64,000 nucleotides of DNA from assembly GCA_016285645.1 (NCBI GenBank), contig JAEERC010000048.1, forward strand, positions 1 through 64,000. Direction: 5' to 3'. Position numbers and translations under genes: made by a program. The stretch is from Clostridiaceae bacterium (GTDB lineage Bacteria > Bacillota > Clostridia > Oscillospirales > Acutalibacteraceae). This document shows, one piece after another, positions 1 through 64,000 of this stretch. The notes under the pieces are model-generated. The model had not been told where the DNA came from and did not search any database. It saw only the letters and a program-made list of their open reading frames with translations. Numbering within the stretch: position 1 is the first letter of the stretch; each line of letters starts with the position of its first letter.

Positions 1-279
1 ACGGACCGAAACAAGAAGAGGATTGTTGAGATCGCCGAACTTTTTGCCGTTCTTCTCTTCCATCTTCTTAACGCCTTCCATGGCCTGAGCCATGATTTCG
101 TCGTTAATCTTTCTGCCGTCTTCGTAATACTGTGTGCAGGCCTCTGTGGTGATTGTGAAACCGAAAGGAACCGGAAGGCCGATTTCGGTCATCTCAGCGA
201 GGTTAGCACCTTTGCCGCCGAGAAGGTTACGCATGGACATGTTGCCTTCGTCAAACATGTAAACCCATTTGTTTGCCAT
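1..279 (-). CDS. ppdK: Pyruvate, phosphate dikinase, N-terminal part (cut by window edge)
   Basis: Only the first 93 codons are inside the window, read leftward off the edge. The protein opens MANKWVYMFDEG and continues through GGKGANLAEMTEIGLPVP and GFTITTEAC, the start of the nucleotide-binding domain of pyruvate phosphate dikinase. The family interconverts pyruvate, ATP and Pi with PEP, AMP and PPi in the cytoplasm; in anaerobic clostridia it often works in glycolysis. The ATG at 277-279 follows a clean GGAGGT Shine-Dalgarno with 6-nt spacing. The histidine swivel domain and PEP-binding domain lie outside the window, so integrity cannot be judged. Identification is confident because the conserved N-terminal block is intact; PEP synthase is less likely because of the VYMFDEG opening. 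Confidence 0.93.
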   Translation of the reverse strand, partial: MANKWVYMFDEGNMSMRNLLGGKGANLAEMTEIGLPVPFGFTITTEACTQYYEDGRKINDEIMAQAMEGVKKMEEKNGKKFGDLNNPLLVSVR

Positions 280-349
280 ATTGTTACCTCCAATAAAAAT
301 AATACAAGTTTTGAATACAGGTTGAGTGGAATAACCCATACTGTTTAGT

Positions 350-378
350 ATTATAACAAAGAGCGCTGATTATTTCCA
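350..378 (-). promoter_or_regulatory. Candidate ppdK promoter
   Basis: Leftward TATAAT at 350-355, about 70 nt upstream of the ppdK start. The -35 at 373-378 (TGGAAA, 17-nt spacing) is poor. The rest of 380-550 is AT-rich with no recognisable gene. Confidence 0.4.
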
Positions 379-553
379 TATATTTATTCCAAAAAAATAT
401 ACTTTTTGATATATTTTTTTTAGTTATATTGTATATATCATAAAACTGTGTGTGTTTACGCCCTGTATGGCTGCTCTGAACGGCAAATATCAAAGTTTCC
501 GACTTTCGCAACTGAAGTTAACAAAAACGGGCGGTTTTGTGAGGTTTGATTTA

Positions 554-582
554 TTTACAACCCGCGTTTGCGGTGGTAAAAT
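554..582 (+). promoter_or_regulatory. Sigma-A-like promoter of the acyltransferase/XRE-AbrB pair
   Basis: TTTACA (554-559), 17-nt spacer, TAAAAT (577-582). The spacer contains the inverted repeat CCGC-gttt-GCGG (562-573), which would lie under RNA polymerase and could be the operator of the downstream regulator. That last point is inference. Confidence 0.6.
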
Positions 583-614
583 AATGTTAAGATTAATTGC
601 AAAGGTGTGATTTT

Positions 615-1691
615 ATGAGAAAATACTACATCGACAATATCCGCTGGATGACAATAGCTCTCGTTGTTGTTTACCACGTGATTTATATGTTCAACGGCGA
701 AGCGCAGGCGGGCGTGATAGGTCCGTTCAAAACGCCGCAGTATCAGGACGCGGTTCAGTATGTTCTGTACCCGTGGATGATGGTGCTGCTGTTTATTGTG
801 GCGGGCATGTGCTCAAGGTTTTATCTTGAAAGGCACACAGTAAAGGAATTCGTTAAATCGAGAACCTTAAAACTGCTTGTGCCGTCAACAATAGGTCTGT
901 TTGTTTTTCAGTGGATTCAGGGCTATTTCAATATGCGGCTGAGCGGCGCTTTTGATAAAGCCGAAATCCCGAAAGCGGCTCTCTACCCCGTTATGGCGAT
1001 ATCCGGCGTCGGGGTGCTCTGGTTTATACAGATGCTTTGGCTGTTTTCAATGCTTCTGGCGCTGATAAGGAAAATCGAAAAAGGCAGATTATACTCTCTG
1101 TGCGGCAAAGCGAACATACTTGTTGTACTCGCCCTCGCAATACCCGTTTACGCTTCGAGTTTCATGCTCAACACGCCGGTTATTGTATGCTACCGTTTCG
1201 GTCTTTACGGGCTTACGTTTTTCCTCGGCTACTTCGTTTTCTCTCACGATGAGGTTATTGAGAAAATAAGCAGGTTTTCCATTCCTCTCGCCGCCGGTGC
1301 CGCGGTTCTCTGCGCCGTTTACATTTACCTCCATTTCGGCGACAACTACGCGGAAAATCCCGTTTTCAACTGCGTGCCCGCCATCGCCTACTGCTGGTGC
1401 GCGTGCCTCGCGATTTTAGGCCTCACTTACAGATATTTCAACAAACAGACTCCCCTTTCGCGGTTTATGACAAAGCGCAGTTTCGGGCTGTATGTTTTCC
1501 ACTATCTGCCTCTGTCGGCGAGCGCGTATCTGATTACAAAATATCTCTCCCTCCCCGTGCCGGCGATTTATCTTATTGTTCTTGCGTGCGGCTTCGCGGG
1601 CGGGTTACTGCTCAATGAAATCATTTCAAGAATACCGTTTGTAAGATGGGCTGTGCTCGGAATAAGAAAGGAGAAAAAGGATGTTCGGTGA
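615..1691 (+). CDS. Membrane acyltransferase, family 3 (OPGC/OafA-like)
   Basis: A 358-residue, almost entirely hydrophobic protein with about ten predicted membrane spans. The opening MRKYYIDNIRWMTIALVVVYH, with an early Arg and a His at the end of the first span, is the signature of acyltransferase family 3, integral-membrane enzymes that transfer acetyl, succinyl or other acyl groups to extracytoplasmic glycans or lipids. The substrate cannot be told from sequence. The ATG at 615 is preferred over an in-frame TTG at 597 because AAAGGTG (601-607) is spaced correctly only for 615. Its last 11 bases overlap the start of the XRE-AbrB regulator, so the two are co-transcribed and probably translationally coupled. 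Confidence 0.8.
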   Translation: MRKYYIDNIRWMTIALVVVYHVIYMFNGEAQAGVIGPFKTPQYQDAVQYVLYPWMMVLLFIVAGMCSRFYLERHTVKEFVKSRTLKLLVPSTIGLFVFQWIQGYFNMRLSGAFDKAEIPKAALYPVMAISGVGVLWFIQMLWLFSMLLALIRKIEKGRLYSLCGKANILVVLALAIPVYASSFMLNTPVIVCYRFGLYGLTFFLGYFVFSHDEVIEKISRFSIPLAAGAAVLCAVYIYLHFGDNYAENPVFNCVPAIAYCWCACLAILGLTYRYFNKQTPLSRFMTKRSFGLYVFHYLPLSASAYLITKYLSLPVPAIYLIVLACGFAGGLLLNEIISRIPFVRWAVLGIRKEKKDVR

Positions 1692-2109
1692 AAATCTTTT
1701 AAACCTGCGCAAAATCAATAATATGACTCAGGAGGAACTTGCCGAAAAACTTGATGTTTCAAGGCAGGCGGTGGCAAAATGGGAGAGCGGAGAGACCGTT
1801 CCCGACCTTGAAAAATGCAAAATAATCGCCGAAATATTCGGCGTTTCCCTCGACGATCTCGCGAATTACAGTTCCGACGACAACCTCGGGCTGGGTGTGC
1901 CGCCGAGAGGCAGGCATCTGTTCGGCGTTGTAACCGTGGGCGAAAAGGGGCAGATTGTCATCCCCTCCCGCGCAAGAAAAATCTTCGGCATATCCCAGGG
2001 CGACCGCCTTGTTGTGCTCGGCGACGAAAACCAGGGCATGGCGCTTATAAAGAGCGAAAGTTTTCTGAAAATGGCGGACCTGATAAGAAAGAGCGAAAAA
2101 GGAAAATAG
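1681..2109 (+). CDS. XRE-family regulator fused to an AbrB/SpoVT-type domain
   Basis: 142 residues. Residues 5-60 form a Cro/CI helix-turn-helix (LNLRKINNMTQEELAEKL, then SRQAVAKWESGETVPDL). Residues about 80-125 match a swapped-hairpin AbrB/SpoVT domain (FGVVTVGEKGQIVIPSRARK, then GISQGDRLVVLGD). Two DNA-binding folds in one short chain suggest a dimeric regulator reading a bipartite site. It overlaps the acyltransferase by 11 bp, and AGGAGAAAAAGG precedes its ATG. An obvious candidate target is its own promoter, where an inverted repeat sits in the spacer; this is inferred. A strong terminator follows immediately, so the operon has two genes. Target and signal are unknown. Confidence 0.82.
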   Translation: MFGENLLNLRKINNMTQEELAEKLDVSRQAVAKWESGETVPDLEKCKIIAEIFGVSLDDLANYSSDDNLGLGVPPRGRHLFGVVTVGEKGQIVIPSRARKIFGISQGDRLVVLGDENQGMALIKSESFLKMADLIRKSEKGK

Positions 2110-2112
2110 CAG

Positions 2113-2150
2113 AAAAAAGCGGATGCCTCGGCATCCGCTTTTTGTTTTAT
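2113..2150. terminator. Bidirectional intrinsic terminator
   Basis: Stem AGCGGATGCC / GGCATCCGCT with a 3-nt loop, an A-run on the left and a T-run on the right. It serves the rightward regulator operon and the leftward lipoprotein operon. Confidence 0.9.
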
Positions 2151-2152
2151 AA

Positions 2153-2638
2153 TCATTTCGTATAATCGTAGAATTCTATTGTTTTAACCGTGAGTTTTCT
2201 CGAAATTTTGAACCTGCAGTCGAAGGTGTCGCCCTGTTTGAGACCGGCGTCCTTAACGGGAACCAGAATGAAATTGTCGGATATGACCGTGCCGTCCTTG
2301 TCATACGCCTTGTAGCCGATTTTGAATTCCTTGTCGCTCTTTGTGAGACCCTTGAGATTGACCTTTACCTGGAACTCGAGGTCTCCCATTCCGTAATCTT
2401 CGGGAATGACATCCTCAATCTCAGCGTAGGACTTGCCGTAAACATAGTAGCTTGCGAGAATGAAATCGACATTGTCAATGGAAATGGGTCTTACCTTATC
2501 CCCGGGCTCGTACTGCCTCTGGATATTGTAATTGACAAGTTCCGTTGTGGCTTCCTCGGAGGGAAGTTTCGCTCCGCAGGAGCAGAAAAGAACGCAGACC
2601 GAAGCGACCGCGAGAATGACTGCAAGAATTTTTTTCAT
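2153..2638 (-). CDS. Small putative lipoprotein, function unknown
   Basis: 161 residues. It begins MKKILAVILAVASVCVLFCSCGAK: basic n-region, hydrophobic stretch and a Cys pair that could serve as lipobox (the spacing is not textbook). The mature part is hydrophilic, rich in Asp and Lys, and predicted mostly beta, ending IEFYDYTK. The start at 2638 is chosen over a TTG at 2659 because AAAGGAAG lies just upstream of 2638. It is the last gene of a leftward operon after trmL and stops 3 nt before the shared terminator. No family was recognised. An extracytoplasmic lipid-anchored role is inferred from the N-terminus only. Confidence 0.7.
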   Translation of the reverse strand: MKKILAVILAVASVCVLFCSCGAKLPSEEATTELVNYNIQRQYEPGDKVRPISIDNVDFILASYYVYGKSYAEIEDVIPEDYGMGDLEFQVKVNLKGLTKSDKEFKIGYKAYDKDGTVISDNFILVPVKDAGLKQGDTFDCRFKISRKLTVKTIEFYDYTK

Positions 2639-2703
2639 CTGAAATAATCTTCCTTTCAATAGGATATACGCTATTTTAACACAGTTTTTTCAACAATTCA
2701 ATA

Positions 2704-3216
2704 TTACGGGCTGTCCCAGTCGAATTTTGTGAGTTTGCCCTCGGTGAGAAGTTCGGGAAAGCCCCACTGCCTGAGCACCTCGTAAACGCCTATGGCGACC
2801 GAGTTTGAGAGATTCAGAGAGCGGGCGTCCTCGCGGTTTATCATCGGAATACGCACGCAGGAATCGGGGTTTTCAAAAAGGAGCTGTTCGGGCAAGCCCG
2901 CCGTCTCCTTGCCGAAAACGAGATAGGCGTTGTCGGGGTATGAAACATCGCTGTAGATGTGCCGCGCCTTCGTGCTGAAATAGAAGAAGGAGCCGCCGCT
3001 GTTTTTCTCAAAAAAATCGGAAATGTCGCTGTAATAGGTTATGTCGAGCAGATGCCAGTAATCGAGCCCTGCCCTTTTCAGTTTGGCGTCGTCCACCCTG
3101 AAGCCCATCGGCTCAACAAGGTGAAGTCTCGCGCCGGTGAGGGCGCAGGTGCGGGCGATGTTCCCCGTGTTCTGCGGTATCTGCGGCTCTATGAGAACAA
3201 TGTTTAATACGGGCAT
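2704..3216 (-). CDS. trmL: tRNA (cytidine/uridine-34-2'-O)-methyltransferase TrmL
   Basis: 170 residues, the usual length for the single-domain YibK/TrmL SPOUT methyltransferase. Seen: N-terminal LNIVLIEPQIPQNTGNIART, the knot motif LVFGKETAGLP, and RSLNLSNSVAIGVYEVLRQ at the C-terminus forming the trefoil knot that binds S-adenosylmethionine. The family methylates the ribose of wobble nucleotide 34 in certain leucine tRNAs. The ATG has a GAGGTGAG Shine-Dalgarno that overlaps the end of pth, so the two are one transcript. The neighbouring translation gene (pth) fits a housekeeping role. Confidence 0.93.
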   Translation of the reverse strand: MPVLNIVLIEPQIPQNTGNIARTCALTGARLHLVEPMGFRVDDAKLKRAGLDYWHLLDITYYSDISDFFEKNSGGSFFYFSTKARHIYSDVSYPDNAYLVFGKETAGLPEQLLFENPDSCVRIPMINREDARSLNLSNSVAIGVYEVLRQWGFPELLTEGKLTKFDWDSP

Positions 3217-3224
3217 AACTCACC

Positions 3225-3833
3225 TCAGGAATTGAACTTGTTCATGGCGGAGTCAACATCGCCGTCAACCATAAGTTCAAGCGCCTCAATCCCCTCTTCG
3301 CAGGCGGGCTTGAGCAGTTTGAGATCATCCTGTGAGAACTTCGAAAGCACCCAGTCGGCGAGATCCCATTCGGGATTGGGCTTCGCGCCTATGCCGATTT
3401 TTATGCGCGGGAAGGTGTCCGCTTTGAGATGATAGATAATGCTTTTTATCCCGTTGTGACCGCCGTCGGTGCCCTTGCGCCTTATGCGAAGCGCCCCGCA
3501 GTCAAGCGATACATCGTCGAAAACAACAATGATTCTTTCGGGCGGAATCTTGTAAAAAGCCGACGCCTCGCGCACGGACTGACCGCTGTTGTTCATGTAG
3601 GTCTGCGGCAGAACGATGAGGCAGCGGTGGCCGTTTATGTCAGCGCTCCCCGTAACGGCTTTGAACTGGATTCTGTTTATTTTGACATTATATTTTTCCG
3701 CGAGCAGAGAGGCGAAAATAAAGCCCGTGTTGTGGCGGGTCAGCTCGTATTCCCTGCCGGGGTTGCCGAGACATACCACAAGATATTCCGGCGGACCGCC
3801 CGGGTTTAACGAGCGGCGTTTGAAGAGTGTCAT
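3225..3833 (-). CDS. pth: Peptidyl-tRNA hydrolase
   Basis: 202 residues. It carries YLVVCLGNPGREYELTRHNTGF with the conserved Asn (about residue 24) and catalytic His (residue 34), then PQTYMNNSGQSV and VFDDVSLDCGALRIR with the catalytic Asp. The enzyme cleaves peptidyl-tRNAs released from stalled ribosomes and recycles tRNA. The N-terminus is about 15 residues longer than many homologues (MTLFKRRSLNPGGPPE), but the ATG at 3833 has a good GGAGATG Shine-Dalgarno. It sits between a small membrane protein and trmL in a leftward operon with short gaps. Confidence 0.95.
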   Translation of the reverse strand: MTLFKRRSLNPGGPPEYLVVCLGNPGREYELTRHNTGFIFASLLAEKYNVKINRIQFKAVTGSADINGHRCLIVLPQTYMNNSGQSVREASAFYKIPPERIIVVFDDVSLDCGALRIRRKGTDGGHNGIKSIIYHLKADTFPRIKIGIGAKPNPEWDLADWVLSKFSQDDLKLLKPACEEGIEALELMVDGDVDSAMNKFNS

Positions 3834-3847
3834 ATTTTCATCTCCGG

Positions 3848-4423
3848 TTATTTTTTATCAACGCTCCGGTAGTAGTTTTCGCAATCCTCATAGCTCGCGT
3901 CCGCGCCGTAAATGACGGAAAAATCGAGCGAATTGAGCATTTTTCTCGCCTCGTCAATGCTGACCTCGTTGTTGTTTATCAGCACGGTGACGGGATAGTT
4001 GTAATAACCGTTGCGCTCAATTATTTTTGTTTCGCTTTTCATGCCGGTATAGATGTAAACGCCGTCCTTGCCGTTGTTGGTGCAGTCGGTGCCGTAAACA
4101 TAAATCGGAATTGTATCCTGATTCTCAATGTGAATGAACACCTGGCAGCCGAGCCACTCCTCGGGATGCTCGACAAGGTTTTTTGCCTTGGAAGCGCTCA
4201 TATTGAAACGCTTCTGGAGATAATCGGCGCCGAAATTCGGGCTTGTGGCGTAAACGGACACCTCTTTGTCGTTATCCTGAAAACTGTCTATTGTGCAGAG
4301 AGGCGGATAAATCTCGGGCGGTTTTGTTTCGGTTTTTGTTTTTCTGCCGTAGAGGAATCCGCCGATTCCGCCGCCGGCAAGGCATATAGCCGCGAGGAGA
4401 ATTACAAGAATTTTTTTCTTCAT
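3848..4423 (-). CDS. Membrane-anchored protein of unknown function
   Basis: 191 residues. One N-terminal hydrophobic helix (about residues 4-26, ending GGGIGGFLYGRK) is followed by a soluble, presumably extracytoplasmic domain with mixed charge. Visible blocks are YPPLCTIDSFQDNDKE, ASKAKNLVEHPEEWLGCQVF and GADASYEDCENYYRS. The start at 4423 is preferred to a GTG at 4432 because the GGGGAAGTG Shine-Dalgarno would leave no spacing for the latter. It is the first gene of the leftward operon with pth, trmL and the lipoprotein. A weak promoter (TTGCAA, 17 nt, TGTAAT) lies upstream. No family was recognised; the operon also ends in a lipoprotein, so both may act at the cell surface. Confidence 0.65.
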   Translation of the reverse strand: MKKKILVILLAAICLAGGGIGGFLYGRKTKTETKPPEIYPPLCTIDSFQDNDKEVSVYATSPNFGADYLQKRFNMSASKAKNLVEHPEEWLGCQVFIHIENQDTIPIYVYGTDCTNNGKDGVYIYTGMKSETKIIERNGYYNYPVTVLINNNEVSIDEARKMLNSLDFSVIYGADASYEDCENYYRSVDKK

Positions 4424-4623
4424 CAGGTTCACTTCCCCGTTAAAAATTACATTCTATATTATTACAGATTGCAACCGAAAAAACAAGTGAATTGAAGAAA
4501 GTTTACAGTTTTATAACAGTTGAAAAACAGTTGAAAGTCAGGAAAAGTCAAAAATTTGAGAAAAACGGAGAAAAAGCGAGAAAAAACAAGATTTTGGAAG
4601 GAAACAACGATTTGAATTAAAGT

Positions 4624-4640
4624 TTTGACCTTTTTTGACC
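4624..4640 (-). promoter_or_regulatory. CtsR box, distal (inverted orientation)
   Basis: TTTGACC-TTT-TTTGACC. Read on the other strand this is the CtsR heptad pair GGTCAAA-NNN-GGTCAAA with the required 3-nt gap. A further TTTGAC half-site follows directly at 4641. Confidence 0.85.
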
Positions 4641-4641
4641 T

Positions 4642-4670
4642 TTGACGCGCGACAGGAAAAAGACTATAAT
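4642..4670 (+). promoter_or_regulatory. Sigma-A promoter of the ctsR operon
   Basis: TTGACG (4642-4647), 17-nt spacer, perfect TATAAT (4665-4670). It is framed by the two CtsR boxes, so CtsR binding should block it. Confidence 0.92.
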
Positions 4671-4679
4671 CGGCACAAA

Positions 4680-4696
4680 GGTCAAAGAAAGTCAAA
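4680..4696 (+). promoter_or_regulatory. CtsR box, proximal
   Basis: GGTCAAA-GAA-AGTCAAA, an exact match to the published CtsR consensus (A/G)GTCAAANAN(A/G)GTCAAA. It lies just downstream of the expected transcription start. Confidence 0.93.
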
Positions 4697-4718
4697 GGCA
4701 AGAAAAGAGGCGATGCTT

Positions 4719-5177
4719 ATGAGTCTCAGCAGTGAAATAGCGAATATGCTTATGAGTATGCTCGACGACGGCGGCTCGGCTGAAATTCAGCGCAACGAGC
4801 TCGCGCAGACTCTCGGCTGTGTGCCGAGCCAGATAAACTATGTAATTTCCTCGCGGTTCACCCCCGAGAACGGCTACATAGTCGAAAGCAGGCGCGGAGG
4901 CGGCGGCTACATCAAAATAACCCGTGTGAGTCTGAGCGCCCCGGATATGATTATGCACGCCGTAAACTCAATCGGCTCCTCGCTCGATTACCTGAGCGCG
5001 AGGGCTTTCACGGCTAACCTCACGGCGCAGGGCTGCATCAAAAAAGATGTGGCGCAGGTTATGCTTTCGGCTCTCGGCGACAACTCTTTGCGTGCGGTCG
5101 AACCCGAAAAGCGCGACACGGTGCGCGCGGCAATGCTCAAGCAGATGCTTCTGACCTCAACAGGCAAAACAAACTGA
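4719..5177 (+). CDS. ctsR: CtsR, repressor of class III heat-shock genes
   Basis: 152 residues. The N-terminal half is a winged helix with RNELAQTLGCVPSQINYVIS and the glycine-rich wing ESRRGGGGYIKITRV, whose tip enters the minor groove in known CtsR structures. CtsR represses clp/mcs genes and is inactivated by heat and by McsB. The second ATG (4719) is chosen because the Shine-Dalgarno AAAGAGG at 4703-4710 is 8 nt from it but only 2 nt from the ATG at 4713. Two CtsR boxes at its own promoter indicate autoregulation. It is followed by mcsA (21-nt gap) and mcsB, but clpC is not downstream as it is in Bacillus. Confidence 0.93.
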   Translation: MSLSSEIANMLMSMLDDGGSAEIQRNELAQTLGCVPSQINYVISSRFTPENGYIVESRRGGGGYIKITRVSLSAPDMIMHAVNSIGSSLDYLSARAFTANLTAQGCIKKDVAQVMLSALGDNSLRAVEPEKRDTVRAAMLKQMLLTSTGKTN

Positions 5178-5198
5178 CTTATGAAAGGATGATAGATT

Positions 5199-5753
5199 AT
5201 GTTATGCCAGAACTGTGAAAAAAACGAAGCCACAACCCACATCAAGCAGATAATAAACGGCGAAATGAGCGAGACCTATCTCTGCTCGGAATGCGCGAAA
5301 CTGCTCGGCGCGAACGATATGTTCTCCGATTTCAACCTGAATTTTTCCGATTTCTTCGGCAATTTCTTCAGCGATATGATCCCCGCCCACAACCTGCTCA
5401 ACACCGTGCGCTGCGACAAATGCGGCTGCACCTTTGACGACATAGTGAAGAGCGGCAAGGTCGGCTGCGCGGAATGCTACAGAACATTTTACGACAAGCT
5501 CCTCCCCTCTCTTCAGAGGATTCACGGCAAACTTCAGCACGCCGGCAAAATAAGCGCCTCGGCGGAGACCGAAGAGGAGAAAAAGCCGCAGGAATCCCCC
5601 GCAAAGGAACCTGAAAAGCCCGCGGAAAGCAACGAGGAAAAAATCAACGCCCTGAAGGCGGAGATGGACGAAGCCGTAAAGCAGCAGGATTTTGAAAAGG
5701 CGGCTGAACTGCGCGATGAGATAAAAGTTCTCGAAGGAGGCGACAATCAATGA
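5199..5753 (+). CDS. mcsA: McsA, activator of the protein-arginine kinase McsB
   Basis: 184 residues. Four CxxC pairs (C3/C6, C29/C32, C72/C75, C90/C93) form the zinc sites typical of McsA. A Lys/Glu/Pro-rich linker (about 120-147) leads to a C-terminal UVR helical motif (INALKAEMDEAVKQQDFEKAAELR) that docks partner proteins. McsA stimulates McsB and helps deliver arginine-phosphorylated substrates to ClpCP; it also responds to metal and redox stress. The stop codon overlaps the mcsB start (ATGA), so the two are translationally coupled. Length and domain order are normal. Confidence 0.93.
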   Translation: MLCQNCEKNEATTHIKQIINGEMSETYLCSECAKLLGANDMFSDFNLNFSDFFGNFFSDMIPAHNLLNTVRCDKCGCTFDDIVKSGKVGCAECYRTFYDKLLPSLQRIHGKLQHAGKISASAETEEEKKPQESPAKEPEKPAESNEEKINALKAEMDEAVKQQDFEKAAELRDEIKVLEGGDNQ

Positions 5754-6763
5754 AATGGTATGACGAAAAAGGCGAACAGGCGGATGTGGTGCTCAGCACA
5801 CGCATCAGGCTGTCGAGGAATTTAAGGGATTACCCCTTCCCCTGCCGTCTTAAGGCGGAGCAGAAAAAGGAGATAAGCGAAAAGGTGCGCGAGGCGCTCG
5901 CGGACGGCAAAAACGGCGAGTTCGGCTTTATCGATATGGGCGCGCTCACCAAAACCCAGGCGATATCCCTCGCCGAAAGGCACCTCATAAGCCCCGAATT
6001 CACAACCTGCCCCGAGGGCAGCGCGCTTATGATTACAAAGGATGAGTCGGTAAGTCTTATGCTCTGCGAGGAGGATCACATCAGACTTCAGGTTATAAAG
6101 CCCGGCTTCGCGCTTGAGGAGGCGTACAACGATGCGAGCAGAATCGACACGGCGCTCGACAGCAAACTGCACTTCTCGTTTGACGAAAAGCTCGGCTACC
6201 TCACACAGTACCCGACAAATCTCGGCACGGCTATGAAGGCGTCCGTAATGCTCCACCTGCCCGCGCTTACAAAGAGCGGAAAAATTTCGCGTTTCGCCTC
6301 CACGGTTTCAAAGCTCGGTCTTGTGCTTCGCGGCACATACGGCGGCAGTTACAAGCCGCTCGGCGATATCTATATGCTGAGCAATCAGATTACCCTCGGA
6401 ATAAGCGAGGAGGCGGCGATTACCAACTTAAAGTCAATCGCGGGTCACATCATTGAGCAGGAGGTTGAGGCGGCGAAGGAGCTTGCCGAAACCATAGGCG
6501 AGCAGGACAGAATCTACCGCGCCTTCGGTCTTCTCAAATACGCGCGGCTACTCACGAGCAAAAACTTTATGGAGCTTATATCCATAGTAAGAATGGGCGC
6601 GGCGACGGGTGTGCTCGACATACCGATTGAAAAAATCAACGGGCTTATAATCAATATGCAGCCCGCCACAATAAGCGCGGCAAACGCCGATGCCGACGAT
6701 GTGACCGTAAGGGATAAAATAAGGGCGGAAGCAGTCAGAGAGGCATTTGCCGACATAAGATAA
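5750..6763 (+). CDS. mcsB: McsB, protein-arginine kinase
   Basis: 337 residues with the phosphagen-kinase fold: STRIRLSRNLRDYPFPCRL near the N-terminus, TCPEGSALMITKDESVSLMLCEEDH in the middle (written here only to mark the conserved region at about residues 84-108), and RGTYGGSYKPLGDIYMLSNQ later. McsB phosphorylates arginines on misfolded proteins and on CtsR, marking them for ClpCP and releasing CtsR repression. It is somewhat shorter at the C-terminus than the roughly 350-360-residue Bacillus proteins. It overlaps mcsA by 4 bp and is followed by a terminator, so the operon ends without clpC. Confidence 0.94.
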   Translation: MKWYDEKGEQADVVLSTRIRLSRNLRDYPFPCRLKAEQKKEISEKVREALADGKNGEFGFIDMGALTKTQAISLAERHLISPEFTTCPEGSALMITKDESVSLMLCEEDHIRLQVIKPGFALEEAYNDASRIDTALDSKLHFSFDEKLGYLTQYPTNLGTAMKASVMLHLPALTKSGKISRFASTVSKLGLVLRGTYGGSYKPLGDIYMLSNQITLGISEEAAITNLKSIAGHIIEQEVEAAKELAETIGEQDRIYRAFGLLKYARLLTSKNFMELISIVRMGAATGVLDIPIEKINGLIINMQPATISAANADADDVTVRDKIRAEAVREAFADIR

Positions 6764-6776
6764 CAGCGTTTTACAC

Positions 6777-6813
6777 AGCACCGGGGACGGTAAAGTCCGC
6801 GGTGCTTTTTTGT
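6777..6813 (+). terminator. Terminator of ctsR-mcsA-mcsB
   Basis: AGCACCG at the left pairs with CGGTGCT, with an inner GGAC/GTCC pairing, then a T6 run. It ends the operon right after mcsB. Confidence 0.85.
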
Positions 6814-6897
6814 TGTGAAAACGGCAATTGATATGTATTATACCTTTTCAATAAAAATTCAAATTATATTTATATTAAATTTTTATATATTTTTCAG

Positions 6898-6926
6898 TTT
6901 ACAAAAGCGCTGTTTGGTGTTAATAT
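6898..6926 (+). promoter_or_regulatory. Promoter of pyruvate:ferredoxin oxidoreductase
   Basis: TTTACA (6898-6903), 17-nt spacer, TAATAT (6921-6926), inside a very AT-rich 150-bp stretch. AGGAGG at 6958-6963 sits 7 nt before the start codon. Confidence 0.8.
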
Positions 6927-6970
6927 AACTTTTGGTGCAAAAATTATAAATCTTCACAGGAGGAATACCA

Positions 6971-9900
6971 ATGGCAAGAAAAAAGCAGACAATGGACGGC
7001 AACAACGCCGCTGCGTACGTCAGCTACGCGTTCACCGAAGTTGCCGGCATTTACCCCATCACCCCCTCGAGCCCCATGGCGGACTATGTTGACCAGTGGA
7101 GCGCTCAGGGCAAAAAGAACATTTTCGGCACAACCGTAAAGGTGGCTGAAATGCAGTCCGAAGCGGGTGCTTCGGGCACGGTTCACGGCTCACTCGCGGC
7201 AGGCGCTCTCACAACGACCTACACCGCTTCACAGGGCCTTCTTCTTATGATTCCCAACATGTATAAAATCGCGGGCGAACTTCTTCCCTGCGTTTTCCAT
7301 GTTTCGGCGCGTACGGTTGCTTCCCACGCGCTCAACATCTTCGGCGATCACTCCGACGTTTACGCCTGCCGTCAGACGGGCTTCGCCATGCTCGCCGAGA
7401 CAAACACCCAGGAAGTCATGGACCTCGGCGCGGTTGCCCACCTCGCGGCAATCGAGGGCAGAGTTCCCTTCATCAACTTCTTTGACGGTTTCCGCACCTC
7501 CCACGAAATTCAGAAGATTTCTCTCTGGGATTATGAGGACCTCAAAGAGATGTGCAACATGAAAGCGGTTGAGGATTTCCGCAAGCGCGCTCTCAACCCC
7601 GAGCGCCCCGTTATGCGCGGCTCGCACGAAAACGGCGACATCTTCTTCCAGCACCGTGAAGCGTGCAACAAGTATTACGACGCGGTTCCCGGCATCGTTG
7701 AAAAATATATGGACAAGGTCAACGCCAAACTCGGCACAGACTATAAACTTTTCAACTACTACGGCGCTCCCGACGCGGAGTATGTTATCGTGGCCATGGG
7801 CTCAATCTGCGACGTCGCTGAGGAAGTTATTGACTATCTCACCGCTCAGGGTGAAAAGGTCGGTCTTGTAAAGGTTCGCCTTTACCGTCCGTTCTCGGCT
7901 GAGAAACTTGTTGAAGCCATCCCCGCAACGGCAAAGAAGATTGCCGTTCTTGACAGAACAAAGGAGCCCGGCTCACTCGGCGAGCCCCTCTATCTCGATG
8001 TTGTTACCTCGCTTGCTAAGGCGGGCAAGTCAATCCCCGTAATCGGCGGCCGCTACGGCTTAGGTTCGAAGGACACTCCCCCTTCAAGCGTATTCGCTGT
8101 ATATGACGAACTCAAGAAGGACGCTCCCAAAGAGCAGTTCACTCTCGGCATCACCGACGATGTCACAAACCTTTCACTCGCTGAAGTTCCCTCGCCCAAC
8201 ACCGCGGCTGAAGGTACAATCGAGTGCAAATTCTGGGGTCTCGGCGGCGACGGCACCGTCGGCGCGAACAAGGACTCCATCAAGATTATCGGCGACCATA
8301 CCGACAAATATGTTCAGGCATATTTCCAGTATGACTCAAAGAAGACCGGCGGTATCACGATAAGCCACCTTCGTTTCGGCGACAAACCCATCAAGAGCCC
8401 CTACTACATCAACAAGGCGGACTTCGTTGCCTGCCACAACCCCTCATATGTTGAAAAAGGCTTCAAGATGGTCAACGACGTTAAACCCGGCGGCGTGTTC
8501 CTTATCAACTGCCAGTGGAGCCCCGAGGAACTTTCAACAAAGCTCAACGCCGAGGCAAAACAGATTATAGCCAAAAACAACATTCAGCTTTATACAATCA
8601 ACGCCATTGACCTTGCCGCGCAGATAGGCCTCGGCAAGCGCACAAACACCGTTCTTCAGTCCGCTTTCTTCTCACTTGCCAATGTTCTTCCCAAGGAAGA
8701 GGCAATCGGCTATATGAAAGAGAAAGCCCAGAAATTCATGAAGAAGGGCAAAGAAATCGTTGAAATGAACGAGAAGGCAATCGACGCGGGCGCGGACGCT
8801 CTTGTGAAGATTGACGTTCCCGCCGACTGGGCGAACGCAGTTGACACAGACGCTCCCGCAACCGAAAAAGGTCCCGCGAAGCTTGTCAAGATGGTTGACT
8901 CCATCATGAAGCCCGTAGGCAGCATGAACGGCGACTCCCTCCCCGTTTCTGCGTTTATGGATCACGTTGACGGCACCTTCGAACAGGGCGCTTCCGCTTA
9001 TGAAAAGCGCGGCGTTGCCGTTACCGTTCCCGCCTGGGACGCAGAGAAGTGCGCGCAGTGCAACAAGTGCGCGTTCGTCTGCCCGCACGCGACAATCCGT
9101 CCCTTCGCTCTCAATGACGAGGAAGCGGCTGCCGCTCCCGCTCAGGCAAAATTCGCCGAAGGCAAAATCAAGGCAAAAGGCATGAAATACATCATGAGCG
9201 TTTCTCCCATGGATTGTATGGGATGCGGCGTATGTATCGGCGTATGCCCGACAGGCGCTCTCACAATGGTTCCCAGAGAGACTCAGGATGACCAGCAGCC
9301 CGTATTCGACTATATGGTTGAAAGCGTATCCGACAAGGGTATAGCGGGCACAGACGCCATCAGCAGCCAGTTCAGCAAGCCCCTGCTTGAGTTCTCGGGC
9401 TCCTGCGCGGGCTGCGCGGAAACCTCCTACGCGCGTCTTGTCACCCAGCTCTTCGGCGACAGAATGTATATCTCCAACGCAACGGGCTGTTCGTCCATCT
9501 GGGGCGGCCCCGCGGCAACATCACCCTACACCACCAACAAGGCGGGTCACGGCCCCGCATGGGCTAACTCCCTGTTTGAGGATAACGCCGAGCACGGCTA
9601 CGGTATGTATCTCGGTCAGAACGCCATCCGCAACAGTCTTATAGAAAAGACCAAGGCACTCCTTGATGTTTACTGCACCGACGAAATCAAGGCAACCGCA
9701 AACGCTTACCTTGAAACAGTCAACGACGGCAAAGCCAATCAGGCGGCTACAGCGGCATTCGTCGCAGCTCTTGAAGACGGCATTGAAGACGGCTGCACCT
9801 GCCCCGGCTGCACACTCGCAAGGGAAATCCTCGCCGAGAAAGAATATCTCTCAAAGAAGAGCATCTGGATCTTCGGCGGCGACGGCTGGGCATACGACAT

Positions 9901-10522
9901 CGGCTTCGGCGGTGTTGACCACGTTCTCGCTTCCGGCGAAGATGTAAACATTATGGTATTCGACACCGAGGTTTACTCCAACACCGGCGGTCAGGCATCC
10001 AAGGCGTCCAACATCGGCCAGGTCGCTCAGTTCGCCGCGGCGGGCAAAGCGATTGCGAAGAAGAGCCTTGCGGAAATCGCGATGAGCTACGGTTATGTCT
10101 ATGTTGCTCAGATAGCCATGGGCGCTGACAACAACCAGACAATCAAAGCCATCACGGAAGCCGAAGCATATCCGGGTCCCTCAATCATCATCGCCTACGC
10201 CCCCTGCGAGATGCACTCCATCAAGGGCGGCATGGTCAACTGCCAGGCGGAGATGAAGAAGGCAGTTGCCTGCGGTTACTGGAATATGTTCCGCTACAAT
10301 CCCGCTCTCAAGGCGGAGGGCAAGAACCCCTTCACCATCGACAGCAAGGAAGCAAGCGCGAGCTACCGCGACTTCATTATGAACGAGGCCCGTTACTCCT
10401 CACTTACCCGCTCCTTCCCCGAGCGCGCGGAGGAACTCTTCACCAAGGCAGAGAACACCGCGGTTGAGAGATATGACCACCTGCTTCGTCTCAAGGATCT
10501 CTACGCCCCCAAAGGCGAATAA
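6971..10522 (+). CDS. nifJ: Pyruvate:ferredoxin (flavodoxin) oxidoreductase, single-chain
   Basis: 1183 residues, the full length of the homodimeric clostridial enzyme. It oxidises pyruvate with CoA to acetyl-CoA and CO2 and reduces ferredoxin, the main pyruvate-to-acetyl-CoA step in anaerobes. Domains seen in order: N-terminal pyrimidine-binding part (AFTEVAGIYPITPSSPM), transketolase C-like part, gamma domain (GLGGDGTVGANKD), a 2[4Fe-4S] ferredoxin domain with CxxCxxCxxxC at C694-C704 and C749-C759, and the TPP pyrophosphate-binding domain (GGDGWAYDIG, then YSNTGGQASK). The proximal cluster cysteines appear in SGSCAGCAETSY. Codon use strongly favours C-ending codons, as in highly expressed genes. 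Monocistronic, with its own promoter and terminator. Confidence 0.97.
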   Translation: MARKKQTMDGNNAAAYVSYAFTEVAGIYPITPSSPMADYVDQWSAQGKKNIFGTTVKVAEMQSEAGASGTVHGSLAAGALTTTYTASQGLLLMIPNMYKIAGELLPCVFHVSARTVASHALNIFGDHSDVYACRQTGFAMLAETNTQEVMDLGAVAHLAAIEGRVPFINFFDGFRTSHEIQKISLWDYEDLKEMCNMKAVEDFRKRALNPERPVMRGSHENGDIFFQHREACNKYYDAVPGIVEKYMDKVNAKLGTDYKLFNYYGAPDAEYVIVAMGSICDVAEEVIDYLTAQGEKVGLVKVRLYRPFSAEKLVEAIPATAKKIAVLDRTKEPGSLGEPLYLDVVTSLAKAGKSIPVIGGRYGLGSKDTPPSSVFAVYDELKKDAPKEQFTLGITDDVTNLSLAEVPSPNTAAEGTIECKFWGLGGDGTVGANKDSIKIIGDHTDKYVQAYFQYDSKKTGGITISHLRFGDKPIKSPYYINKADFVACHNPSYVEKGFKMVNDVKPGGVFLINCQWSPEELSTKLNAEAKQIIAKNNIQLYTINAIDLAAQIGLGKRTNTVLQSAFFSLANVLPKEEAIGYMKEKAQKFMKKGKEIVEMNEKAIDAGADALVKIDVPADWANAVDTDAPATEKGPAKLVKMVDSIMKPVGSMNGDSLPVSAFMDHVDGTFEQGASAYEKRGVAVTVPAWDAEKCAQCNKCAFVCPHATIRPFALNDEEAAAAPAQAKFAEGKIKAKGMKYIMSVSPMDCMGCGVCIGVCPTGALTMVPRETQDDQQPVFDYMVESVSDKGIAGTDAISSQFSKPLLEFSGSCAGCAETSYARLVTQLFGDRMYISNATGCSSIWGGPAATSPYTTNKAGHGPAWANSLFEDNAEHGYGMYLGQNAIRNSLIEKTKALLDVYCTDEIKATANAYLETVNDGKANQAATAAFVAALEDGIEDGCTCPGCTLAREILAEKEYLSKKSIWIFGGDGWAYDIGFGGVDHVLASGEDVNIMVFDTEVYSNTGGQASKASNIGQVAQFAAAGKAIAKKSLAEIAMSYGYVYVAQIAMGADNNQTIKAITEAEAYPGPSIIIAYAPCEMHSIKGGMVNCQAEMKKAVACGYWNMFRYNPALKAEGKNPFTIDSKEASASYRDFIMNEARYSSLTRSFPERAEELFTKAENTAVERYDHLLRLKDLYAPKGE

Positions 10523-10536
10523 TTGAATTAACATTT

Positions 10537-10575
10537 AATCCCCGCCGTGAAAACGGCGGGGATTTGTGTTTTGGT
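10537..10575 (+). terminator. Terminator of pyruvate:ferredoxin oxidoreductase
   Basis: ATCCCCGCCGT-gaaa-ACGGCGGGGAT, an 11-bp perfect stem with a GAAA-type loop, followed by a T-rich tail. Confidence 0.93.
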
Positions 10576-10896
10576 TAAATCCTTGCGGATGTTCCCTGAC
10601 AACGCCGCGTAGGGGCGGATATTATCCGCCCGCCAAGCCACCGCATAATCAGTTCAAAAATGTAGGGCACGGATTCTTCCGTGCCGCCTGTGTCAATGAG
10701 GAATGAGCAAGGAGTAATGAGAAATTAAGGGGCGCGAGCGCCGATATTACACCTCATCCGGGTTCGCTGCGCTCACCCACCTTTTTTCTCCGAAAACGGG
10801 CACCCTTTTGTCGCTTACGCGACATTTCCCCTGTCAGGGGAATAACCTCGAGGGGAAGGCTTTGTCCTCGCGGACTTCCTTGTTGCGGCGGGATTG

Positions 10897-10962
10897 GGGT
10901 GCGGGTCTCCGGTGGAGACCTCTGCCGAAGGCAGAAGCACCGACCGAGCCGGGAGGCGAGAC
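10897..10962 (-). repeat. 66-bp module, copy 1 (reverse), inside a TGTAGGG repeat
   Basis: The reverse complement runs from GTCTCGCC to GCACCC and is exactly 66 bp. It contains the CTGCC-ttc-GGCAG hairpin and the GGTCTCC-acc-GGAGACC hairpin. Its flanks are the two halves of the palindromic GGGCGGGAT/ATCCCGCC repeat. Confidence 0.85.
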
Positions 10963-11116
10963 CATCCCGCCCTACATTTACAAAAAGTTTCCGTCTGTAA
11001 TAGCCCTCTCCAAGAACGGAGAGGGTGTCCCGAAGGGACGGGTGTGGCGATTATTTAATCGGCGCTTTGCGCGGACTCCTTCCGTCACGGTGTTGCGTTG
11101 CAACGCCGTGCCACCT

Positions 11117-11182
11117 GTCTCGCCTGCCGGCTCGGTCGGTGCTTCTGCCTTCGGCAGAGGTTCCCACCGGGAACCCGCACCC
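11117..11182 (+). repeat. 66-bp module, copy 2, interrupting a second repeat type
   Basis: Exactly 66 bp from GTCTCGCC to GCACCC, with hairpins CTGCC-ttc-GGCAG and GGTTCCC-acc-GGGAACC. It separates GTGCCACCT from GGAGGAGGCCAC. These parts are joined by only a few bases at 46355-46390, which therefore looks like the empty site. Confidence 0.85.
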
Positions 11183-11240
11183 CCAATGGAGGAGGCCACG
11201 ACGGACGGATTTTTTGAGGTAAACTTTGGACAGGACTGCT

Positions 11241-11267
11241 TAATATTAATTGTATATATTAATATTA
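11241..11267. repeat. Perfect AT-rich inverted repeat upstream of the larA-like operon
   Basis: TAATATTAAT-tgtatat-ATTAATATTA, 10-bp perfect arms, centred about 36 bp upstream of the candidate -35. It could be an operator; the regulator is unknown. Confidence 0.5.
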
Positions 11268-11289
11268 TGTGAAATAATGATATATTATC

Positions 11290-11318
11290 TTGAATATAAA
11301 ATTTTATTGTGATAAACT
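11290..11318 (+). promoter_or_regulatory. Candidate promoter of the larA-like/gnd/kinase operon
   Basis: TTGAAT (11290-11295), 17-nt spacer, TAAACT (11313-11318). It leaves a leader of about 25 nt before the GGGGAGG Shine-Dalgarno. Confidence 0.55.
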
Positions 11319-11350
11319 TTTAAAAGATACTAAAATGGGGAGGTATGGGG

Positions 11351-12610
11351 ATGATTCTCAACTCTTCGGGCGGGATAAGCGCGGATGAACTGCGCGGCGC
11401 GCTCGGAAAATCGCTTGAGGGCAAGGAACTAAAAAAGGTTCTTATTCTTCCGCCCGACTACACCCGTCTCTATTCAGGCGCGGGCAAAATAACCGCCGCC
11501 TACTATGATATTCTCAAGGACAAATGCGAAATCGACATTATGCCCGCCCTCGGCACTCACGAGCCGATGACGAGGGAGGAATGCCTCGCGTTTTTCGGCG
11601 AGGGCGTTCCCTTTGAGAAAATCATAGTCCACAACTGGCGCACCGATGTTGTAAAACTCGGCGAAGTGCCCGCTCAATTCGTAACCGAGGTTTCCGAAGG
11701 GCTTGTGACCGACAAAATAGATGTTGAGGTAAACCGCAGAATCGTAAACGGCGGCTACGACCTCATAATTTCAATCGGTCAGGTTGTGCCCCACGAGGTT
11801 GTGGGTATGGCGAACTACTCAAAAAACATTTTCGTCGGTTGCGGCGGAAGCAATATGATAAACTCCTCGCACATGCTCGGCGCCTTCTACGGACTTGAGC
11901 GGATTATGGGCAAGGACCACTCCCCCGTGCGCAAGGTTTTCGACTACGCGCAGGAGCATTATTTAAGCGACCTTCCGCTTATGTATGTGCTCACGGTAAC
12001 AACGAACGAGGGCGATGAAACCTTCATTCACGGCTTATATATAGGCGACAAGCTCGGCAACCAGCGCTATCTTTTTGAACAGGCGGTTGAGATGAGTCAG
12101 AAACTGAATCTCATTCACCTCAAAACTCCGATAAAGAAAGCCGTTGTTTACCTTGACCCGCGGGAGTTCAAAAGCACCTGGCTCGGCAACAAGGCGGTCT
12201 ACCGCACGAGAATGGCTATAGCCGACGGCGGCGAGCTTATAATTCTCGCCCCGGGAGTGAAAAAATTCGGCGAGGACGCGGCAAACGACGCGCTCATACG
12301 CAAATACGGCTATGTCGGGCGCGAAAAGGTGCTTGAACTTACAAACGCGAACGAGGATCTGCAGGCGAATCTCTCCGTTGCCGCCCACCTTATTCACGGC
12401 TCGTCGGACGGCAGATTTTCAATCACCTACTGCACCGAGTATTTAAGCGAAGAGGAAGTGCGAAACGCGAACTTCGGCTATATCCCCTATGCTGAAGCGG
12501 TTAAGAAATACAACCCCGAAACGCTTAAAGACGGCTGGTGCACTCTCGAAGACGGCGAGGAAATCTTTTATGTGAGCAACCCCGCTCTGGGTCTCTGGAG
12601 CGTTGACTGA
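11351..12610 (+). CDS. LarA-family nickel-pincer racemase/epimerase (DUF2088 type)
   Basis: 419 residues. The start at 11351 is 7 nt from GGGGAGG, whereas the ATG at 11345 is 1 nt away. The LarA active-site pattern is present: DYTR (R39), GTH (H70), VVPHE (H148), NYSKN (K158) and SSHML (H174). The spacings H148-K158 (10) and K158-H174 (16) equal those of H174, K184 and H200 in Lactobacillus LarA, where the Lys and His hold the nickel-pincer nucleotide and the other His act as bases. The family interconverts configurations of 2-hydroxyacids: lactate in the founder, other acids including sugar acids in relatives. Neighbours are a 6-phosphogluconate dehydrogenase and a sugar-acid-type kinase, so a C2 epimerase of gluconate/mannonate-like acids is more plausible here than lactate racemase. 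No larB, larC or larE cofactor genes are in the window. Confidence 0.82.
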   Translation: MILNSSGGISADELRGALGKSLEGKELKKVLILPPDYTRLYSGAGKITAAYYDILKDKCEIDIMPALGTHEPMTREECLAFFGEGVPFEKIIVHNWRTDVVKLGEVPAQFVTEVSEGLVTDKIDVEVNRRIVNGGYDLIISIGQVVPHEVVGMANYSKNIFVGCGGSNMINSSHMLGAFYGLERIMGKDHSPVRKVFDYAQEHYLSDLPLMYVLTVTTNEGDETFIHGLYIGDKLGNQRYLFEQAVEMSQKLNLIHLKTPIKKAVVYLDPREFKSTWLGNKAVYRTRMAIADGGELIILAPGVKKFGEDAANDALIRKYGYVGREKVLELTNANEDLQANLSVAAHLIHGSSDGRFSITYCTEYLSEEEVRNANFGYIPYAEAVKKYNPETLKDGWCTLEDGEEIFYVSNPALGLWSVD

Positions 12611-12637
12611 CAAATTAACAGAAAGGACTGTTTTTAT

Positions 12638-14089
12638 ATGAAAAAATCTGACATAGGTCTCATAGGTCTTGCGGTTATGGGCGAAAACCTTGTTATGAAT
12701 ATGGAGAGCAAGGGCTTCACCGTATCGGTTTACAACCGCACAACCGAAAAGGTTAAAAAATTCGTTGAAGGCAGAGCAAGCGGCAAAAACATCGTCGGCA
12801 CATATTCGTTGCAGGAGCTTGTTGACTCGCTCGAAAAGCCCCGCAAGGTTATGATGATGATTAAGGCAGGCAAAGCCGTTGACGACACAATCGAGAGTCT
12901 TATCCCTCTGCTCGAGGAGGGCGACATCATCATTGACGGCGGCAACTCCCATTTTCCCGACACAATAAGACGCACCGAATATGTTGAAAGCAAAGGTCTT
13001 CTCTACATCGGCACGGGCGTTTCCGGCGGCGAGGAGGGCGCTCTCAAGGGTCCGAGTCTTATGCCCGGCGGCTCCGTAAAGGCGTGGGAGAGCGTAAAGC
13101 CCATTCTTCAGGCAATCTGCGCCAAGGTTGAGGACGGCTCCCCCTGCTGCGACTGGGTGGGCGAAAACGGCGCCGGTCACTTTGTGAAGATGGTTCACAA
13201 CGGCATTGAATACGGCGATATGCAGCTTATATGCGAGGCGTACCAGTTAATGCGCGACCTGCTCGGTATGGGCGACGACGAAATGCGCGATGTTTTCGCG
13301 AAATGGAACGAGGGCGACCTCGACAGTTACCTTATTGAAATAACACGCGATATTCTCGGCTATAAAGACACCGACGGCGAGCCGATTGTTGAGAAAATTC
13401 TCGACACTGCGGGTCAGAAGGGCACCGGCAAATGGGCAAGCATCGCCGCCCTTGACGAGGGCGTGCCGCTAACGCTCATAGGCGAGGCCGTGTTCTCACG
13501 CTGCCTTTCGGCAATGAAAGAGGAAAGAGTCGGCGCCTCAAAGGTTCTTTCGGGCCCGAAGCCCGCTTTCGAAGGCGACAAAGCGCAGTTCATAAAGGAT
13601 ATAAAAGACGCTCTCTATGCCGCGAAAATCGTTTCATACGCCCAGGGCTATACCCTTATGAGGGCGGCGGCGAAAACATATAACTGGAATCTCAACTACG
13701 GCGGAATCGCGCTTATGTGGCGCGGCGGCTGTATTATCAGAAGCGTGTTCCTCGGCAAAATCAAGGAGGCGTACGACAGCAACCCCAACCTCACCAACCT
13801 TCTGCTCGACCCCTATTTCAAGGATATAATCGAAAAGGCGCAGGCGGGCTGGAGAAGAGTGTGCGCGGCGGCTATAGCCAACGGTATTCCCGTGCCCGCA
13901 ATGACAACGGCTCTCGGCTATTTCGACGGCTACCGCTGTGAGAGACTGCCCGCGAACCTTCTTCAGGCGCAGAGAGACTACTTCGGCGCTCACACCTACG
14001 AACGCCTTGACGCGCCGAGAGGCGAATTCTTCCACACCAACTGGACAGGCGAGGGCGGCGACACCTTTGCCACACAATATAACGCCTGA
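12638..14089 (+). CDS. gndA: 6-phosphogluconate dehydrogenase, decarboxylating
   Basis: 483 residues, close to the roughly 470-480 usual for the long form. The N-terminal Rossmann part has [14 protein letters not shown] and the NRTTEK turn. The central catalytic region shows [19 protein letters not shown] and [10 protein letters not shown], with the conserved Lys in [16 protein letters not shown] and the C-terminal [10 protein letters not shown] tail are intact. The enzyme oxidises 6-phosphogluconate to ribulose 5-phosphate, CO2 and NAD(P)H. It is 27 nt downstream of the LarA-like gene and 18 nt upstream of the kinase, in one operon. That placement suggests growth on a sugar acid rather than a classical oxidative pentose-phosphate branch, since no glucose-6-phosphate dehydrogenase is nearby. 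Confidence 0.95.
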
Positions 14090-14107
14090 TTGAAAAGAGG
14101 TATTGTT

Positions 14108-15184
14108 ATGCTTAACATCAAGAAAGATTACACCTGGGCTCTCGTTGTTCCCACAAGCATGGGCGTGCGCATCTGCCCGCCCGACGGCCAGCCCGTAGCG
14201 TCGAGCAACCTGTTTATGATGCAGGCGACCAGCGCGGAGACGAATGTTGCCAGCATTTCATCCTATCTCGGTCTGCCGGTAAAAGTACTTACCACCTTTG
14301 TTGAGGGCAGCCCGATTGCGGATTTCATAAAGCGCGACCTGCGCTCGAGAGGTATGGTATTTGAGGGCAAGGATGTTCCTCAGGGCGGGCCCTGGGGCTA
14401 CCGCCACCAGTTCAACATAGCCGACAGCGGCTGCGGCTCACGCGGACCGAGAGTGTGCAACGACAGAGCCGGCGAGGTCGGCAGAACGCTCAACATAAAC
14501 GATTTCGATGTTGACCGCATTTTCGGCAAAGAGGGAGTAGCCGTGCTCCACCTTTCGGGGCTTATAGGAGCGCTCTCGCCCGAAACCAGCAGATTCTGCC
14601 TTGAACTTGCGAGAGCGGCGAAAAAATACGGCACGCTCATCTCGTTCGATCTGAACTACCGCGCCACCTTCTGGAAAAACAGGGAGGAGGAGCTTCACGC
14701 AATATTCACCGAAATCGCCTCGCTCGCCGATATACTCGTAGGCAACGAGGAGGATTTCCAGCTCTGCCTCGGCATAAAAGGTCCCGATGCGGGCGGCAAG
14801 GATCTCGCTGCGAAAATCGACGGTTTCAAGGGTATGATTGACTGCGTGCGCGAGAGTTTCCCGAACGCTTCCGTTTACGCCACGACCCTTCGCCAGGTTG
14901 TAAACGCCAACACCCATCTCTGGGGCGCGATTATGTATTGCGACGGCGACTGGCAGGTTGTTGAGCCGCGTGAAATAAGAGTGCTTGACCGCATCGGCGG
15001 CGGCGACGGCTTTGTGGGCGGTATGCTTTACGCCATCCTTAAAGGCTGGGAGAGCGAAAAGTGGATTCAGTTCGGCTGGGCAACCGGCGCGCTCGCGACC
15101 ACTTTCTTAACCGACTACGCGCAGCCCGCGGACGAGGATATGGTATGGAGCGTCTGGAGCGGCAACGCGAGAGTAAAAAGATAA
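14108..15184 (+). CDS. PfkB-family carbohydrate kinase, KDG-kinase-like
   Basis: 358 residues. The ATG at 14108 has GAGG 7 nt upstream and is preferred to the TTG at 14090. The ribokinase fold is clear: FDLNYRATFW (180-189), NEEDF (213-217) and the C-terminal anion-hole motif DRIGGGDGF (294-302), with GGGD in place of the usual GAGD. FDLNYR is typical of 2-keto-3-deoxygluconate kinases, so the substrate is probably a sugar acid. In this operon it could phosphorylate gluconate or a related acid before 6PGDH acts. That is inference from context, and a KDG kinase is the main alternative. It is the last gene of the operon, followed by a strong terminator. Confidence 0.82.
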   Translation: MLNIKKDYTWALVVPTSMGVRICPPDGQPVASSNLFMMQATSAETNVASISSYLGLPVKVLTTFVEGSPIADFIKRDLRSRGMVFEGKDVPQGGPWGYRHQFNIADSGCGSRGPRVCNDRAGEVGRTLNINDFDVDRIFGKEGVAVLHLSGLIGALSPETSRFCLELARAAKKYGTLISFDLNYRATFWKNREEELHAIFTEIASLADILVGNEEDFQLCLGIKGPDAGGKDLAAKIDGFKGMIDCVRESFPNASVYATTLRQVVNANTHLWGAIMYCDGDWQVVEPREIRVLDRIGGGDGFVGGMLYAILKGWESEKWIQFGWATGALATTFLTDYAQPADEDMVWSVWSGNARVKR

Positions 15185-15191
15185 AAATCAA

Positions 15192-15217
15192 GGGAGCGGA
15201 AAACCGCTCCCATTTTT
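15192..15217 (+). terminator. Terminator of the larA-like/gnd/kinase operon
   Basis: GGGAGCGG-aaaa-CCGCTCCC followed by ATTTTT. Confidence 0.88.
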
Positions 15218-15229
15218 CATTTCACGAAA

Positions 15230-15262
15230 AAACGGACCTGCGAATGCAAGTCCGTTGTTTTT
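15230..15262 (-). terminator. Terminator of rplU-prp-rpmA
   Basis: ACGGAC/GTCCGT stem with a 12-nt loop. Leftward reading gives a T6 run. A T-rich tail on the right makes it potentially bidirectional. Confidence 0.75.
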
Positions 15263-15273
15263 GTTTTCAGCGA

Positions 15274-15558
15274 TTACTGTTCAACTTCGTAAACGCTTAC
15301 CTTTTTGCGGTCTCTGCCAAGGCGTTCGAATCTTACAGTGCCGTCAACCTTCGCGTAGAGAGTGTCATCAGAGCCGATGCCGACATTGGTGCCGGGATGG
15401 ATGTGAGTGCCTCTCTGCCTTACAAGGATGTTGCCTGCAAGAACAAACTGACCGTCCGCTCTTTTAACGCCGAGACGCTTGGACTCGGAATCGCGGCCGT
15501 TACGGGTTGAACCCATACCTTTTTTATGAGCAAAAAGCTGAATGTTAACTTTAAGCAT
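15274..15558 (-). CDS. rpmA: Ribosomal protein bL27 with cleavable N-terminus
   Basis: 94 residues. The body has [20 protein letters not shown] and [20 protein letters not shown], typical of bL27 in the large subunit near the peptidyl-transferase centre. It begins [14 protein letters not shown], the Firmicute-type leader in which the sequence up to the FA pair is removed by the Prp protease before the protein can function. The prp gene is directly upstream; its stop codon overlaps this ATG (TAATG). This is the third gene of a rplU-prp-rpmA operon. Confidence 0.97.
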
Positions 15559-15875
15559 TACTGTACACCTCCGTAAATTACTTTGACTTTTCCGGGATAC
15601 TGTTCCGAAATGTTTCTGAGATGGATTTCGAGCCCTCTGAGCACCGCCTGCACCGCTTGTGACGGGCGGGCGAGTTTTAACTCAAGCTTTCCGTCGCTCT
15701 CTTTGACAGACGCTTTTTCTTTGATGACATCGGTCACCGTATTCGCGGCCATATAAGCCGCCGATGAAACCGCGGCGCAGACTATATCTCTGCCCTCTTC
15801 ATCAAAACCGGAATGTCCTTCCAGCGAGAATCCCGAAAGGTTTTCACCATCGATGAAAAATGTTGCGTTGATCAT
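15558..15875 (-). CDS. prp: Ribosomal-processing cysteine protease Prp
   Basis: 105 residues. The motif [20 protein letters not shown] carries the catalytic His (residue 20) and Cys (residue 32) with 11 residues between them, as in characterised Prp. Prp cleaves the N-terminal extension of bL27 in Firmicutes and related phyla. The gene is flanked by rplU and rpmA with overlapping TAATG junctions on both sides, so stoichiometric co-translation is likely. Length and active-site spacing are normal. Confidence 0.95.
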
Positions 15876-16186
15876 TAAGCGTTGATTGAAGAAATTTCAA
15901 CCTTTGTGTAGGGCTGTCTGTGGCCCATCTTGCGTTTTTCGTTCTTCTTGGGTTTGTAAGTGAAAACTGTGATTTTCTTCGCTTTGCCGTTCTTTACGAC
16001 CTTAGCGGTTACTGTTGCACCCTTGAGATAAGGAGTGCCGACGGAGATGCCGTCATCAGAGCCGATAGCAACAACATTGTCAAATGTGTAGTCGCTGTCT
16101 TCTTCAGCGTCAAGCTTCTCGATAAAAACAGTGTCGCCTGCTTCCACCTTGTACTGCTTTCCGCCGGTTTCGATAATTGCGTACAT
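15875..16186 (-). CDS. rplU: Ribosomal protein bL21
   Basis: 103 residues beginning [18 protein letters not shown], the invariant bL21 opening, and ending [18 protein letters not shown] with the 23S-rRNA-binding motif GHRQPYT. The start at 16186 fits family length; an in-frame extension to 16231 would add 15 non-homologous residues. First gene of the rplU-prp-rpmA operon, with a perfect sigma-A promoter and a leader of about 90 nt. Confidence 0.97.
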
Positions 16187-16272
16187 GGTTTTTCCATCCT
16201 TTTTTTTAGACTCGCTATTCAGGGGCAACATAAAGTTTTATGGGGGAGTTACCCCCGCCCGTAATAAGCGGC
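16187..16272 (-). promoter_or_regulatory. 5' leader of the rplU operon with a G/C hairpin
   Basis: The leader contains GGGGGTAACTCCCCC (GGGG/CCCC stem) about 60 nt before the start. Autoregulatory L21 leaders are known in Firmicutes. Whether this is one cannot be settled by eye. Confidence 0.4.
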
Positions 16273-16279
16273 ATGAAGA

Positions 16280-16308
16280 ATTATAGCACAGCAGTCAAGC
16301 CGTGTCAA
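16280..16308 (-). promoter_or_regulatory. Sigma-A promoter of rplU-prp-rpmA
   Basis: Leftward TTGACA (16303-16308), 17-nt spacer, TATAAT (16280-16285). Both hexamers are perfect, as expected for a ribosomal-protein operon. Confidence 0.93.
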
Positions 16309-16325
16309 ATACTTTTTTATTTTTA

Positions 16326-17177
16326 TTATAATAAATTATTCTGTGCCTTCGCGGCGGTCAGCGTGTTTTCCATAAGCATTGTGATTGTCATGGGTCCTAC
16401 GCCGCCGGGCACGGGTGTGATTTTTGAGCAGTGCGGAGCGACCTTTTCAAAATCAACATCGCCGCAGAGTTTGCCCTCGCTGTTTCTGTTCATTCCCACA
16501 TCGATAACTACCGCGCCCTCTTTTACCATATCCTCAGTTACGATATCCGGCTTGCCGACGGCGGAAATGAGGATGTCCGCCTGCCTTGTAACGGACGGCA
16601 GATCAACGGTTTTAGAGTGGCAGACAGTGACTGTGGCGCTGTGATTCAAAAGGAGCATCGCCATCGGCTTGCCGACTATGTCGCTGCGCCCGATTATAAC
16701 CGCGCGGCTGCCTTCGATTTTAACTCCCGAAAACTCGAGCATTCTGATTATTCCCGCGGGCGTGCAGGGAAGAATCTCCGTTCTGCCGAGCGATAACTTG
16801 CCGATATTTACCGGGTGGAAGCAGTCAACATCCTTTTCGGGCAGAATGGCGTCTATTACCGCCTGCTTGTCAATCTGCTTGGGCACGGGCATCTGGCAGA
16901 GAATTCCGTTTACCGATTTGTCCGCGTTGAGTTTATCTATCAGGGCAATAAGTTCCTCTGTTGTGGTTTCCTGAGGCAGGGCGTATTCGAGCGAGGTGAT
17001 TCCTACATTCGCGCACGCCTTTTTCTTGTTATTGACATATACTCTCGACGCGGGGTCGTTGCCCACAATTATAACCGCGAGGCAGATTTCGACTCCCTTT
17101 TCCTTAAGCGACTCCACCTCTTTGCCGATGTGGGTGAGAGTAAACGCCTGTATTTCTTTTCCGTTTATAAGTTCCAC
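16326..17177 (-). CDS. folD: Bifunctional methylenetetrahydrofolate dehydrogenase / cyclohydrolase
   Basis: 283 residues from a GTG start at 17177, placed 9 nt after AGGAGG. Upstream in-frame ATGs would run into lgt. Motifs: YVNNKKKACANVGI with the catalytic Lys, GILCQMPVPKQID, PCTPAGIIRMLEF and GRSDIVGKPMAMLLL for NADP binding, and GGVGPMTITMLMENT at the end. The enzyme oxidises 5,10-methylene-THF and hydrolyses methenyl-THF to 10-formyl-THF for purine and formyl-Met synthesis. The start lies 1 nt after the lgt stop, so it is the last gene of the lon-to-folD leftward run. Confidence 0.96.
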   Translation of the reverse strand: MELINGKEIQAFTLTHIGKEVESLKEKGVEICLAVIIVGNDPASRVYVNNKKKACANVGITSLEYALPQETTTEELIALIDKLNADKSVNGILCQMPVPKQIDKQAVIDAILPEKDVDCFHPVNIGKLSLGRTEILPCTPAGIIRMLEFSGVKIEGSRAVIIGRSDIVGKPMAMLLLNHSATVTVCHSKTVDLPSVTRQADILISAVGKPDIVTEDMVKEGAVVIDVGMNRNSEGKLCGDVDFEKVAPHCSKITPVPGGVGPMTITMLMENTLTAAKAQNNLL

Positions 17178-17178
17178 G

Positions 17179-18234
17179 TCAGATATCCTCCTGAGGGTTT
17201 TCCGCTTCTTCGTCATCGGTTTCTTCGGCGGCTGGTTCTTCCTCAACCGCTTGAGTTATTTCTTCTTTCTCGGGGGTTTCCGCCTGCTCTTTTGCTTCGA
17301 GAGCCTGCTTTTTCAATTCCTCTTCGAGGAAATAATCCACACCGTCAATCGGCTTCGGATTCTTTGTGTATTTAATCCACAGTAATATAAGCGCGACGGC
17401 GCAGACAACGGCGAGAACAGCCGAAAGCAGCTGCGACGAGCGGATATTTGTGCCGGTTATATAGAGACTGTCTGTGCGCAGGCCTTCAACAACGGTTCTC
17501 TCCGCTCCGTACCACACTCCGTAGCACAGCGCCATCTGACCGCTGAATTTGCGGGCTTTTCTGCAGATGATATAGAGAATTACAAAGCCGATGAGGCACC
17601 AGAGCGACTCGTATAAAAATGTGGGGTGAACATAGCCCGTGGGGTTTACCTGTATGCCCCTCTCTGCGAACTCCGCCTGGTTGACAAGCAGGTATTCCTG
17701 CACTTTGGCGCTCCTCATACCCCAGGGCATATTGGTATTTGTGCCGAACGCCTCCTGGTTTGTGAAATTGCCCCATCTGCCGATTCCCTGCGCGAGCAGA
17801 AGACTCATCGCAATCATATCGAGCAGATTGAAGAAATTCATTTTGCGCACGCGGCAGACGATGTAGGCGGCGAGAACTCCGCCGATTACTCCGCCGTATA
17901 TGGCGAGACCGCCCTCCCAGATTTTCGGGATGTCGGCGAGATGCTTGCCGTAATAATCCCACTGGAAAATAACATAGTAGAGACGGGCGCCGATTATTCC
18001 CGCGACAGTGCCGTAAATGAGCACATCAATCATTTTGTCAATGCTTATTTTCCACACCCACGCTCTTCTGCCGCCGAAAAGCACGGCGAGAGCGAAGCCG
18101 AACGCTATTATTACACCGTACCAGTGAATGGTCAGATGTCTGCCGAAAATGTCAAACTCGGCTAAAACCGAGGCGACATTGAAACTTATCTCGTGTGAAA
18201 AGCCCTTGAAAAATACGGTTGTGTAATCAGACAT
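17179..18234 (-). CDS. lgt: Prolipoprotein diacylglyceryl transferase with acidic C-terminal tail
   Basis: 351 residues. The core has several membrane spans, HWYGVIIAFGF, and the Lgt signature GIGRWGNFTNQEAFG (about 150-164). Lgt transfers diacylglycerol from phosphatidylglycerol to the lipobox Cys of prolipoproteins in the cytoplasmic membrane. The last ~60 residues are a charged, Glu-rich extension (EEELKKQALEAKEQAETPEK, then EEEPAAEETDDEEAE) not required in the core family and presumably cytoplasmic. The start overlaps the yfmH stop by 8 bp. The window has one lipoprotein candidate (2153-2638) and possibly others as substrates. Confidence 0.94.
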   Translation of the reverse strand: MSDYTTVFFKGFSHEISFNVASVLAEFDIFGRHLTIHWYGVIIAFGFALAVLFGGRRAWVWKISIDKMIDVLIYGTVAGIIGARLYYVIFQWDYYGKHLADIPKIWEGGLAIYGGVIGGVLAAYIVCRVRKMNFFNLLDMIAMSLLLAQGIGRWGNFTNQEAFGTNTNMPWGMRSAKVQEYLLVNQAEFAERGIQVNPTGYVHPTFLYESLWCLIGFVILYIICRKARKFSGQMALCYGVWYGAERTVVEGLRTDSLYITGTNIRSSQLLSAVLAVVCAVALILLWIKYTKNPKPIDGVDYFLEEELKKQALEAKEQAETPEKEEITQAVEEEPAAEETDDEEAENPQEDI

Positions 18235-19516
18235 CTTTCTGCTCCTTATTGAGAGGATTGATAACCGAGAGAGCGCTGTATTCGTTCTTTAACTTGCGCA
18301 GTCTTTTGTTTGCGCGTTCAAGGGTAAGCGCCCTGCACGCCTCTATCTCCGCGAAGGGCTTATATCCCGCGAAATGCAGGTTCATAAGCAGATTGGAAAC
18401 ATCCTCAATGCTGTTATATTCCATAATCATTCTGCCGTAAAGCTTGCGCTTCGCGCGCTCGAACGCCTCGGGGTCAAGCCCGGTTTCAATCGCCCTGTCA
18501 ACCGTTTCGCGAAGAATACGCGCGGTCTCTTCCGGGTCGCGGCTGGTGCCGCCGAGCATACATACCGAATAGCCGAAGCCGCTGAAGAACTCGGTCATAA
18601 AGCCCATATCGATAAGCTCCTGTCTGAGCAGGTCGTTATAGACCGGCGAGGTTTTTCCGAAGAGGGTTTCGAGCATAACCTCGGAGGCGATTTCATCCTC
18701 GATTGTAACCTCGGGCTGTTTCAAATCCTCCTTGTAGCCGAGCAGGAACTGCTTTTCCGCTATGCTGAGACTTTCCTCAATATATGTTTTTTCGGGCACG
18801 GGGCTCTCGGGCACAAACTTGCGCTCAATCTTTGAGCCGTTTGCCTTTTCAAGCTTTTCGTCGGCGATTTTCAACACCGCTTCGGTGTCGGCGTTGCCGC
18901 ACACGCAAAGCACCATATTGTTTAGATTATAAAAGTTGTGATAGAGTTTATAGAGAAGGTCGGCATCGATTTCGGCAATGCTCTGCTGAGTGCCTGCTAT
19001 GTCGATGCGCACGGGATGTTCTTTATAGAGGGCGCGCAGAAGGTTGAACATAACCTCCCAGTCCGCGAGATCCTGATACATCCTGATTTCCTGACCGATT
19101 ATGCCCTGCTCCTTTTCAACCGTCTGCTGAGTGAAATAGGGCTTCTGCACAAAGTCGAGCAGTATGCCGAGCGATTCCTCAAAGTTTTCACTGCAGGAGA
19201 AAAGATAGGCGGTACGGTCAAATGATGTATAGGCGTTGGCTGACGCGCCTGTTTTCGCGAACTGCTCGAAGGCGTCAAGTTCCTCGCCCTCGAAAAGTTT
19301 GTGCTCGAGGAAGTGGGCAGTGCCCTCGGGAATGCTCTCGAACTCGCCCTTTTCGTTTTTTACATGGGTGTCAATCGAGCCGTATTTCGTGGCGAAAATG
19401 GCGTAGGTGGTTGAATAGCCGCTTTTGGGCATAACATAGATGTCAAGCCCGGATTTATGCTTTGCGTAAAAGACGCTGTCGCCGAGAAGTTCGTTTCTGA
19501 ATTCCTTAATCTTCAT
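18227..19516 (-). CDS. yfmH: M16-family metallopeptidase, YfmH type (active)
   Basis: 429 residues. The inverted zinc motif HFLEH (68-72) with a downstream Glu marks an active M16 insulinase-like peptidase. Homologues in Firmicutes are annotated YfmH/YmfH and linked to EF-P 5-aminopentanol modification in Bacillus. The ATG at 19516 has a GGAGGGCG Shine-Dalgarno; an upstream in-frame extension lies inside the previous gene. It overlaps yfmF by 11 bp and lgt by 8 bp. The pairing of an active subunit with a motif-less partner (yfmF) is the usual M16B heterodimer arrangement. Confidence 0.88.
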   Translation of the reverse strand: MKIKEFRNELLGDSVFYAKHKSGLDIYVMPKSGYSTTYAIFATKYGSIDTHVKNEKGEFESIPEGTAHFLEHKLFEGEELDAFEQFAKTGASANAYTSFDRTAYLFSCSENFEESLGILLDFVQKPYFTQQTVEKEQGIIGQEIRMYQDLADWEVMFNLLRALYKEHPVRIDIAGTQQSIAEIDADLLYKLYHNFYNLNNMVLCVCGNADTEAVLKIADEKLEKANGSKIERKFVPESPVPEKTYIEESLSIAEKQFLLGYKEDLKQPEVTIEDEIASEVMLETLFGKTSPVYNDLLRQELIDMGFMTEFFSGFGYSVCMLGGTSRDPEETARILRETVDRAIETGLDPEAFERAKRKLYGRMIMEYNSIEDVSNLLMNLHFAGYKPFAEIEACRALTLERANKRLRKLKNEYSALSVINPLNKEQKDV

Positions 19517-20789
19517 TGTTTTCGCCCTCCTGTGTTTCGGCTGACAGCATATATACCGCCTCAAGACTCAGGCGCTTCGCCGCGGCGCAGACCTCGTCCT
19601 TTGTAACCTTTTCGAGTTTCGCAACCTTTTCCTCGGGGGTGACAAGTGTGTCGTCACAGACCTGCGCACCGTACCAGAGGCAGAGTTTCATCGGCTCGTC
19701 CATTGAGAGCCAGCGCTCGCGCATACCCATAAGGGAAGCCGCCATATCCTCGTCGGTGAAATCGCCGTCACGGATTGCCTGAAGCTGTTTGACAATTTCG
19801 GAGGTCGCCTTTTTCTCGTTTTCGGTGTCAATTCCGCAGTCGACGAACACAACGCCCTTGCGGATGTGAAGCTTTGCCCAGCAGTAGTAGCAGAGGCTGA
19901 GTTTTTCACGCACATTGAGGAAGAGTTTTGAATAGACATTGCCGCCGAAGAGGTCAATCATAAGAATTTCGGGATAGTGCATATCGTCTATATCGCTCAT
20001 ACCCGTGCGGAAACCGAGCACAAGTTTGCCCTGATTGACGGGGTATTTTTCCTCAACTCTGCGGAAAGCCCCCGCTTTCTTTCTGTATTCGGTTGTAATC
20101 TCCGCGGGCTCTCTATCGATTTTTGAGAAGCCCTTTTTGAAGATTTTCTCAACGCGCTTGCCGTCCGAGCTGCTGACGCAGGTTATCATTATTCTCGCCG
20201 ACCTGAGAAGGTTCTGCCAGGCGTCGTAAATATCGTCGGGAGTTACCGCCTCGACCTCGGCGCGCTCGCCGTATCTGCTTTTGCCGTACGCCTCGTCCCT
20301 GCAGAGAATCTGCTCGCATCGCACGCCCGCGTAATAGCGCTTGTCGTTTATCTCCTCGTCAATGCGCTGAAGGAGAAGGCGCTTTTCCTCGGCGACGATG
20401 TCGCTGTTGAACTTTCCGTTTTTAAGGTCGGGTTCAAACAGCATTCCGCAGAGAAGGTCGGCGCACTCCGCGCTTATTTTTTCATCCTCCCCGAGAGCGA
20501 AGCGGTCGTCAATGCAGACAGTGCTCAGGGTGAGAAGCTGCGCCTCGCCCGATTTGATGACGGACGCGCCCACACTCGCCCCGTAAAGTTCGCTCAGCCT
20601 GCTGTTGAGCATAACGAAATCGGGGTATTTTTTGCAGGAGTGCTTGAGCACGTTGATAAGCAGAGCGTTGGCGCTCAGATTTGTGCTCATAGGCAGAGCC
20701 ATTGTGACCGCTATGCTGCTGGTTTTGAAGCGGTCGGTCTGCACGGCGTACAGTCTTACGCCCTCTGAAAGAGTTTTTACAGCCGCCAT
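19506..20789 (-). CDS. yfmF: M16-family peptidase-like protein, YfmF type (inactive partner)
   Basis: 427 residues with the M16 architecture, but no HxxEH in the position where its partner has it: the region reads MALPMSTNLSANALLINVLK and then YPDFVMLNSRLSELYGAS. M16B enzymes commonly work as a pair with one catalytic and one substrate-binding subunit, and this is the second kind. It is directly upstream of yfmH, with overlapping ends. In Bacillus the corresponding gene is tied to EF-P modification; the direct substrate is not known to me. The gene lies 32 nt downstream of lysA. Confidence 0.87.
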   Translation of the reverse strand: MAAVKTLSEGVRLYAVQTDRFKTSSIAVTMALPMSTNLSANALLINVLKHSCKKYPDFVMLNSRLSELYGASVGASVIKSGEAQLLTLSTVCIDDRFALGEDEKISAECADLLCGMLFEPDLKNGKFNSDIVAEEKRLLLQRIDEEINDKRYYAGVRCEQILCRDEAYGKSRYGERAEVEAVTPDDIYDAWQNLLRSARIMITCVSSSDGKRVEKIFKKGFSKIDREPAEITTEYRKKAGAFRRVEEKYPVNQGKLVLGFRTGMSDIDDMHYPEILMIDLFGGNVYSKLFLNVREKLSLCYYCWAKLHIRKGVVFVDCGIDTENEKKATSEIVKQLQAIRDGDFTDEDMAASLMGMRERWLSMDEPMKLCLWYGAQVCDDTLVTPEEKVAKLEKVTKDEVCAAAKRLSLEAVYMLSAETQEGENNED

Positions 20790-20821
20790 AATTTCATTCC
20801 CTTCCTGTTTTGATTTAGGGG

Positions 20822-22120
20822 TTAAATATCGTTTTCAACCAGGTTTTCGTAACTTTCGCGTTTAACAACAATTCTCGCCTCGCCGTCCTTTACCATAACA
20901 ACGGGCGGGCGGGGAATTCTGTTGTAGTTTGAAGCCATTGAATAGTTGTAGGCGCCGGTTGAGAGCACCGCGACGATGTCGCCGGGTTTAACGGGCTGAA
21001 CGGGCGTGTTCTCCTGAATGAGGTCTCCGCTTTCACAGCACTTGCCCGCGAGAGTGATTGTAGCGCTTCGCTCCTCGTTCGCCTTGCCGGCGGCTACGAT
21101 TTCGTAATCCGCCTGATAGAGAATATAGCGCGGGTTGTCGCCCATACCGCCGTCAATCGAAACATAGGTGCGTATGCCGGGTATTGTTTTGACAGCGCCC
21201 GCGGTGTAGAGAGTGATGCCCGCGGCGCCCACTATCGCTCTGCCCGGCTCTATGAGAATGAAGGGCACGGGAAGACTGAGCTCGGAGCATTTGCTCTTAA
21301 CCCTTTCGCTTACCGCCTTCATAAAATCGCCGAAGGGCCTGGGTGTGTCTGTTTCGAGATATTTTATGCCGAAGCCGCCGCCCAGATCGAGCTCGGAGAG
21401 CGTCACGCCCGTTTCCGCTTTTATCTGCGAATAGAAGTTGAGCATAACCTCCGCCGCTTCGACAAAGGGGTTAATTTCAAAAATCTGCGAGCCGATGTGG
21501 CAGTGAAGACCGACAAGCTCAAGGTTTTCGTGAGTGAGGGCGAATTTGACCGCCTCAAGCGCCTCCCCCGTTTCAAGGGCAAAGCCGAATTTTGAGTCAA
21601 TCTGACCTGTCTTTATAAAATCGTGGGTGTGAGCGTCAATGCCGGGCTTAATACGCAGAAGCACCGCCTGCTTTTTGCCCGCGTTTTTCGCGATACCGTC
21701 CAGCGTGACAAGTTCGGTGATATTGTCGGCGATTATTCTGCCGACACCCGCCTGCACCGCCTGATTGAGTTCATCGGCAGTTTTGTTGTTGCCGTGAAAA
21801 TAGATTTTTTCGGCGGGGAAACCCGCGCTCAGGGCTGTATAGAGTTCACCGCCCGACACAACATCGAGACCGAGCCCCTCATCCCTGCATATACGGCACA
21901 TCTCCTTGCAGCAGAACGCCTTTGAGGCGTAGAGCACAAGGCCGTTTCCGCCGTAATTGTCGTTTATGGAATTGACAAAATCGCGGCAGTTCTTTCTTAT
22001 CTGCCCCTCGTCAAAAACATAGGCGGGCGTGCCGTAGGTGTTCGCGAGGTCAAGCGTATCGGCTCCGCCGATTGTAAGATGACCTTTCTCATTTACCGAA
22101 ATACAATCCGAAACAAACAT
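20822..22120 (-). CDS. lysA: Diaminopimelate decarboxylase
   Basis: 432 residues from ATG 22120, which follows GGAGAGGAGAG. It has YASKAFCCKEM with the PLP lysine (K67), the GGG-type phosphate loop ELDLGGGFGIKY, and the interface Cys in KCCESGDLI. The enzyme decarboxylates meso-diaminopimelate to lysine. Its presence agrees with the DAP-specific MurE further along, so the peptidoglycan is probably the meso-DAP type. It lies between engB and the M16 pair in a leftward operon headed by lon. Confidence 0.95.
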   Translation of the reverse strand: MFVSDCISVNEKGHLTIGGADTLDLANTYGTPAYVFDEGQIRKNCRDFVNSINDNYGGNGLVLYASKAFCCKEMCRICRDEGLGLDVVSGGELYTALSAGFPAEKIYFHGNNKTADELNQAVQAGVGRIIADNITELVTLDGIAKNAGKKQAVLLRIKPGIDAHTHDFIKTGQIDSKFGFALETGEALEAVKFALTHENLELVGLHCHIGSQIFEINPFVEAAEVMLNFYSQIKAETGVTLSELDLGGGFGIKYLETDTPRPFGDFMKAVSERVKSKCSELSLPVPFILIEPGRAIVGAAGITLYTAGAVKTIPGIRTYVSIDGGMGDNPRYILYQADYEIVAAGKANEERSATITLAGKCCESGDLIQENTPVQPVKPGDIVAVLSTGAYNYSMASNYNRIPRPPVVMVKDGEARIVVKRESYENLVENDI

Positions 22121-22169
22121 TGTTTCTCTCCTCTCCTTTTTATTCCCCTCTTTCATCTATACACACACT

Positions 22170-22751
22170 TTATTGCAGAGATTTTTCTATTATCTCTTTA
22201 AGCCTGTCCGCGCCGAGACCCGTAACGGATGAAAACTCGATTTTTTCGCAGTTGCCGTAAGCGGAAAGTTCCCCTTTGAGCGCTTCGCGGCGGTTGAGGG
22301 TTTCCGTTTTGTTGAGTTTATCGCTCTTTGTGAGGGCAATAGCGAAATTATAGCCGTTGTCACGAAGATAGTCGAGCATAGTTATATCGTCTTTTGTGGG
22401 CGGATGGCGCATATCCACAAGCAGAATCACAAGGCGGATATCCCTGCCCGTTCTGAAATAGCTTTCCATAAGCGATGCCCAGCGCTTTTTTTCGCTGTCG
22501 TTTCGCTTGGCGTAACCGTAGCCGGGAAGGTCGGCGAAAACCGCGCCGTCGCCCTTGTAAAAATTGATTGTTACCGTTTTGCCCGGCACGGAACTGACTC
22601 TCGCCAGATTCTTACGGTTGAAAAGCTTATTGATAAGCGAGGACTTGCCCACATTCGAACGTCCCGCGAACACGATTTCGGGCATTGTTGAAGGCTTCAG
22701 CTGCCCCGCCGTGCCGAAGGATTCGCTGTATTCTATAATGTCAAATCTCAT
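22170..22751 (-). CDS. engB: Ribosome-biogenesis GTPase EngB (YsxC/YihA)
   Basis: 193 residues. The P-loop GRSNVGKSSLI (30-40), G3 motif DLPGYGYAKR and G4 TKSD are intact. YsxC-type GTPases are needed for late assembly of the 50S subunit. The gene is 7 nt downstream of lon; the lon-ysxC pairing is conserved in many Firmicutes, which supports the call. GAGGAAAAA precedes the ATG. Confidence 0.95.
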   Translation of the reverse strand: MRFDIIEYSESFGTAGQLKPSTMPEIVFAGRSNVGKSSLINKLFNRKNLARVSSVPGKTVTINFYKGDGAVFADLPGYGYAKRNDSEKKRWASLMESYFRTGRDIRLVILLVDMRHPPTKDDITMLDYLRDNGYNFAIALTKSDKLNKTETLNRREALKGELSAYGNCEKIEFSSVTGLGADRLKEIIEKSLQ

Positions 22752-22758
22752 TTTTTCC

Positions 22759-25179
22759 TCACTGCGTCATACGGGCGCCCTTGCCGTTTTTCTTTTCGGG
22801 AATGTGCGTTTCAACGATTCTTTCGCCCTCGGGCGCGAGATAGTCGCTGTTCGCGAACGCCTCGCTCCATACGGATTCCACGGTTGATACGGGCACAAAT
22901 TCCACATTCGATTTAACCGCGGGGTCAACCTCGTCAAGGTCGGAAATATTGTCTGTGGGAATAATCACTTTTTTGATGCCCGAGCGGTACGCGGCCATTG
23001 ATTTTTCTTTGAGACCGCCTATGGGAAGCACTCTGCCTCTCAAGGTGATTTCGCCTGTCATCGCTATATCGCCGCGCACCTTCGCGTTGCTGAGCGCGGA
23101 GACAAGAGCCGTGGTTATGGTGACGCCCGCCGAGGGACCGTCCTTGGGCACGGCGCCCTCGGGGAAATGAAGGTGAATATCCTTGCTCTTGTAAAAATCG
23201 GGGTCTATGTTGAGTTTTTTCGACCTTGCCCTTATGCAGCTGAGAGCCGCCTTTGCGCTCTCCTGCATAACATTGCCGAGTGAGCCGGTAAGTTCAAGCT
23301 TGCCGCTGCCGTCGAGTACCGCGCACTCAACAGTGAGCATTTCGCCGCCTACCGTTGTCCACGCGAGGCCGTTCACGGCTCCCACCCTGTCAACGAGGAG
23401 AGAGGAATCGGGCTTGTATTTGACAGAGCCGAGAATCTCCTGAAGGTTTTCGGGCTTTATTGTCATCTTTGTTCCGCCGTTCGCGACATTCACAGCCGCC
23501 TTGCGGCATACGGCGGCAATCTTCTGCTCGAGCAGGCGTACGCCCGCCTCTCTTGTGTAGCCGTCGATGATTGCTCTTAAAGCGGCATCGGTTATGCGCA
23601 GGTCGGACGCCTTGAGCCCGTGGCGCTTCATCTGCTTTTTGATGAGATGCCTTTTCGCTATCTGGAACTTCTCCTCAGCCGTGTAGCTGCCGAGTTCGAT
23701 TATTTCCATTCTGTCAAGCAGCGGCTCGGGAATGTTGTCGCGTATATTCGCGGTTGTTATGAAAAGCACTTTGCTCAAATCAAAGGGCAGTTCTATGTAG
23801 TGGTCGCGGAAGGAGTTGTTCTGCTCGGGGTCGAGTACCTCAAGCAGAGCCGAAGTGGGGTCGCCCTTGTAATCGGACGAAAGTTTGTCAACCTCGTCAA
23901 GCAGAATGAGCGGATTTGATGTGCCCGCCTTCTGCACCGCGTCGATTATTCTGCCGGGCATTGAGCCGATGTATGTTTTGCGGTGGCCTCTTATTTCCGC
24001 CTCATCTTTGACGCCGCCGAGCGACACGCGCACATATTTCCTGCCCATGGCGTCCGCTATGGAGCGCGCCACAGAGGTTTTGCCCACACCGGGAGGGCCC
24101 GCGAGGCAGATAATCTGACCCGTGATATCGGGTGAAAGCTTGCGCACGGCAAGCAGTTCAATTATTCTGTCCTTTACCTTCTCAAGGCCGTAGTGGTCGT
24201 TGTCAAGCACCTTTCTCGCGTGGGTGAGGTTGAGGTTGTCCTTTGAACAGATGCCCCACGGAAGGGCGAGCACCGCTTCTATGTAGTTGCGCTCAACCGC
24301 CGCCTCGGGCGACTGGGGAGAGTACTTTTCAAGACGGGCGCAGGATTTGAAGAGTTTCTGCTTTACCTCATCGGGGGCTTTAAGGTCATAAATCTTCTCC
24401 CTGAACGAGGCGGTTTCGTCCTCATCGGTGTTGCCTAACTCCTCGTTGATGGCGCGGATCTGTTCGTGCAGATAATACTCTCTCTGATTTTCGTCAATGC
24501 GGTCCTGCACCTTGTTCTGTATTTCCATTTCAAGGCCGAGCAGTTCTATTTCACGCTCAAGCAGAACGCACATATCCTCAAGGCGTTTTACGGGGCTCAG
24601 ATTTTCGAGAATAATCTGCCTGTCCTGATACTCGAGCATAATGTTGCCCGCTATAAAATCGGCGAGTTTGCCGGGATTAGTCTCGCGCATGACTGTTGTG
24701 TTTATATCCTGCGGAAGCTGAGGCGCGACATTGCCGTAAACGTCGAACAGTTCCTTGGTATGGCGCACAAGCGCTTCGATATAGGACTTTGAAACGCCCC
24801 TTATGGCGCGCTCCGCCAACGGCTCGCACAACGCGAGCGGGGAACGGCGTTCGTTGATTATTTCGCAGAGTTTTGCCCTGCGAACGCCCTCGACCGCCAC
24901 CTTGACGGGTCCGTTTTCACGGTTTGAGATTTTGAGAATCTGCGACACGGTGGCGATGACGCCGTATTTATAGAGGTCGCTCTGCTTAGGTTCCTCAACG
25001 CCTATATCCTTCTGAGCCACAAGAAAAATCTCGCGACTTGTGCTGTTCATGGCGTTATACACGGCGGCTACGGATTTCGGTCTGCCCACATCAAAATGCA
25101 GGAACATACCCGGGAACACAACAAGCCCCCTGAGCGCCACCATCGGTAATATTTTGTTTTTTTCGGTTGCTTCTGACAT
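22759..25179 (-). CDS. lon: ATP-dependent protease Lon (LonA type)
   Basis: 806 residues in the LonA order: N-terminal substrate domain (LPMVALRGLVVFPGM), coiled-coil region around 190-250, AAA+ module with Walker A GPPGVGKT (361-368) and Walker B LILLDEVDK, and the C-terminal protease with PKDGPSAGVT (Ser683) and GGLKEK (Lys726), the catalytic dyad. It degrades misfolded and regulatory proteins. It is first gene of a seven-gene leftward run (lon-engB-lysA-yfmF-yfmH-lgt-folD). The promoter is strong and overlapped by an inverted repeat; no CtsR box was seen there. Confidence 0.97.
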   Translation of the reverse strand: MSEATEKNKILPMVALRGLVVFPGMFLHFDVGRPKSVAAVYNAMNSTSREIFLVAQKDIGVEEPKQSDLYKYGVIATVSQILKISNRENGPVKVAVEGVRRAKLCEIINERRSPLALCEPLAERAIRGVSKSYIEALVRHTKELFDVYGNVAPQLPQDINTTVMRETNPGKLADFIAGNIMLEYQDRQIILENLSPVKRLEDMCVLLEREIELLGLEMEIQNKVQDRIDENQREYYLHEQIRAINEELGNTDEDETASFREKIYDLKAPDEVKQKLFKSCARLEKYSPQSPEAAVERNYIEAVLALPWGICSKDNLNLTHARKVLDNDHYGLEKVKDRIIELLAVRKLSPDITGQIICLAGPPGVGKTSVARSIADAMGRKYVRVSLGGVKDEAEIRGHRKTYIGSMPGRIIDAVQKAGTSNPLILLDEVDKLSSDYKGDPTSALLEVLDPEQNNSFRDHYIELPFDLSKVLFITTANIRDNIPEPLLDRMEIIELGSYTAEEKFQIAKRHLIKKQMKRHGLKASDLRITDAALRAIIDGYTREAGVRLLEQKIAAVCRKAAVNVANGGTKMTIKPENLQEILGSVKYKPDSSLLVDRVGAVNGLAWTTVGGEMLTVECAVLDGSGKLELTGSLGNVMQESAKAALSCIRARSKKLNIDPDFYKSKDIHLHFPEGAVPKDGPSAGVTITTALVSALSNAKVRGDIAMTGEITLRGRVLPIGGLKEKSMAAYRSGIKKVIIPTDNISDLDEVDPAVKSNVEFVPVSTVESVWSEAFANSDYLAPEGERIVETHIPEKKNGKGARMTQ

Positions 25180-25234
25180 TGCCTTTTCCTTTCAAATATA
25201 TAAAAATACAGTAATTTTAAAGTAGTGAAAATTA

Positions 25235-25269
25235 ATTATATATTAATTTATTAGTATCGTCAATACTAA
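25235..25269 (-). promoter_or_regulatory. lon promoter with an inverted repeat over the -35
   Basis: Leftward TTGACG (25258-25263), 17-nt spacer, TATAAT (25235-25240). The -35 is enclosed in TTAGTAT-cgtca-ATACTAA (25251-25269), a perfect 7-bp inverted repeat that could be an operator. The regulator is unknown. Confidence 0.8.
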
Positions 25270-25300
25270 AAAAACAAAAAGACGGTCATAAGACCGTCCG
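25270..25300 (-). terminator. Terminator of dusB
   Basis: Leftward GACGGTC-ttat-GACCGTC followed by TTTTTG and more T residues. Confidence 0.88.
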
Positions 25301-25313
25301 TATAATGCCGCGG

Positions 25314-26285
25314 CTACGCTTTCGGATTGGAGTCGAGCACCCGTTTAATGAGCGCTTCGAGTTCCTCAAGACTTTCAAGTTTGCCTATCTCATTGCGGAA
25401 CGACGCGGCACCGCGGATATCGCGGATATACCAGGCGGCGTGCTTTCTCGCCTCACGCATTCCTATATAGGTTCCCTTGTAATCGCAAAGGCGCTCTATG
25501 TGGCACAACATAACCGCCATACGCTCATCAAGAGGCGGCTCGGGCAGAATAACGCCGTTTTTGAGATATTCGTTTATCTGCGAAAAAACCCATGGTCTGC
25601 CGAGCGCTCCCCTGCCCACCATAACAAGGTCGCAGCCGGTGTATTCAAACATTTCCTCTGCGCTCACCGCGCTGTCCACATCGCCGTTTCCTATTACCGG
25701 GATTGAGAGAGCGGACTTGATTTCCTTTATAATATCCCTGTTGACGGGAGGGGCGTACATCTGCATTCTCGTTCTGCCGTGAACGGTTACGGCGCACGCT
25801 CCCGCCTGTTCGGCGAGAAGGGCTATATCACGGGCGTTTATGTGCTCAGCATCCCAGCCGGAGCGCATTTTTACGGTTACGGGAAGGTCGGTCGCTTTTA
25901 CAACCGCCTCAACGATTTTCCCCGCGAGATCCGGGTTCTTCATAAGAGCCGCTCCGTTGCCGCTGCCCGAAATTTTCGGGGCGGGACAGCCCATATTTAT
26001 ATCGACTATGTCACAGCCGCAATTTGTCGCCTTTACGGCGGCCGCCGCCATTGTGGCGGGGTCGGAGCCGAAAATCTGAATCGCGGCGGGTCTTTCCTTA
26101 TCCGACAGCACCATGAGGGCGTCGGACTTTCTGTCGTGCATGGCGACTCCTTTTGAGCTCACCATTTCGCTCTCGACATAAGCCGCCCCGTATTCAACAC
26201 AGAGTTCGCGGAATGCCATATCGGCAACGCCCGCCATAGGCGCGAGCGCGGCGTATCCGTTTATTTTGACATTGCCGATTTTCAT
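25314..26285 (-). CDS. dusB: tRNA-dihydrouridine synthase
   Basis: 323 residues. An FMN TIM barrel with LAPMAGVADMAFRELC at the N-terminus, the catalytic Cys in DINMGCPAPKI (C100), the KMRSGW phosphate-binding region and VHGRTRMQMY. It reduces specific uridines in tRNA to dihydrouridine. DusB type is the usual clostridial form, but the position modified cannot be read from sequence. GAAAGGAG precedes the ATG. It stands alone between lon and polA, with its own terminator. Confidence 0.93.
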   Translation of the reverse strand: MKIGNVKINGYAALAPMAGVADMAFRELCVEYGAAYVESEMVSSKGVAMHDRKSDALMVLSDKERPAAIQIFGSDPATMAAAAVKATNCGCDIVDINMGCPAPKISGSGNGAALMKNPDLAGKIVEAVVKATDLPVTVKMRSGWDAEHINARDIALLAEQAGACAVTVHGRTRMQMYAPPVNRDIIKEIKSALSIPVIGNGDVDSAVSAEEMFEYTGCDLVMVGRGALGRPWVFSQINEYLKNGVILPEPPLDERMAVMLCHIERLCDYKGTYIGMREARKHAAWYIRDIRGAASFRNEIGKLESLEELEALIKRVLDSNPKA

Positions 26286-26389
26286 TCGCGTTGACTCCTT
26301 TCTTACCGTTTACGCACTGTATATTAGCACAAAGAAAAAATAAATACAACTTTTATTCAAAAAAAGGTGTAAAGAACCGATTTTTATGA

Positions 26390-26395
26390 TATAAT
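26390..26395 (+). promoter_or_regulatory. Candidate -10 of the polA operon
   Basis: TATAAT about 20 nt before the polA start. The -35 region (26366-26373) is a poor match, so activity is uncertain and the leader would be very short. Confidence 0.4.
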
Positions 26396-26415
26396 GATTT
26401 TTTGAGGTGATCCGG

Positions 26416-28992
26416 ATGAAACTGCTCGTTATTGACGGCAACAGTATTCTCAACCGCGCTTTTTACGGAATAAAACTTCTGACTACCAAGGACGGCCGCT
26501 ACACGAACGCCGTTTACGGTTTTATGAATATTCTTCTGCGCCTTAAAGAGGAGACGCAGCCCGACGCGGTGGCTGTCGCCTTTGACCTCAAAGCGCCGAC
26601 CTTCCGCCACGAGATGTATTCGGGCTACAAGGCGAACAGAAAGGGTATGCCCGACGAGCTCGCCCAGCAGCTTGAGCCGCTCAAGAACCTGCTTCACGCT
26701 CTCGGCTACAAAACAGTATCGCTCGAGGGCTGGGAGGCGGACGACATACTCGGCACCCTCTCCGCCGCCTGCCCCGATGACGGCTTCTGCTATATCGCCA
26801 CGGGCGACCGCGACTCGCTCCAGCTTGTGGGCGAAAAGGTAAATGTTCTGCTCGCCTCAACAAAGATGGGCAGACCGCAGACGGTCAAATATGACGCGGA
26901 CAAAATCAAAGAGGAATATCTTGTTGAGCCGAAGGGGCTCATTGACATAAAAGCCCTTATGGGCGACAGTTCAGACTGCATACCCGGCGTTGCGGGTATA
27001 GGTCAGAAAACGGCGGGCGATCTTGTAAGCAGATTCGGCTCCGTGGAAAGCATATACGAAAGCCTCGAAACCCTTGATATAAAAGACTCCGTGCGCTCAA
27101 AACTCGCCGCCGACAAAGATATGGCGTTTCTCAGCAAAACGCTCGGAACAATCCGCCTTGACGCTCCCGTTGACACGGATTATTCGCACTACATCCCCTC
27201 CGCTCCCGACACGCGGGCGGTGACGGCTATAATGAGCGACCTTGAGATGTACAAACTCCTTGAAAAACTGAATCTTCCGCACGCTGAAATAACGGAAAAA
27301 GCGCAGGAAAAAGAGGAGAAAAAACTCAACCTCACCTGCTTCGAATCCGATGACACACAACTGCTTTTAAACGGCTTCAAAAAGAGCGGGGAAGCGTATT
27401 TCATACTCGATGACGGCGTGTTTTATTTCGCGCACGAAAACGGGGTCTGCACCGTATCGCCTATGAATCTTCTCTATATGAATTTCTGCGAGGATTTTCT
27501 TTTTGATAAGGATTTCAGAAAATATACATACAATTCAAAAGCCGTCTTCCGCTTCGCGCTCGAAAACGGACTTGAAGCCAACAATATATGCGGCGACGCC
27601 ATGCTCAGCGCCTATATTCTCAACCCGTCCTCGGGCAATTATGACGCCGACAGAATCATTTTCGAATATCTGAAAACCGAAAAACCGCAAGACGCGGAAA
27701 GGTGTGTTTTCATTGCCGCCTGCCTGCCCTCACTGTTTGAGATCCTCGAAAAGAATGTGGAGGAAAACGCTCAGAGACGGCTGCTCGATGAGATTGAACT
27801 GCCTCTCGCCAAGGTGCTCTCCTCAATGGAATATGAGGGCTTTGAGGTTGACAGAAAGGGCATTTACGAATTCGGTCAGATGCTCGACACACGCATTGAA
27901 AAACTGGTTGAAAAGATATATGAACAGACGGGCTGCGAGTTCAACATAAACTCCCCTAAACAGCTCGGCGAGGCGCTTTTCGAGAAGATGGGAATACCCG
28001 CAAAAAAGAAGACGAAGAGCGGCTATTCCACAAGCGCCGATGTGCTCGAGGAGCTCGCGGACGACTACCCGGTTGTTGCCGACATTCTCGAATACCGCAC
28101 CTATACAAAGTTAAAATCCACCTACTGCGACGGACTTATAAAGGCGATCGCCTCCGACGGCAGAATTCACTCGACTCTGAACCAGACCGAAACAAGAACG
28201 GGGCGTATTTCCTCAACCGAACCGAATCTTCAGAACATTCCCGTGCGCTCGGAACTCGGCAGGGAGATGCGCAAATTCTTCAGGGCGAAAAACGGATGCG
28301 AACTGATTGACGCGGACTATTCGCAGATTGAACTCAGGGTGCTTGCTCACACGGCGAACGATAAAAATATGATAAAAGCGTTCAACGACGGCACGGATAT
28401 TCACGCCGTTACCGCCTCACAGGTTTTCAATATGCCGCTTGAAATGGTCACTCCCCTTATGCGTTCAAGGGCGAAGGCGGTAAATTTCGGCATAGTCTAC
28501 GGCATAGGCGCCTTCTCGCTCGCGAAGGATATAGGCGTTACGAGAGCCGAGGCGGACAGTTACATAAAGGGTTATCTCGCGAATTTCAGCGGGGTGGCGA
28601 AATATATGACGGACATAGTCGAAAAAGCGAAAAAGGACGGCTATGTTGAAACGATGTTCGCGCGCAGGCGCTATCTGCCCGAACTCTCCTCGTCAAACCA
28701 CATGCTTCGCGCTTTCGGCGAAAGAGTCGCCCTCAATATGCCCATACAGGGCACAAGCGCGGATATAATTAAAATCGCGATGGTTCGCGTTTACGAGCGG
28801 CTGAAAAAGCAGTGTCTCAGGGCAAAACTCATTATGCAGGTGCACGATGAACTTATAATTGAAGCGCCGCTTGACGAGGTGCAGGAGGCGGGAAAAATCC
28901 TCAAAGAGGAAATGGAAAACGCCGTCAATTTAAGGGTCAAACTCGAGGCGGATGTTGGCACGGGCAAAACCTGGTATGACGCGAAGGGCTGA
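26416..28992 (+). CDS. polA: DNA polymerase I (5'-nuclease plus polymerase; proofreading site degenerate)
   Basis: 858 residues from ATG 26416, after GAGGTG. Residues 1 to about 290 are the 5'-3' flap nuclease (LLVIDGNSILNRAFYG, then GLIDIKALMGDSSDCIPG). The middle domain has the 3'-5' exonuclease fold but not its acidic DxE motif (FILDDGVFYF in its place), so proofreading is probably absent, as in several Firmicute Pol I enzymes. The polymerase domain is complete: motif A DYSQIELRVLAH (about 632), motif B RSRAKAVNFGIVYG (about 680) and motif C QVHDEL (about 807). It acts in lagging-strand maturation and repair. It heads an operon with rimI and tsaD. Confidence 0.96.
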   Translation: MKLLVIDGNSILNRAFYGIKLLTTKDGRYTNAVYGFMNILLRLKEETQPDAVAVAFDLKAPTFRHEMYSGYKANRKGMPDELAQQLEPLKNLLHALGYKTVSLEGWEADDILGTLSAACPDDGFCYIATGDRDSLQLVGEKVNVLLASTKMGRPQTVKYDADKIKEEYLVEPKGLIDIKALMGDSSDCIPGVAGIGQKTAGDLVSRFGSVESIYESLETLDIKDSVRSKLAADKDMAFLSKTLGTIRLDAPVDTDYSHYIPSAPDTRAVTAIMSDLEMYKLLEKLNLPHAEITEKAQEKEEKKLNLTCFESDDTQLLLNGFKKSGEAYFILDDGVFYFAHENGVCTVSPMNLLYMNFCEDFLFDKDFRKYTYNSKAVFRFALENGLEANNICGDAMLSAYILNPSSGNYDADRIIFEYLKTEKPQDAERCVFIAACLPSLFEILEKNVEENAQRRLLDEIELPLAKVLSSMEYEGFEVDRKGIYEFGQMLDTRIEKLVEKIYEQTGCEFNINSPKQLGEALFEKMGIPAKKKTKSGYSTSADVLEELADDYPVVADILEYRTYTKLKSTYCDGLIKAIASDGRIHSTLNQTETRTGRISSTEPNLQNIPVRSELGREMRKFFRAKNGCELIDADYSQIELRVLAHTANDKNMIKAFNDGTDIHAVTASQVFNMPLEMVTPLMRSRAKAVNFGIVYGIGAFSLAKDIGVTRAEADSYIKGYLANFSGVAKYMTDIVEKAKKDGYVETMFARRRYLPELSSSNHMLRAFGERVALNMPIQGTSADIIKIAMVRVYERLKKQCLRAKLIMQVHDELIIEAPLDEVQEAGKILKEEMENAVNLRVKLEADVGTGKTWYDAKG

Positions 28993-28994
28993 TT

Positions 28995-29447
28995 ATGGAA
29001 TATGAAATAGTGCCGATGAAAAAGGAGCACATAAGCGGCATTGAAGCGCTCGAAAAGGAGTGCTTCGCCAATCCTTGGAACCGCAGGGATATTGAGGCGC
29101 AGCTTAAAAACATAAACGCCCATTTTCTTGCCGCCGTGAGCGAAAAAGAGGTAATCGGCTACCTGGGGATTTACGAATATTTTGAAAGCTGCGAAATGGC
29201 CAATCTCGCCGTTTCGGCGCCTTACAGAAGGCAGGGTATAGCGAGGGCGCTCGTTGAAAAAGCGATTGAAAACGCCGTTTTTCGGGGGTGCGATTATATA
29301 ACTCTCGAGGTGCGCAAATCGAACGCTCCCGCCCTTAACCTCTACCATTCAATGGGCTTTGAACAGGCGGGCTTGCGCAAAAGTTTTTACACAAATCCCG
29401 AGGAAGACGCAATAATAATGACAAAGTATTTCAAGGAGAAAAAATGA
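28995..29447 (+). CDS. rimI: Ribosomal-protein-alanine N-acetyltransferase RimI-like
   Basis: 150 residues, a GNAT acetyltransferase. The acetyl-CoA loop RRQGIARALVEKAI is at about residues 76-89, followed by ITLEVRKSNAPALNLYHSMGF. RimI acetylates the N-terminal alanine of ribosomal protein bS18 in E. coli and may have broader targets elsewhere. It lies 2 nt after polA and overlaps tsaD by 4 bp (ATGA). RimI next to TsaD is a very common pairing and supports the name over other GNAT enzymes. Confidence 0.9.
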   Translation: MEYEIVPMKKEHISGIEALEKECFANPWNRRDIEAQLKNINAHFLAAVSEKEVIGYLGIYEYFESCEMANLAVSAPYRRQGIARALVEKAIENAVFRGCDYITLEVRKSNAPALNLYHSMGFEQAGLRKSFYTNPEEDAIIMTKYFKEKK

Positions 29448-30460
29448 AAATTCTCGCTATAGAATCATCCTGCGACGAGACCGCCGCAGCCGTTGTTGAG
29501 GACGGCAGAAAAGTGCTTTCAAACTCCGTCGCCACGCAGATAAAAGAGCACATTGTTTACGGCGGCGTAGTGCCCGAAATCGCGAGCCGTATGCACGCTG
29601 AGGCGATATGCCCGGTTGTTGAAAAGGCGCTTGACGACGCGGGTGTGACCTTCGGCGGCATTGACGCAATAGGTGTCACCTACGCGCCCGGACTTATAGG
29701 CGCTCTTCTTGTGGGCGTAAACTACGCTAAAGGGCTTTCGCTCTCAACGGGTCTGCCGCTTATTCCCGTTCATCACCTGCGCTCGCACATCGCTTCAAAT
29801 TACATAACCTCCCCCGCTCTTGAGCCGCCGTTTCTCTGCCTTGTTGTTTCGGGCGGTCACAGCCACATAGTCGAGGTGAAGGACTACACGAGGTTTTCGG
29901 TTATAGGTCTCACCCGTGATGACGCGGCGGGCGAGTGTATGGACAAGGCGGCGCGCGCGCTCGGGCTCGATTACCCCGGCGGAGTGAATCTTGACAGAGT
30001 ATCAACTGACGGCAATCCCGACGCCTTTAAATTCCCGAGGCCGAAGGTTGACGGAAGCGATTACGATTTCAGTTTTTCGGGGCTCAAAACAGCGGCTGTC
30101 AATCTTATACATAACGCTTCTCAGAAGGGCGAAACCCTTGATACAGCCGACTTCGGCGCCTCATACATAAACGCTGTTACGAATTGTCTTTGTGAGAACA
30201 CGGTAAAAGCGGCAAAGGATTACGGCTACAAAAGAATAGTGCTCGCGGGCGGGGTTTCCGCCAACTCGAGGTTAAGAGAAAAGATGAAGGAAATCTGCCT
30301 TCAGAACAAATGGGAACTGTTTATGCCGGAACTTAAATACTGCGGTGACAACGCCGCTATGGTCGGCTCGCAGGCATACTATGAATATCTTTCGGGCAAT
30401 GTCGCCTCCCTCTCGCTCAACGCCTACGCCACAATGCCGATTGACGAGCAGCGAAATTAA
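29444..30460 (+). CDS. tsaD: tRNA N6-adenosine threonylcarbamoyltransferase TsaD
   Basis: 338 residues. It opens MKILAIESSCDETAAAVVED, with the metal-binding HHLRSH (H111, H115), the ASKH-fold motif VSGGHSHI and the C-terminal GGVSANSRLRE and CGDNAAM. TsaD transfers the threonylcarbamoyl group to A37 of ANN-decoding tRNAs, working with TsaB, TsaE and TsaC, none of which are in the window. It overlaps rimI by 4 bp. No terminator was seen before the pckG promoter. Confidence 0.96.
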   Translation: MKILAIESSCDETAAAVVEDGRKVLSNSVATQIKEHIVYGGVVPEIASRMHAEAICPVVEKALDDAGVTFGGIDAIGVTYAPGLIGALLVGVNYAKGLSLSTGLPLIPVHHLRSHIASNYITSPALEPPFLCLVVSGGHSHIVEVKDYTRFSVIGLTRDDAAGECMDKAARALGLDYPGGVNLDRVSTDGNPDAFKFPRPKVDGSDYDFSFSGLKTAAVNLIHNASQKGETLDTADFGASYINAVTNCLCENTVKAAKDYGYKRIVLAGGVSANSRLREKMKEICLQNKWELFMPELKYCGDNAAMVGSQAYYEYLSGNVASLSLNAYATMPIDEQRN

Positions 30461-30467
30461 ATTTAAG

Positions 30468-30496
30468 TTGACATAACATCAAAAAAAAGATATAAT
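30468..30496 (+). promoter_or_regulatory. Sigma-A promoter of pckG
   Basis: TTGACA (30468-30473), 17-nt spacer, TATAAT (30491-30496), both perfect. It begins 8 nt after the tsaD stop. AAAGGAG lies 7 nt before the pckG start. Confidence 0.92.
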
Positions 30497-30535
30497 TGTT
30501 CTGTTATTTTTATACCTTAATAAAGGAGTAACAAT

Positions 30536-32326
30536 ATGGAAAACTACACCACCAACAAAAGCGTATTATCCTGGATTGAGGATAAGGTCGCTCTTGTAAA
30601 ACCCGACAACATCGTCTGGATTGACGGCACAAACGAGCAGATTGAGGCTCTGCGCGCAGAGGGCTGCAGCACGGGCGAAATGATCAAGCTCAACCAGGAG
30701 CTTCTTCCCGACTGCTATCTTCACCGCACCGCGGTAAATGACGTTGCCCGCGTTGAGGCAAGAACATTCATCTGCACAAAAACAAAGGCCGAAGCAGGCC
30801 CCACAAACAACTGGATGGAGCCCGGCGCCGCTTATGAAATGCTCTATGACATCGCCCGCGACAGCTACAAGGGCAGAACAATGTATGTCATCCCCTATTC
30901 AATGGGTCCCGTCGGCTCAAAGTTCTCAAAGATAGGCATCGAGCTTACCGACTCCATTTATGTTGTTCTCAATATGGCGATTATGACCAGAACCGGTCTT
31001 GATGTTCTCAAGGCGCTCGGCGACAGCGACGACTGGGTTCGCGGCCTTCACTGCAAGTGCCAGATAGACCCCGAAAAGCGCTACATCTGCCAGTTCCCGC
31101 AGGACAACACGATTATTTCCGTAAACTCCGGTTACGGCGGAAACGTGCTTCTCGGCAAAAAGTGCTTCGCTCTCCGTATTGCCTCCTATCAGGGCTGGAA
31201 AGAGGGCTGGCAGGCAGAGCATATGCTCATCCTCGGTCTGAAGAAGCCCGACGGTCAGATAAGATATATCTGCGCCGCATTCCCCTCAGCCTGCGGCAAG
31301 ACCAACCTCGCAATGCTTATTCCCCCCGAGGGATACAAGAAGAACGGCTATGAAGTATGGACAGTAGGCGACGACATCTCCTGGATCCGCAAGGGTCCCG
31401 ACGGCAGACTTTACGCCATCAACCCCGAAAACGGCTTCTTCGGCGTCGCTCCCGGCACAAACGAAAAATCGAACCCGAACGCTCTCGCGGCAACAAAGAA
31501 GGGCACGATTTTCACCAATGTCTGCCACAATCTCGACAACAATACGGTATGGTGGGAAAAACTTGACAACAACCCGCCCACAAACGCGATAGACTGGAAG
31601 GGCAACCCCTGGAACGGCAGCAACGCCACAGAGCCCGGCGCCAACCCGAACAGCAGATTCACCGCTCCCGCGAAGAACTGCCCCTGCATAAGCGACCAGT
31701 TCGAAAATCCGGACGGCGTGCCGATAAGCGCGATTCTTTTCGGCGGCAGACGTGCGAAACTCGCTCCCCTTGTTTACCAGTCAAGAGACTGGAACCACGG
31801 TGTGTTCGTAGGTTCAATCATGTCGTCCGAAACAACGGCGGCGGCTACCGGCGCGGTAGGCGTTGTAAGACGCGATCCCATGGCTATGCTTCCCTTCTGC
31901 GGCTATGATATGGCTGAATACTGGAAGCACTGGATAAAGATAGGCGAAGGTCTCGACCCCGAGAAAGCCCCCAAGATTTTCAACGTCAACTGGTTCCGCA
32001 AGGACGACGAAGGCAACTTCCTGTGGCCCGGCTACGGCGACAACCTCCGTGTTCTTGACTGGATTATCGACCGCTGCGAAGGCAAGGTTGACGCGGACGA
32101 GACGGCTATCGGCTATGTTCCCAAGGCGGAGGACATCAACCTCGAAGGCATTGAGGACGAGGTAAGCGACGCTCAGCTTAAAGAAATCCTCACTGTTGAC
32201 AAGAACCTCTGGAAAGAGGAAGTTGACGGAATCACCGAGTTCTACAAGAAGTTTACGGACTTCGGTTCAACCATTCCCGCCGAAATTCTCGCAGAGTTTG
32301 AAACTCTCAAGAAAAACGTTCAGTAA
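30536..32326 (+). CDS. pckG: Phosphoenolpyruvate carboxykinase (GTP)
   Basis: 596 residues, the length of the GTP-dependent family. Motifs: MGPVGSKFSKIGIELTDS, the P-loop AFPSACGKTNLAM (249-260), kinase-2 motif VGDDISW and the family-specific GVFVGSIMSSETTAAATGAV. It interconverts oxaloacetate and PEP with GTP/GDP. In fermenting anaerobes it often runs toward oxaloacetate, feeding C4 metabolism and conserving energy. Codon use resembles that of PFOR and the aminotransferase at 61.6 kb, suggesting high expression. Monocistronic, with a perfect promoter and a strong terminator. Confidence 0.96.
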   Translation: MENYTTNKSVLSWIEDKVALVKPDNIVWIDGTNEQIEALRAEGCSTGEMIKLNQELLPDCYLHRTAVNDVARVEARTFICTKTKAEAGPTNNWMEPGAAYEMLYDIARDSYKGRTMYVIPYSMGPVGSKFSKIGIELTDSIYVVLNMAIMTRTGLDVLKALGDSDDWVRGLHCKCQIDPEKRYICQFPQDNTIISVNSGYGGNVLLGKKCFALRIASYQGWKEGWQAEHMLILGLKKPDGQIRYICAAFPSACGKTNLAMLIPPEGYKKNGYEVWTVGDDISWIRKGPDGRLYAINPENGFFGVAPGTNEKSNPNALAATKKGTIFTNVCHNLDNNTVWWEKLDNNPPTNAIDWKGNPWNGSNATEPGANPNSRFTAPAKNCPCISDQFENPDGVPISAILFGGRRAKLAPLVYQSRDWNHGVFVGSIMSSETTAAATGAVGVVRRDPMAMLPFCGYDMAEYWKHWIKIGEGLDPEKAPKIFNVNWFRKDDEGNFLWPGYGDNLRVLDWIIDRCEGKVDADETAIGYVPKAEDINLEGIEDEVSDAQLKEILTVDKNLWKEEVDGITEFYKKFTDFGSTIPAEILAEFETLKKNVQ

Positions 32327-32332
32327 AAGCAT

Positions 32333-32362
32333 ACGCTCCGCGCCTTCGGGCACGGAGCGTTT
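32333..32362 (+). terminator. Terminator of pckG
   Basis: ACGCTCCG / CGGAGCGT stem followed by TTTTATTATT. Confidence 0.87.
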
Positions 32363-32381
32363 TATTATTAATAACATTATA

Positions 32382-32417
32382 AAAACGGCTTGCGGAATAT
32401 TCCGCAAGCCGTCTTGT
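32382..32417 (-). terminator. Terminator of ftsZ
   Basis: A near-perfect 28-bp palindrome at 32385-32412 (arms ACGGCTTGCGGAAT / ATTCCGCAAGCCGT). Leftward reading ends in TTTTTAT. It also has T-rich sequence to the right. Confidence 0.88.
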
Positions 32418-32425
32418 TATTCTGT

Positions 32426-33670
32426 TCAGTTCTTGCCCTTGATGATGTCGTCGAGCATCTCATAGAACTGCGCGGCGTCTGCCGGTGTGCTTTCCGCAAC
32501 GGGCTTGGGAGCCGCGGGCTTCTCCTCGGGCTTGAAATCGGGAACCGAGGGAGCGGCGGGAGCGCCGAATGAGGGAATAGCCGGTGAAGCAGCCGGGCGG
32601 GGTTCAGCGGGAGCTACGGGACCCGAGGGAGCAACTTTCTCAACAAGAGTGGGTGCCTCGGTTGTTACGGAAGCGAACATATTGTTTGCCGCCGCAACAG
32701 CGGGATCTACCTTAACCTTTTCAAAGCCGGTGGCTATAACGGTGATGATCATCTCGTCGTCAAGGTCGGGATCGAACGCGATACCCCAGGTGATGTTCGC
32801 GTCGGGATGCGCTTCCTTGGTGATGATTTCAGCCGCGAGTTCAACTTCCTCAAGGTCAACATTGGAGGAAGCGGTAATGCTGATGATAACGCCCTTGGCG
32901 CCGTTGATTTCGGTTTCAAGCAGCGGGCTGGAAACTGCCATCTGAGCGGCAACCTCCGCCTTGTCCTTGCCCTTCGCTCTGCCAACGCCCATATGAGCGA
33001 GGCCTGCGTCCTTCATTACGCTGGAAACATCGGCGAAGTCGAGGTTGATGAAGCCGGGAACCTTGATGAGCTCGGAAATGCTCTTTACGCCTTGAAGAAG
33101 AACCTCATCCGCCTCCGCGAACGCTTCGGCTATGGTCTTTTTCTTCTCATCGCGGGAGTGAAGTCTGTCATTGGGGATAACTATAAGGCTGTCAACATGC
33201 TCCGCGAGAGCGTCAACACCCTCCTGAGCGAGCTTCGCTCTTCTGGGGCCTTCAAATTTGAAGGGCTTTGTAACAACGCCTACGGTGAGGCAGCCGAGTT
33301 CCTTGGCAATCTGAGCGATTACGGGAGCGGCGCCTGTGCCTGTGCCGCCGCCCATACCTGCGGTGATGAATACCATATCGGTACCCTTGAGGGCGTCCGC
33401 TATAACATCGCGGCTTTCATCCGCGGCTTTCGCGCCGATTTCGGGCTTGCCGCCCGCGCCCATACCGTGTGTGGATTTTTCGCCTATCTGAATTTTGTGA
33501 GTTGCCTGTGAGTGAATAAGCACCTGCTTGTCTGTGTTGATGGCGATGAATTCAGCGCCGAGAACACCTGAGCTTATCATACGGTTTACGGCGTTTCCGC
33601 CACCGCCGCCTACACCGATAACTTTAATCTGTACGGTGCTTTCAAAATCGTTGTCAATTTCAAATGCCAT
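32426..33670 (-). CDS. ftsZ: Cell-division GTPase FtsZ with an atypical C-terminal tail
   Basis: 414 residues. The tubulin signature GGGTGTG is at 107-113 and the T7 loop NLDFADV around 209-215. FtsZ polymerises into the Z-ring. An unstructured Pro/Ala/Glu linker spans about 323-400. The chain ends [16 protein letters not shown] rather than in the widespread (D/N)IPxFLR peptide that binds FtsA, SepF and ZapD. An AIPSFGA block occurs internally at about 364-370. No ftsA is adjacent. It has its own promoter and GGAGG Shine-Dalgarno, separated by 154 nt from ftsQ at the distal end of the dcw cluster, and ends in a strong terminator. Confidence 0.97.
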
Positions 33671-33707
33671 ACTTTATGACCTCCATAATATTCTCTTGCG
33701 GTATTAC

Positions 33708-33735
33708 ATTATATAACAGGCTAATTTTAACACAA
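33708..33735 (-). promoter_or_regulatory. Candidate ftsZ promoter
   Basis: Leftward TTGTGT (33730-33735), 16-nt spacer, TATAAT (33708-33713), in the ftsQ-ftsZ gap. It would let ftsZ be expressed separately from the dcw operon. Confidence 0.6.
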
Positions 33736-33824
33736 TAAAAGTAAAAAAACAAGAACAAATTGTAAATTATTGCGCCGATACAGCCAGTTTTATGTCTTTT
33801 TAACAAAAAGAGGCCGCTTATCTG

Positions 33825-34847
33825 TTAATAATCATCTTCATTGTCATAATCATAATAACTATTCTCGTTGTAATCGCTGCCATAATCATTCTCCTCTTCA
33901 TTTTTTTCTCCGCCTTCTTCTTCGGGCGGGTTTTCGGTTTGTGTTTCTTCTTCGGGAACGCTGCCGTCATCAAACTTATCCGGTTCAAAATACGCTTTTT
34001 TATCTATAGTAAGGTCGATTGTGCCCTTCTCGGTTTCGCTTATGCGGCTCTCCTGGGCTATGACTTTCGCGCCCAGTTCTATCTTGCCCGCGAGGTTTAC
34101 AGCCGCGCCGAGTTTCATCATAATACGCCCTTCATACACCACGCGCACGTCGTTTAAATCCGTAAGGTCTATGTAATCGATGCCCGAAAGGATGCCTTCA
34201 TCCTCGAGCTCCGCTATAATCTGGGTTATGTATTCGGGTATTTTCTCTTTCCTGTCCGCCGTTTCATCGGATGCGGTTTCTTTTTTGCCTGTTTCATCCT
34301 CTGTTTTATATGAGAGGATTTCACCTCCCGCCGCGGAAACCGGCGCGGGGGCTTTTATGAGCGTTGCCGAAGCGGGCACTTCGCCGCTCGATTTGAGTAT
34401 TTTAAGATTCTCGTTGAGAATGAGGCAGTCGTTCTGCCCCTCGGGTTGAAGTGCTATTTTTTCGGTCGCCTTATCCGCCGTTATGGTAATTCTCGAGGGA
34501 AGGTGCCTTGTTATTTTGGTGTTGACCATATAGGGCAGTTTCGCTTCGAGAACCTGCTCCGCCTTTTCGTAGTCGGCGAAAAGTATGTTGTCGCCCACTC
34601 TTATAGGGCAGGCGTCGATAATTTCCTGACTTGTGTAGGGAACATAGCTTCTTACTGAAACGGTTCTGACCTTCATCACATTGAAAACAACTACCGGAAC
34701 GGCAACAAGGAGAACAACAAGAATAAACCCGGCAAAAACAATCATTTTGCGGATTTTTCTTTTACGTCTTAACTTTGCCCTGTTCCGGGCGCGCTCCTCT
34801 TCATAGGTGAGCGGCGCCGCGCTGTCATTTTTACGGGATAAAGCCAT
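33825..34847 (-). CDS. ftsQ: Cell-division protein FtsQ/DivIB with acidic C-terminal tail
   Basis: 340 residues. A basic cytoplasmic segment (RAKLRRKRKIRK), one membrane span (about 35-57), then a POTRA-like domain starting VRTVSVRSYVPYTSQEIIDA with the beta domain after it. FtsQ/DivIB links early and late divisome proteins and regulates FtsL/PBP. The last ~60 residues are an acidic, low-complexity tail (EEETQTENPPEEEGGEKNEE and Asp/Tyr repeats at the end). Its place downstream of murG in the dcw cluster fits. Sequence conservation is low, as usual for this family, so the call leans on architecture and context. Confidence 0.85.
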   Translation of the reverse strand: MALSRKNDSAAPLTYEEERARNRAKLRRKRKIRKMIVFAGFILVVLLVAVPVVVFNVMKVRTVSVRSYVPYTSQEIIDACPIRVGDNILFADYEKAEQVLEAKLPYMVNTKITRHLPSRITITADKATEKIALQPEGQNDCLILNENLKILKSSGEVPASATLIKAPAPVSAAGGEILSYKTEDETGKKETASDETADRKEKIPEYITQIIAELEDEGILSGIDYIDLTDLNDVRVVYEGRIMMKLGAAVNLAGKIELGAKVIAQESRISETEKGTIDLTIDKKAYFEPDKFDDGSVPEEETQTENPPEEEGGEKNEEENDYGSDYNENSYYDYDNEDDY

Positions 34848-34870
34848 TGGTTTTCCTTTTTCCGATTTGA

Positions 34871-36001
34871 TTATTTTACGATTTCACAAAGCACGCCGTA
34901 TATTCTCTGTGAGGCGTCCGTCACAGCCATATCTTTCGCGTTTCTGCCGATTTCCTCAAGTTTTTCGCGGTCCGAGAGAAGGTCGTTTACCGCGTCCGTC
35001 AGAGTCTGAACGCTGAGATTTTTCTCCTCAAGAATAATCGCGGCGTTTCTGTTTACAAGCGCCATGGCGTTGTGATACTGGTGGTTTTCCGCCACATAGG
35101 GAGAGGGAATGAGGATTGACGGTTTGCCGAGCGCCTGAATCTCGCTCAGACTGCTCGCGCCCGCCCTGCATATAACAAGATCCGCGGCGGGAAGGCACTT
35201 GGGAACATCGACATATTCGGTGATTGTTATGTGGTCGTTTTCCTTGAGGTCAACGCCCTGCTCCTCGAGTTTCTGAGCAAAACCGGTTCCGCCCTTGCCC
35301 GTGGCGTGGATGAAAACGCAGTCCTTCGCCTGATACTTATTCTTTATCATACCGAAAACGGCGTCGTTTACGGGTTTAGCGCCGAGCGAACCGCCCATTG
35401 AAAGCACAAGCGGTCTCTCATCAAGCCCGAGCGCCCTGCGGCTCTCCTCCTTTGAGGCGGTGAGAATCTCGCCCCTTATGGGAAGGCCCGTAACAACGGG
35501 TTTGTTTTTCGGCTGCATATATTTTTCCGCGTCGCCGACGGTGAGCATTACCCTGTCAACATCCTTCGCAAGTGCCTTGTTTGTAACGCCCGGGAAGGCG
35601 TTCTGCTCGTGTATGGCTGTGGGCACACCCATTTTTGCCGCCACCCTGAGCACGGGGCCGCTGACATAGCCGCCGAAGCCGACAACGAGGTCGGGTTTAA
35701 AATCCTTTATTATCTTTTTTGCCTGCCCCGTTGAACGAAGCAGGTAAATGAGTGTTCTTATGTTATGGAAGATTGCCGCGGGTGTAAAACTTCTGCGGAA
35801 GCCGCTTATTGTGATGTTGCGCAGTTCAAAGCCCGCCTGAGGCACAAGGGTAGCTTCCATCTTGTTTTTTGTGCCCACAAACACAATTTCCGCGTTTTCG
35901 CAGTTATCCCTGATATAGCCCGCCACGGCGAGAGCGGGATTAATGTGACCGCCCGTGCCGCCTGCCGCAATCAGTATTTTTTTGCCGTCAAGAGTTCCCA
36001 T
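34871..36001 (-). CDS. murG: UDP-GlcNAc:undecaprenyl-PP-MurNAc-pentapeptide GlcNAc transferase
   Basis: 376 residues from ATG 36001, overlapping the end of ftsW by 14 bp. The glycine loop GGTGGHINPA (14-23) and the donor-site region ICRAGASSLSEIQALGKPSILIPSP (about residues 260-285, listed only in part: CRAGASSLSE) are typical. MurG adds GlcNAc to lipid I to make lipid II at the inner face of the membrane. The gene is followed by ftsQ after 23 nt. Length is normal. Confidence 0.95.
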   Translation of the reverse strand: MGTLDGKKILIAAGGTGGHINPALAVAGYIRDNCENAEIVFVGTKNKMEATLVPQAGFELRNITISGFRRSFTPAAIFHNIRTLIYLLRSTGQAKKIIKDFKPDLVVGFGGYVSGPVLRVAAKMGVPTAIHEQNAFPGVTNKALAKDVDRVMLTVGDAEKYMQPKNKPVVTGLPIRGEILTASKEESRRALGLDERPLVLSMGGSLGAKPVNDAVFGMIKNKYQAKDCVFIHATGKGGTGFAQKLEEQGVDLKENDHITITEYVDVPKCLPAADLVICRAGASSLSEIQALGKPSILIPSPYVAENHQYHNAMALVNRNAAIILEEKNLSVQTLTDAVNDLLSDREKLEEIGRNAKDMAVTDASQRIYGVLCEIVK

Positions 36002-37250
36002 TGACCGCCTCAACCTCTTCCTTTACCTTTTTGGGTTTTTTATCCATTGTTCTTGAAACGGAGAGCACCATTCCCATTTCAACAAGCAGGGTGAGCAGCG
36101 CGCTGCCGCCCGAACTGAAGAACGGGAGGGCTATGCCCGTGTTGGGCACCGTGCCCGTTACAACCGCTATGTTAAGCCCCGCCTCAAGCCCGAGCTGGAA
36201 GCATATTCCGAGAACGAGAAGCTGAGCAAAACGGTTTTTATGGTGAAGCGCTATGTAGAAGCCGCGCAGCACAAGCAGAAGGAAAAGAAGCATTATTATA
36301 ATCGCTCTGATATAGCCGAGTTCCTCGCAGACTATGGCGAAAATAAAGTCGTTCTGCGGTTCGGGGAGATAGAGGTGCTTCTGCTTTGAATTGCCGAAGC
36401 CCATGCCGAACATTCCGCCCGAGCCGATGGCGTAGAGCGATTGTAGAATCTGCCAGCCATCGCGCTGCTCCTCCTGAGCGGTCAGCTGTTCGTTGTGAAG
36501 AAGTTTCTGCCACACATCGATTCTCTGACCGGCGTAGTCCTTGAGCACTCCGGTTTTGAGCGCCACGAACACGGCGATAACCAGGAACGCCGCGCCCAGC
36601 GCAAACACCCGCGCGTTTGTGCCGCCGAAGAACATCATCACTATTCCTATGGCGAAAATTATAATGACGGCGGAGAGGTGGTTTTCAAGATATACGAGAC
36701 CGCACACTAAGCAGATTATAAAGGCGTGAACAACGGTGGGTATGCGGTCGTTGTCTTTTTCAACCTGCAGGCGCCGTTTGCTTAAACTCCAGGCGAGATA
36801 GATAATCAGCGCAACCTTCGCTATTTCGGAGGGCTGAACCGTTCCTATGAACGGCACCGAGAACCATCTTTTGAAATCCTCCTTGCCCGGTATGACATAG
36901 GGGTTGATAAGAACATACACGAGCATAAATATGGAAAGAATAAGAAGCACAACGGAAAAATCCTCAACCACATCGAAGCGGATGTATGAGACTATGAACA
37001 TCAGCACAATGCCGATAATCGCGAATTTAAGCTGCTTGAAAAAGATAAAATACGGGTCGTTTCCGGGCGAGTTGTACCAGGAATACACATAGCTCGCCGA
37101 GAACATCATAACAAGACCCGTTATGAGAATTATTATGAGAAGCGTGAGGAAAACTCCGTCAAAGCCGCCTGTTGTGACATAAGATTTCAGCCCGCCCTTG
37201 CGCAGGAAGGAAAAGCGGAGATATGTTTCGCGGATTTTTCTGAATGTCAA
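35988..37250 (-). CDS. ftsW: SEDS peptidoglycan polymerase FtsW
   Basis: 420 residues with about ten membrane spans. SEDS features: VQPSEIAKVALIIYLA, LPEPQNDFIFAIVCEELGYI with the essential acidic residue, and the C-terminal GLNIAVVTGTVPNTGIALPF and FFSSGGSALL. FtsW polymerises lipid II at the septum with its cognate class B PBP, here encoded four genes upstream. The start is TTG at 37250 behind AAGGTGA; no ATG with a Shine-Dalgarno was seen nearby. FtsW rather than RodA is chosen because of the murG/murF/mraY context. Confidence 0.93.
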   Translation of the reverse strand: MTFRKIRETYLRFSFLRKGGLKSYVTTGGFDGVFLTLLIIILITGLVMMFSASYVYSWYNSPGNDPYFIFFKQLKFAIIGIVLMFIVSYIRFDVVEDFSVVLLILSIFMLVYVLINPYVIPGKEDFKRWFSVPFIGTVQPSEIAKVALIIYLAWSLSKRRLQVEKDNDRIPTVVHAFIICLVCGLVYLENHLSAVIIIFAIGIVMMFFGGTNARVFALGAAFLVIAVFVALKTGVLKDYAGQRIDVWQKLLHNEQLTAQEEQRDGWQILQSLYAIGSGGMFGMGFGNSKQKHLYLPEPQNDFIFAIVCEELGYIRAIIIMLLFLLLVLRGFYIALHHKNRFAQLLVLGICFQLGLEAGLNIAVVTGTVPNTGIALPFFSSGGSALLTLLVEMGMVLSVSRTMDKKPKKVKEEVEAVNGNS

Positions 37251-37287
37251 CGGAGTTCACCTTCTTTCTTTAAATATTAATCTGTTT

Positions 37288-38328
37288 TTATGCTCCGTAT
37301 TTTCCGAAATACATAAGAGCAAAGGCGAGCGCGCCGCCGATGAGATTGACCGTCGTGAACACGGCTACGATTTTTTTCTCGCTCCAGCCGCTCATTTCAA
37401 AATGGTGGTGAATGGGAGCCATCTTGAAAATGCGCTTGCCGTGGGTAAGTTTGAAATAGCCGATCTGAATGACATCCGAAGCGCCCTCAATAACATAGAT
37501 TATGCCTGTGAGCACAAGAATCAGAGGGCAGTCAATCGCGTAGGCGAGAGCGATTACCATACCGCCGAGAAAGAGCGAACCGGTGTCGCCCATAAATACC
37601 TTGGCGGGATTGTGGTTCCACACAAGGAAGCCGATACAGCCGCCGCCGAGAGCCGCGGCGAGCATTGAAAAGCCGAAAAGCCCTCTTAAAGCGGCGATTG
37701 CCGCCATTGAGATTGCGAATGTGAGCGTGACGCTTGTGCAGAGCCCGTCAATGCCGTCGGTGAAGTTTACCGCGTTGATGGCGGCGTACATAATGATTAT
37801 GCCGATTATCCACCATAAAAAGCCGAAATCAACGCTGCCCGCGAAGGGTATGAACATTGCGGTATCGTGATTTCTGCCGAGCCAGATGCTTAAAAGATAC
37901 GCAACGCACACAAGGGTCTGAAAAAGGGTTTTCTGCTTTATAGTAAGCCCGAGATTGCGCTTTTTTACTACTTTTATATAGTCGTCAACGAAGCCGATGA
38001 AGCCGAACGAAACAGCCATAATCAGCCCCGCCCAGAATTTTGTTTTGAGTTCCGCCTGCTGAAATTCCGTGCCCGCAGTTATGACCGAGCCGCCCGTTAT
38101 TTTATCCGTGACCGCAACAAGAACCGCCGCCAGCACAGTGCCCGCAATGAACATAATGCCGCCCATTGTGGGTGTGCCCTGCTTGCTCTTGTGCCATACG
38201 GGGCCGTCGTCGAGAATGGTCTGACCGAATTTGAGTTTTCTCAGCCACGGAATGACGGCAAAGCCGAGAACGCCCGTTATAACCGCCGCCGCGACAGCGG
38301 CAAACACAATCGCTGTAATATTACTCAC
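37288..38328 (-). CDS. mraY: Phospho-MurNAc-pentapeptide transferase
   Basis: 346 residues, about ten membrane spans. Motifs: GTPTMGGIMF, the aspartate pair in FVDDYIKVVKKRN, NFTDGIDGL and the C-terminal APIHHHFEMSGWSE. It moves phospho-MurNAc-pentapeptide from UDP to undecaprenyl phosphate, forming lipid I. The start is GTG at 38328, 3 nt after the murF stop, with GGATGAG upstream. Directly upstream of ftsW; murD, which often stands between them, is missing. Confidence 0.96.
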   Translation of the reverse strand: MSNITAIVFAAVAAAVITGVLGFAVIPWLRKLKFGQTILDDGPVWHKSKQGTPTMGGIMFIAGTVLAAVLVAVTDKITGGSVITAGTEFQQAELKTKFWAGLIMAVSFGFIGFVDDYIKVVKKRNLGLTIKQKTLFQTLVCVAYLLSIWLGRNHDTAMFIPFAGSVDFGFLWWIIGIIIMYAAINAVNFTDGIDGLCTSVTLTFAISMAAIAALRGLFGFSMLAAALGGGCIGFLVWNHNPAKVFMGDTGSLFLGGMVIALAYAIDCPLILVLTGIIYVIEGASDVIQIGYFKLTHGKRIFKMAPIHHHFEMSGWSEKKIVAVFTTVNLIGGALAFALMYFGKYGA

Positions 38329-38331
38329 GGT

Positions 38332-39696
38332 TTACTCATCCTTTCCGTCAAGGTATTCATATACCGAATGGATTATTTCCTCAAGTTTCATAGCGCGGCT
38401 TGCCTTGAACAGTACGGCATCGCCTTCGGTGAGCGTTTCCTTGAGATATCCGGCGAGCGCTTCCTTTTCATCGAAGGTGTGCACCTCTTTTATTCCGAGC
38501 GCTCTGCCCTCCTCCGCTATGAAGCGGGACATTTCGCCGTAGCAGAGCAGAACATCCACATTGCTGTTCGCCGCCGCGACGCCTACCTCACGGTGCGCCT
38601 GCTCGCCCATTTCACCGAGTTCCTTCATATCGCCGAGCACGGCTATGCGCCTTTTCGCGTCAAGCCCCCTGAGCACTTCGAGAGCCGCTCTCTGTGAATC
38701 GGGGCTCGCGTTGTAGCAGTCCTCAACAAAGGTGATGCCGCATTTTCTCACAACTCTCTGGCGCATACCCGAGGGCTTGTAATCGACAAGCGCCTTTGCG
38801 GCGTCCGTGGCGTCGATGCCCAGCACTATGCCCGCGCTTACAGCCGCGAGAGCGTCGTAGATGCTGTGCTTGCCCGAAAGGGGCAGAGTCACGCGCTGAA
38901 CGCCGTCGGAAAACCTTGCCGTGAAGCTTGTTTCGTCGCTGCCGAGGTCTATGTCAACCGCCTTGGTGTTGCATTCGCCGTCAATTCCGAAATAGACTAT
39001 CGGATGAGTCATATCGGTATATTTTGAAAGCAGGTCATCGTCGCCGTTTAAAATAAGCGGAGCGCTCGGGCGCATGCTTTCCGTTATTTCGAGCTTCGCC
39101 CTCATTATGTTTTCGCGCGAGCCGAGGTTTTCAATATGCGATACGCCGATATTCGTGATTATGGCAATTGAGGGCTTTACCGCCGCCGTAATACGGGAGA
39201 TTTCGCCGAAATGGCTCATCCCCATTTCAATTACAGCCGCCTCGTAGGTGCTGTCCAGATTGAAGAGCGTGAGCGGCACACCGATTTCGTTGTTGAGATT
39301 GCCCTCGTTCTTGAGTGTTTTGAACCTGCTTGAGAGCACAACATGAGTCATATCCTTTGTTGTGGTTTTACCCACGCTGCCGGTGACGCCCACAACGGGA
39401 ATATGAAACTTTCTTCTGTAATAACCCGCGAGGTCCAGAAGCGCCTGACGGGTGCTTTTAACTATCAGCTGCTGTTTGCCGAGGCCGCAGTTTTTCTCGA
39501 CCACGACCGCCACCGCGCCCTGCTCGAGCGCCTTTGCCGCGAAGTCGTGACCGTCAAAATTCTCGCCTTTTATCGCGATGAAAAGGCAGCCCGGTTTTAT
39601 GCTTCTCGTGTCGGTGCAGACCTCGCTGAACACAGCGTCAATCTGCGGTGCCGAACCGATGGCAACAGCCGCCTCCTTGACTGTCATGGATTCCAT
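38332..39696 (-). CDS. murF: UDP-MurNAc-tripeptide--D-alanyl-D-alanine ligase
   Basis: 454 residues. Mur-ligase ATP loop GVTGSVGKTTTKDM (103-116), central EMGMSHFGEISRITAAVKP, and DCYNASPDS at the substrate site, with GDMKELGE in the C-terminal domain. MurF adds D-Ala-D-Ala to the UDP-MurNAc-tripeptide. The start at 39696 follows AAAGGAAG. It sits between murE (40 nt) and mraY (3 nt) in the cluster. Length is normal. Confidence 0.95.
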   Translation of the reverse strand: MESMTVKEAAVAIGSAPQIDAVFSEVCTDTRSIKPGCLFIAIKGENFDGHDFAAKALEQGAVAVVVEKNCGLGKQQLIVKSTRQALLDLAGYYRRKFHIPVVGVTGSVGKTTTKDMTHVVLSSRFKTLKNEGNLNNEIGVPLTLFNLDSTYEAAVIEMGMSHFGEISRITAAVKPSIAIITNIGVSHIENLGSRENIMRAKLEITESMRPSAPLILNGDDDLLSKYTDMTHPIVYFGIDGECNTKAVDIDLGSDETSFTARFSDGVQRVTLPLSGKHSIYDALAAVSAGIVLGIDATDAAKALVDYKPSGMRQRVVRKCGITFVEDCYNASPDSQRAALEVLRGLDAKRRIAVLGDMKELGEMGEQAHREVGVAAANSNVDVLLCYGEMSRFIAEEGRALGIKEVHTFDEKEALAGYLKETLTEGDAVLFKASRAMKLEEIIHSVYEYLDGKDE

Positions 39697-39736
39697 ACTT
39701 ATTCTTCCTTTATTCTTCCCTTTTTAAATCACACAA

Positions 39737-41164
39737 TCATTTAATATTCAGAATATCCCTTACGATTTCTCTCTCATCATAGTGTATTTTCTCGGTGCCG
39801 AGAATCTGATAATCCTCGTGACCTTTGCCCGCGAGAACCACAACATCGCCCGCCTTTGCCTTTGAAAGAGCGAGGGCGGTCGCCTTTTTTCTGTCCGGCT
39901 CAACATAACGCCTGCCCGAGGTGATGCCCGCGAGAATGTCGTCGATTATGGCGACGGGGTCCTCCGTGCGGGGATTGTCGGATGTTACAACGGTTATATC
40001 CGCGTTTTCGCTTACTATTTTTCCCATAATCGGGCGTTTTGTTCTGTCGCGGTCGCCGCCGCAGCCGAACATGCAGATTATTCTGCCCTCAACTGTTTCG
40101 CGAAGCGAGGTGAGAACATTTAAAAGTCCGTCCGGCGAGTGGGCGTAATCGATAATCACGGTGTAATCCGTGTCTGTTTTCACAACTTCCATTCTGCCCT
40201 TTACTCCGCCGCATTCGGACAGAGAGGAGAGCACGCTGTCGAGGTCAATGCCGAGTTCCACCGCGCATACAGCGGCAGCCATTGAGTTATAAACCGAAAA
40301 TCTGCCGGGCACGCCGAAATGCACCCTGCCTATGAGACTGTCGCTTACAAGCTCATACTCAACGCAGTCGGAGCGCAGGTGGATATTCTTTGCCGAATAA
40401 CTGCTTAAATCGCTCTTTGCGGAGTAGGTGATTCTGCGGCAGTCAAGCCCTTCGAGAATGTATTGGCTCTCGTCGTCGTCATAGTTGACAATGGCGACAT
40501 CCGTCTTTGAGAAAAGCGTCTTTTTCGCCGCTTTGTAATTTTCGAAAGTGCCGTGATAGTCGAGGTGATCCTGCGTGAGATTGGTGAACACCGCCGCGCT
40601 GAAATGAATCGGATCCACCCTTCTCTGGCTGAGCGCCTGGGAGGAGACCTCCATAAAGCAGTAACGGCAACCCGCCTCAACCATTTCCGCGAGCAGCGAG
40701 AAAAGTTCATACGGGTCGGGAGTGGTGAGCGTAGCGGGGTATTCCTTATCGGCTACCATATTCTTGACCGTGCCGAGAAGACCGGTTTTAAAGCCGTTCG
40801 TGTCAAATATTTCCTTTAAGACAAAGCAGGTTGTCGTTTTGCCGTTTGTGCCCGTAACGCCGACCATTTCAAGTCTGTCGGCCGGGTTACCGAAAAACGC
40901 GGAGCACAGAAGCGAGTAGGCGCTTCTTGTGTTTTCGCAGAGAATCTGTTTTTCAATGCCGAGATCGCGTTCGGCAACAACAGCGACCGCGCCCTTTTCG
41001 AGGACTTCCGCGGCTGCCGAATGGCCGTCAAACTTCGCGCCCTTTATGCACACGAAAAGACAGCCCTCCGAAACCTTGCGGGAATCGTCGGTTATGAATT
41101 TTATTTCTTCGTCGCCTGTGTAGCCCGTATAGCCGAGCCCCTCGAGAAGTGTTCTGAGTGTCAT
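39737..41164 (-). CDS. murE: UDP-MurNAc-dipeptide--meso-diaminopimelate ligase
   Basis: 475 residues. ATP loop GVTGTNGKTTT (102-112) and the amino-acid selectivity motif DNPRTEDP (396-403). DNPR indicates meso-diaminopimelate; lysine-adding MurE has a different motif. This agrees with lysA elsewhere in the window. MurE adds the third stem-peptide residue. GGGAGG precedes the ATG. It lies 17 nt downstream of the PBP gene. Confidence 0.96.
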   Translation of the reverse strand: MTLRTLLEGLGYTGYTGDEEIKFITDDSRKVSEGCLFVCIKGAKFDGHSAAAEVLEKGAVAVVAERDLGIEKQILCENTRSAYSLLCSAFFGNPADRLEMVGVTGTNGKTTTCFVLKEIFDTNGFKTGLLGTVKNMVADKEYPATLTTPDPYELFSLLAEMVEAGCRYCFMEVSSQALSQRRVDPIHFSAAVFTNLTQDHLDYHGTFENYKAAKKTLFSKTDVAIVNYDDDESQYILEGLDCRRITYSAKSDLSSYSAKNIHLRSDCVEYELVSDSLIGRVHFGVPGRFSVYNSMAAAVCAVELGIDLDSVLSSLSECGGVKGRMEVVKTDTDYTVIIDYAHSPDGLLNVLTSLRETVEGRIICMFGCGGDRDRTKRPIMGKIVSENADITVVTSDNPRTEDPVAIIDDILAGITSGRRYVEPDRKKATALALSKAKAGDVVVLAGKGHEDYQILGTEKIHYDEREIVRDILNIK

Positions 41165-41181
41165 AGCGTACCTCCCGGAAT

Positions 41182-43476
41182 TTATCCTACATCCGTAACA
41201 CCGGAATTTGATTTGAAATTAAGAACTATGGTTGTGCCCTGCTCAACCTCGGCGCCCGCGGGCAAACTTTGCGAATAGCAGACAAGCTCGCTGTTGCTGA
41301 GCGTTGAGTTCGCGGCAATTGTTACATTGAGCCCCACGCTTTCGGCAACATCGCGCACATCGTAAACCGAGTAGTCCGAAAAATCGGGAACCGTGGTGGT
41401 GAGACGCTCGGCGTCACTCGAAGTGTAAAGCACTATAAGACCGCGCTTCGGAATAATCGTGCCGTAGGCGGGCACCTGCGAGGTGACTATATCGCCGTTG
41501 CCTACAACCTTGACATTGTAGTTTTCGTCAAGCAGCTGGCTGCGCGCGTCGCTGACCCTTGTGCCTACATAGTTGAGGGCGGGGGTGTCGAGTTTGGCTC
41601 TCTCCTCCTCGGTATATTGCGGCTCAATGTTGAGATAAGTCAGTGTCTCCTCAAAAAGTTTTGCCGCAACGGGGGTGCATATCTGACCGCCGTTTATCTG
41701 CCCCTTGGGTTCGTCAACGAGAATAAGCGCGGCTATTTCGGGGTCGTAAGACGGGGCGAAGCAACCGAACGAGGCAACATAGTAGCCCTGACCCTTGCTC
41801 AACTTCTGTGATGTGCCGGTTTTGCCGCACACGTGATAGCCCGCGACATAGGCGTTTTTACCCGTACCGCTTGTTACAACGTCCTCCATCATGCTGGTAA
41901 CCAGAGCCGAGGTTTCGGCTGAAATGACCTGACGCCTGATTGAGGGCTGAGTCTGCATTACGGTATTTCCGTTTTCGTCAATAAGTCTGTCAACAACATA
42001 GGGAGTAACGAGGTTGCCGCCGTTCGCGATTGTTGAAATCGCGGTTATCATCTGCAAAGGCGTGACCTGGAATGTCTGACCGAAGGCGGAACTCGAAAGG
42101 TCGACAAAGCTCATATTCTCGAGCGAGTGATAGGTTTTGTCGGGTGTCGGCATATATTCCGCGGGCAGGTCAACGCCCGTGCGCTCGGTGAAACCGAACG
42201 CCTCGAAATAGCGGAAGAATGTTTCCTTGCCGAGTTTCTGACCTATCGATATAAAGAACGGGTTGCAGGAGTTCATAAGACCCTTGCGCAGCTTCTGATA
42301 GCCGTGACCCGCGTGGTTGTTGCATTTGATGGTCTGATCCGCGACGGTTATGGCGCCCGTGCAGGTGTAGCCGTAATCCTCGTCAATCGTGCCCGATTCA
42401 AGACCCGCCGATGTGGTGACTATCTTGAAAACCGAGCCCGGCTCGTAGGTGTCGCTTACCGTGAAATTACGCCAGTTCTTATAATAGAACGAACTTCTGA
42501 GACTTGCCTTTTCCTCATCATCCTCGGCAAGCTCAACTTCTTTTTTCTGATCCTCGGTAAGTCCGTAGGGGTTGTTTAAGTCGAATGAAGGCACATTCGC
42601 CATTGCGAGAACGGCGCCGGTTTTTACATTCATCACAATTCCGTAAGCCCCTACACCGCCGGAGGTTTCATAAACGCCATTGAGCCCGTCTTCGAGATAG
42701 CGCTGGATTGTGGAGTCAATCGTGAGCACTACGCCCGCGCCGTTTTCGGCTTTATAGACGGTTTCATACTCGTTTGTCATTATGTCGCTTCTCGCGTTTT
42801 TGGCGGTTATGAGTCTGCCCGTGACGCCTGTCAGTTCATCGTTATACTCCGACTCCACGCCGCTTTTGCCGACACCGTCCGCGCCCGCGAAACCGATTAC
42901 GCAGGAGGCGAGAGAACCGTAGGGGTAATATCTTATGACATCGTCGTCAATGCCGACCGCAGTTCTTAACTTGTAGGTTTTGGTGTTTTTTACCGTGCTG
43001 CCGTCATCACGCTCATATTCGGCAACATAATCGAATGTGTTATCAAGAGCGGCAACGACCTTTTCCTTTTCTTCATACTCAACCTGACTTTTGATTACCA
43101 CATAGGGCGATTTGCTGCCGTCGGTCTTTTCGCGGATTGTCTGTTTATCAACATCCTCGAGCACACCCGATAGTTCCTTCGCGACAAATTCCCTTACTTC
43201 CTCGTTGTCGGGAATCGCGCCCGCGTTTATGTAAATTTTCCAGGCGGCCGCGCTCTGGGCGAGAATCACGCCGTTTGAATCGTAGATAATGCCGCGGGTG
43301 GGTTTTATATCGCTGTCTCTGAGCTGGTTCTGTTCCGCTTTTGTTTTATATTCATTGCCGTGAACAAGCATCACTCTCGCGAGGTTTATCGCCACAACAG
43401 CGAACCCAAGAGCCATGATTACGCCTATGAGAATCACGCGCTGCGCAAGTCGTTGTGAAGTTGTTTTTTTAGCCAT
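41182..43476 (-). CDS. Class B penicillin-binding protein with two PASTA domains (FtsI/PBP2B/SpoVD-like)
   Basis: 764 residues from ATG 43476 after AAAGGGTG. One N-terminal membrane span (about 11-33), a dimerisation domain, and a transpeptidase domain with SVFK (348-351), SCN (403-405) and KTG (552-554), the three penicillin-binding motifs. Two C-terminal PASTA repeats follow (about 637-690 and 696-757). It cross-links septal peptidoglycan, working with FtsW. In Firmicutes both the vegetative PBP2B (pbpB) and the sporulation SpoVD occupy this locus and carry PASTA repeats. One copy is present here, so the vegetative role is assumed and no symbol is given. Confidence 0.93.
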   Translation of the reverse strand: MAKKTTSQRLAQRVILIGVIMALGFAVVAINLARVMLVHGNEYKTKAEQNQLRDSDIKPTRGIIYDSNGVILAQSAAAWKIYINAGAIPDNEEVREFVAKELSGVLEDVDKQTIREKTDGSKSPYVVIKSQVEYEEKEKVVAALDNTFDYVAEYERDDGSTVKNTKTYKLRTAVGIDDDVIRYYPYGSLASCVIGFAGADGVGKSGVESEYNDELTGVTGRLITAKNARSDIMTNEYETVYKAENGAGVVLTIDSTIQRYLEDGLNGVYETSGGVGAYGIVMNVKTGAVLAMANVPSFDLNNPYGLTEDQKKEVELAEDDEEKASLRSSFYYKNWRNFTVSDTYEPGSVFKIVTTSAGLESGTIDEDYGYTCTGAITVADQTIKCNNHAGHGYQKLRKGLMNSCNPFFISIGQKLGKETFFRYFEAFGFTERTGVDLPAEYMPTPDKTYHSLENMSFVDLSSSAFGQTFQVTPLQMITAISTIANGGNLVTPYVVDRLIDENGNTVMQTQPSIRRQVISAETSALVTSMMEDVVTSGTGKNAYVAGYHVCGKTGTSQKLSKGQGYYVASFGCFAPSYDPEIAALILVDEPKGQINGGQICTPVAAKLFEETLTYLNIEPQYTEEERAKLDTPALNYVGTRVSDARSQLLDENYNVKVVGNGDIVTSQVPAYGTIIPKRGLIVLYTSSDAERLTTTVPDFSDYSVYDVRDVAESVGLNVTIAANSTLSNSELVCYSQSLPAGAEVEQGTTIVLNFKSNSGVTDVG

Positions 43477-43564
43477 AACTTTCACCCTTTGAGTAAAAAC
43501 AGCCGTCTTGACTGCAAGTGGTTTTCGCCGCAATCAGACAGCTATATTTTAAAATATACGCAGT

Positions 43565-44026
43565 TTATTTGACTTCGCCGAGCACTACCGCGCTGTCGGC
43601 GCTGTTGCTTTCAAAATAATGGATCTGGTATTTTTCAACCTTCCTGAGCCCGAGCACATTCTCGGCGTATTCCTTGACGGTCTCCTCCGAAACCATGGCG
43701 TCAAGCTGCATATTGAGGCGCACATTCTCGCTTTCAACAACCTCGAGCGTTTCAAGATACTCCTGCGTTTTGCTCTCGAGCATTGCAAGTTTGATGCGCG
43801 AGGAGATGATGCCCGCGAACAGTGCCAGAACAATTGTCGCTATTCCTATGATTTTTACCGCGTTGAACAGCGCAAGACGGGATTCGCGCTTCATTGCCGC
43901 CTTTGACTTCGGCGGATTCTTTACAATTTCTGGTCTTCTGACGGGAGCAGCCTCGGGTCTGCGCGCCGGCGACTGATATGTATTTAATAAAGTAAGGTCG
44001 ACCGCAGAACTGCTGTTTCTCGCCAT
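43565..44026 (-). CDS. ftsL: FtsL-like bitopic division protein
   Basis: 153 residues. A Pro/Arg/Lys-rich cytoplasmic segment (about 1-50), one membrane span (about 57-75), and a leucine-rich coiled coil (SKTQEYLETLEVVESENVRL, then LDAMVSEETVKEYAENVLG). FtsL forms a complex with FtsB/DivIC and FtsQ/DivIB to activate the septal synthase. Sequence identity in this family is very low; the call rests on topology, coiled coil and its place between rsmH and the PBP. The 50-residue cytoplasmic part is longer than in many FtsL proteins. Confidence 0.82.
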   Translation of the reverse strand: MARNSSSAVDLTLLNTYQSPARRPEAAPVRRPEIVKNPPKSKAAMKRESRLALFNAVKIIGIATIVLALFAGIISSRIKLAMLESKTQEYLETLEVVESENVRLNMQLDAMVSEETVKEYAENVLGLRKVEKYQIHYFESNSADSAVVLGEVK

Positions 44027-44042
44027 TACCGTTTACCCTCTC

Positions 44043-44963
44043 TCATAATTTTTGCGCTGTTCTGAGTTTCGCGCTTCTGCTGCGCGGATTTTGCGATATT
44101 TCCTCATCGGAGGGATATACCGCCTTGAAGACCTTGGCTTTCGGTTTTTTGCCGCAGACACATACCGGGAAATCCTTCGGGCAGGTGCAACCCTGTGCCA
44201 GAGCCGAAAAGACCTTTTTCACCGTTCTGTCTTCAATTGAGTGGAATGTTATTATACTCAGCCTGCCTTCTGCGCCGAGGCAGGAGAACATGTCTTCGCA
44301 CGCTTTTTCGAGGCCGTCGAGTTCGCCGTTCACATAGATGCGGAGCGCCTGAAATGTGCGCCTTGCGGGATGTGTGTCCCTCGATGCCGCGGCGGGCATT
44401 GCCGAACGGATAATGTCAACAAGCCGCAGCGTGGTCTCAACGGGCTGTGCCTGCCTCTCTCTGACGATTGCCTTCGCGATTGAGGCGGCAAATTTTTCTT
44501 CGCCGTAAACCGAAATGATTCTTCGCAGTTCGTTTTCGGGAAGTGTATTGACAGCGTCAGCCGCCGATAAACCTTCAATGCTCATCCTCATATCGAGCGG
44601 AGCGTCCTTGTGAAAGGAGAATCCGCGGTCGGCGTCTTCAAGCTGATGGGAACTGACGCCTAAATCAGCGAGAATCCCATCAGCTGAAATGACACCGAGT
44701 TTTGAAAGGATAGAGACAATGAAAAAGAAGTTGTCGTGAATAATTGTTACTCTGCCGTCGCCGTCGAAGCGGCTCTTCAGAGTTTCGATTGCCTGCGGGT
44801 CGCGGTCAATACAGATTAACCTGCCGTTTTCGCCTAAGCGTGAGAGGATTTCGCCGCTGTGGCCTCCTCCGCCCGCGGTGCAGTCAACATAAACGCCGTC
44901 CGGCTTTATGTTGAGCGAATCGATTGTCTGTTCAAGTAAAACGGGAATGTGATGAAACTCCAT
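44043..44963 (-). CDS. rsmH: 16S rRNA (cytosine-1402-N4)-methyltransferase
   Basis: 306 residues from ATG 44963 (GGTGGAG upstream). Opening MEFHHIPVLLEQTIDSL, SAM-binding VDCTAGGGGHSGEIL (26-40), LADLGVSSHQLEDADRGFSF, and the C-terminal FHSIEDRTVKK with NPRSRSAKLR. RsmH methylates N4 of C1402 in the decoding centre of 16S rRNA. It is the second gene of the dcw cluster, 14 nt after mraZ, as is nearly universal. Confidence 0.97.
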   Translation of the reverse strand: MEFHHIPVLLEQTIDSLNIKPDGVYVDCTAGGGGHSGEILSRLGENGRLICIDRDPQAIETLKSRFDGDGRVTIIHDNFFFIVSILSKLGVISADGILADLGVSSHQLEDADRGFSFHKDAPLDMRMSIEGLSAADAVNTLPENELRRIISVYGEEKFAASIAKAIVRERQAQPVETTLRLVDIIRSAMPAAASRDTHPARRTFQALRIYVNGELDGLEKACEDMFSCLGAEGRLSIITFHSIEDRTVKKVFSALAQGCTCPKDFPVCVCGKKPKAKVFKAVYPSDEEISQNPRSRSAKLRTAQKL

Positions 44964-44977
44964 CGCTCCACCGCCCG

Positions 44978-45415
44978 TCAATAGTCAATAACCGAAAGAT
45001 CTATGCCTTCAAGGTCTGTGGTATCCGCCTCAACCTTGCTGAAGAATTCGGGCTTCCAGAGTTCTATTCTCTGACCCGCGCCGAACACCACCACTTCCTT
45101 TTCGAACTTCGCGTATTCGCAGAAGTCCGCGCGGATTGTGAACCTGCCCTGCGTGTCGCATTCAACACGCTCGGCGTTGAGAAACAGCTTGCGCTGGATT
45201 TTTGTGCGGTTTTCGCCTGAGAATTTTTCGCTTATGCGTTCTACCAGATCCTGCCAGCCTTCGAGACTGTAGAGGTAGAGACAGGTTATATCTTCAGTGA
45301 GCGGTCTGCAGACAACAAATTCCGTACCGAGATTGCCGCGAAGTTTGGTAGGAACAGCAAGTCTGTTTTTCTGGTCAAGATTGTGCCGGTATTTACCCAT
45401 GAAATCGACAAACAT
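44978..45415 (-). CDS. mraZ: MraZ, transcriptional regulator of the dcw cluster
   Basis: 145 residues. Two tandem AbrB-like repeats, each with a version of the DxKxRxxxP motif: DQKNRLAVPTKLRG near residue 14, then ECDTQGRFTIRADFCEYA near residue 85. MraZ binds direct repeats in its own promoter and controls division and wall genes. The ATG at 45415 follows AGGAGGTAGG and gives MFVDFMGKYRHNLD. Directly upstream is a three-fold, 10-bp-periodic AAGTG-type array at the transcription start, matching the known MraZ operator layout and implying autoregulation of the whole cluster. Confidence 0.95.
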   Translation of the reverse strand: MFVDFMGKYRHNLDQKNRLAVPTKLRGNLGTEFVVCRPLTEDITCLYLYSLEGWQDLVERISEKFSGENRTKIQRKLFLNAERVECDTQGRFTIRADFCEYAKFEKEVVVFGAGQRIELWKPEFFSKVEADTTDLEGIDLSVIDY

Positions 45416-45458
45416 GTTATTCCTACCTCCTTTCGGGCTCCACTCAGCGCAAATTTAT

Positions 45459-45484
45459 CGCCTTTTTTCACTTTTCTTCACTTA
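45459..45484 (-). promoter_or_regulatory. Candidate MraZ operator (10-bp direct repeats)
   Basis: Leftward AAGTGAAGAA, AAGTGAAAAA and a degenerate AAGGCG follow each other in a strict 10-bp register, just downstream of the expected transcription start. MraZ sites are described as short direct repeats with one-helical-turn spacing. Confidence 0.75.
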
Positions 45485-45493
45485 TTTGCCCCA

Positions 45494-45522
45494 ATTATAT
45501 AATATCCTCTGCCCTTTTGCAA
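45494..45522 (-). promoter_or_regulatory. Promoter of the dcw cluster
   Basis: Leftward TTGCAA (45517-45522), 17-nt spacer, perfect TATAAT (45494-45499). No internal terminator was seen before ftsQ, so it probably drives about 10 kb. Confidence 0.8.
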
Positions 45523-45611
45523 TAGTTTTTTTGATTTTTTTTCGATTTTTTTCAAGTTTTTTTCAAAGCAGCCGATTCTCTTGTGGATGGCGTCTGATTT
45601 GCCCACAAAAT

Positions 45612-45663
45612 ATAGATTTTCCACCGCGTTTTCAACATAAACGGTGGAAATCTATGTGGATAA
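45612..45663. promoter_or_regulatory. Inverted repeat and DnaA box upstream of the dcw promoter
   Basis: ATAGATTTTCCACCG and CGGTGGAAATCTAT form an inverted repeat with a 15-nt loop and one bulge. It is directly followed by TGTGGATAA (45655-45663), a perfect DnaA box on the opposite strand. TTTTCCACCG recurs at about 45751-45760, and TTGTGGATG near 45580 is a partial box. Confidence 0.5.
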
Positions 45664-45681
45664 GTTATGACAAAAAGTAAC

Positions 45682-45712
45682 AAAAAAAGAGCGTCCCCGA
45701 GGGAACGCTCCG
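45682..45712 (-). terminator. Leftward terminator with no gene in front of it
   Basis: Leftward GAGCGT-TCCC-tcg-GGGA-CGCTC followed by T7. It would stop transcripts entering the dcw region from the repeat island. Confidence 0.8.
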
Positions 45713-46434
45713 TAAAAATTTATGATTTTTTGAAAAAACGGCGGTTTTCCACCGAAAAAAGAGTCGGAATAGGGGTTTTTCAAAAATTTGATTAAAGAAA
45801 GATTGAATGAAAAATAATTTGTGCTCAGCGGTGATTTTTCGTTTCGTTCAGAATTGCATTTACCGCCACACCCGTCTTGCTCGTTTCACTCGCAATCCAC
45901 CTGCCCCTCCAAGGGGAAGGCTTTGTAGGGAACGCGGTTCCGCGTTCTGGCAAAACGGAGTTTTGCGATGTAGGGCGGGATGGTCTCGCCTGCCGGCTCG
46001 GTCGGTGCTCCTGCCTGCGGCAGAGGTTTCCACCGGAAACCCGCACCCTCATCCCGCCGCCGCAAGGGCTGATATCATCCGCCGACCAGCCACAACACTC
46101 GTGAGGACAAAAACCGTCACCTTGCGCAAACTCCTTCAGTCGCCTTCGGCGCCAGCTTTTTCTCCGAAAACGGGAACCCTTTTGTCGCTTACGCGACATT
46201 TCCCCTGACAGGGGAACAACCCAAAGGAGGAGCTCACGACGGACGGAAAACTTAATGTAAATGTAGGGCGGGATTCCCTAATCCCGCCGCAACAAGGACG
46301 TCCGTGAGGACAAAAACTTGCGCATACTCCTTCCGTCACGGTGTTGCGTTGCAACGCCGTGCCACCTCCCCCATAGGAGGAGGCCACAACGGACGGATAT
46401 TTTGAAATAAACAGTGTTCCGCACAATAAAACAT
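45713..46434. repeat. Repeat island 2: gene-free mosaic related to island 1
   Basis: About 600 bp made of the same modules as 10.6-11.2 kb. TGTAGGG-type hairpins are at about 45925-45950 (AACGCGG/CCGCGTT), 45969-46060 (with a 66-bp insert) and 46262-46290 (GGCGGGAT/ATCCCGCC). The block with TCGCTTACGCGA and CCCCTGACAGGGG lies at 46157-46222. An uninterrupted GTTGCGTTGCAAC repeat is at 46326-46400. The order and orientation differ from island 1. Open frames here are palindrome translations and were not called as genes. Confidence 0.8.
45983..46048 (+). repeat. 66-bp module, copy 3, inside a TGTAGGG repeat
   Basis: Exactly 66 bp from GTCTCGCC to GCACCC. Hairpins are CTGCC-tgc-GGCAG and GGTTTCC-acc-GGAAACC. 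It splits TGTAGGGCGGGAT from ATCCCGCC. Confidence 0.85.
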
Positions 46435-46470
46435 CACGGGTCTGCCGGACGGCGGACCCGTGGCTTTTTT
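46435..46470 (+). terminator. Strong terminator at the left edge of the tandem array
   Basis: CACGGGTC / GACCCGTG with an inner CCG/CGG pairing, then GCTTTTTT. The leftward reading has a weaker T-rich tail (TGTTTTATT), so it may also stop leftward transcripts from the array. Confidence 0.8.
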
Positions 46471-46480
46471 GCGGGCATTA

Positions 46481-46945
46481 TGTATTGACGAGCATTTTCG
46501 CAAAGCATGACGGAAAATAATCCGTAAAACAGCAAAAACGGAAACGCAGGCTGAGTCGTCGTGCGAAGATTGGCGAGAGGATTTTTTGGCAGGCGAAGCG
46601 AAAAGCGCAGGCAATACTTTGTGTATTGACGAGCATTTTCGCAAAGCATGGCGGAAAATGATCCGTAAAACAGCAAAAACGGAAACGCCGTTTAAGCCGC
46701 CGTGATTGGATTGGCGGAGGATTTTTTCGTTCGGCAAGGCATATAATTCGCAGGAATACTTTGTGTATTTCAAGATTTTTCAACGCAGACGGGCGGTATA
46801 AAAAAGAAAAAAAGAAACGCAGGTTGAGCCGTCGTATGGAGAACAGCGAGAAATTTTTTTGTCGGATGAAGCGAAAGACGCAGGCAATACTTTGTGTATT
46901 GCCGAGTACTTTCACAAAATCCGGCGGAAAAAGAGCCGCTGTTAT
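46481..46945. repeat. Tandem array of ~140-bp units (about 3.4 copies)
   Basis: The marker TGTATT recurs at 46481, 46622, 46764 and 46895, giving periods of 141, 142 and 131 bp. Units 1 and 2 share a long conserved block: TGTATTGACGAGCATTTTCG, CAAAGCATG, CGGAAAAT and CAGCAAAAACGGAAACGC. Units 3 and 4 are degraded. Each full unit can form small hairpins: AATAC/GTATT, CATTTTC/GAAAATG and CCGT/ACGG. A 179-codon leftward open frame crosses the array but is Cys/Phe/Arg-rich, has no Shine-Dalgarno and is broken by the non-triplet period, so it is not called. Flanked by terminators on both sides. Confidence 0.8.
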
Positions 46946-46971
46946 CCGTGCGTAAGGTTCAGCCAAGTTTC

Positions 46972-47006
46972 CCAAACAAAAAACAGGAGCAGCTGTTGCC
47001 GCCCCC
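46972..47006 (-). terminator. Terminator of gap
   Basis: Leftward GGGGCGGC-aaca-GCTGCTCC (8 pairs, two G-U) then TGTTTTTTG. Confidence 0.6.
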
Positions 47007-47027
47007 GCTTTAAACAATATTATTTAA

Positions 47028-48065
47028 TTAACCAAGCTCCGCGAAGTATTTGATTGTGCGAACCATCTGGCTGGTGTAGCTGTTTTCGTTGTCATACCAC
47101 GAAACAACCTGAACCTGATAGAGGTCATCGCCGATGGGGCTTACCATTGTCTGAGTTGCGTCGAAGAGTGAGCCGTATCTCATACCGATAACATCGGAGG
47201 AAACGATGGGATCCTCGTTGTAGCCGAAGGACTCGGAAGCGGCTGCTTTCATAGCGGCGTTGATGCCCTCTTTGGTAACGTCTGCGCCCTTGACAACAGC
47301 GGTAAGGATTGTTGTTGAGCCGGTCGGAACGGGAACTCTCTGAGCGGAGCCGATAAGCTTGCCGTTGAGTTCGGGAATAACAAGGCCGATTGCCTTAGCA
47401 GCGCCTGTTGAGTTGGGAACGATGTTGGCAGCGCCTGCGCGTGCTCTGCGCATGTCACCCTTTCTGTGGGGACCGTCGAGAATCATCTGGTCGCCTGTGT
47501 AGGCGTGGATGGTGCTCATGATACCGCTCTGGATGGGAGCGTAATCGTTGAGAGCCTTTGCCATGGGAGCAAGGCAGTTGGTTGTGCAGGACGCGGCGGA
47601 GATGATCTGATCATCGGCTGTAAGAGTGTCGTTGTTTACGGAATAAACGATTGTCTTGAGGTCGTTGCCTGCGGGAGCGGAGATAACAACCTTCTTCGCG
47701 CCTGCGTTGATGTGAGCCATGCTCTTGTCTTTGGAGCAGTAGAAACCCGTGCACTCAAGAACAACGTCAACACCGAGTTCGCCCCAGGGCAGCTCGGCGG
47801 CGTTTGCCATAGCGTAGATGGTGATGGTCTTGCCGTCAACAGTGATTGTGCCGGCTTCGTCATCGCTGGATACTGTGTGAAGATTTTCGCCGATTACGCC
47901 GCAGTAACCCTTCTGGGCTGTGTCGTACTTGAGAAGGTTCGCAAGCATTGAGGGCTTGGTGAGGTCGTTGATGGCAACAACTTCGTAACCTTCCGCGCCG
48001 AACATCTGACGGAACGCAAGACGGCCGATGCGGCCGAAACCGTTAATAGCAACTTTAACTGACAT
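47028..48065 (-). CDS. gap: Glyceraldehyde-3-phosphate dehydrogenase (NAD, type I)
   Basis: 345 residues. Rossmann start [18 protein letters not shown], Asp34 in the NAD-selective position, catalytic Cys160 in [12 protein letters not shown], and [20 protein letters not shown] with the phosphate-binding residues. It catalyses the oxidation and phosphorylation of glyceraldehyde 3-phosphate in glycolysis. Codon use is of the highly expressed type. It stands alone, not with pgk or tpi, with a promoter overlapped by one arm of an 11-bp inverted repeat. fba lies two genes upstream on the same strand. Confidence 0.97.
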
Positions 48066-48108
48066 AGAAAAATACCTCCAATTGATATTTTATATTTAAA
48101 CCTTTTAT

Positions 48109-48137
48109 ATTTTATACATTTTATATGTATTTTGCAA
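48109..48137 (-). promoter_or_regulatory. Promoter of gap
   Basis: Leftward TTGCAA (48132-48137), 17-nt spacer, TAAAAT (48109-48114). GGAGGTATTTTTCT precedes the start codon. Confidence 0.7.
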
Positions 48138-48192
48138 CAGATTTTTTGCGGAAAAACCGATTTTTGTAAAACTTTGTAAACCTGTTGCAAAA
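48130..48192. promoter_or_regulatory. Long-spaced inverted repeat at the gap promoter
   Basis: TTTTGCAACAG (48130-48140) and CTGTTGCAAAA (48182-48192) are perfect 11-bp inverted arms whose centres are 52 bp apart, about five helical turns. The proximal arm contains the -35. The layout suits a looping regulator. It does not resemble the CggR or Rex consensus. Confidence 0.55.
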
Positions 48193-48242
48193 TTCACGGT
48201 TTTTGCCCGTTTTTTGGTGTAAATATGCCGATAAAAACGCCT

Positions 48243-48725
48243 TTATTTATGATATTTCGCGCCTGCGGAAATCGAGAAGGCGCGGTAAATCTGCTCAAGG
48301 AGCATCGCCCTTGCCAGCTGGTGCGGAAAAGTCATCGGGCTCATTGACAGGCGCAGGTCCGCCTTCGCCTTGATTTCGGGCGATAATCCGAACGACGAAC
48401 CGATAATGAAATCGACCGCCGACACGCCCGAGAGAGCGAACCCGTCGAGTTTTGCGGACAGTTCCTCAGACGAGAGCATCTTGCCTTCAACGCAGAGCGC
48501 GACAACCTTTTCGCCCCTGTTGATTTTTGAGAGAATCTGCTCCCCTTCCTTCTCAAGAGCGGCTGATATTTCCGCTTCGGAGGGATTTTCGGAAAGGCGC
48601 TGAACCGGCAGTTCGACAACACTTATATTGCACATTGAGCCGAGCCGTTTTACATATTCGGCGCACATCTCGCGCAGATAGCTTTCCTTGAGTTTTCCGA
48701 GGCAGATTATTTTAATGTTCATCAT
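48243..48725 (-). CDS. rlmH: 23S rRNA (pseudouridine-1915-N3)-methyltransferase RlmH
   Basis: 160 residues. N-terminal MNIKIICLGKLKESYLREMC, then FIIGSSFGLSPEIKAKADLR and LSMSPMTFPHQLARAML forming the SPOUT knot, ending QIYRAFSISAGAKYHK. RlmH methylates pseudouridine 1915 in helix 69 of 23S rRNA. The start lies only about 10 nt beyond the fba terminator, leaving no room for a separate promoter between them. Expression may come from read-through or from inside fba. Confidence 0.96.
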   Translation of the reverse strand: MMNIKIICLGKLKESYLREMCAEYVKRLGSMCNISVVELPVQRLSENPSEAEISAALEKEGEQILSKINRGEKVVALCVEGKMLSSEELSAKLDGFALSGVSAVDFIIGSSFGLSPEIKAKADLRLSMSPMTFPHQLARAMLLEQIYRAFSISAGAKYHK

Positions 48726-48735
48726 AGCAAATCAC

Positions 48736-48770
48736 CAAAAAACAAAGACCGCCGCAGCGACGGTCTTCGG
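48736..48770 (-). terminator. Terminator of fba
   Basis: Leftward AAGACCGTCG-ctg-CGGCGGTCTT (one mismatch) followed by TGTTTTTTGG. Confidence 0.8.
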
Positions 48771-48782
48771 GATTGAATAAAA

Positions 48783-49730
48783 TCAGAACGCGAACTGTGC
48801 TTTGCCGTCACAACCGAGAACATCAACAATCTTGTGCTCGACCATTTCCTGAATGGCTGTGCGGGCGGGAGCGAGATACTGTCTCGGGTCGAAGTGAGAG
48901 GGATTCTCCGCGAAATAGGTTCTGACCGCCGCCGTCATCGCAAGGCGGAGGTCGGAGTCTATGTTGATTTTGCACACGGCTTTTTCGGCCGCCTTGCGAA
49001 GTTCGCTTTCGGGAATACCGATTGCGTCGTCAAGCTTGCCGCCGTGGGCGTTAATCATTTTTACAAATTCCTGGGGCACGGAGGATGAGCCGTGAAGAAC
49101 TATCGGGAAGCCGGGAAGACGGGCGGAAACCTCTTCGAGAATGTCAAGACGGAGTTTGGGGTCCTGACCGGGCTTGAATTTGAAAGCGCCGTGGCTTGTG
49201 CCGATGGCTATTGCGAGCGAGTCAACGCCCGTGCGGGTTACGAAATCCTCAACCTCTTCGGGCTTTGTGTACGAGGAATCCTCGGCGGAGACGCTGACTT
49301 CGTCCTCAACGCCCGCGAGAGTGCCGAGTTCGCCCTCTACAACAACGCCGTGAGCGTGAGCGTACTCAACAACTTTTCTTGTAAGTTCAACATTCTCCTC
49401 ATAGGGCTTGGAAGAGCCGTCAATCATAACGGAGGTGAAGCCGCCGTCAATGCAGCTCTTGCAGAGCTCGAACGAATCGCCGTGGTCAAGGTGAAGGGCG
49501 ATGGGAAGGCCTGTTGTTTCGATAGCCGCCTCAACGAGTTTTACAAGGTAGGTGTGGTTCGCGTAATTTCTCGCGCCCTTGGAAACCTGAAGAATGAGGG
49601 GGGCCTGGAGCTTGTCAGCCGCCTGAACAATGCCCTGGATTATTTCCATATTGTTTACATTGAAAGCACCGACCGCGTATCCGCCGTTATAGGCGTTTTC
49701 GAACATCTTTTTTGTGGTAACGAGTGGCAT
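48783..49730 (-). CDS. fba: Fructose-1,6-bisphosphate aldolase, class II
   Basis: 315 residues from ATG 49730, which follows GGAGGAA; an upstream in-frame start at 49772 would overlap the promoter transcript start. Zinc ligands in ALHLDHGDSF (H80, D82-H83 region), then GELGTLAGVEDEVS and VLHGSSSVPQEFVK. It cleaves fructose 1,6-bisphosphate to triose phosphates with a divalent metal. Length and motifs match the Bacillus-type FbaA. Own promoter and terminator. Confidence 0.96.
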   Translation of the reverse strand: MPLVTTKKMFENAYNGGYAVGAFNVNNMEIIQGIVQAADKLQAPLILQVSKGARNYANHTYLVKLVEAAIETTGLPIALHLDHGDSFELCKSCIDGGFTSVMIDGSSKPYEENVELTRKVVEYAHAHGVVVEGELGTLAGVEDEVSVSAEDSSYTKPEEVEDFVTRTGVDSLAIAIGTSHGAFKFKPGQDPKLRLDILEEVSARLPGFPIVLHGSSSVPQEFVKMINAHGGKLDDAIGIPESELRKAAEKAVCKINIDSDLRLAMTAAVRTYFAENPSHFDPRQYLAPARTAIQEMVEHKIVDVLGCDGKAQFAF

Positions 49731-49763
49731 AAAAATTTCCTCCAAACAAAATTTACATTGCAT

Positions 49764-49792
49764 ATTATACATTCGTTTTAAACAAATGTCAA
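49764..49792 (-). promoter_or_regulatory. Sigma-A promoter of fba
   Basis: Leftward TTGACA (49787-49792), 17-nt spacer, TATAAT (49764-49769), both perfect. Confidence 0.92.
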
Positions 49793-49870
49793 CTTGAATC
49801 TTTGTTAAAAATATACAATTATATTACTGTATTATATCGCCCCTGCCATGGGCGGCTGAAAGTATATTTT

Positions 49871-49907
49871 TATCGAAAAACGATAAATTTTTTATTGACA
49901 AACAATA
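49871..49907. promoter_or_regulatory. Twin operators of the DUF2975-like operon
   Basis: TATCG-aaaaa-CGATA (49871-49885) and TATTG-acaaa-CAATA (49893-49907) share the same 5-5-5 layout. Their centres are 22 bp apart (two helical turns). The second contains most of the -35. Confidence 0.65.
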
Positions 49908-49923
49908 AAATCGGTGCTATTAT
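49895..49923 (+). promoter_or_regulatory. Promoter of the DUF2975-like operon
   Basis: TTGACA (49895-49900), 17-nt spacer, TATTAT (49918-49923). The start codon is 44 nt further on, with GGAGG before it. Confidence 0.85.
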
Positions 49924-49967
49924 GTACTCAACCGGTTAAGTAAAAAAGAACCTTCGGAGGTCTGGTT

Positions 49968-50426
49968 ATGATCAAAAGAAACGTTTCGGCGGCAATTTCG
50001 CTGGGAGTCTGCATTGTCTGCTCGCTCGCCCTTGCCGCTCTGATTTTCACAATGCCGTCGTTTTTCGGCTGGTTTTATTCCGCGCTCAGCGGAAACGGAG
50101 AACGCGAAAAAGCGGTGATAAAAACCGTGGTTGCGGCGTTTTACATCTGCGCGCCGTTTGCCGCCGCCGCTCTGTTCATGATGATTAAAATTCTGCTCAA
50201 TATTTTAAATGACAGAGTTTTCATTATGCAGAACGTTAAATTCTTCCGCTTTATTTCGTGGTGCTGTTATGCCGTGCTGGTTATAACCGCGGTTTTCGGG
50301 CTGAAGTACATTCCCCTGTTTGTAATCGCTTTTGCCATGGGAGTTGTCGGCACTCTTCTGCGCGTTATAAAAAACATTATGCAGTCGGCGGTTGAACTGC
50401 GCGAAGAAAACGACCTGACGATTTAA
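49968..50426 (+). CDS. Small four-helix membrane protein, DUF2975-like
   Basis: 152 residues. Four predicted membrane spans (about 8-30, 55-80, 92-110 and 115-135), with short polar loops and a charged C-terminus (AVELREENDLTI). Size, topology and the tight link to a ~68-residue XRE regulator 12 nt downstream match the DUF2975 family of unknown function. No enzymatic motif is visible. First gene of a three-gene operon under a twin-operator promoter, so it is probably controlled by the following regulator. Confidence 0.75.
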   Translation: MIKRNVSAAISLGVCIVCSLALAALIFTMPSFFGWFYSALSGNGEREKAVIKTVVAAFYICAPFAAAALFMMIKILLNILNDRVFIMQNVKFFRFISWCCYAVLVITAVFGLKYIPLFVIAFAMGVVGTLLRVIKNIMQSAVELREENDLTI

Positions 50427-50438
50427 GGCGGTGAAAAA

Positions 50439-50645
50439 ATGATAGAAGTCAATCTTGATGTTGCGCTTGCGAAAAAGAAGATGACCTCGGGAGAACTCGC
50501 CGAAAGGGTCGGAATCACCCAGGCGAACCTGTCAATACTGAAAACGGGCAAGGCGAAGGCGGTGCGCTTTTCCACGCTGGACGCCATCTGCCGCGAGCTT
50601 GACTGCCAGCCGGGCGATATTCTTCAGTACTCAAGCGCCGAATAA
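50439..50645 (+). CDS. Small XRE-family regulator (YozG-like)
   Basis: 68 residues, just a Cro/CI helix-turn-helix: VALAKKKMTSGELAERVGIT with the recognition helix QANLSILKTGKAKAVRFSTL and the C-terminal ICRELDCQPGDILQY. Such mini-XRE proteins often follow DUF2975 genes. As the second gene of the operon it probably autoregulates through the two inverted repeats at 49871-49907; this is inference. GGCGGTG precedes the ATG. The ligand or signal is unknown. Confidence 0.88.
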   Translation: MIEVNLDVALAKKKMTSGELAERVGITQANLSILKTGKAKAVRFSTLDAICRELDCQPGDILQYSSAE

Positions 50646-50653
50646 GGAGCAAT

Positions 50654-52312
50654 ATGGAAGAAAATACTCAGATTAACAATTATTATATTCCGCCGGAAAA
50701 AACACTTTTCGAAACCGATTCCCGCGACATATCCGCCGCCTGCGCCGCTCTCGTTTGCGCGTTTCTCAGCGTGATATGGGGGTTCTGGGGCGCTTTCAAC
50801 ATCGGCTGGGCGGTATCCTACACCGTGTTTTTCGTGTGCGTGACGGTTTACCTTGTAAGAACCGCGCATATGCAGGGCGAAAAGAAGAGAATGCCCATTT
50901 TCGCCTTTGTATGCGGAGGGCTCTCGCTCGCCCTTTCGCTCAATTTTGCGCTGTGCCCGGATGAACTTGTTCACCTTTTAAGTTTTGCCGTTATGCTCGC
51001 CCTCGGCATTGTGTGGTTCATCGCTCTCTCGGGGCGGGAACTCAGCCGTTCGGATGTTTATTTCGCGAGGCAGATTGTTTCGCTGCCGCTTTTTTCGGTG
51101 GCGAAAATGCCCAAAAGCATACGCTCGCTTCTCACCGTGAAGGACGGCAGAGGCGGCAAAATGCGCAAGGGTCTGCTCGGAGCGCTGTGCGCCGTGCCCG
51201 TTCTGTGCGCGGTGATTCCCCTGCTCATCCGCTCCGACGCCGCTTTTGAAGGGCTTGTGGGCGGTCTGTTCAGGAATCTCGGCGAATCTGTATTCAAAGC
51301 GGTGCTGACCGTTATAATCGCGCCGTTTCTCATCTCGTTCTGCATTATTCTGCGCAGGAGCGACAAAGCCCCGCGGGAGGAAAAGGCGGCAAAGGGGCTT
51401 GACACCGTATTCCTTTCGGCGTTTACGGGAGCGCTCAATCTCTGCTACCTCGTCTATCTTTTTTCACAGCTCGCCTACTTCTTCAGCGCGTTTTCGGGAA
51501 TACTGCCCGAGGGTGAAAAATCATACGCCCGGTACGCGAGGCGCGGATTTTTCGAACTGTGCGCAATCTGCGGCATAAACCTGTGCGTGTTTTACTTTAT
51601 GCTTGTTTTCGCGCGCCGCCGTGAGGGAAAAATGCCCGCCGTTCTCAAGGGGCAGGGCGTTTTCCTGAGCATATTCACGCTTGTTATCACCGGCACTGCG
51701 ATTTCAAAAATGGTTATGTATATAGGCAGATACGGTATGACGGTTGACCGCGTCTATTCGAGCGCGTTTATGATTTTTACCGCCGTTGTGTTTGCCGCAA
51801 TGCTTCTCAAATGCTTCTTTGAAAAAGTGCCCGTTTTGCGCACGGCGCTTGTGGGCGCGGGAGTTGTGCTTTTACTGCTCGGCTGCCTCAACACAGGCGC
51901 TCTGACCGCGCGATACAATGTATCCGCCTACCGCTCGGGAAAACTCAAGAGTATCGATATAAAATATATTAGTTCGCTCGATGAAAACGGCATTCCCTAC
52001 CTCATTGAGCTCGCGGACGACAAAAACGCCGGCACCGCGAAAGAGGCAAGATATGTGCTTGCCGATGTGCTCCCCATCTACTATACGGGCGATTACGACG
52101 GCAACGGCATGCTTTCGGCGAACGGGATGAGTTATTGCTATTTCAGACCCGACGGCAAGAAAGTTTTCAACGCCTTTTATGAGATGAACATTCCGCGTTA
52201 CCGCCTCTACCGTCTCGCCGATGAGTTCCTTGAGAAAAATCCCGGATTTTACGAAGCGGCTTCACGCGGCAGGGCGCAGGACGCCGTTGACAGTGTAAAG
52301 AATATTGATTGA
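50654..52312 (+). CDS. Large polytopic membrane protein, DUF4173/DUF4153-like
   Basis: 552 residues. About twelve to thirteen predicted membrane spans fill residues 25-420. The C-terminal ~130 residues are soluble and include SIDIKYISSLDENGIPYLIE and TGDYDGNGMLSANGMSY. The pattern of a long multi-span domain then a short extracytoplasmic tail is that of DUF4173/DUF4153 proteins, whose biochemical role is unknown to me. An internal FARRREGKMPAVLKGQGVFL stretch between spans is typical. It is 8 nt after the XRE gene with GGAGCAAT as Shine-Dalgarno, so regulated together with the DUF2975-like protein. Confidence 0.75.
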   Translation: MEENTQINNYYIPPEKTLFETDSRDISAACAALVCAFLSVIWGFWGAFNIGWAVSYTVFFVCVTVYLVRTAHMQGEKKRMPIFAFVCGGLSLALSLNFALCPDELVHLLSFAVMLALGIVWFIALSGRELSRSDVYFARQIVSLPLFSVAKMPKSIRSLLTVKDGRGGKMRKGLLGALCAVPVLCAVIPLLIRSDAAFEGLVGGLFRNLGESVFKAVLTVIIAPFLISFCIILRRSDKAPREEKAAKGLDTVFLSAFTGALNLCYLVYLFSQLAYFFSAFSGILPEGEKSYARYARRGFFELCAICGINLCVFYFMLVFARRREGKMPAVLKGQGVFLSIFTLVITGTAISKMVMYIGRYGMTVDRVYSSAFMIFTAVVFAAMLLKCFFEKVPVLRTALVGAGVVLLLLGCLNTGALTARYNVSAYRSGKLKSIDIKYISSLDENGIPYLIELADDKNAGTAKEARYVLADVLPIYYTGDYDGNGMLSANGMSYCYFRPDGKKVFNAFYEMNIPRYRLYRLADEFLEKNPGFYEAASRGRAQDAVDSVKNID

Positions 52313-52318
52313 TATGAA

Positions 52319-52351
52319 AAGGGAACGGACATAACAGTCCGTTCCCTTGTT
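52319..52351. terminator. Bidirectional terminator
   Basis: AAGGGAACGGAC-ataaca-GTCCGTTCCCTT, a 12-bp stem with A-rich left and T-rich right flanks. It separates the rightward membrane operon from leftward ybaK/lacZ. Confidence 0.92.
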
Positions 52352-52825
52352 TTATACCGTTATCAAATCCGCGAAGTCCGCTTTCACATAATCCGCGAGA
52401 TCCTGAGGGGAAAGCTTTACCGTCTCCCCTCTCGTTCCGGCGCTTACATAGATTTTATCGAAGAGAAGCGCCGTTTCGTCAATGGCGGTGGGAAATTTTT
52501 TCTTCATCCCTATCGGCGAACAGCCGCCTCTTATATAGCCCGTTACGGGAAGAAGGTCCTTTACATGAAGCATTTCGATTTTCTTTTCGCCGAACTGCTT
52601 TGCCGCCTTTTTGAGGTCGAGTTCCTCGTGCACGGGAATACAGCAGACTCCGGTACCGTTCTTTTCGCCTCTGAAGACGAGGGTTTTGAACATCTGCTCG
52701 GGAGGAATGCCCATTTTCGCCGCGGCTGTGTCGCCCGAAAGGTCGCTTTCGTCAACCTCGTATTCGAGCAGTTCATACTCGATTTTCGCGCTTTCAAGCA
52801 GCCGCATCACATTGGTTTTTACCAT
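52352..52825 (-). CDS. ybaK: Cys-tRNA(Pro)/Cys-tRNA(Cys) deacylase YbaK
   Basis: 157 residues of the YbaK/ProX editing family. QMFKTLVFRG carries the conserved catalytic Lys (K47), followed by IPVHEELDLKKAAKQFGEKK and GYIRGGCSPIGMKKKFPTAI with the GGxSPxG loop. It hydrolyses Cys mischarged on tRNA-Pro by prolyl-tRNA synthetase. The start is 2 nt after the lacZ stop, so it is the second gene of a lacZ-ybaK transcript. The functional link is unclear and may be only operon convenience. Confidence 0.93.
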   Translation of the reverse strand: MVKTNVMRLLESAKIEYELLEYEVDESDLSGDTAAAKMGIPPEQMFKTLVFRGEKNGTGVCCIPVHEELDLKKAAKQFGEKKIEMLHVKDLLPVTGYIRGGCSPIGMKKKFPTAIDETALLFDKIYVSAGTRGETVKLSPQDLADYVKADFADLITV

Positions 52826-52827
52826 TG

Positions 52828-55800
52828 TTATACCTTCGAAATTCTGAACTCGAACTTGTGCATTTCGCCGGAATTGAGTTTATACGGCTTGTGGAGATAA
52901 GCGGCACCGGGCATATCGCCGCCGACTCCGCGCTGTGCCGCGTCAAGGCAGACGGTGATGTAGTTATCCTTCTCAAGTTCGAACAGATGGCGCGCGGTAT
53001 CGATTTTTTCGGGCGTGTAGTAACCCGCGTTGAAGCCGAAGGGTCTGTCCATTGCCTCAATCAGGATTCCCTCACCGTTTTCATCCGTGAACTTAAGCGA
53101 GCGCACATCGCACCTGTGGCCGTTTTCCTGCGGGCGCATATATCTGTGCTCGAGGCCGTCGATATCCGAGGTGTGAACCGCTATTGCCGAGCCGGTCTTG
53201 CGGTCGCAGTAGTTTTCCCACGGGCCTCTGCCGTACCAGGTGCAGACGGAATATTCGGGATTAAGCCCGAAGCGCAGACCGACCTTGAGCATAGGCAGGG
53301 CAAGTCCCATGGCGCAGTGGGTGACCGTTATGTCTCCGCCCGGGGCGAATGTGTAAGTTGTTACAACGCCCGCCGTAAACGGTGAAAGCCAGTTTACCGT
53401 TACCTTTACGCCGTTGTTTGTGCCCGTGACGGAGGTTTTGACCGCCTTTGTGAGAGCCGTTGAGCGCTTCCACTGGTAGAGCGGATGAATGAGCGCGAAC
53501 TGCGGCGCGAAGTTGAGGTATCCTCTGTCGTTATCCGTAAGCGGTCTGAAAAAGTCAGGTCTCATCGCGGACGAGTGATTGATAATCTCGTTTTCGCCGT
53601 AGCAGAGTTCCGCCAAAGCGCCGTTAACGACTTTCGCCTTATAGCCGTTGCCGACTATTTTAATCTCGTTGCCGGCTTTTCTGTATTTCATATCGCCGAC
53701 GGCTTTTCTGAAGGGGGCGACGCCCTGCTCCCTTATCATAATCTGCGAGAAGGTTATCTCATAGCCCTTCTCCGCCCAGGGCATATCCTTTGTGAGCAGG
53801 AAATGAATGTTGAGAATAAGCTCGCCGTCCTCGGGCAGGTCGCCGAGGTTAAAGGGCAGAGCGATTTTTTCCTCGCTCATCGGCGGAATATCGAGGTTTT
53901 CGATTTCGCCGTCTTTTATCTTTTTGCCGTTTTTCGTTATATCCCATACGGCTTTGCTGTAACTGCCCGATGAAACAAACAGGTTCTTGTTCTTTATGAG
54001 TATTTCGCCGTTTTCGGGCGCGATGCCCTGCGCCTCGAGATTGGCGTAAACCTTTTTGACCTCATAGTAGGACGGGTGCGGCACTCTGTCCGCTCCGATT
54101 ATGCCGTTTGCGCAGAAGTAGTAACTCGTGTTGCCCTCGTGAAAATCGCCGCCGTAGAGCCACTTTTCGCTGTCGCCCTCCTTTTTGCGGATGGACTGGT
54201 CAACATAGTCCCAGATAAAGCCGCCGCACATATGGTCGTAGTTTTCGAAAACATCCATATACTCCTGAAAATTGCCCAGACTGTTTTCCATGGCGTGGGC
54301 GTATTCGCAGTAGATTACAGGCTTGTCGGCAAACTCCTCCGCCTTTATCGGCTTGTTGTCCGCGGCGAGGCGGTTGGCGATATTGTCATAGAGCGAGGTC
54401 TTGACCTCCTCCTGCTCCTTTAACTTTTTGACTATTCCCTCAACGGGATACATACGGCTGATGAAGTCGGATTTTCTGAAATCGAAATCGCCCTCATAGT
54501 GAATCGGTCTGCTCTTGTCGAGCGCGAGAATCGCCTCCCTCTCATAGAGGAAGTTTTCACCGTCGCCCGCCTCGTTGCCGAGCGACCAGAAGCATACGCA
54601 GGCGTGGCTTCTGTCACGCAGCACCATTCTCTCAGCCCTGTCGATTACCGCGTCGGTGAAATCGGGGTTGTCGCCCGGGCAGTTCTTGCGGCGCACGCCG
54701 TGGCTTTCCACATCCGCCTCGTCCATAACATAGAATCCGAGTTCATCGCACATCTTATAGAGAATTTCGGCGTTGGGATAGTGGCTTGTGCGTATGGCGT
54801 TTATGTTGGCCCTCTTCATAAGATAGAGGTCCTCGTAATATCTGTTTTCGGGCACCGCCCAGCCGTTGTCCGGGTCAAAATCGTGGCGGTTCACGCCCTT
54901 GATTATGACTCGCTTGCCGTTGATATAGAGAACATTGCCTTTTATATCCACTCTGCGGTAGCCGATTTTAACCGCCTTGCAGGAGAGGATTTTGCCGTTC
55001 TTTTTAAGCGTGATAACAAGGTCGTAGAGATTCGGCGCCTCAGCCGACCACTGCAGGCAGTCCTTTTCGGTGTATTCCGTATTTATTACGGTTTTTCCCG
55101 CCTTGGCGGTGAGTTTTTCCGTATCGACGGCGGTGAGTTTTCCGTCTCTGCCGGTGCTCACCTCAACCTCGCACTCGCACTCTTCGCCGCAGTTCTGAAG
55201 CGTGATTTCAAGCTTGAGCGTGCCGTCTTTATATGAGTCGTCAAGGCCTGTATCCGCAAAGAAATCCCTCACGCAGAGCGTCTCCTCGGCGTAGATATAA
55301 ACCTCTCTGTAAATACCCGAGAGGAACCACATATCCTGGTCCTCGAGATAGGTGCCGTCCGTGTAGCGGTAAACCTCGGCTGTCACCTGGTTTTCGCCCG
55401 CTCTGACATAATCGGTTATATCAAACTCCGCGGGGGTCATCGAGCCCTGGGAATAGCCGACCTTGCGCCCGTTTATATAGAGGAAGAAGCCCGCTTTGAC
55501 GGCTCCGAAATTGATATATATTCTTTTTCCCGTCCAGTCCTCGGGCACGGTGAATCTGCGGCGGTAAACACCGAGCTCGTTTATCTTTTCGTCTATTTTC
55601 GGAATATCGCGCTCGTTTGTTGAAATGCCTTTGGGGAAGAAGGCGCACAGGTAAATCGGCTTGCCGTAGCCGTTCAGCTGCCAGACCGACGGCACGGGCA
55701 TATCATCCCAGAAGGAATCGTTGAAATCCTCGGCGAAATACTCGGTTGAGGTCTCGGTCAGATCCTGCTGCCAGTAGAATTTCCAAGTGCCGTTGAGACT

Positions 55801-55932
55801 TATGCGGTAAGGGGCCGCGCCGCCTTCAAGCGCCGATTTAACATCTTTGTAGGCGTCGGCGTTGTTGTGCGCGTCCTCCTTGTTTTCCTTGATTATGTAG
55901 GGATTTTCCCAGTAGCGGAGTTCTTTAGCCAT
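52828..55932 (-). CDS. lacZ: Beta-galactosidase, GH2 (LacZ type), cytoplasmic
   Basis: 1034 residues, the full LacZ five-domain length. Sugar-binding and jelly-roll domains come first (ISLNGTWKFYW, PSVWQLNGYGKPIY). The TIM barrel has GVNRHDFDPDNGWAV, acid/base Glu454 in LGNEAGDGEN and nucleophile Glu543 in YCEYAHAMEN, with MCGGFIWDYVDQ after it. The C-terminal small-chain domain ends near SGEMHKFEFRISKV. It hydrolyses lactose and other beta-galactosides. There is no signal peptide, so substrate must be imported, but no transporter is in the window. A leftward TATAAT with a weak -35 lies upstream. Confidence 0.96.
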   Translation of the reverse strand: MAKELRYWENPYIIKENKEDAHNNADAYKDVKSALEGGAAPYRISLNGTWKFYWQQDLTETSTEYFAEDFNDSFWDDMPVPSVWQLNGYGKPIYLCAFFPKGISTNERDIPKIDEKINELGVYRRRFTVPEDWTGKRIYINFGAVKAGFFLYINGRKVGYSQGSMTPAEFDITDYVRAGENQVTAEVYRYTDGTYLEDQDMWFLSGIYREVYIYAEETLCVRDFFADTGLDDSYKDGTLKLEITLQNCGEECECEVEVSTGRDGKLTAVDTEKLTAKAGKTVINTEYTEKDCLQWSAEAPNLYDLVITLKKNGKILSCKAVKIGYRRVDIKGNVLYINGKRVIIKGVNRHDFDPDNGWAVPENRYYEDLYLMKRANINAIRTSHYPNAEILYKMCDELGFYVMDEADVESHGVRRKNCPGDNPDFTDAVIDRAERMVLRDRSHACVCFWSLGNEAGDGENFLYEREAILALDKSRPIHYEGDFDFRKSDFISRMYPVEGIVKKLKEQEEVKTSLYDNIANRLAADNKPIKAEEFADKPVIYCEYAHAMENSLGNFQEYMDVFENYDHMCGGFIWDYVDQSIRKKEGDSEKWLYGGDFHEGNTSYYFCANGIIGADRVPHPSYYEVKKVYANLEAQGIAPENGEILIKNKNLFVSSGSYSKAVWDITKNGKKIKDGEIENLDIPPMSEEKIALPFNLGDLPEDGELILNIHFLLTKDMPWAEKGYEITFSQIMIREQGVAPFRKAVGDMKYRKAGNEIKIVGNGYKAKVVNGALAELCYGENEIINHSSAMRPDFFRPLTDNDRGYLNFAPQFALIHPLYQWKRSTALTKAVKTSVTGTNNGVKVTVNWLSPFTAGVVTTYTFAPGGDITVTHCAMGLALPMLKVGLRFGLNPEYSVCTWYGRGPWENYCDRKTGSAIAVHTSDIDGLEHRYMRPQENGHRCDVRSLKFTDENGEGILIEAMDRPFGFNAGYYTPEKIDTARHLFELEKDNYITVCLDAAQRGVGGDMPGAAYLHKPYKLNSGEMHKFEFRISKV

Positions 55933-55967
55933 AAAGTGAAAGCATCCTTTCGTGAAAGTTACGCTTC

Positions 55968-55996
55968 ATTATAACACAGATTATTTGATTTGTATA
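55968..55996 (-). promoter_or_regulatory. Candidate promoter of lacZ-ybaK
   Basis: Leftward TATACA (55991-55996), 17-nt spacer, TATAAT (55968-55973). No clear operator was seen. Confidence 0.6.
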
Positions 55997-56013
55997 TAAA
56001 TTTATTGTTAACA

Positions 56014-56040
56014 AAAAAGAACGCCCCGGAGGGCGTTTTA
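56014..56040 (-). terminator. Terminator of the AhpD-like gene
   Basis: Leftward ACGCCC-tccg-GGGCGT followed by TCTTTTTTG. Confidence 0.82.
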
Positions 56041-56043
56041 AGG

Positions 56044-56571
56044 TTATCTTCTTGAAACATAGCCCGCAAGGTAGCCGTCGAGATCCACCTTGAGAGAGGA
56101 ATTTATAAGATTTGTGGCAATCATAATCGCGCCGAAAGCGTCGAGCAGGACTATCTGCTCATCGGTGAAGAATTTGCGCATTCTCTCGATCATATCGCCG
56201 TCTATTTTTCCCTTCGGGTCAAGCACGAGGGCGGAGCCGAACTCCTGAAGAAGCTTCTGCTTTTCGTCAAGTTCAAAGGTCTTCATATCGATTCCCGCGT
56301 CAACGAGAATTTTGGTGAAAAACATTGAGCAGATAAGACATTCGTTTGTGTCGGAAATGGAATAGCAGAAAATGTTTATGTCGAGATCGCTCAAGAATTT
56401 CGCCGCCTCTGCGCGCAGGTCATACCAGGTCATAAGCGCCTTGAAGGCGGGCACGCTGTTTAACAGAGTGCGCTTCATATTTGTCATTTTGCCCACCCTG
56501 AGGTGGTCGTCGTGCGCCTGCTTTGTCTCCTCGGGCGCCGAGTCGTAATCAATCATCGGAATAAGTGCCAT
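56044..56571 (-). CDS. AhpD-like / carboxymuconolactone-decarboxylase-family protein
   Basis: 175 residues, mainly alpha-helical. TNECLICSMFFTKIL (residues 75-89) holds the CxxC pair (C78, C81) in the place expected for AhpD-type redox-active cysteines. The family's usual His four residues after the second Cys is Phe85 here, so standard peroxidase chemistry is doubtful. The N-terminal IPMIDYDSAPEETKQAHDDH matches members annotated as CMD-family proteins. A clean GGAGGT precedes the ATG. It lies downstream of a small Cys-rich protein on the same strand and has its own terminator. Confidence 0.72.
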   Translation of the reverse strand: MALIPMIDYDSAPEETKQAHDDHLRVGKMTNMKRTLLNSVPAFKALMTWYDLRAEAAKFLSDLDINIFCYSISDTNECLICSMFFTKILVDAGIDMKTFELDEKQKLLQEFGSALVLDPKGKIDGDMIERMRKFFTDEQIVLLDAFGAIMIATNLINSSLKVDLDGYLAGYVSRR

Positions 56572-56591
56572 AATATTACCTCCGTAAAAAG

Positions 56592-56810
56592 TTAAAATTC
56601 AAAATCCTTCGCGTCCGCTTCGGGTGAGACGGGCGGAATCTTAGGCTCGCGCTTGAGCGGGTCGTAAACGAATTTTCTGCACTTGCCCTCGGGGCTGACT
56701 ATCCCCTTGCGCACGCAGAGCACCGACACTCCGCCGGGTGAGAGTCTGCCGTGAAGGCAGTAGGCGCAGGCGGGAGTATATGTTTTTGAATTGACGAGTT
56801 TTTTGTTCAC
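56592..56810 (-). CDS. Small Cys-rich protein, possible metal binder
   Basis: 72 residues from a GTG at 56810 behind GGAGGCG. An extension to 56891 is possible but has no Shine-Dalgarno. Four cysteines (15, 18, 32, 44) in TPACAYCLHGRLSPGG, VLCVRKG and GKCRKFVYD could coordinate zinc or an iron-sulfur cluster. The tail is Pro/Glu-rich. Four Cys with pairwise flanking Gly/Lys suggest a zinc knuckle, but no family was recognised. It is 20 nt upstream of the AhpD-like gene, so the two are probably co-transcribed and may share a redox theme (inference). Confidence 0.65.
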   Translation of the reverse strand: MNKKLVNSKTYTPACAYCLHGRLSPGGVSVLCVRKGIVSPEGKCRKFVYDPLKREPKIPPVSPEADAKDFEF

Positions 56811-56896
56811 TGTATCGCCTCCGTGACTGTATGCGTGTATTTTATCACAACACGGCGGCGATATCAAGATTCGGGAGCAAATTGCACACAAAAAAG

Positions 56897-56925
56897 TTTA
56901 CAAAATTGTAATAATTTGATATTGT
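56897..56925 (+). promoter_or_regulatory. Candidate promoter of the PHP phosphatase gene
   Basis: TTTACA (56897-56902), 17-nt spacer, TATTGT (56920-56925). Confidence 0.5.
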
Positions 56926-56975
56926 TAATGACCTGCCATTGTAATATTATTAGAACATAAAAGGTTGGTGATTTT

Positions 56976-57794
56976 ATGTCTTATAAAAACATAATAGATC
57001 TGCACACTCACACCGACAGTTCCTTCGACGGCCACCACTCCGCGATTTTTATGTGCGAGACCGCCCAGCTTAAAGGTCTGAGGGCAATCGCGTTCACCGA
57101 CCATATAGAAATTGACACCTATTACGAGCGCGGGTTCGACCTTACCGCGAGGGATTCCTACCTGCACGCGGCGAACGCCCGTTCCGCCTTCAACGGCAAG
57201 CTTATTGTGAGCGCGGGCATAGAGCTCGGCGAGCCGACCTACGACACCGCCACAGCCGAGGCGCTCCTCTCAAAATTCAACTATGACATAGTAATCGGTT
57301 CCATACACAATTTGAGGGGTATGCCCGATTTCTGCGACCTCGACTATGTCAATGAGCACACCGACACGCGCGCGCTGCTCGACACATATTTTGAAGAGGT
57401 GCTCGCGCTCGCGAAATGGGGCAATTTCGACACTCTCGCCCACCTGACATATCCGCTCAGATATATAGCCGGCGAGCAGAAAATAAATGTTGATATGAAA
57501 CAGTATTCCGATATTGTCGATTCCATTCTCAGAGCCCTCGCCGAGAACGGCAAAGCCCTCGAAATAAACACATCGGGGTTGCGCCAGCCGCTCGGCGTGA
57601 CCATGCCGGATGAAAGCACCGTAAAGCGCTTCCGCGAGCTCGGAGGGGAATTTGTGACCGTCGGCTCGGACGCCCATAAAGCGGAGCATCTGGGCGCGGG
57701 AATCGAAGAAGGCATAGGGATTGCCAAGCGTTGCGGTTTCAACTGCATCTCCCTTTTCAAGGGGCGCACCGCCACTCCCGTGCCGATTGAGTAA
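56976..57794 (+). CDS. PHP-domain histidinol-phosphatase-like phosphoesterase
   Basis: 272 residues. PHP motifs in order: DLHTHTDSSFDG, AFTDHIEI, VSAGIELGEP, DIVIGSIHNLRG and VTVGSDAHKAEHLG, which together supply the metal-binding His/Asp/Glu cluster. HisJ/HisK-type enzymes remove phosphate from L-histidinol phosphate in histidine synthesis. No his genes are nearby, so another phosphoester substrate remains possible. ispE follows after 44 nt and may be co-transcribed. Confidence 0.82.
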   Translation: MSYKNIIDLHTHTDSSFDGHHSAIFMCETAQLKGLRAIAFTDHIEIDTYYERGFDLTARDSYLHAANARSAFNGKLIVSAGIELGEPTYDTATAEALLSKFNYDIVIGSIHNLRGMPDFCDLDYVNEHTDTRALLDTYFEEVLALAKWGNFDTLAHLTYPLRYIAGEQKINVDMKQYSDIVDSILRALAENGKALEINTSGLRQPLGVTMPDESTVKRFRELGGEFVTVGSDAHKAEHLGAGIEEGIGIAKRCGFNCISLFKGRTATPVPIE

Positions 57795-57838
57795 ACTGCC
57801 GAAAGGAAGACCGCACCTGCGGTCAGCGGTAAAACAAA

Positions 57839-58711
57839 ATGAAAATAACCGTCGACGCGGCGGCAAAAATAAACCTTCTGCTCGATATCACGGGTCAGCT
57901 TGAAAACGGCTACCACAGTTTATGTATGGTAATGCAGTCCGTGAGTCTGTGCGACACCGTGACTCTCGAGAAAACGGATTCGCAGACAATCGAGCTTACC
58001 TGCTCGGACAGCCGTCTGCCCTGCGACCGCCGCAACATCGCAATAAAAGCCGCCCTTATGTTTTTCACCGAAGCCGGCGTAAAAAACGAAGGGCTGAAAA
58101 TACATATTGAAAAACGCATTCCGCTTTCCGCGGGTCTCGCCGGGGGAAGCGCGGACGCCGCCGCGGTAATCTGCGGGCTCGATGCCCTGTACGGCACCGG
58201 GCTTTGTCAGTCCGCGCTGTGTTCAATCGGTCTCAAGGTGGGAAGCGATGTGCCCTTCTGCATAACCGGCGGCACAAAGCTTGTTGAGAATGTGGGCGAA
58301 AAGATTTCTCCCCTGCCCCCGTTTGAAAACTGCTATGTCGTTCTCGCCAAACCCGGTCAGAGCGTTTCCACCGCCGAGGCGTACGCGAAATTCGACGGCA
58401 TTGAGATAAACCACCCCGACAACGCCTCGATGATAAACGCGATGAAAGCTTGCGATTACGAAGGCGTGTGCAGGTATTCGGGCAATGTTTTTGAGCAGGT
58501 AACCGACCTGCCCGAGTTTGAGAAAATAAGGCGCGTGCTCGGCGAGTGCGGGGCGGATCTTATCCGCATGAGCGGCAGCGGACCGACAATGTTCGGGCTG
58601 TTCAGAAACTACGCCGACGCCGAGAGAGCCGAGAAAAAAATCAGAAATGAGGGCATCTGCAGCGAGGTCTTCACCACCCGCCCGGTTCAGAGCGGGGTGT
58701 CGATAAGATAA
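57839..58711 (+). CDS. ispE: 4-diphosphocytidyl-2-C-methyl-D-erythritol kinase
   Basis: 290 residues, GHMP kinase. It opens MKITVDAAAKINLLLDITGQ with NGYHSLCMVMQSVSLCD. The ATP loop IPLSAGLAGGSADAAAVI reads GLAGGSADAA where many IspE have GLGGGSSDAA. The C-terminal RMSGSGPTMFGLF is present. It phosphorylates CDP-methylerythritol in the MEP pathway for isoprenoid precursors, including the undecaprenol lipid carrier used by MraY and MurG. The Shine-Dalgarno is weak (AGCGGTAAAA), which fits coupling to the upstream gene. A strong terminator follows. Confidence 0.93.
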   Translation: MKITVDAAAKINLLLDITGQLENGYHSLCMVMQSVSLCDTVTLEKTDSQTIELTCSDSRLPCDRRNIAIKAALMFFTEAGVKNEGLKIHIEKRIPLSAGLAGGSADAAAVICGLDALYGTGLCQSALCSIGLKVGSDVPFCITGGTKLVENVGEKISPLPPFENCYVVLAKPGQSVSTAEAYAKFDGIEINHPDNASMINAMKACDYEGVCRYSGNVFEQVTDLPEFEKIRRVLGECGADLIRMSGSGPTMFGLFRNYADAERAEKKIRNEGICSEVFTTRPVQSGVSIR

Positions 58712-58714
58712 AAC

Positions 58715-58752
58715 AACATCCGGATTACCGCAGGGTATCCGGATGTTTTTCT
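58715..58752 (+). terminator. Terminator of ispE
   Basis: AACATCCGGA / TCCGGATGTT stem with an inner TTACC/GGGTA pairing, then T5. The leftward reading also has a T-rich flank and could serve the 58.76 kb gene. Confidence 0.9.
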
Positions 58753-58760
58753 ATTATAGT

Positions 58761-59291
58761 TTAATATTTTTTAGCATTACCAAACGATTTTTTGTTTGCT
58801 TCATATTCTGTTTGCAATGCTTCTTTTAAATCTTTCTTACTCTCATATGTTCCCGCAAGTCCAACATCGAATGTGTCGGTTTCTTTATAAATACTAAGAC
58901 CATATTCTACATATTTAAAATCCAAACTACTACCTTTTACGCGCCCGATGACTGTCCAATATTCATCATCTTCATAGCCCTTAACGACCAGTTTCACTTC
59001 AAGATCGGTCAGTTTACCGTTGCCGGAAAACATTTTCTCATAATCCTCAACAATTGCGGTTTTATATTCGGACTTCAGTTTTTTTCCGCCGAACAAATTC
59101 GGTAAGACGATAATCGCAAGAATAACAGCAATAACGGCAATAAGAATCCGTTTATCGTTTTTAATCTTGTCAATTGCCGTTGTTTTCAGGTTGTTCATTT
59201 TTTCCTTGTTTTCATCGGTTAACGCTGCCTCAGCAATGTTTTCCGCGGTTCCTTTAAGAATTTCCGCCTTTTCTTTAATAATATTAGCCAT
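58761..59291 (-). CDS. Uncharacterised membrane-anchored protein in an AT-rich cassette
   Basis: 176 residues. An amphipathic N-terminal stretch (KEKAEILKGTAENIAEAALT) leads to one membrane span (about 49-65, ILIAVIAVILAIIVLP). A soluble domain follows with AIVEDYEKMFSGNGKLTDLE, YEDDEYWTVIGRVKGSSLDF and FDVGLAGTYESKKDLKEALQ. No family was recognised. The gene is AT-rich and favours A/T-ending codons, unlike its neighbours, suggesting recent acquisition. It is the second gene after the SHOCT protein (33-nt gap) and shares its promoter. Confidence 0.7.
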   Translation of the reverse strand: MANIIKEKAEILKGTAENIAEAALTDENKEKMNNLKTTAIDKIKNDKRILIAVIAVILAIIVLPNLFGGKKLKSEYKTAIVEDYEKMFSGNGKLTDLEVKLVVKGYEDDEYWTVIGRVKGSSLDFKYVEYGLSIYKETDTFDVGLAGTYESKKDLKEALQTEYEANKKSFGNAKKY

Positions 59292-59324
59292 TATTGTTCT
59301 CCTATCAAAAATAGTTATTACAAA

Positions 59325-60545
59325 TTATAAGCCCAGTAATTCTTTTTTCTTTGCGTCAAATTCTTCCTGCGATACAACTCCCATATCCAGCAGTTCTTTA
59401 AGTTTTTTCAGCTGCTCCATCGGATCAGCCGCAGCCTGCTGAACAATAACCTGAGGCTGTGCCGCAGCTGTTTTTAACTCTTTTCTGAACTGATGATATA
59501 TTGCAACAACCCTTTCCGCTTCAAGCTTGTAAAGGGTGTCTATTTTAATTTTTGAACCTGCAACGGTAATAATCAGATCGCAAGTTTTCGTTGCAGCAGT
59601 AATCGCAGTATCAATAAGCATTCCAGTCAAATCACTGCTTGTGGAATTTTGCTCGGTATTTGCAGATGTTATATCTTCATAATATATCTGCCTGACATTT
59701 GCTGTTAAACCGAACGCCTCTCTGTCCGTTATTATTATCTGCTTATTGGTACAGACAATATAGTCTTTCGCTGTAAGTGAATTGATACCCCAAGCAAAAT
59801 AGACAAGTTTTTCATCATCAAACATCATATATTTCTTTATTTCGTTTGCGACTTTTTCGCCTATCTTTTCTTTTATGAGGGCATCAACCTCTTCATCCGT
59901 TATTTCAAAATCATGTTTTTCTATGCAATCGAAATAATTTGTAAGGGTAATAAAATCCTCTTTAATTGTTTTATCTGCTTTAAACACGGCGAATGTGTAA
60001 CCGTCGCAGGAAAATTCCGCTTTTTCTTCATTGATAGTAAATATAAATTTATCAATCTGCTCACATGAGATTTTCCCGGAAAGATAATTCTCTCTGTCAT
60101 CTTCCTGAAGAATGGAAAAATACAAATTATTCTTTGTTATAAGAATAATCTGTTTGTTTTCCCCTTTAATCATAACGAGCGGAGTGTCGCCTTCTTCATA
60201 CTGATTTAATCGGCTCTTTACCTTTTCAAAGGGTTTGCCCTCGATATAAGGATACATTGAAATTTTTGTCAGACTTACACTGCAGGCGGGAAGCAAAAGC
60301 TTTTCATAAAAATTCTTTGTAAAGTCAAGCAGTTCTTGCGTCCCGGTGTTTTCAAATACAAATCCATCGTTGTCAAAAGCGTTAATTGTGTCAAGTATCT
60401 CCTGAAGCTTTTCATCTGCTTTCGCTTTCATTTCCGCCTTGACTGCTTCTCTCTCCGCTTTGGCTGCGTCATATGAACTTTTTGCCGTTGCCGCAGCATT
60501 CTTTGCTGTTTCAGCGGCGCTTTTCACCTTGTCGAACAAACCCAT
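59325..60545 (-). CDS. PH-like plus SHOCT-domain protein with N-terminal coiled coil
   Basis: 406 residues. The N-terminus is a long Ala/Lys/Glu helix (KVKSAAETAKNAAATAKSSY and on to about residue 50). The centre has two beta-rich regions; about 245-350 resembles a bacterial PH-like domain (LVYFAWGINSLTAKDYIVCT, then KQIIITDREAFG). The end, DPMEQLKKLKELLDMGVVSQ through EEFDAKKKELLGL (about 374-406), is a SHOCT motif, a short module often found on PH-like and membrane-stress proteins. No catalytic residues are evident. It is AT-rich like the next gene. GGAGATTGG precedes the ATG. It faces an XRE regulator across a two-operator promoter. Confidence 0.75.
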   Translation of the reverse strand: MGLFDKVKSAAETAKNAAATAKSSYDAAKAEREAVKAEMKAKADEKLQEILDTINAFDNDGFVFENTGTQELLDFTKNFYEKLLLPACSVSLTKISMYPYIEGKPFEKVKSRLNQYEEGDTPLVMIKGENKQIILITKNNLYFSILQEDDRENYLSGKISCEQIDKFIFTINEEKAEFSCDGYTFAVFKADKTIKEDFITLTNYFDCIEKHDFEITDEEVDALIKEKIGEKVANEIKKYMMFDDEKLVYFAWGINSLTAKDYIVCTNKQIIITDREAFGLTANVRQIYYEDITSANTEQNSTSSDLTGMLIDTAITAATKTCDLIITVAGSKIKIDTLYKLEAERVVAIYHQFRKELKTAAAQPQVIVQQAAADPMEQLKKLKELLDMGVVSQEEFDAKKKELLGL

Positions 60546-60580
60546 AATCCAATCTCCTTTTTTTCAAAAATTGCAATTTA

Positions 60581-60609
60581 ATTTTACTGCAATTTGCGGT
60601 AAAAGTCAA
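60581..60609 (-). promoter_or_regulatory. Promoter of the PH/SHOCT cassette
   Basis: Leftward TTGACT (60604-60609), 17-nt spacer, TAAAAT (60581-60586). The spacer contains operator 1 of the adjacent twin sites. Confidence 0.75.
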
Positions 60610-60626
60610 TACTGCAAAATGCGGTA
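60585..60626. promoter_or_regulatory. Twin operators between the cassette and its XRE regulator
   Basis: TACTGCA-att-TGCGGTA (60585-60601) and TACTGCA-aaa-TGCGGTA (60610-60626) have identical arms with a 3-nt centre, 25 bp apart. They cover the leftward promoter. TTTTGCGGTA recurs just after the regulator at about 60921-60930. Confidence 0.8.
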
Positions 60627-60666
60627 ATGTATTATACTTTTTAAGTCTGAATTCAAGAGTGATGAT

Positions 60667-60867
60667 ATGTATAAACGAATCCGCGAACTGCGTGAAGACA
60701 GTGACAAAACCCAGAAAGAGCTTGCCTCTGTATTGCACTGTTCACAGCAGGTTTACAGCAACTACGAACTCGGTCAGAGGGATGTTCCGACCGACATTCT
60801 GATAAAAATTGCGAAATATTACGGCGTTTCAACGGATTATATTCTCGGTTTGAGCGACAAAAGGTAA
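60667..60867 (+). CDS. Small XRE-family repressor of the AT-rich cassette
   Basis: 66 residues: YKRIRELREDSDKTQKELAS and the recognition helix CSQQVYSNYELGQRDVPTDI, ending VSTDYILGLSDKR. A complete Cro/CI helix-turn-helix with nothing else. It is divergent from the PH/SHOCT gene, and the two identical-arm operators in the 121-bp gap make it the probable repressor of both directions. It ends in its own terminator. Target assignment is inference from position. Confidence 0.9.
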   Translation: MYKRIRELREDSDKTQKELASVLHCSQQVYSNYELGQRDVPTDILIKIAKYYGVSTDYILGLSDKR

Positions 60868-60869
60868 CG

Positions 60870-60902
60870 GCGAAAGATTTTCTTTCGCTTTTTCTTTTTT
60901 TC
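60870..60902 (+). terminator. Terminator of the XRE repressor
   Basis: GCGAAAG-atttt-CTTTCGC followed by TTTTTCTTTTTTT. Confidence 0.88.
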
Positions 60903-60974
60903 AGAACAGGTGTTTTTCGTCATTTTGCGGTAAATTGCGCGGTCTGTTTTGTGCAAAAAATTGAATTATGATAT

Positions 60975-60998
60975 ATTTTTGTACTCGAGTACAAAAAT
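60975..60998. promoter_or_regulatory. Perfect 24-bp palindrome, probable TetR operator
   Basis: Arms ATTTTTGTACTC / GAGTACAAAAAT with no loop, ending 3 bp before the -35 of the TetR-aminotransferase operon. Confidence 0.82.
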
Positions 60999-61001
60999 TT
61001 C

Positions 61002-61030
61002 TTTACAAATGTTTTCTTACAATGTATAAT
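61002..61030 (+). promoter_or_regulatory. Promoter of the TetR-aminotransferase operon
   Basis: TTTACA (61002-61007), 17-nt spacer, TATAAT (61025-61030). Confidence 0.85.
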
Positions 61031-61060
61031 AAAAACAATAAAACAAAAGGAGCCCGCGTT

Positions 61061-61630
61061 ATGGAGCAGTCCAGACGGCTGAGAAAAAAGGATAACACCC
61101 ACCGCGCCATAATGCACAGCGCGAAAATGCTGTTTGAAAAAAACGGGCTCGGCAATGTGACCATAGAGCAGATAGCGGAGCAGGCGGATGTTTCGCGCTC
61201 CACGTTCTTCACGCATTTCACTTCGCTTGACGACCTGCTTATGCAGATTGCCAACGAGGAGATTCACGACATTCTCGATGCCGCGGCGAAGGACGGCAAC
61301 GCCGATGTAAAGGCGGTTTTCCACCAACTCGCGAAGGACACATACCCCTACCCCTATCTTACAACCCAGCTTTTTGTGCGCAGCATTCTCTCATCCGGCA
61401 AAAGCTCCGCCCGCGATGTTCTCGCGCTGCTTGAAAGCGAAATAGAATCAAGCGGCTACAGGAAACTCAAAAAGGATTTTTCGGCAAAGGATATAGCATC
61501 ATTCATTTTCGGCGCTTATTTCGGCCTTGTGTTTCAGAAGTTCATTGAGGATGAACCGTTTGAAAACCCGGCTGAAATCGATAATAAAATAAGTCTTTTC
61601 ATAGACTGCTTAAAAAATCAGGAGGAATAA
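61061..61630 (+). CDS. TetR/AcrR-family regulator
   Basis: 189 residues from ATG 61061, 8 nt after AAAGGAG. N-terminal three-helix DNA-binding domain: RAIMHSAKMLFEKNGLGNVT, IEQIAEQADVSRSTFFTHFT (recognition helix around 44-52). The C-terminal ligand domain is less conserved (AKDIASFIFGAYFGLVFQKF). It probably binds the perfect palindrome just upstream and controls itself and the aminotransferase, whose start is 2 nt after its stop codon. Ligand unknown; it could be the aminotransferase substrate. Confidence 0.92.
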   Translation: MEQSRRLRKKDNTHRAIMHSAKMLFEKNGLGNVTIEQIAEQADVSRSTFFTHFTSLDDLLMQIANEEIHDILDAAAKDGNADVKAVFHQLAKDTYPYPYLTTQLFVRSILSSGKSSARDVLALLESEIESSGYRKLKKDFSAKDIASFIFGAYFGLVFQKFIEDEPFENPAEIDNKISLFIDCLKNQEE

Positions 61631-61632
61631 AA

Positions 61633-63129
61633 ATGGCAAACGGCTACGGTATCAGCAACTGGCAGGATGCGAAGACCATCTACGCCAAACTTCACAAGCT
61701 TACTTCAATGCCCATCTACAGCATCAGCGACGAAGAGCTTGACAGAGTTCTCAAGCATTTTGACGAGAACTGCAAACAGTCCAAGGAAATCACAACGGAA
61801 GCGAAGCAGTACATCCCCGGCGGCGTACAGCACAACCTCGCTTTCAACTATCCCTTCCCCATCTGCATAAACAAGGCGGAGGGCGCCTATCTCTGGGATA
61901 AGGACGGCAACAAATATGTTGACTTCCTTCAGGCGGGCGGTCCGACAATCCTCGGCAGCAACTATGAGCCCGTTCGCAAAAAGGCGATTGAACTCATTGA
62001 AACCTGCGGCCCCGTAACCGGTCTTTTCCACGAGGCGGAGCTTCTTCTCGCCAAAGAAATCAACAAGAACATGCCCAACGTGCAGATGTTCCGTATGCTC
62101 GGCTCGGGTACCGAATCCGTTATGGCGGCAATCCGTGTTGCCCGTAACGCCACAAAGGCAAAGAGAGTCATCAAGGTCGGCGGCGCGTATCACGGCTGGT
62201 CCGACCAGATGGTTTACGGCCTTAAAATCCCCGGCTCAAGATTCTTCCTTGAGAGTCACGGCATCCCCTCAAGCTGCTACGGCACAACCGACGAGGTTCG
62301 CCCCAACGACCTCAACATGCTTGAGACAATGCTCAAAATCAACAAGTTCCGCGGCGGCACGGCCTGCGTTATCGTAGAGCCCGTAGGCCCCGAAAGCGGC
62401 ACAAGACCCGTTGATTTCGACTACAACGCGGGCGTTCGCAAACTCTGCGACAAATACGGCTGCTTATTCATAATGGACGAGGTTGTCACCGGCTTCCGTG
62501 TAGGCCCCGGCGGCGCTCAGGGCTATTTCAACGTAGTTCCCGACCTCACCATATTCGGCAAGATAGTCGCGGGCGGCTACCCCTCAGCGGGCGGCGTCGG
62601 CGGCAAGAAGGAATTCGTCAGCGGCATGGCGGCAGGCGTAGGAACAATGATGAAGAGAGCCTATGTCGGCGGCACACTCGCTGCCAACCCCCTTTCGGCT
62701 TATGCCGGCTATTGCGCTATTCAGGAAATCGTCAAGACCAACGCCTGCGAAAAAGCGGGTCTCGCGGGCGACAGACTCGTTGCCGGCCTTCAGGGTCTTG
62801 TTGACAAATACGCGCTTCCCTTCGTAGTTTACAACCAGGGCTCCATAGTCCACCTCGAGTGCTCCGGCGCGATGAGCTACGACTTCAGCTCGCTCAACAT
62901 CGCGAAGTCCGCTATTCCGATGCTTAAGACCAAGCCCGAAATGCTCCGCAGAAAGGTTGCCATGGAAGAAATGGGCGCGGCTTATATGGCTCACGGCATC
63001 GTCACCCTCGCGGGCAGCCGTCTTTACACCTCACTCGCCGACACAGACGAAGTCATTGACGAAGCGCTCAACAAGTTTGAGGACGTTTTCAAGACCGTCA
63101 CCGTCTGCAAGAGAAATCTCGACAAATAA
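61633..63129 (+). CDS. Class III PLP aminotransferase, glutamate-1-semialdehyde-mutase-like
   Basis: 498 residues. The fold-type I features are clear: GSGTESVMAAIRVAR, AYHGWSDQM, IMDEVVTGFRVG with Asp282, and the PLP lysine K310 in TIFGKIVAGGYPSAG. The latter part resembles HemL (KIVAGGYP/GGTLAANPLS). An extra ~60 N-terminal residues (NWQDAKTIYAKLHKLTSMPI) make it longer than HemL, and no hem genes are nearby, so an omega-aminotransferase or aminomutase on another substrate is more likely. Codon use is of the highly expressed type, in contrast to its TetR partner. Co-transcribed with TetR; a terminator follows. Confidence 0.85.
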   Translation: MANGYGISNWQDAKTIYAKLHKLTSMPIYSISDEELDRVLKHFDENCKQSKEITTEAKQYIPGGVQHNLAFNYPFPICINKAEGAYLWDKDGNKYVDFLQAGGPTILGSNYEPVRKKAIELIETCGPVTGLFHEAELLLAKEINKNMPNVQMFRMLGSGTESVMAAIRVARNATKAKRVIKVGGAYHGWSDQMVYGLKIPGSRFFLESHGIPSSCYGTTDEVRPNDLNMLETMLKINKFRGGTACVIVEPVGPESGTRPVDFDYNAGVRKLCDKYGCLFIMDEVVTGFRVGPGGAQGYFNVVPDLTIFGKIVAGGYPSAGGVGGKKEFVSGMAAGVGTMMKRAYVGGTLAANPLSAYAGYCAIQEIVKTNACEKAGLAGDRLVAGLQGLVDKYALPFVVYNQGSIVHLECSGAMSYDFSSLNIAKSAIPMLKTKPEMLRRKVAMEEMGAAYMAHGIVTLAGSRLYTSLADTDEVIDEALNKFEDVFKTVTVCKRNLDK

Positions 63130-63147
63130 TAAGAATCAACCAAAACT

Positions 63148-63184
63148 TTCACTCCGCTTCACTCGAGGCGGGGTGATTTTTTTG
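63148..63184 (+). terminator. Terminator of the TetR-aminotransferase operon
   Basis: TCACTCCGC / GCGGGGTGA (with G-T pairs) around a 9-nt loop, then T7. Confidence 0.8.
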
Positions 63185-63214
63185 CCGCGCAAATAAAAAC
63201 AGTCCGCTCCCCTC

Positions 63215-63243
63215 TTGACAAATCACAGCGGATGATTTATACT
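63215..63243 (+). promoter_or_regulatory. Promoter of the small SOS gene
   Basis: TTGACA (63215-63220), 17-nt spacer, TATACT (63238-63243). Confidence 0.87.
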
Positions 63244-63247
63244 AAAA

Positions 63248-63261
63248 CAAACATTTGTTCG
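63248..63261. promoter_or_regulatory. LexA (SOS) box
   Basis: The minus strand reads CGAAC-AAAT-GTTTG, a full match to the Gram-positive LexA/DinR consensus CGAACRNRYGTTYG. It lies 4 bp downstream of the -10, over the expected transcription start. Confidence 0.85.
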
Positions 63262-63282
63262 ATTAGCACGGGAGGCGCGGTT

Positions 63283-63522
63283 ATGGTTCGCAAGGTATAT
63301 GTTGATGTTGTTCTGCTGCAGGATAAGGACGGCAAGTGCAGACCGCTGAGGATTCAGTGGGAGGACGGCACGGTCTATTCCGTTGAGCGGCTTATCAACC
63401 GCTGCCGCGTGTGCTCAAGGAATGTGGGCGGCGGTCAGATGCGCTACACCGTGCAGATAAACGGGCGCGAGACCTTTCTTTTTGAGGACGGCGGGCGCTG
63501 GTTTGTGGAGGCAAAGTGTTGA
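63283..63522 (+). CDS. Small SOS-controlled protein, DUF6504-like (tentative)
   Basis: 79 residues from ATG 63283 with GGGAGG upstream. Pattern: RKVYVDVVLLQDKDGKCRPL, QWEDGTVYSVERLINRCRVC, GGGQMRYTVQINGRETFLFE and GGRWFVEAKC, predicted as a small all-beta protein. The W-x-D-G-x-x-Y-x-V ... W-F-V-E layout reminds me of small proteins encoded beside DinB/ImuB-type translesion polymerases (such as DUF6504), though no polymerase is next to it here. The LexA box over its promoter is the stronger evidence for a DNA-damage role. Single gene. Family assignment is low confidence; reality of the gene is high. Confidence 0.75.
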   Translation: MVRKVYVDVVLLQDKDGKCRPLRIQWEDGTVYSVERLINRCRVCSRNVGGGQMRYTVQINGRETFLFEDGGRWFVEAKC

Positions 63523-63644
63523 ATTGCACAAAAATCAGCCGGAATTTTTTATAAATTAAAAGTGAGCAAATCGGGTGAAAATCGAAGAAAAACGGAGAAA
63601 AAACGAGATTGAGTTATCTAAATTAAAAAATTAAAATTTTTCTA

Positions 63645-63673
63645 TTGACACCTGCCCTGCCTTGTGATAATAT
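63645..63673 (+). promoter_or_regulatory. Promoter of rplM
   Basis: TTGACA (63645-63650), 17-nt spacer, TAATAT (63668-63673). CGGAGG precedes the start codon by 9 nt. Confidence 0.88.
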
Positions 63674-63712
63674 ATGCAAGCACGAAAAAAACCAAATCGG
63701 AGGTTATAATCT

Positions 63713-64000
63713 ATGTCAACCTATATGCCCAAAAAGGCTGACCTTGCCGATCGCAAGTGGTATGTAATTGACGCAGCGGGCAAGCCCCTCGGCAAAACCG
63801 CTGTTGAAGCAGCAAACCTTCTCCGCGGCAAGAACAAGCCCACATTCGTTCCCCATGAGGACTGCGGCGATCATGTTATCATCATCAACGCCGAAAAAGC
63901 CGTTCTCACCGGCAAGAAGCTTGATAATAAAAAGTATTATCATCACACCGGCTACATCGGCCACCTCAAGGAGATCACCTACCGCAAGCTTATGGACACC
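63713..64000 (+). CDS. rplM: Ribosomal protein uL13, N-terminal part (cut by window edge)
   Basis: 96 codons are in the window. The protein reads [40 protein letters not shown] and then [20 protein letters not shown], the unmistakable uL13 N-terminus; the [17 protein letters not shown] block near the edge is also typical. uL13 is an early-assembly protein of the 50S subunit. rpsI normally follows and would lie outside the window. Strong sigma-A promoter directly upstream with a ~35-nt leader. Confidence 0.97.

Follow-up and report, generated by a model that had tools for sequence, protein, structure and literature searches.

Rickettsia palindromic elements (RPEs; Ogata et al. 2000, 2002) are short non-autonomous palindromes that occur repeatedly, in intergenic DNA as well as in frame within unrelated protein genes (PMC10969869, PMC3733652). 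They are included in the CGTC-tagged kind of repeat, for which no dedicated mobilising enzyme is known, and in-frame palindromic elements have been described mainly from Rickettsia and from some REP families (PMC3733652). The REP or GTAG palindromes and their RAYT transposases (PMC3733652) offer a second point of comparison, as hairpins that adjoin a short fixed sequence, target or head, in strand-specific orientation. In common with IS200/IS605 they insert cleanly without duplication, some of them nested in palindromes and some in genes.

The element described here was found in a stretch of 64,000 nucleotides from a Clostridiaceae bacterium (the window) and is most aptly classed among selfish, non-autonomous palindromic elements; it acts like RPEs and REPs without carrying CGTC or GTAG tags. 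Its behaviour is closest to that of the RPEs, as it is short, palindromic and non-autonomous and occurs both intergenically and in frame in unrelated genes. Its end tag, fold, length and host taxon nevertheless set it apart as a separate family: it lacks the CGTC found at one end of the tagged repeats (RPE-4 and RPE-6 included), it folds around a three-way junction, it measures about 63 bp compared to about 150 bp for the first-described RPEs, and its hosts are Clostridia, phages and mobile DNA, with many copies nested in other palindromes. In contrast to REP and GTAG palindromes it has no GTAG head, which is present only in its host repeats A and B, and no Y1 (HUH) transposase is encoded in its own genome or associated with it in the genus. 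Unlike a MITE with terminal inverted repeats and target duplication, it leaves no target-site duplication. Fungal mitochondrial double-hairpin elements and yeast mitochondrial GC clusters are compact multi-hairpin elements that insert into one another; the present element resembles them by description but is bacterial and inserts in frame into coding sequence. A text search of the literature for the peptide and DNA words of the element, incomplete in its coverage, gave no earlier mention. We consider it probable that the element represents a family of ~63-bp non-autonomous, gene-less, hairpin-rich mobile elements of gut and rumen Clostridia, their phages and mobile DNA.

The initial annotation reported three 66-bp modules, each running from GTCTCGCC to GCACCC, and all three are seen in the sequence at the positions and on the strands it gave:

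10897..10962, minus strand: module copy 1, 66 bp as reported from the sequence, with ends from filled/empty pairs; element proper ~10900-10962 (GTCTC..CCGCA on the minus strand), target 10897-10899 (GGG on plus, CCC on minus)
11117..11182, plus strand: module copy 2; element proper ~11117-11179, target CCC 11180-11182 (for an unoccupied class C site see 46367^46368)
45983..46048, plus strand: module copy 3; element proper ~45983-46045, target CCC 46046-46048

Two host repeats are involved, as had been claimed: two copies split a GGGCGGGAT..ATCCCGCC hairpin 3' of TGTAG, and one splits a CCACCT..CCCCCAATGGAGGAGG repeat. The arms of the second hairpin read GGTTCCC/GGGAACC, GGTTTCC/GGAAACC and GGTCTCC/GGAGACC, again in agreement with the initial annotation. 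With 31 BLAST matches and 28 matches to a covariance model built from 15 distinct own-genome copies (about 28 copies), and with a fold that beats shuffled sequence, the module is no product of chance. Its unit has to be redrawn. Because filled and empty sites differ by 63 bp without duplication, the 66-bp module corresponds to an element of about 63 bp plus CCC and, judged from sequence, the terminal CCC is the target. The true unit extends from GTCTC to CCGCA (TGCGGG..GAGAC on the opposite strand), with element ends of the form [G/T]TCTC.. and ..GC[A/G]C. The assignment of a single G at the left end and of a single C at the right end is ambiguous, as either may be the element's own.

The element follows GG, nearly always GGG (GGG or GGGG is usual), in a single orientation relative to the target. 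When 172 distinct copies are aligned on the GGGTGC strand, G is found at -2 in 171, at -3 in 160 and at -4 in 134 of them, while the G directly before TGC, present in 172/172, was required by the search pattern. When the search was repeated with no constraint on the host bases, the position two bases ahead of TGC was G in 194/194. The flanks vary (TAGGGG, AAGGGG, coding GGN), and the base 3' of GAGA is C in 150 of the 172 copies. At exact empty sites we find no target duplication, with a junction slop of 0-2 bases. The insertion resembles the IS200/IS605 type because it occurs cleanly 3' of a short fixed dinucleotide, in one orientation and with a structured strand. No replication-strand bias is demonstrable, the GC skew being too weak to use. 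The outer pair of P1 covaries with the base that precedes TGC: an internal AC occurs with GT at 5/5 loci and CC with GG at 182/184. A pairing between guide and target would depend on this one covarying base, at -1, which could be part of the element itself. In locus L045 (genome G001, ~1501-1780) the T at -1 is not explained by host sequence. Here the element is nested in a copy of the same family and has TTCTC..GCAAC ends with a matching changed internal base.

The host repeats and the empty sites within the window are the following:

10523..11344, no strand assigned: 0.8-kb repeat island separating a pyruvate:ferredoxin oxidoreductase (PFOR) gene from a Lar_N-domain gene
10887..10977, minus strand: host repeat class A, the GTAG-headed GGGCGGGAT..ATCCCGCC hairpin, split by copy 1
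11067..11209, plus strand: class C host repeat, a hairpin followed by CCACCT..CCCCCAATGGAGGAGGCCACGACGGACGG, interrupted by copy 2
45968..46059, plus strand: class A host repeat, TGTAGGGCGGGAT..ATCCCGCCG, interrupted by copy 3
46262..46288, plus strand: class A host hairpin free of the element, TGTAGGGCGGGATTCCCTAATCCCGCC (from inverted repeats I5/I3 and a pattern count)
46318..46396, plus strand: empty class C site CCACCT^CCCCCATAGGAGG, junction 46367^46368 (repeat families D9 and D3)

In the sister genome G037 the same PFOR-Lar_N gap is short and has no repeat island. The filled class C site at 11117 and the empty one at 46367^46368 form a pair inside the window. Empty class C (CCACCT^CCCCCAAAGGAGG) and class B (CCGTAGGGG^CGGATATC) sites differ from their filled counterparts by 63 bp without duplication. 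Mobility, which the initial annotation had proposed, is supported by such exact empty sites in several settings that are unrelated to each other: intergenic classes B and C, and four coding sites in mobile DNA. Most of the filled/empty comparisons are between homologues and not between strains of one species. That the element might be programmed finds no support as regards excision. No excision product or circular intermediate was seen, which we count against our preferred explanation.

The slot just 5' of CCACCT in class C repeats holds unrelated stems (11067-11116 and 46318-46367 in the window; loci L016, L017, L019 and L022), therefore hairpin swapping extends beyond the module. Beside the third copy, window positions 46478-46938 contain a 141-bp imperfect direct repeat of 77-80% identity, overlapping a 179-aa frame without Pfam match.

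The fold consists of a small 5' stem P0 and then a possible three-way junction, in which P1 (GGTGC/GCACC) closes around the swappable hairpin P2 (CTGCC..GGCAG) and the 7-bp hairpin P3 (GGTNNCC/GGNNACC). Copies fold 3.0-3.7 sd better than dinucleotide shuffles. Among 15 distinct own-genome variants, 99.3% of cells are paired, and 16 double-change cells are observed vs 2.9 in shuffles. For 83 distinct copies from 26 genomes we observe 146 double-change cells against 36.5 in shuffled and at most 18 in slid controls, so that the structure and covariation proposed initially stand far above both. Covariation is found in all four stems, P0 included, and individual pairs vary among many genomes (P1 pair 24-85 is TA in 16 and CG in 11; P3 pair 61-78 is CG in 18 and GC in 12). 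The fixed length holds in part. In the own genome 24 full copies are 66 bp long and two are 67 bp, with P2 interrupted by other sequence in a few. Full copies in relatives range from 64 to 74 bp, nearly all of this variation coming from P2, so that a fixed length is not supported for the family as a whole. P2 is exchanged blockwise (TCTGCC.., TTCGGC.., TTTGAGC.., TCTGTGGC.., TTTGAATGC..), an exchange that stepwise compensation would hardly yield.

The spread of the element is wide but patchy. Carriers make up 26 of the 99 genomes searched, own genome included. Of 45 genomes of the genus 21 are carriers, and the element turns up again in further families of the order. Among the named isolates and MAGs that carry it are rumen Ruminococcus MAGs, a MAG labelled R. 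flavefaciens (RUG11186), Eubacterium coprostanoligenes ATCC 51222, Faecalibacterium sp. I4-1-79 (complete genome) and C. aminophilum. Two Ruminococcus phages have one copy each, and IMG/VR contigs carry the element as well, while the plasmid collection searched gave no match. A contig binned as Alistipes (L169, CANQGQ010000054.1) also carries it and is possibly a mis-binned clostridial mobile element. In four own-genome loci (L026, L009 at ~2164 on the reverse strand, L029 and L028; contigs C22, C55, C10 and C60) a longer sequence that begins with ATTATCCCCCTCGCAAACGCAGG takes the place of the P2 3' arm and the P3 5' arm, with further hairpin sequence inside it in L029; the ATTATCCCCCTCGCAAACGCAGG junction is identical in two different P2 variants. 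Genome G075 contains a longer, related-looking repeat GTCTCGCTGCGGCTCGGTCAGGGC..ACCGGCCCC (L086, L087, L091) that shares the 5' part but differs in its hairpins; it may be a sister family.

Every own-genome copy examined is intergenic. On IMG/VR contigs, the element is found within protein genes. The C5 DNA methyltransferase (PF00145) of a mobile element contains it at three sites, for which uninterrupted homologues give the empty sites GACCAGGG^CGGAAAC, ATGGGG^CAGAAC and AAAGG(N)^CCGGGTGC. A 314-aa protein (L282/L424) has exactly 21 residues extra after a Gly compared to its relative L425 (71% identical). At these four coding sites in two gene families the net insertion is 63 or 66 bp, a multiple of three that adds 21 or 22 amino acids and keeps the frame. 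P2 variants that would shift the frame show GAGA or GAGACC at the right junction, not GAGAC. Insertion at the four sites with homologues occurs at a Gly codon GGN, in phase and on the sense strand; the exception is the second-site allele L276, where the codon is TGG. The cultured [Clostridium] aminophilum KH1P1 has a copy in a glyoxalase-like reading frame cut short at the 5' end. Similar to the RPEs, a short palindromic element is thus in frame in unrelated protein genes of which uninterrupted homologues are present. Openness in six frames does not indicate coding design, as 13.6% of shuffles are also open, which is not significant. Programmed ribosome bypassing is disfavoured, because bypassed segments need no divisibility by three and the net inserts are 63 or 66 bp. 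A tblastn search with the peptide, a very short query, gave no match in plasmids and phages.

Could the copies be passengers, amplified within larger host repeats by recombination or gene conversion after very few, ancient insertions? In the own genome the P3 variant mostly tracks the host class: GTTCCC is confined to class C and GTGTCC to class B, and class A copies mostly have GTCTCC. Composites therefore seem to have been amplified after few insertions, and many own-genome copies look like amplified host-plus-element composites and not like separate insertions. It follows that covariation need not have arisen independently in each of the three window copies. As an account of the whole family the passenger explanation is improbable, since the same ends recur in many unrelated contexts, including the four coding sites with homologous empty sites, and since the element is present in phages and in several host-repeat types across the order. 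These unrelated contexts and the coding sites require true insertion. The strong covariation and the fold could instead reflect a functional structured RNA, a regulator or terminator-like, conserved as RNA and merely located in repeats. The expectation for RNA selection is that G.U pairs are tolerated as intermediates, more so than mismatches. P1 and P3 contain 959 Watson-Crick cells, 16 mismatches and only 4 G.U, which speaks against the selection as RNA considered initially. Because mismatches outnumber G.U here, the covariation points to palindrome maintenance at the DNA level. Rfam gave no match at gathering thresholds and none of note when relaxed (best 18 bits vs a threshold of 43.2), there is neither a constant neighbouring gene nor an orientation bias relative to genes (15:12), and the insertions in unrelated proteins are in frame. 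We regard conservation as RNA as very unlikely.

Spread through an RNA intermediate, by reverse splicing or reverse transcription of the structured strand, would be in line with the shared sense orientation of all coding insertions and with the single RVT_1 gene in the own genome. The scarcity of G.U and the lack of orientation bias among intergenic copies argue against it, and RVT_1 does not track the element significantly (11/21 carriers vs 8/24 non-carriers, p = 0.24), which also removes reverse transcriptase as a candidate driver; we give this route hardly any credence. The search for an enzyme among the genomes compared found no mobiliser. Y1, absent from the own genome, shows no association in the genus (10/21 carriers vs 16/24 non-carriers, p = 0.24), and neither does TnpB. 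For a serine recombinase (IS607-like) inserting at GG, GG is expected at both junctions; as the right junction is without GG, this candidate was set aside.

We therefore return to a mobile DNA element. By analogy with IS200/IS605 and REP single-strand insertion, a folded single DNA strand may be recognised by machinery in trans, perhaps with one base of the target paired at the foot of P1. The arms would be kept complementary mainly by arm-templated correction and hairpin swapping and not by RNA function. In the own genome, many copies would arise by amplification of host-plus-element composites, and copies in genes would persist because they are in frame and tolerated. A more specific version is tentative and, on balance, doubtful: an undescribed selfish family of ~63 bp, whose folded strand would pick GG by pairing one target base with an internal guide base at the foot of the three-way junction, and which would be moved by some enzyme, be translatable in frame and cross between gut chromosomes, mobile elements and phages.

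These results advise caution, as covariation statistics alone can label DNA hairpins as RNA structures. The element accounts for CGCPVDTSAEGRSTDRAGRRD-like insertions of 21-22 residues in proteins predicted from gut mobile DNA. As its target and fold are defined, and as exact filled/empty pairs and growable isolates are at hand, both movement and protein tolerance become testable.
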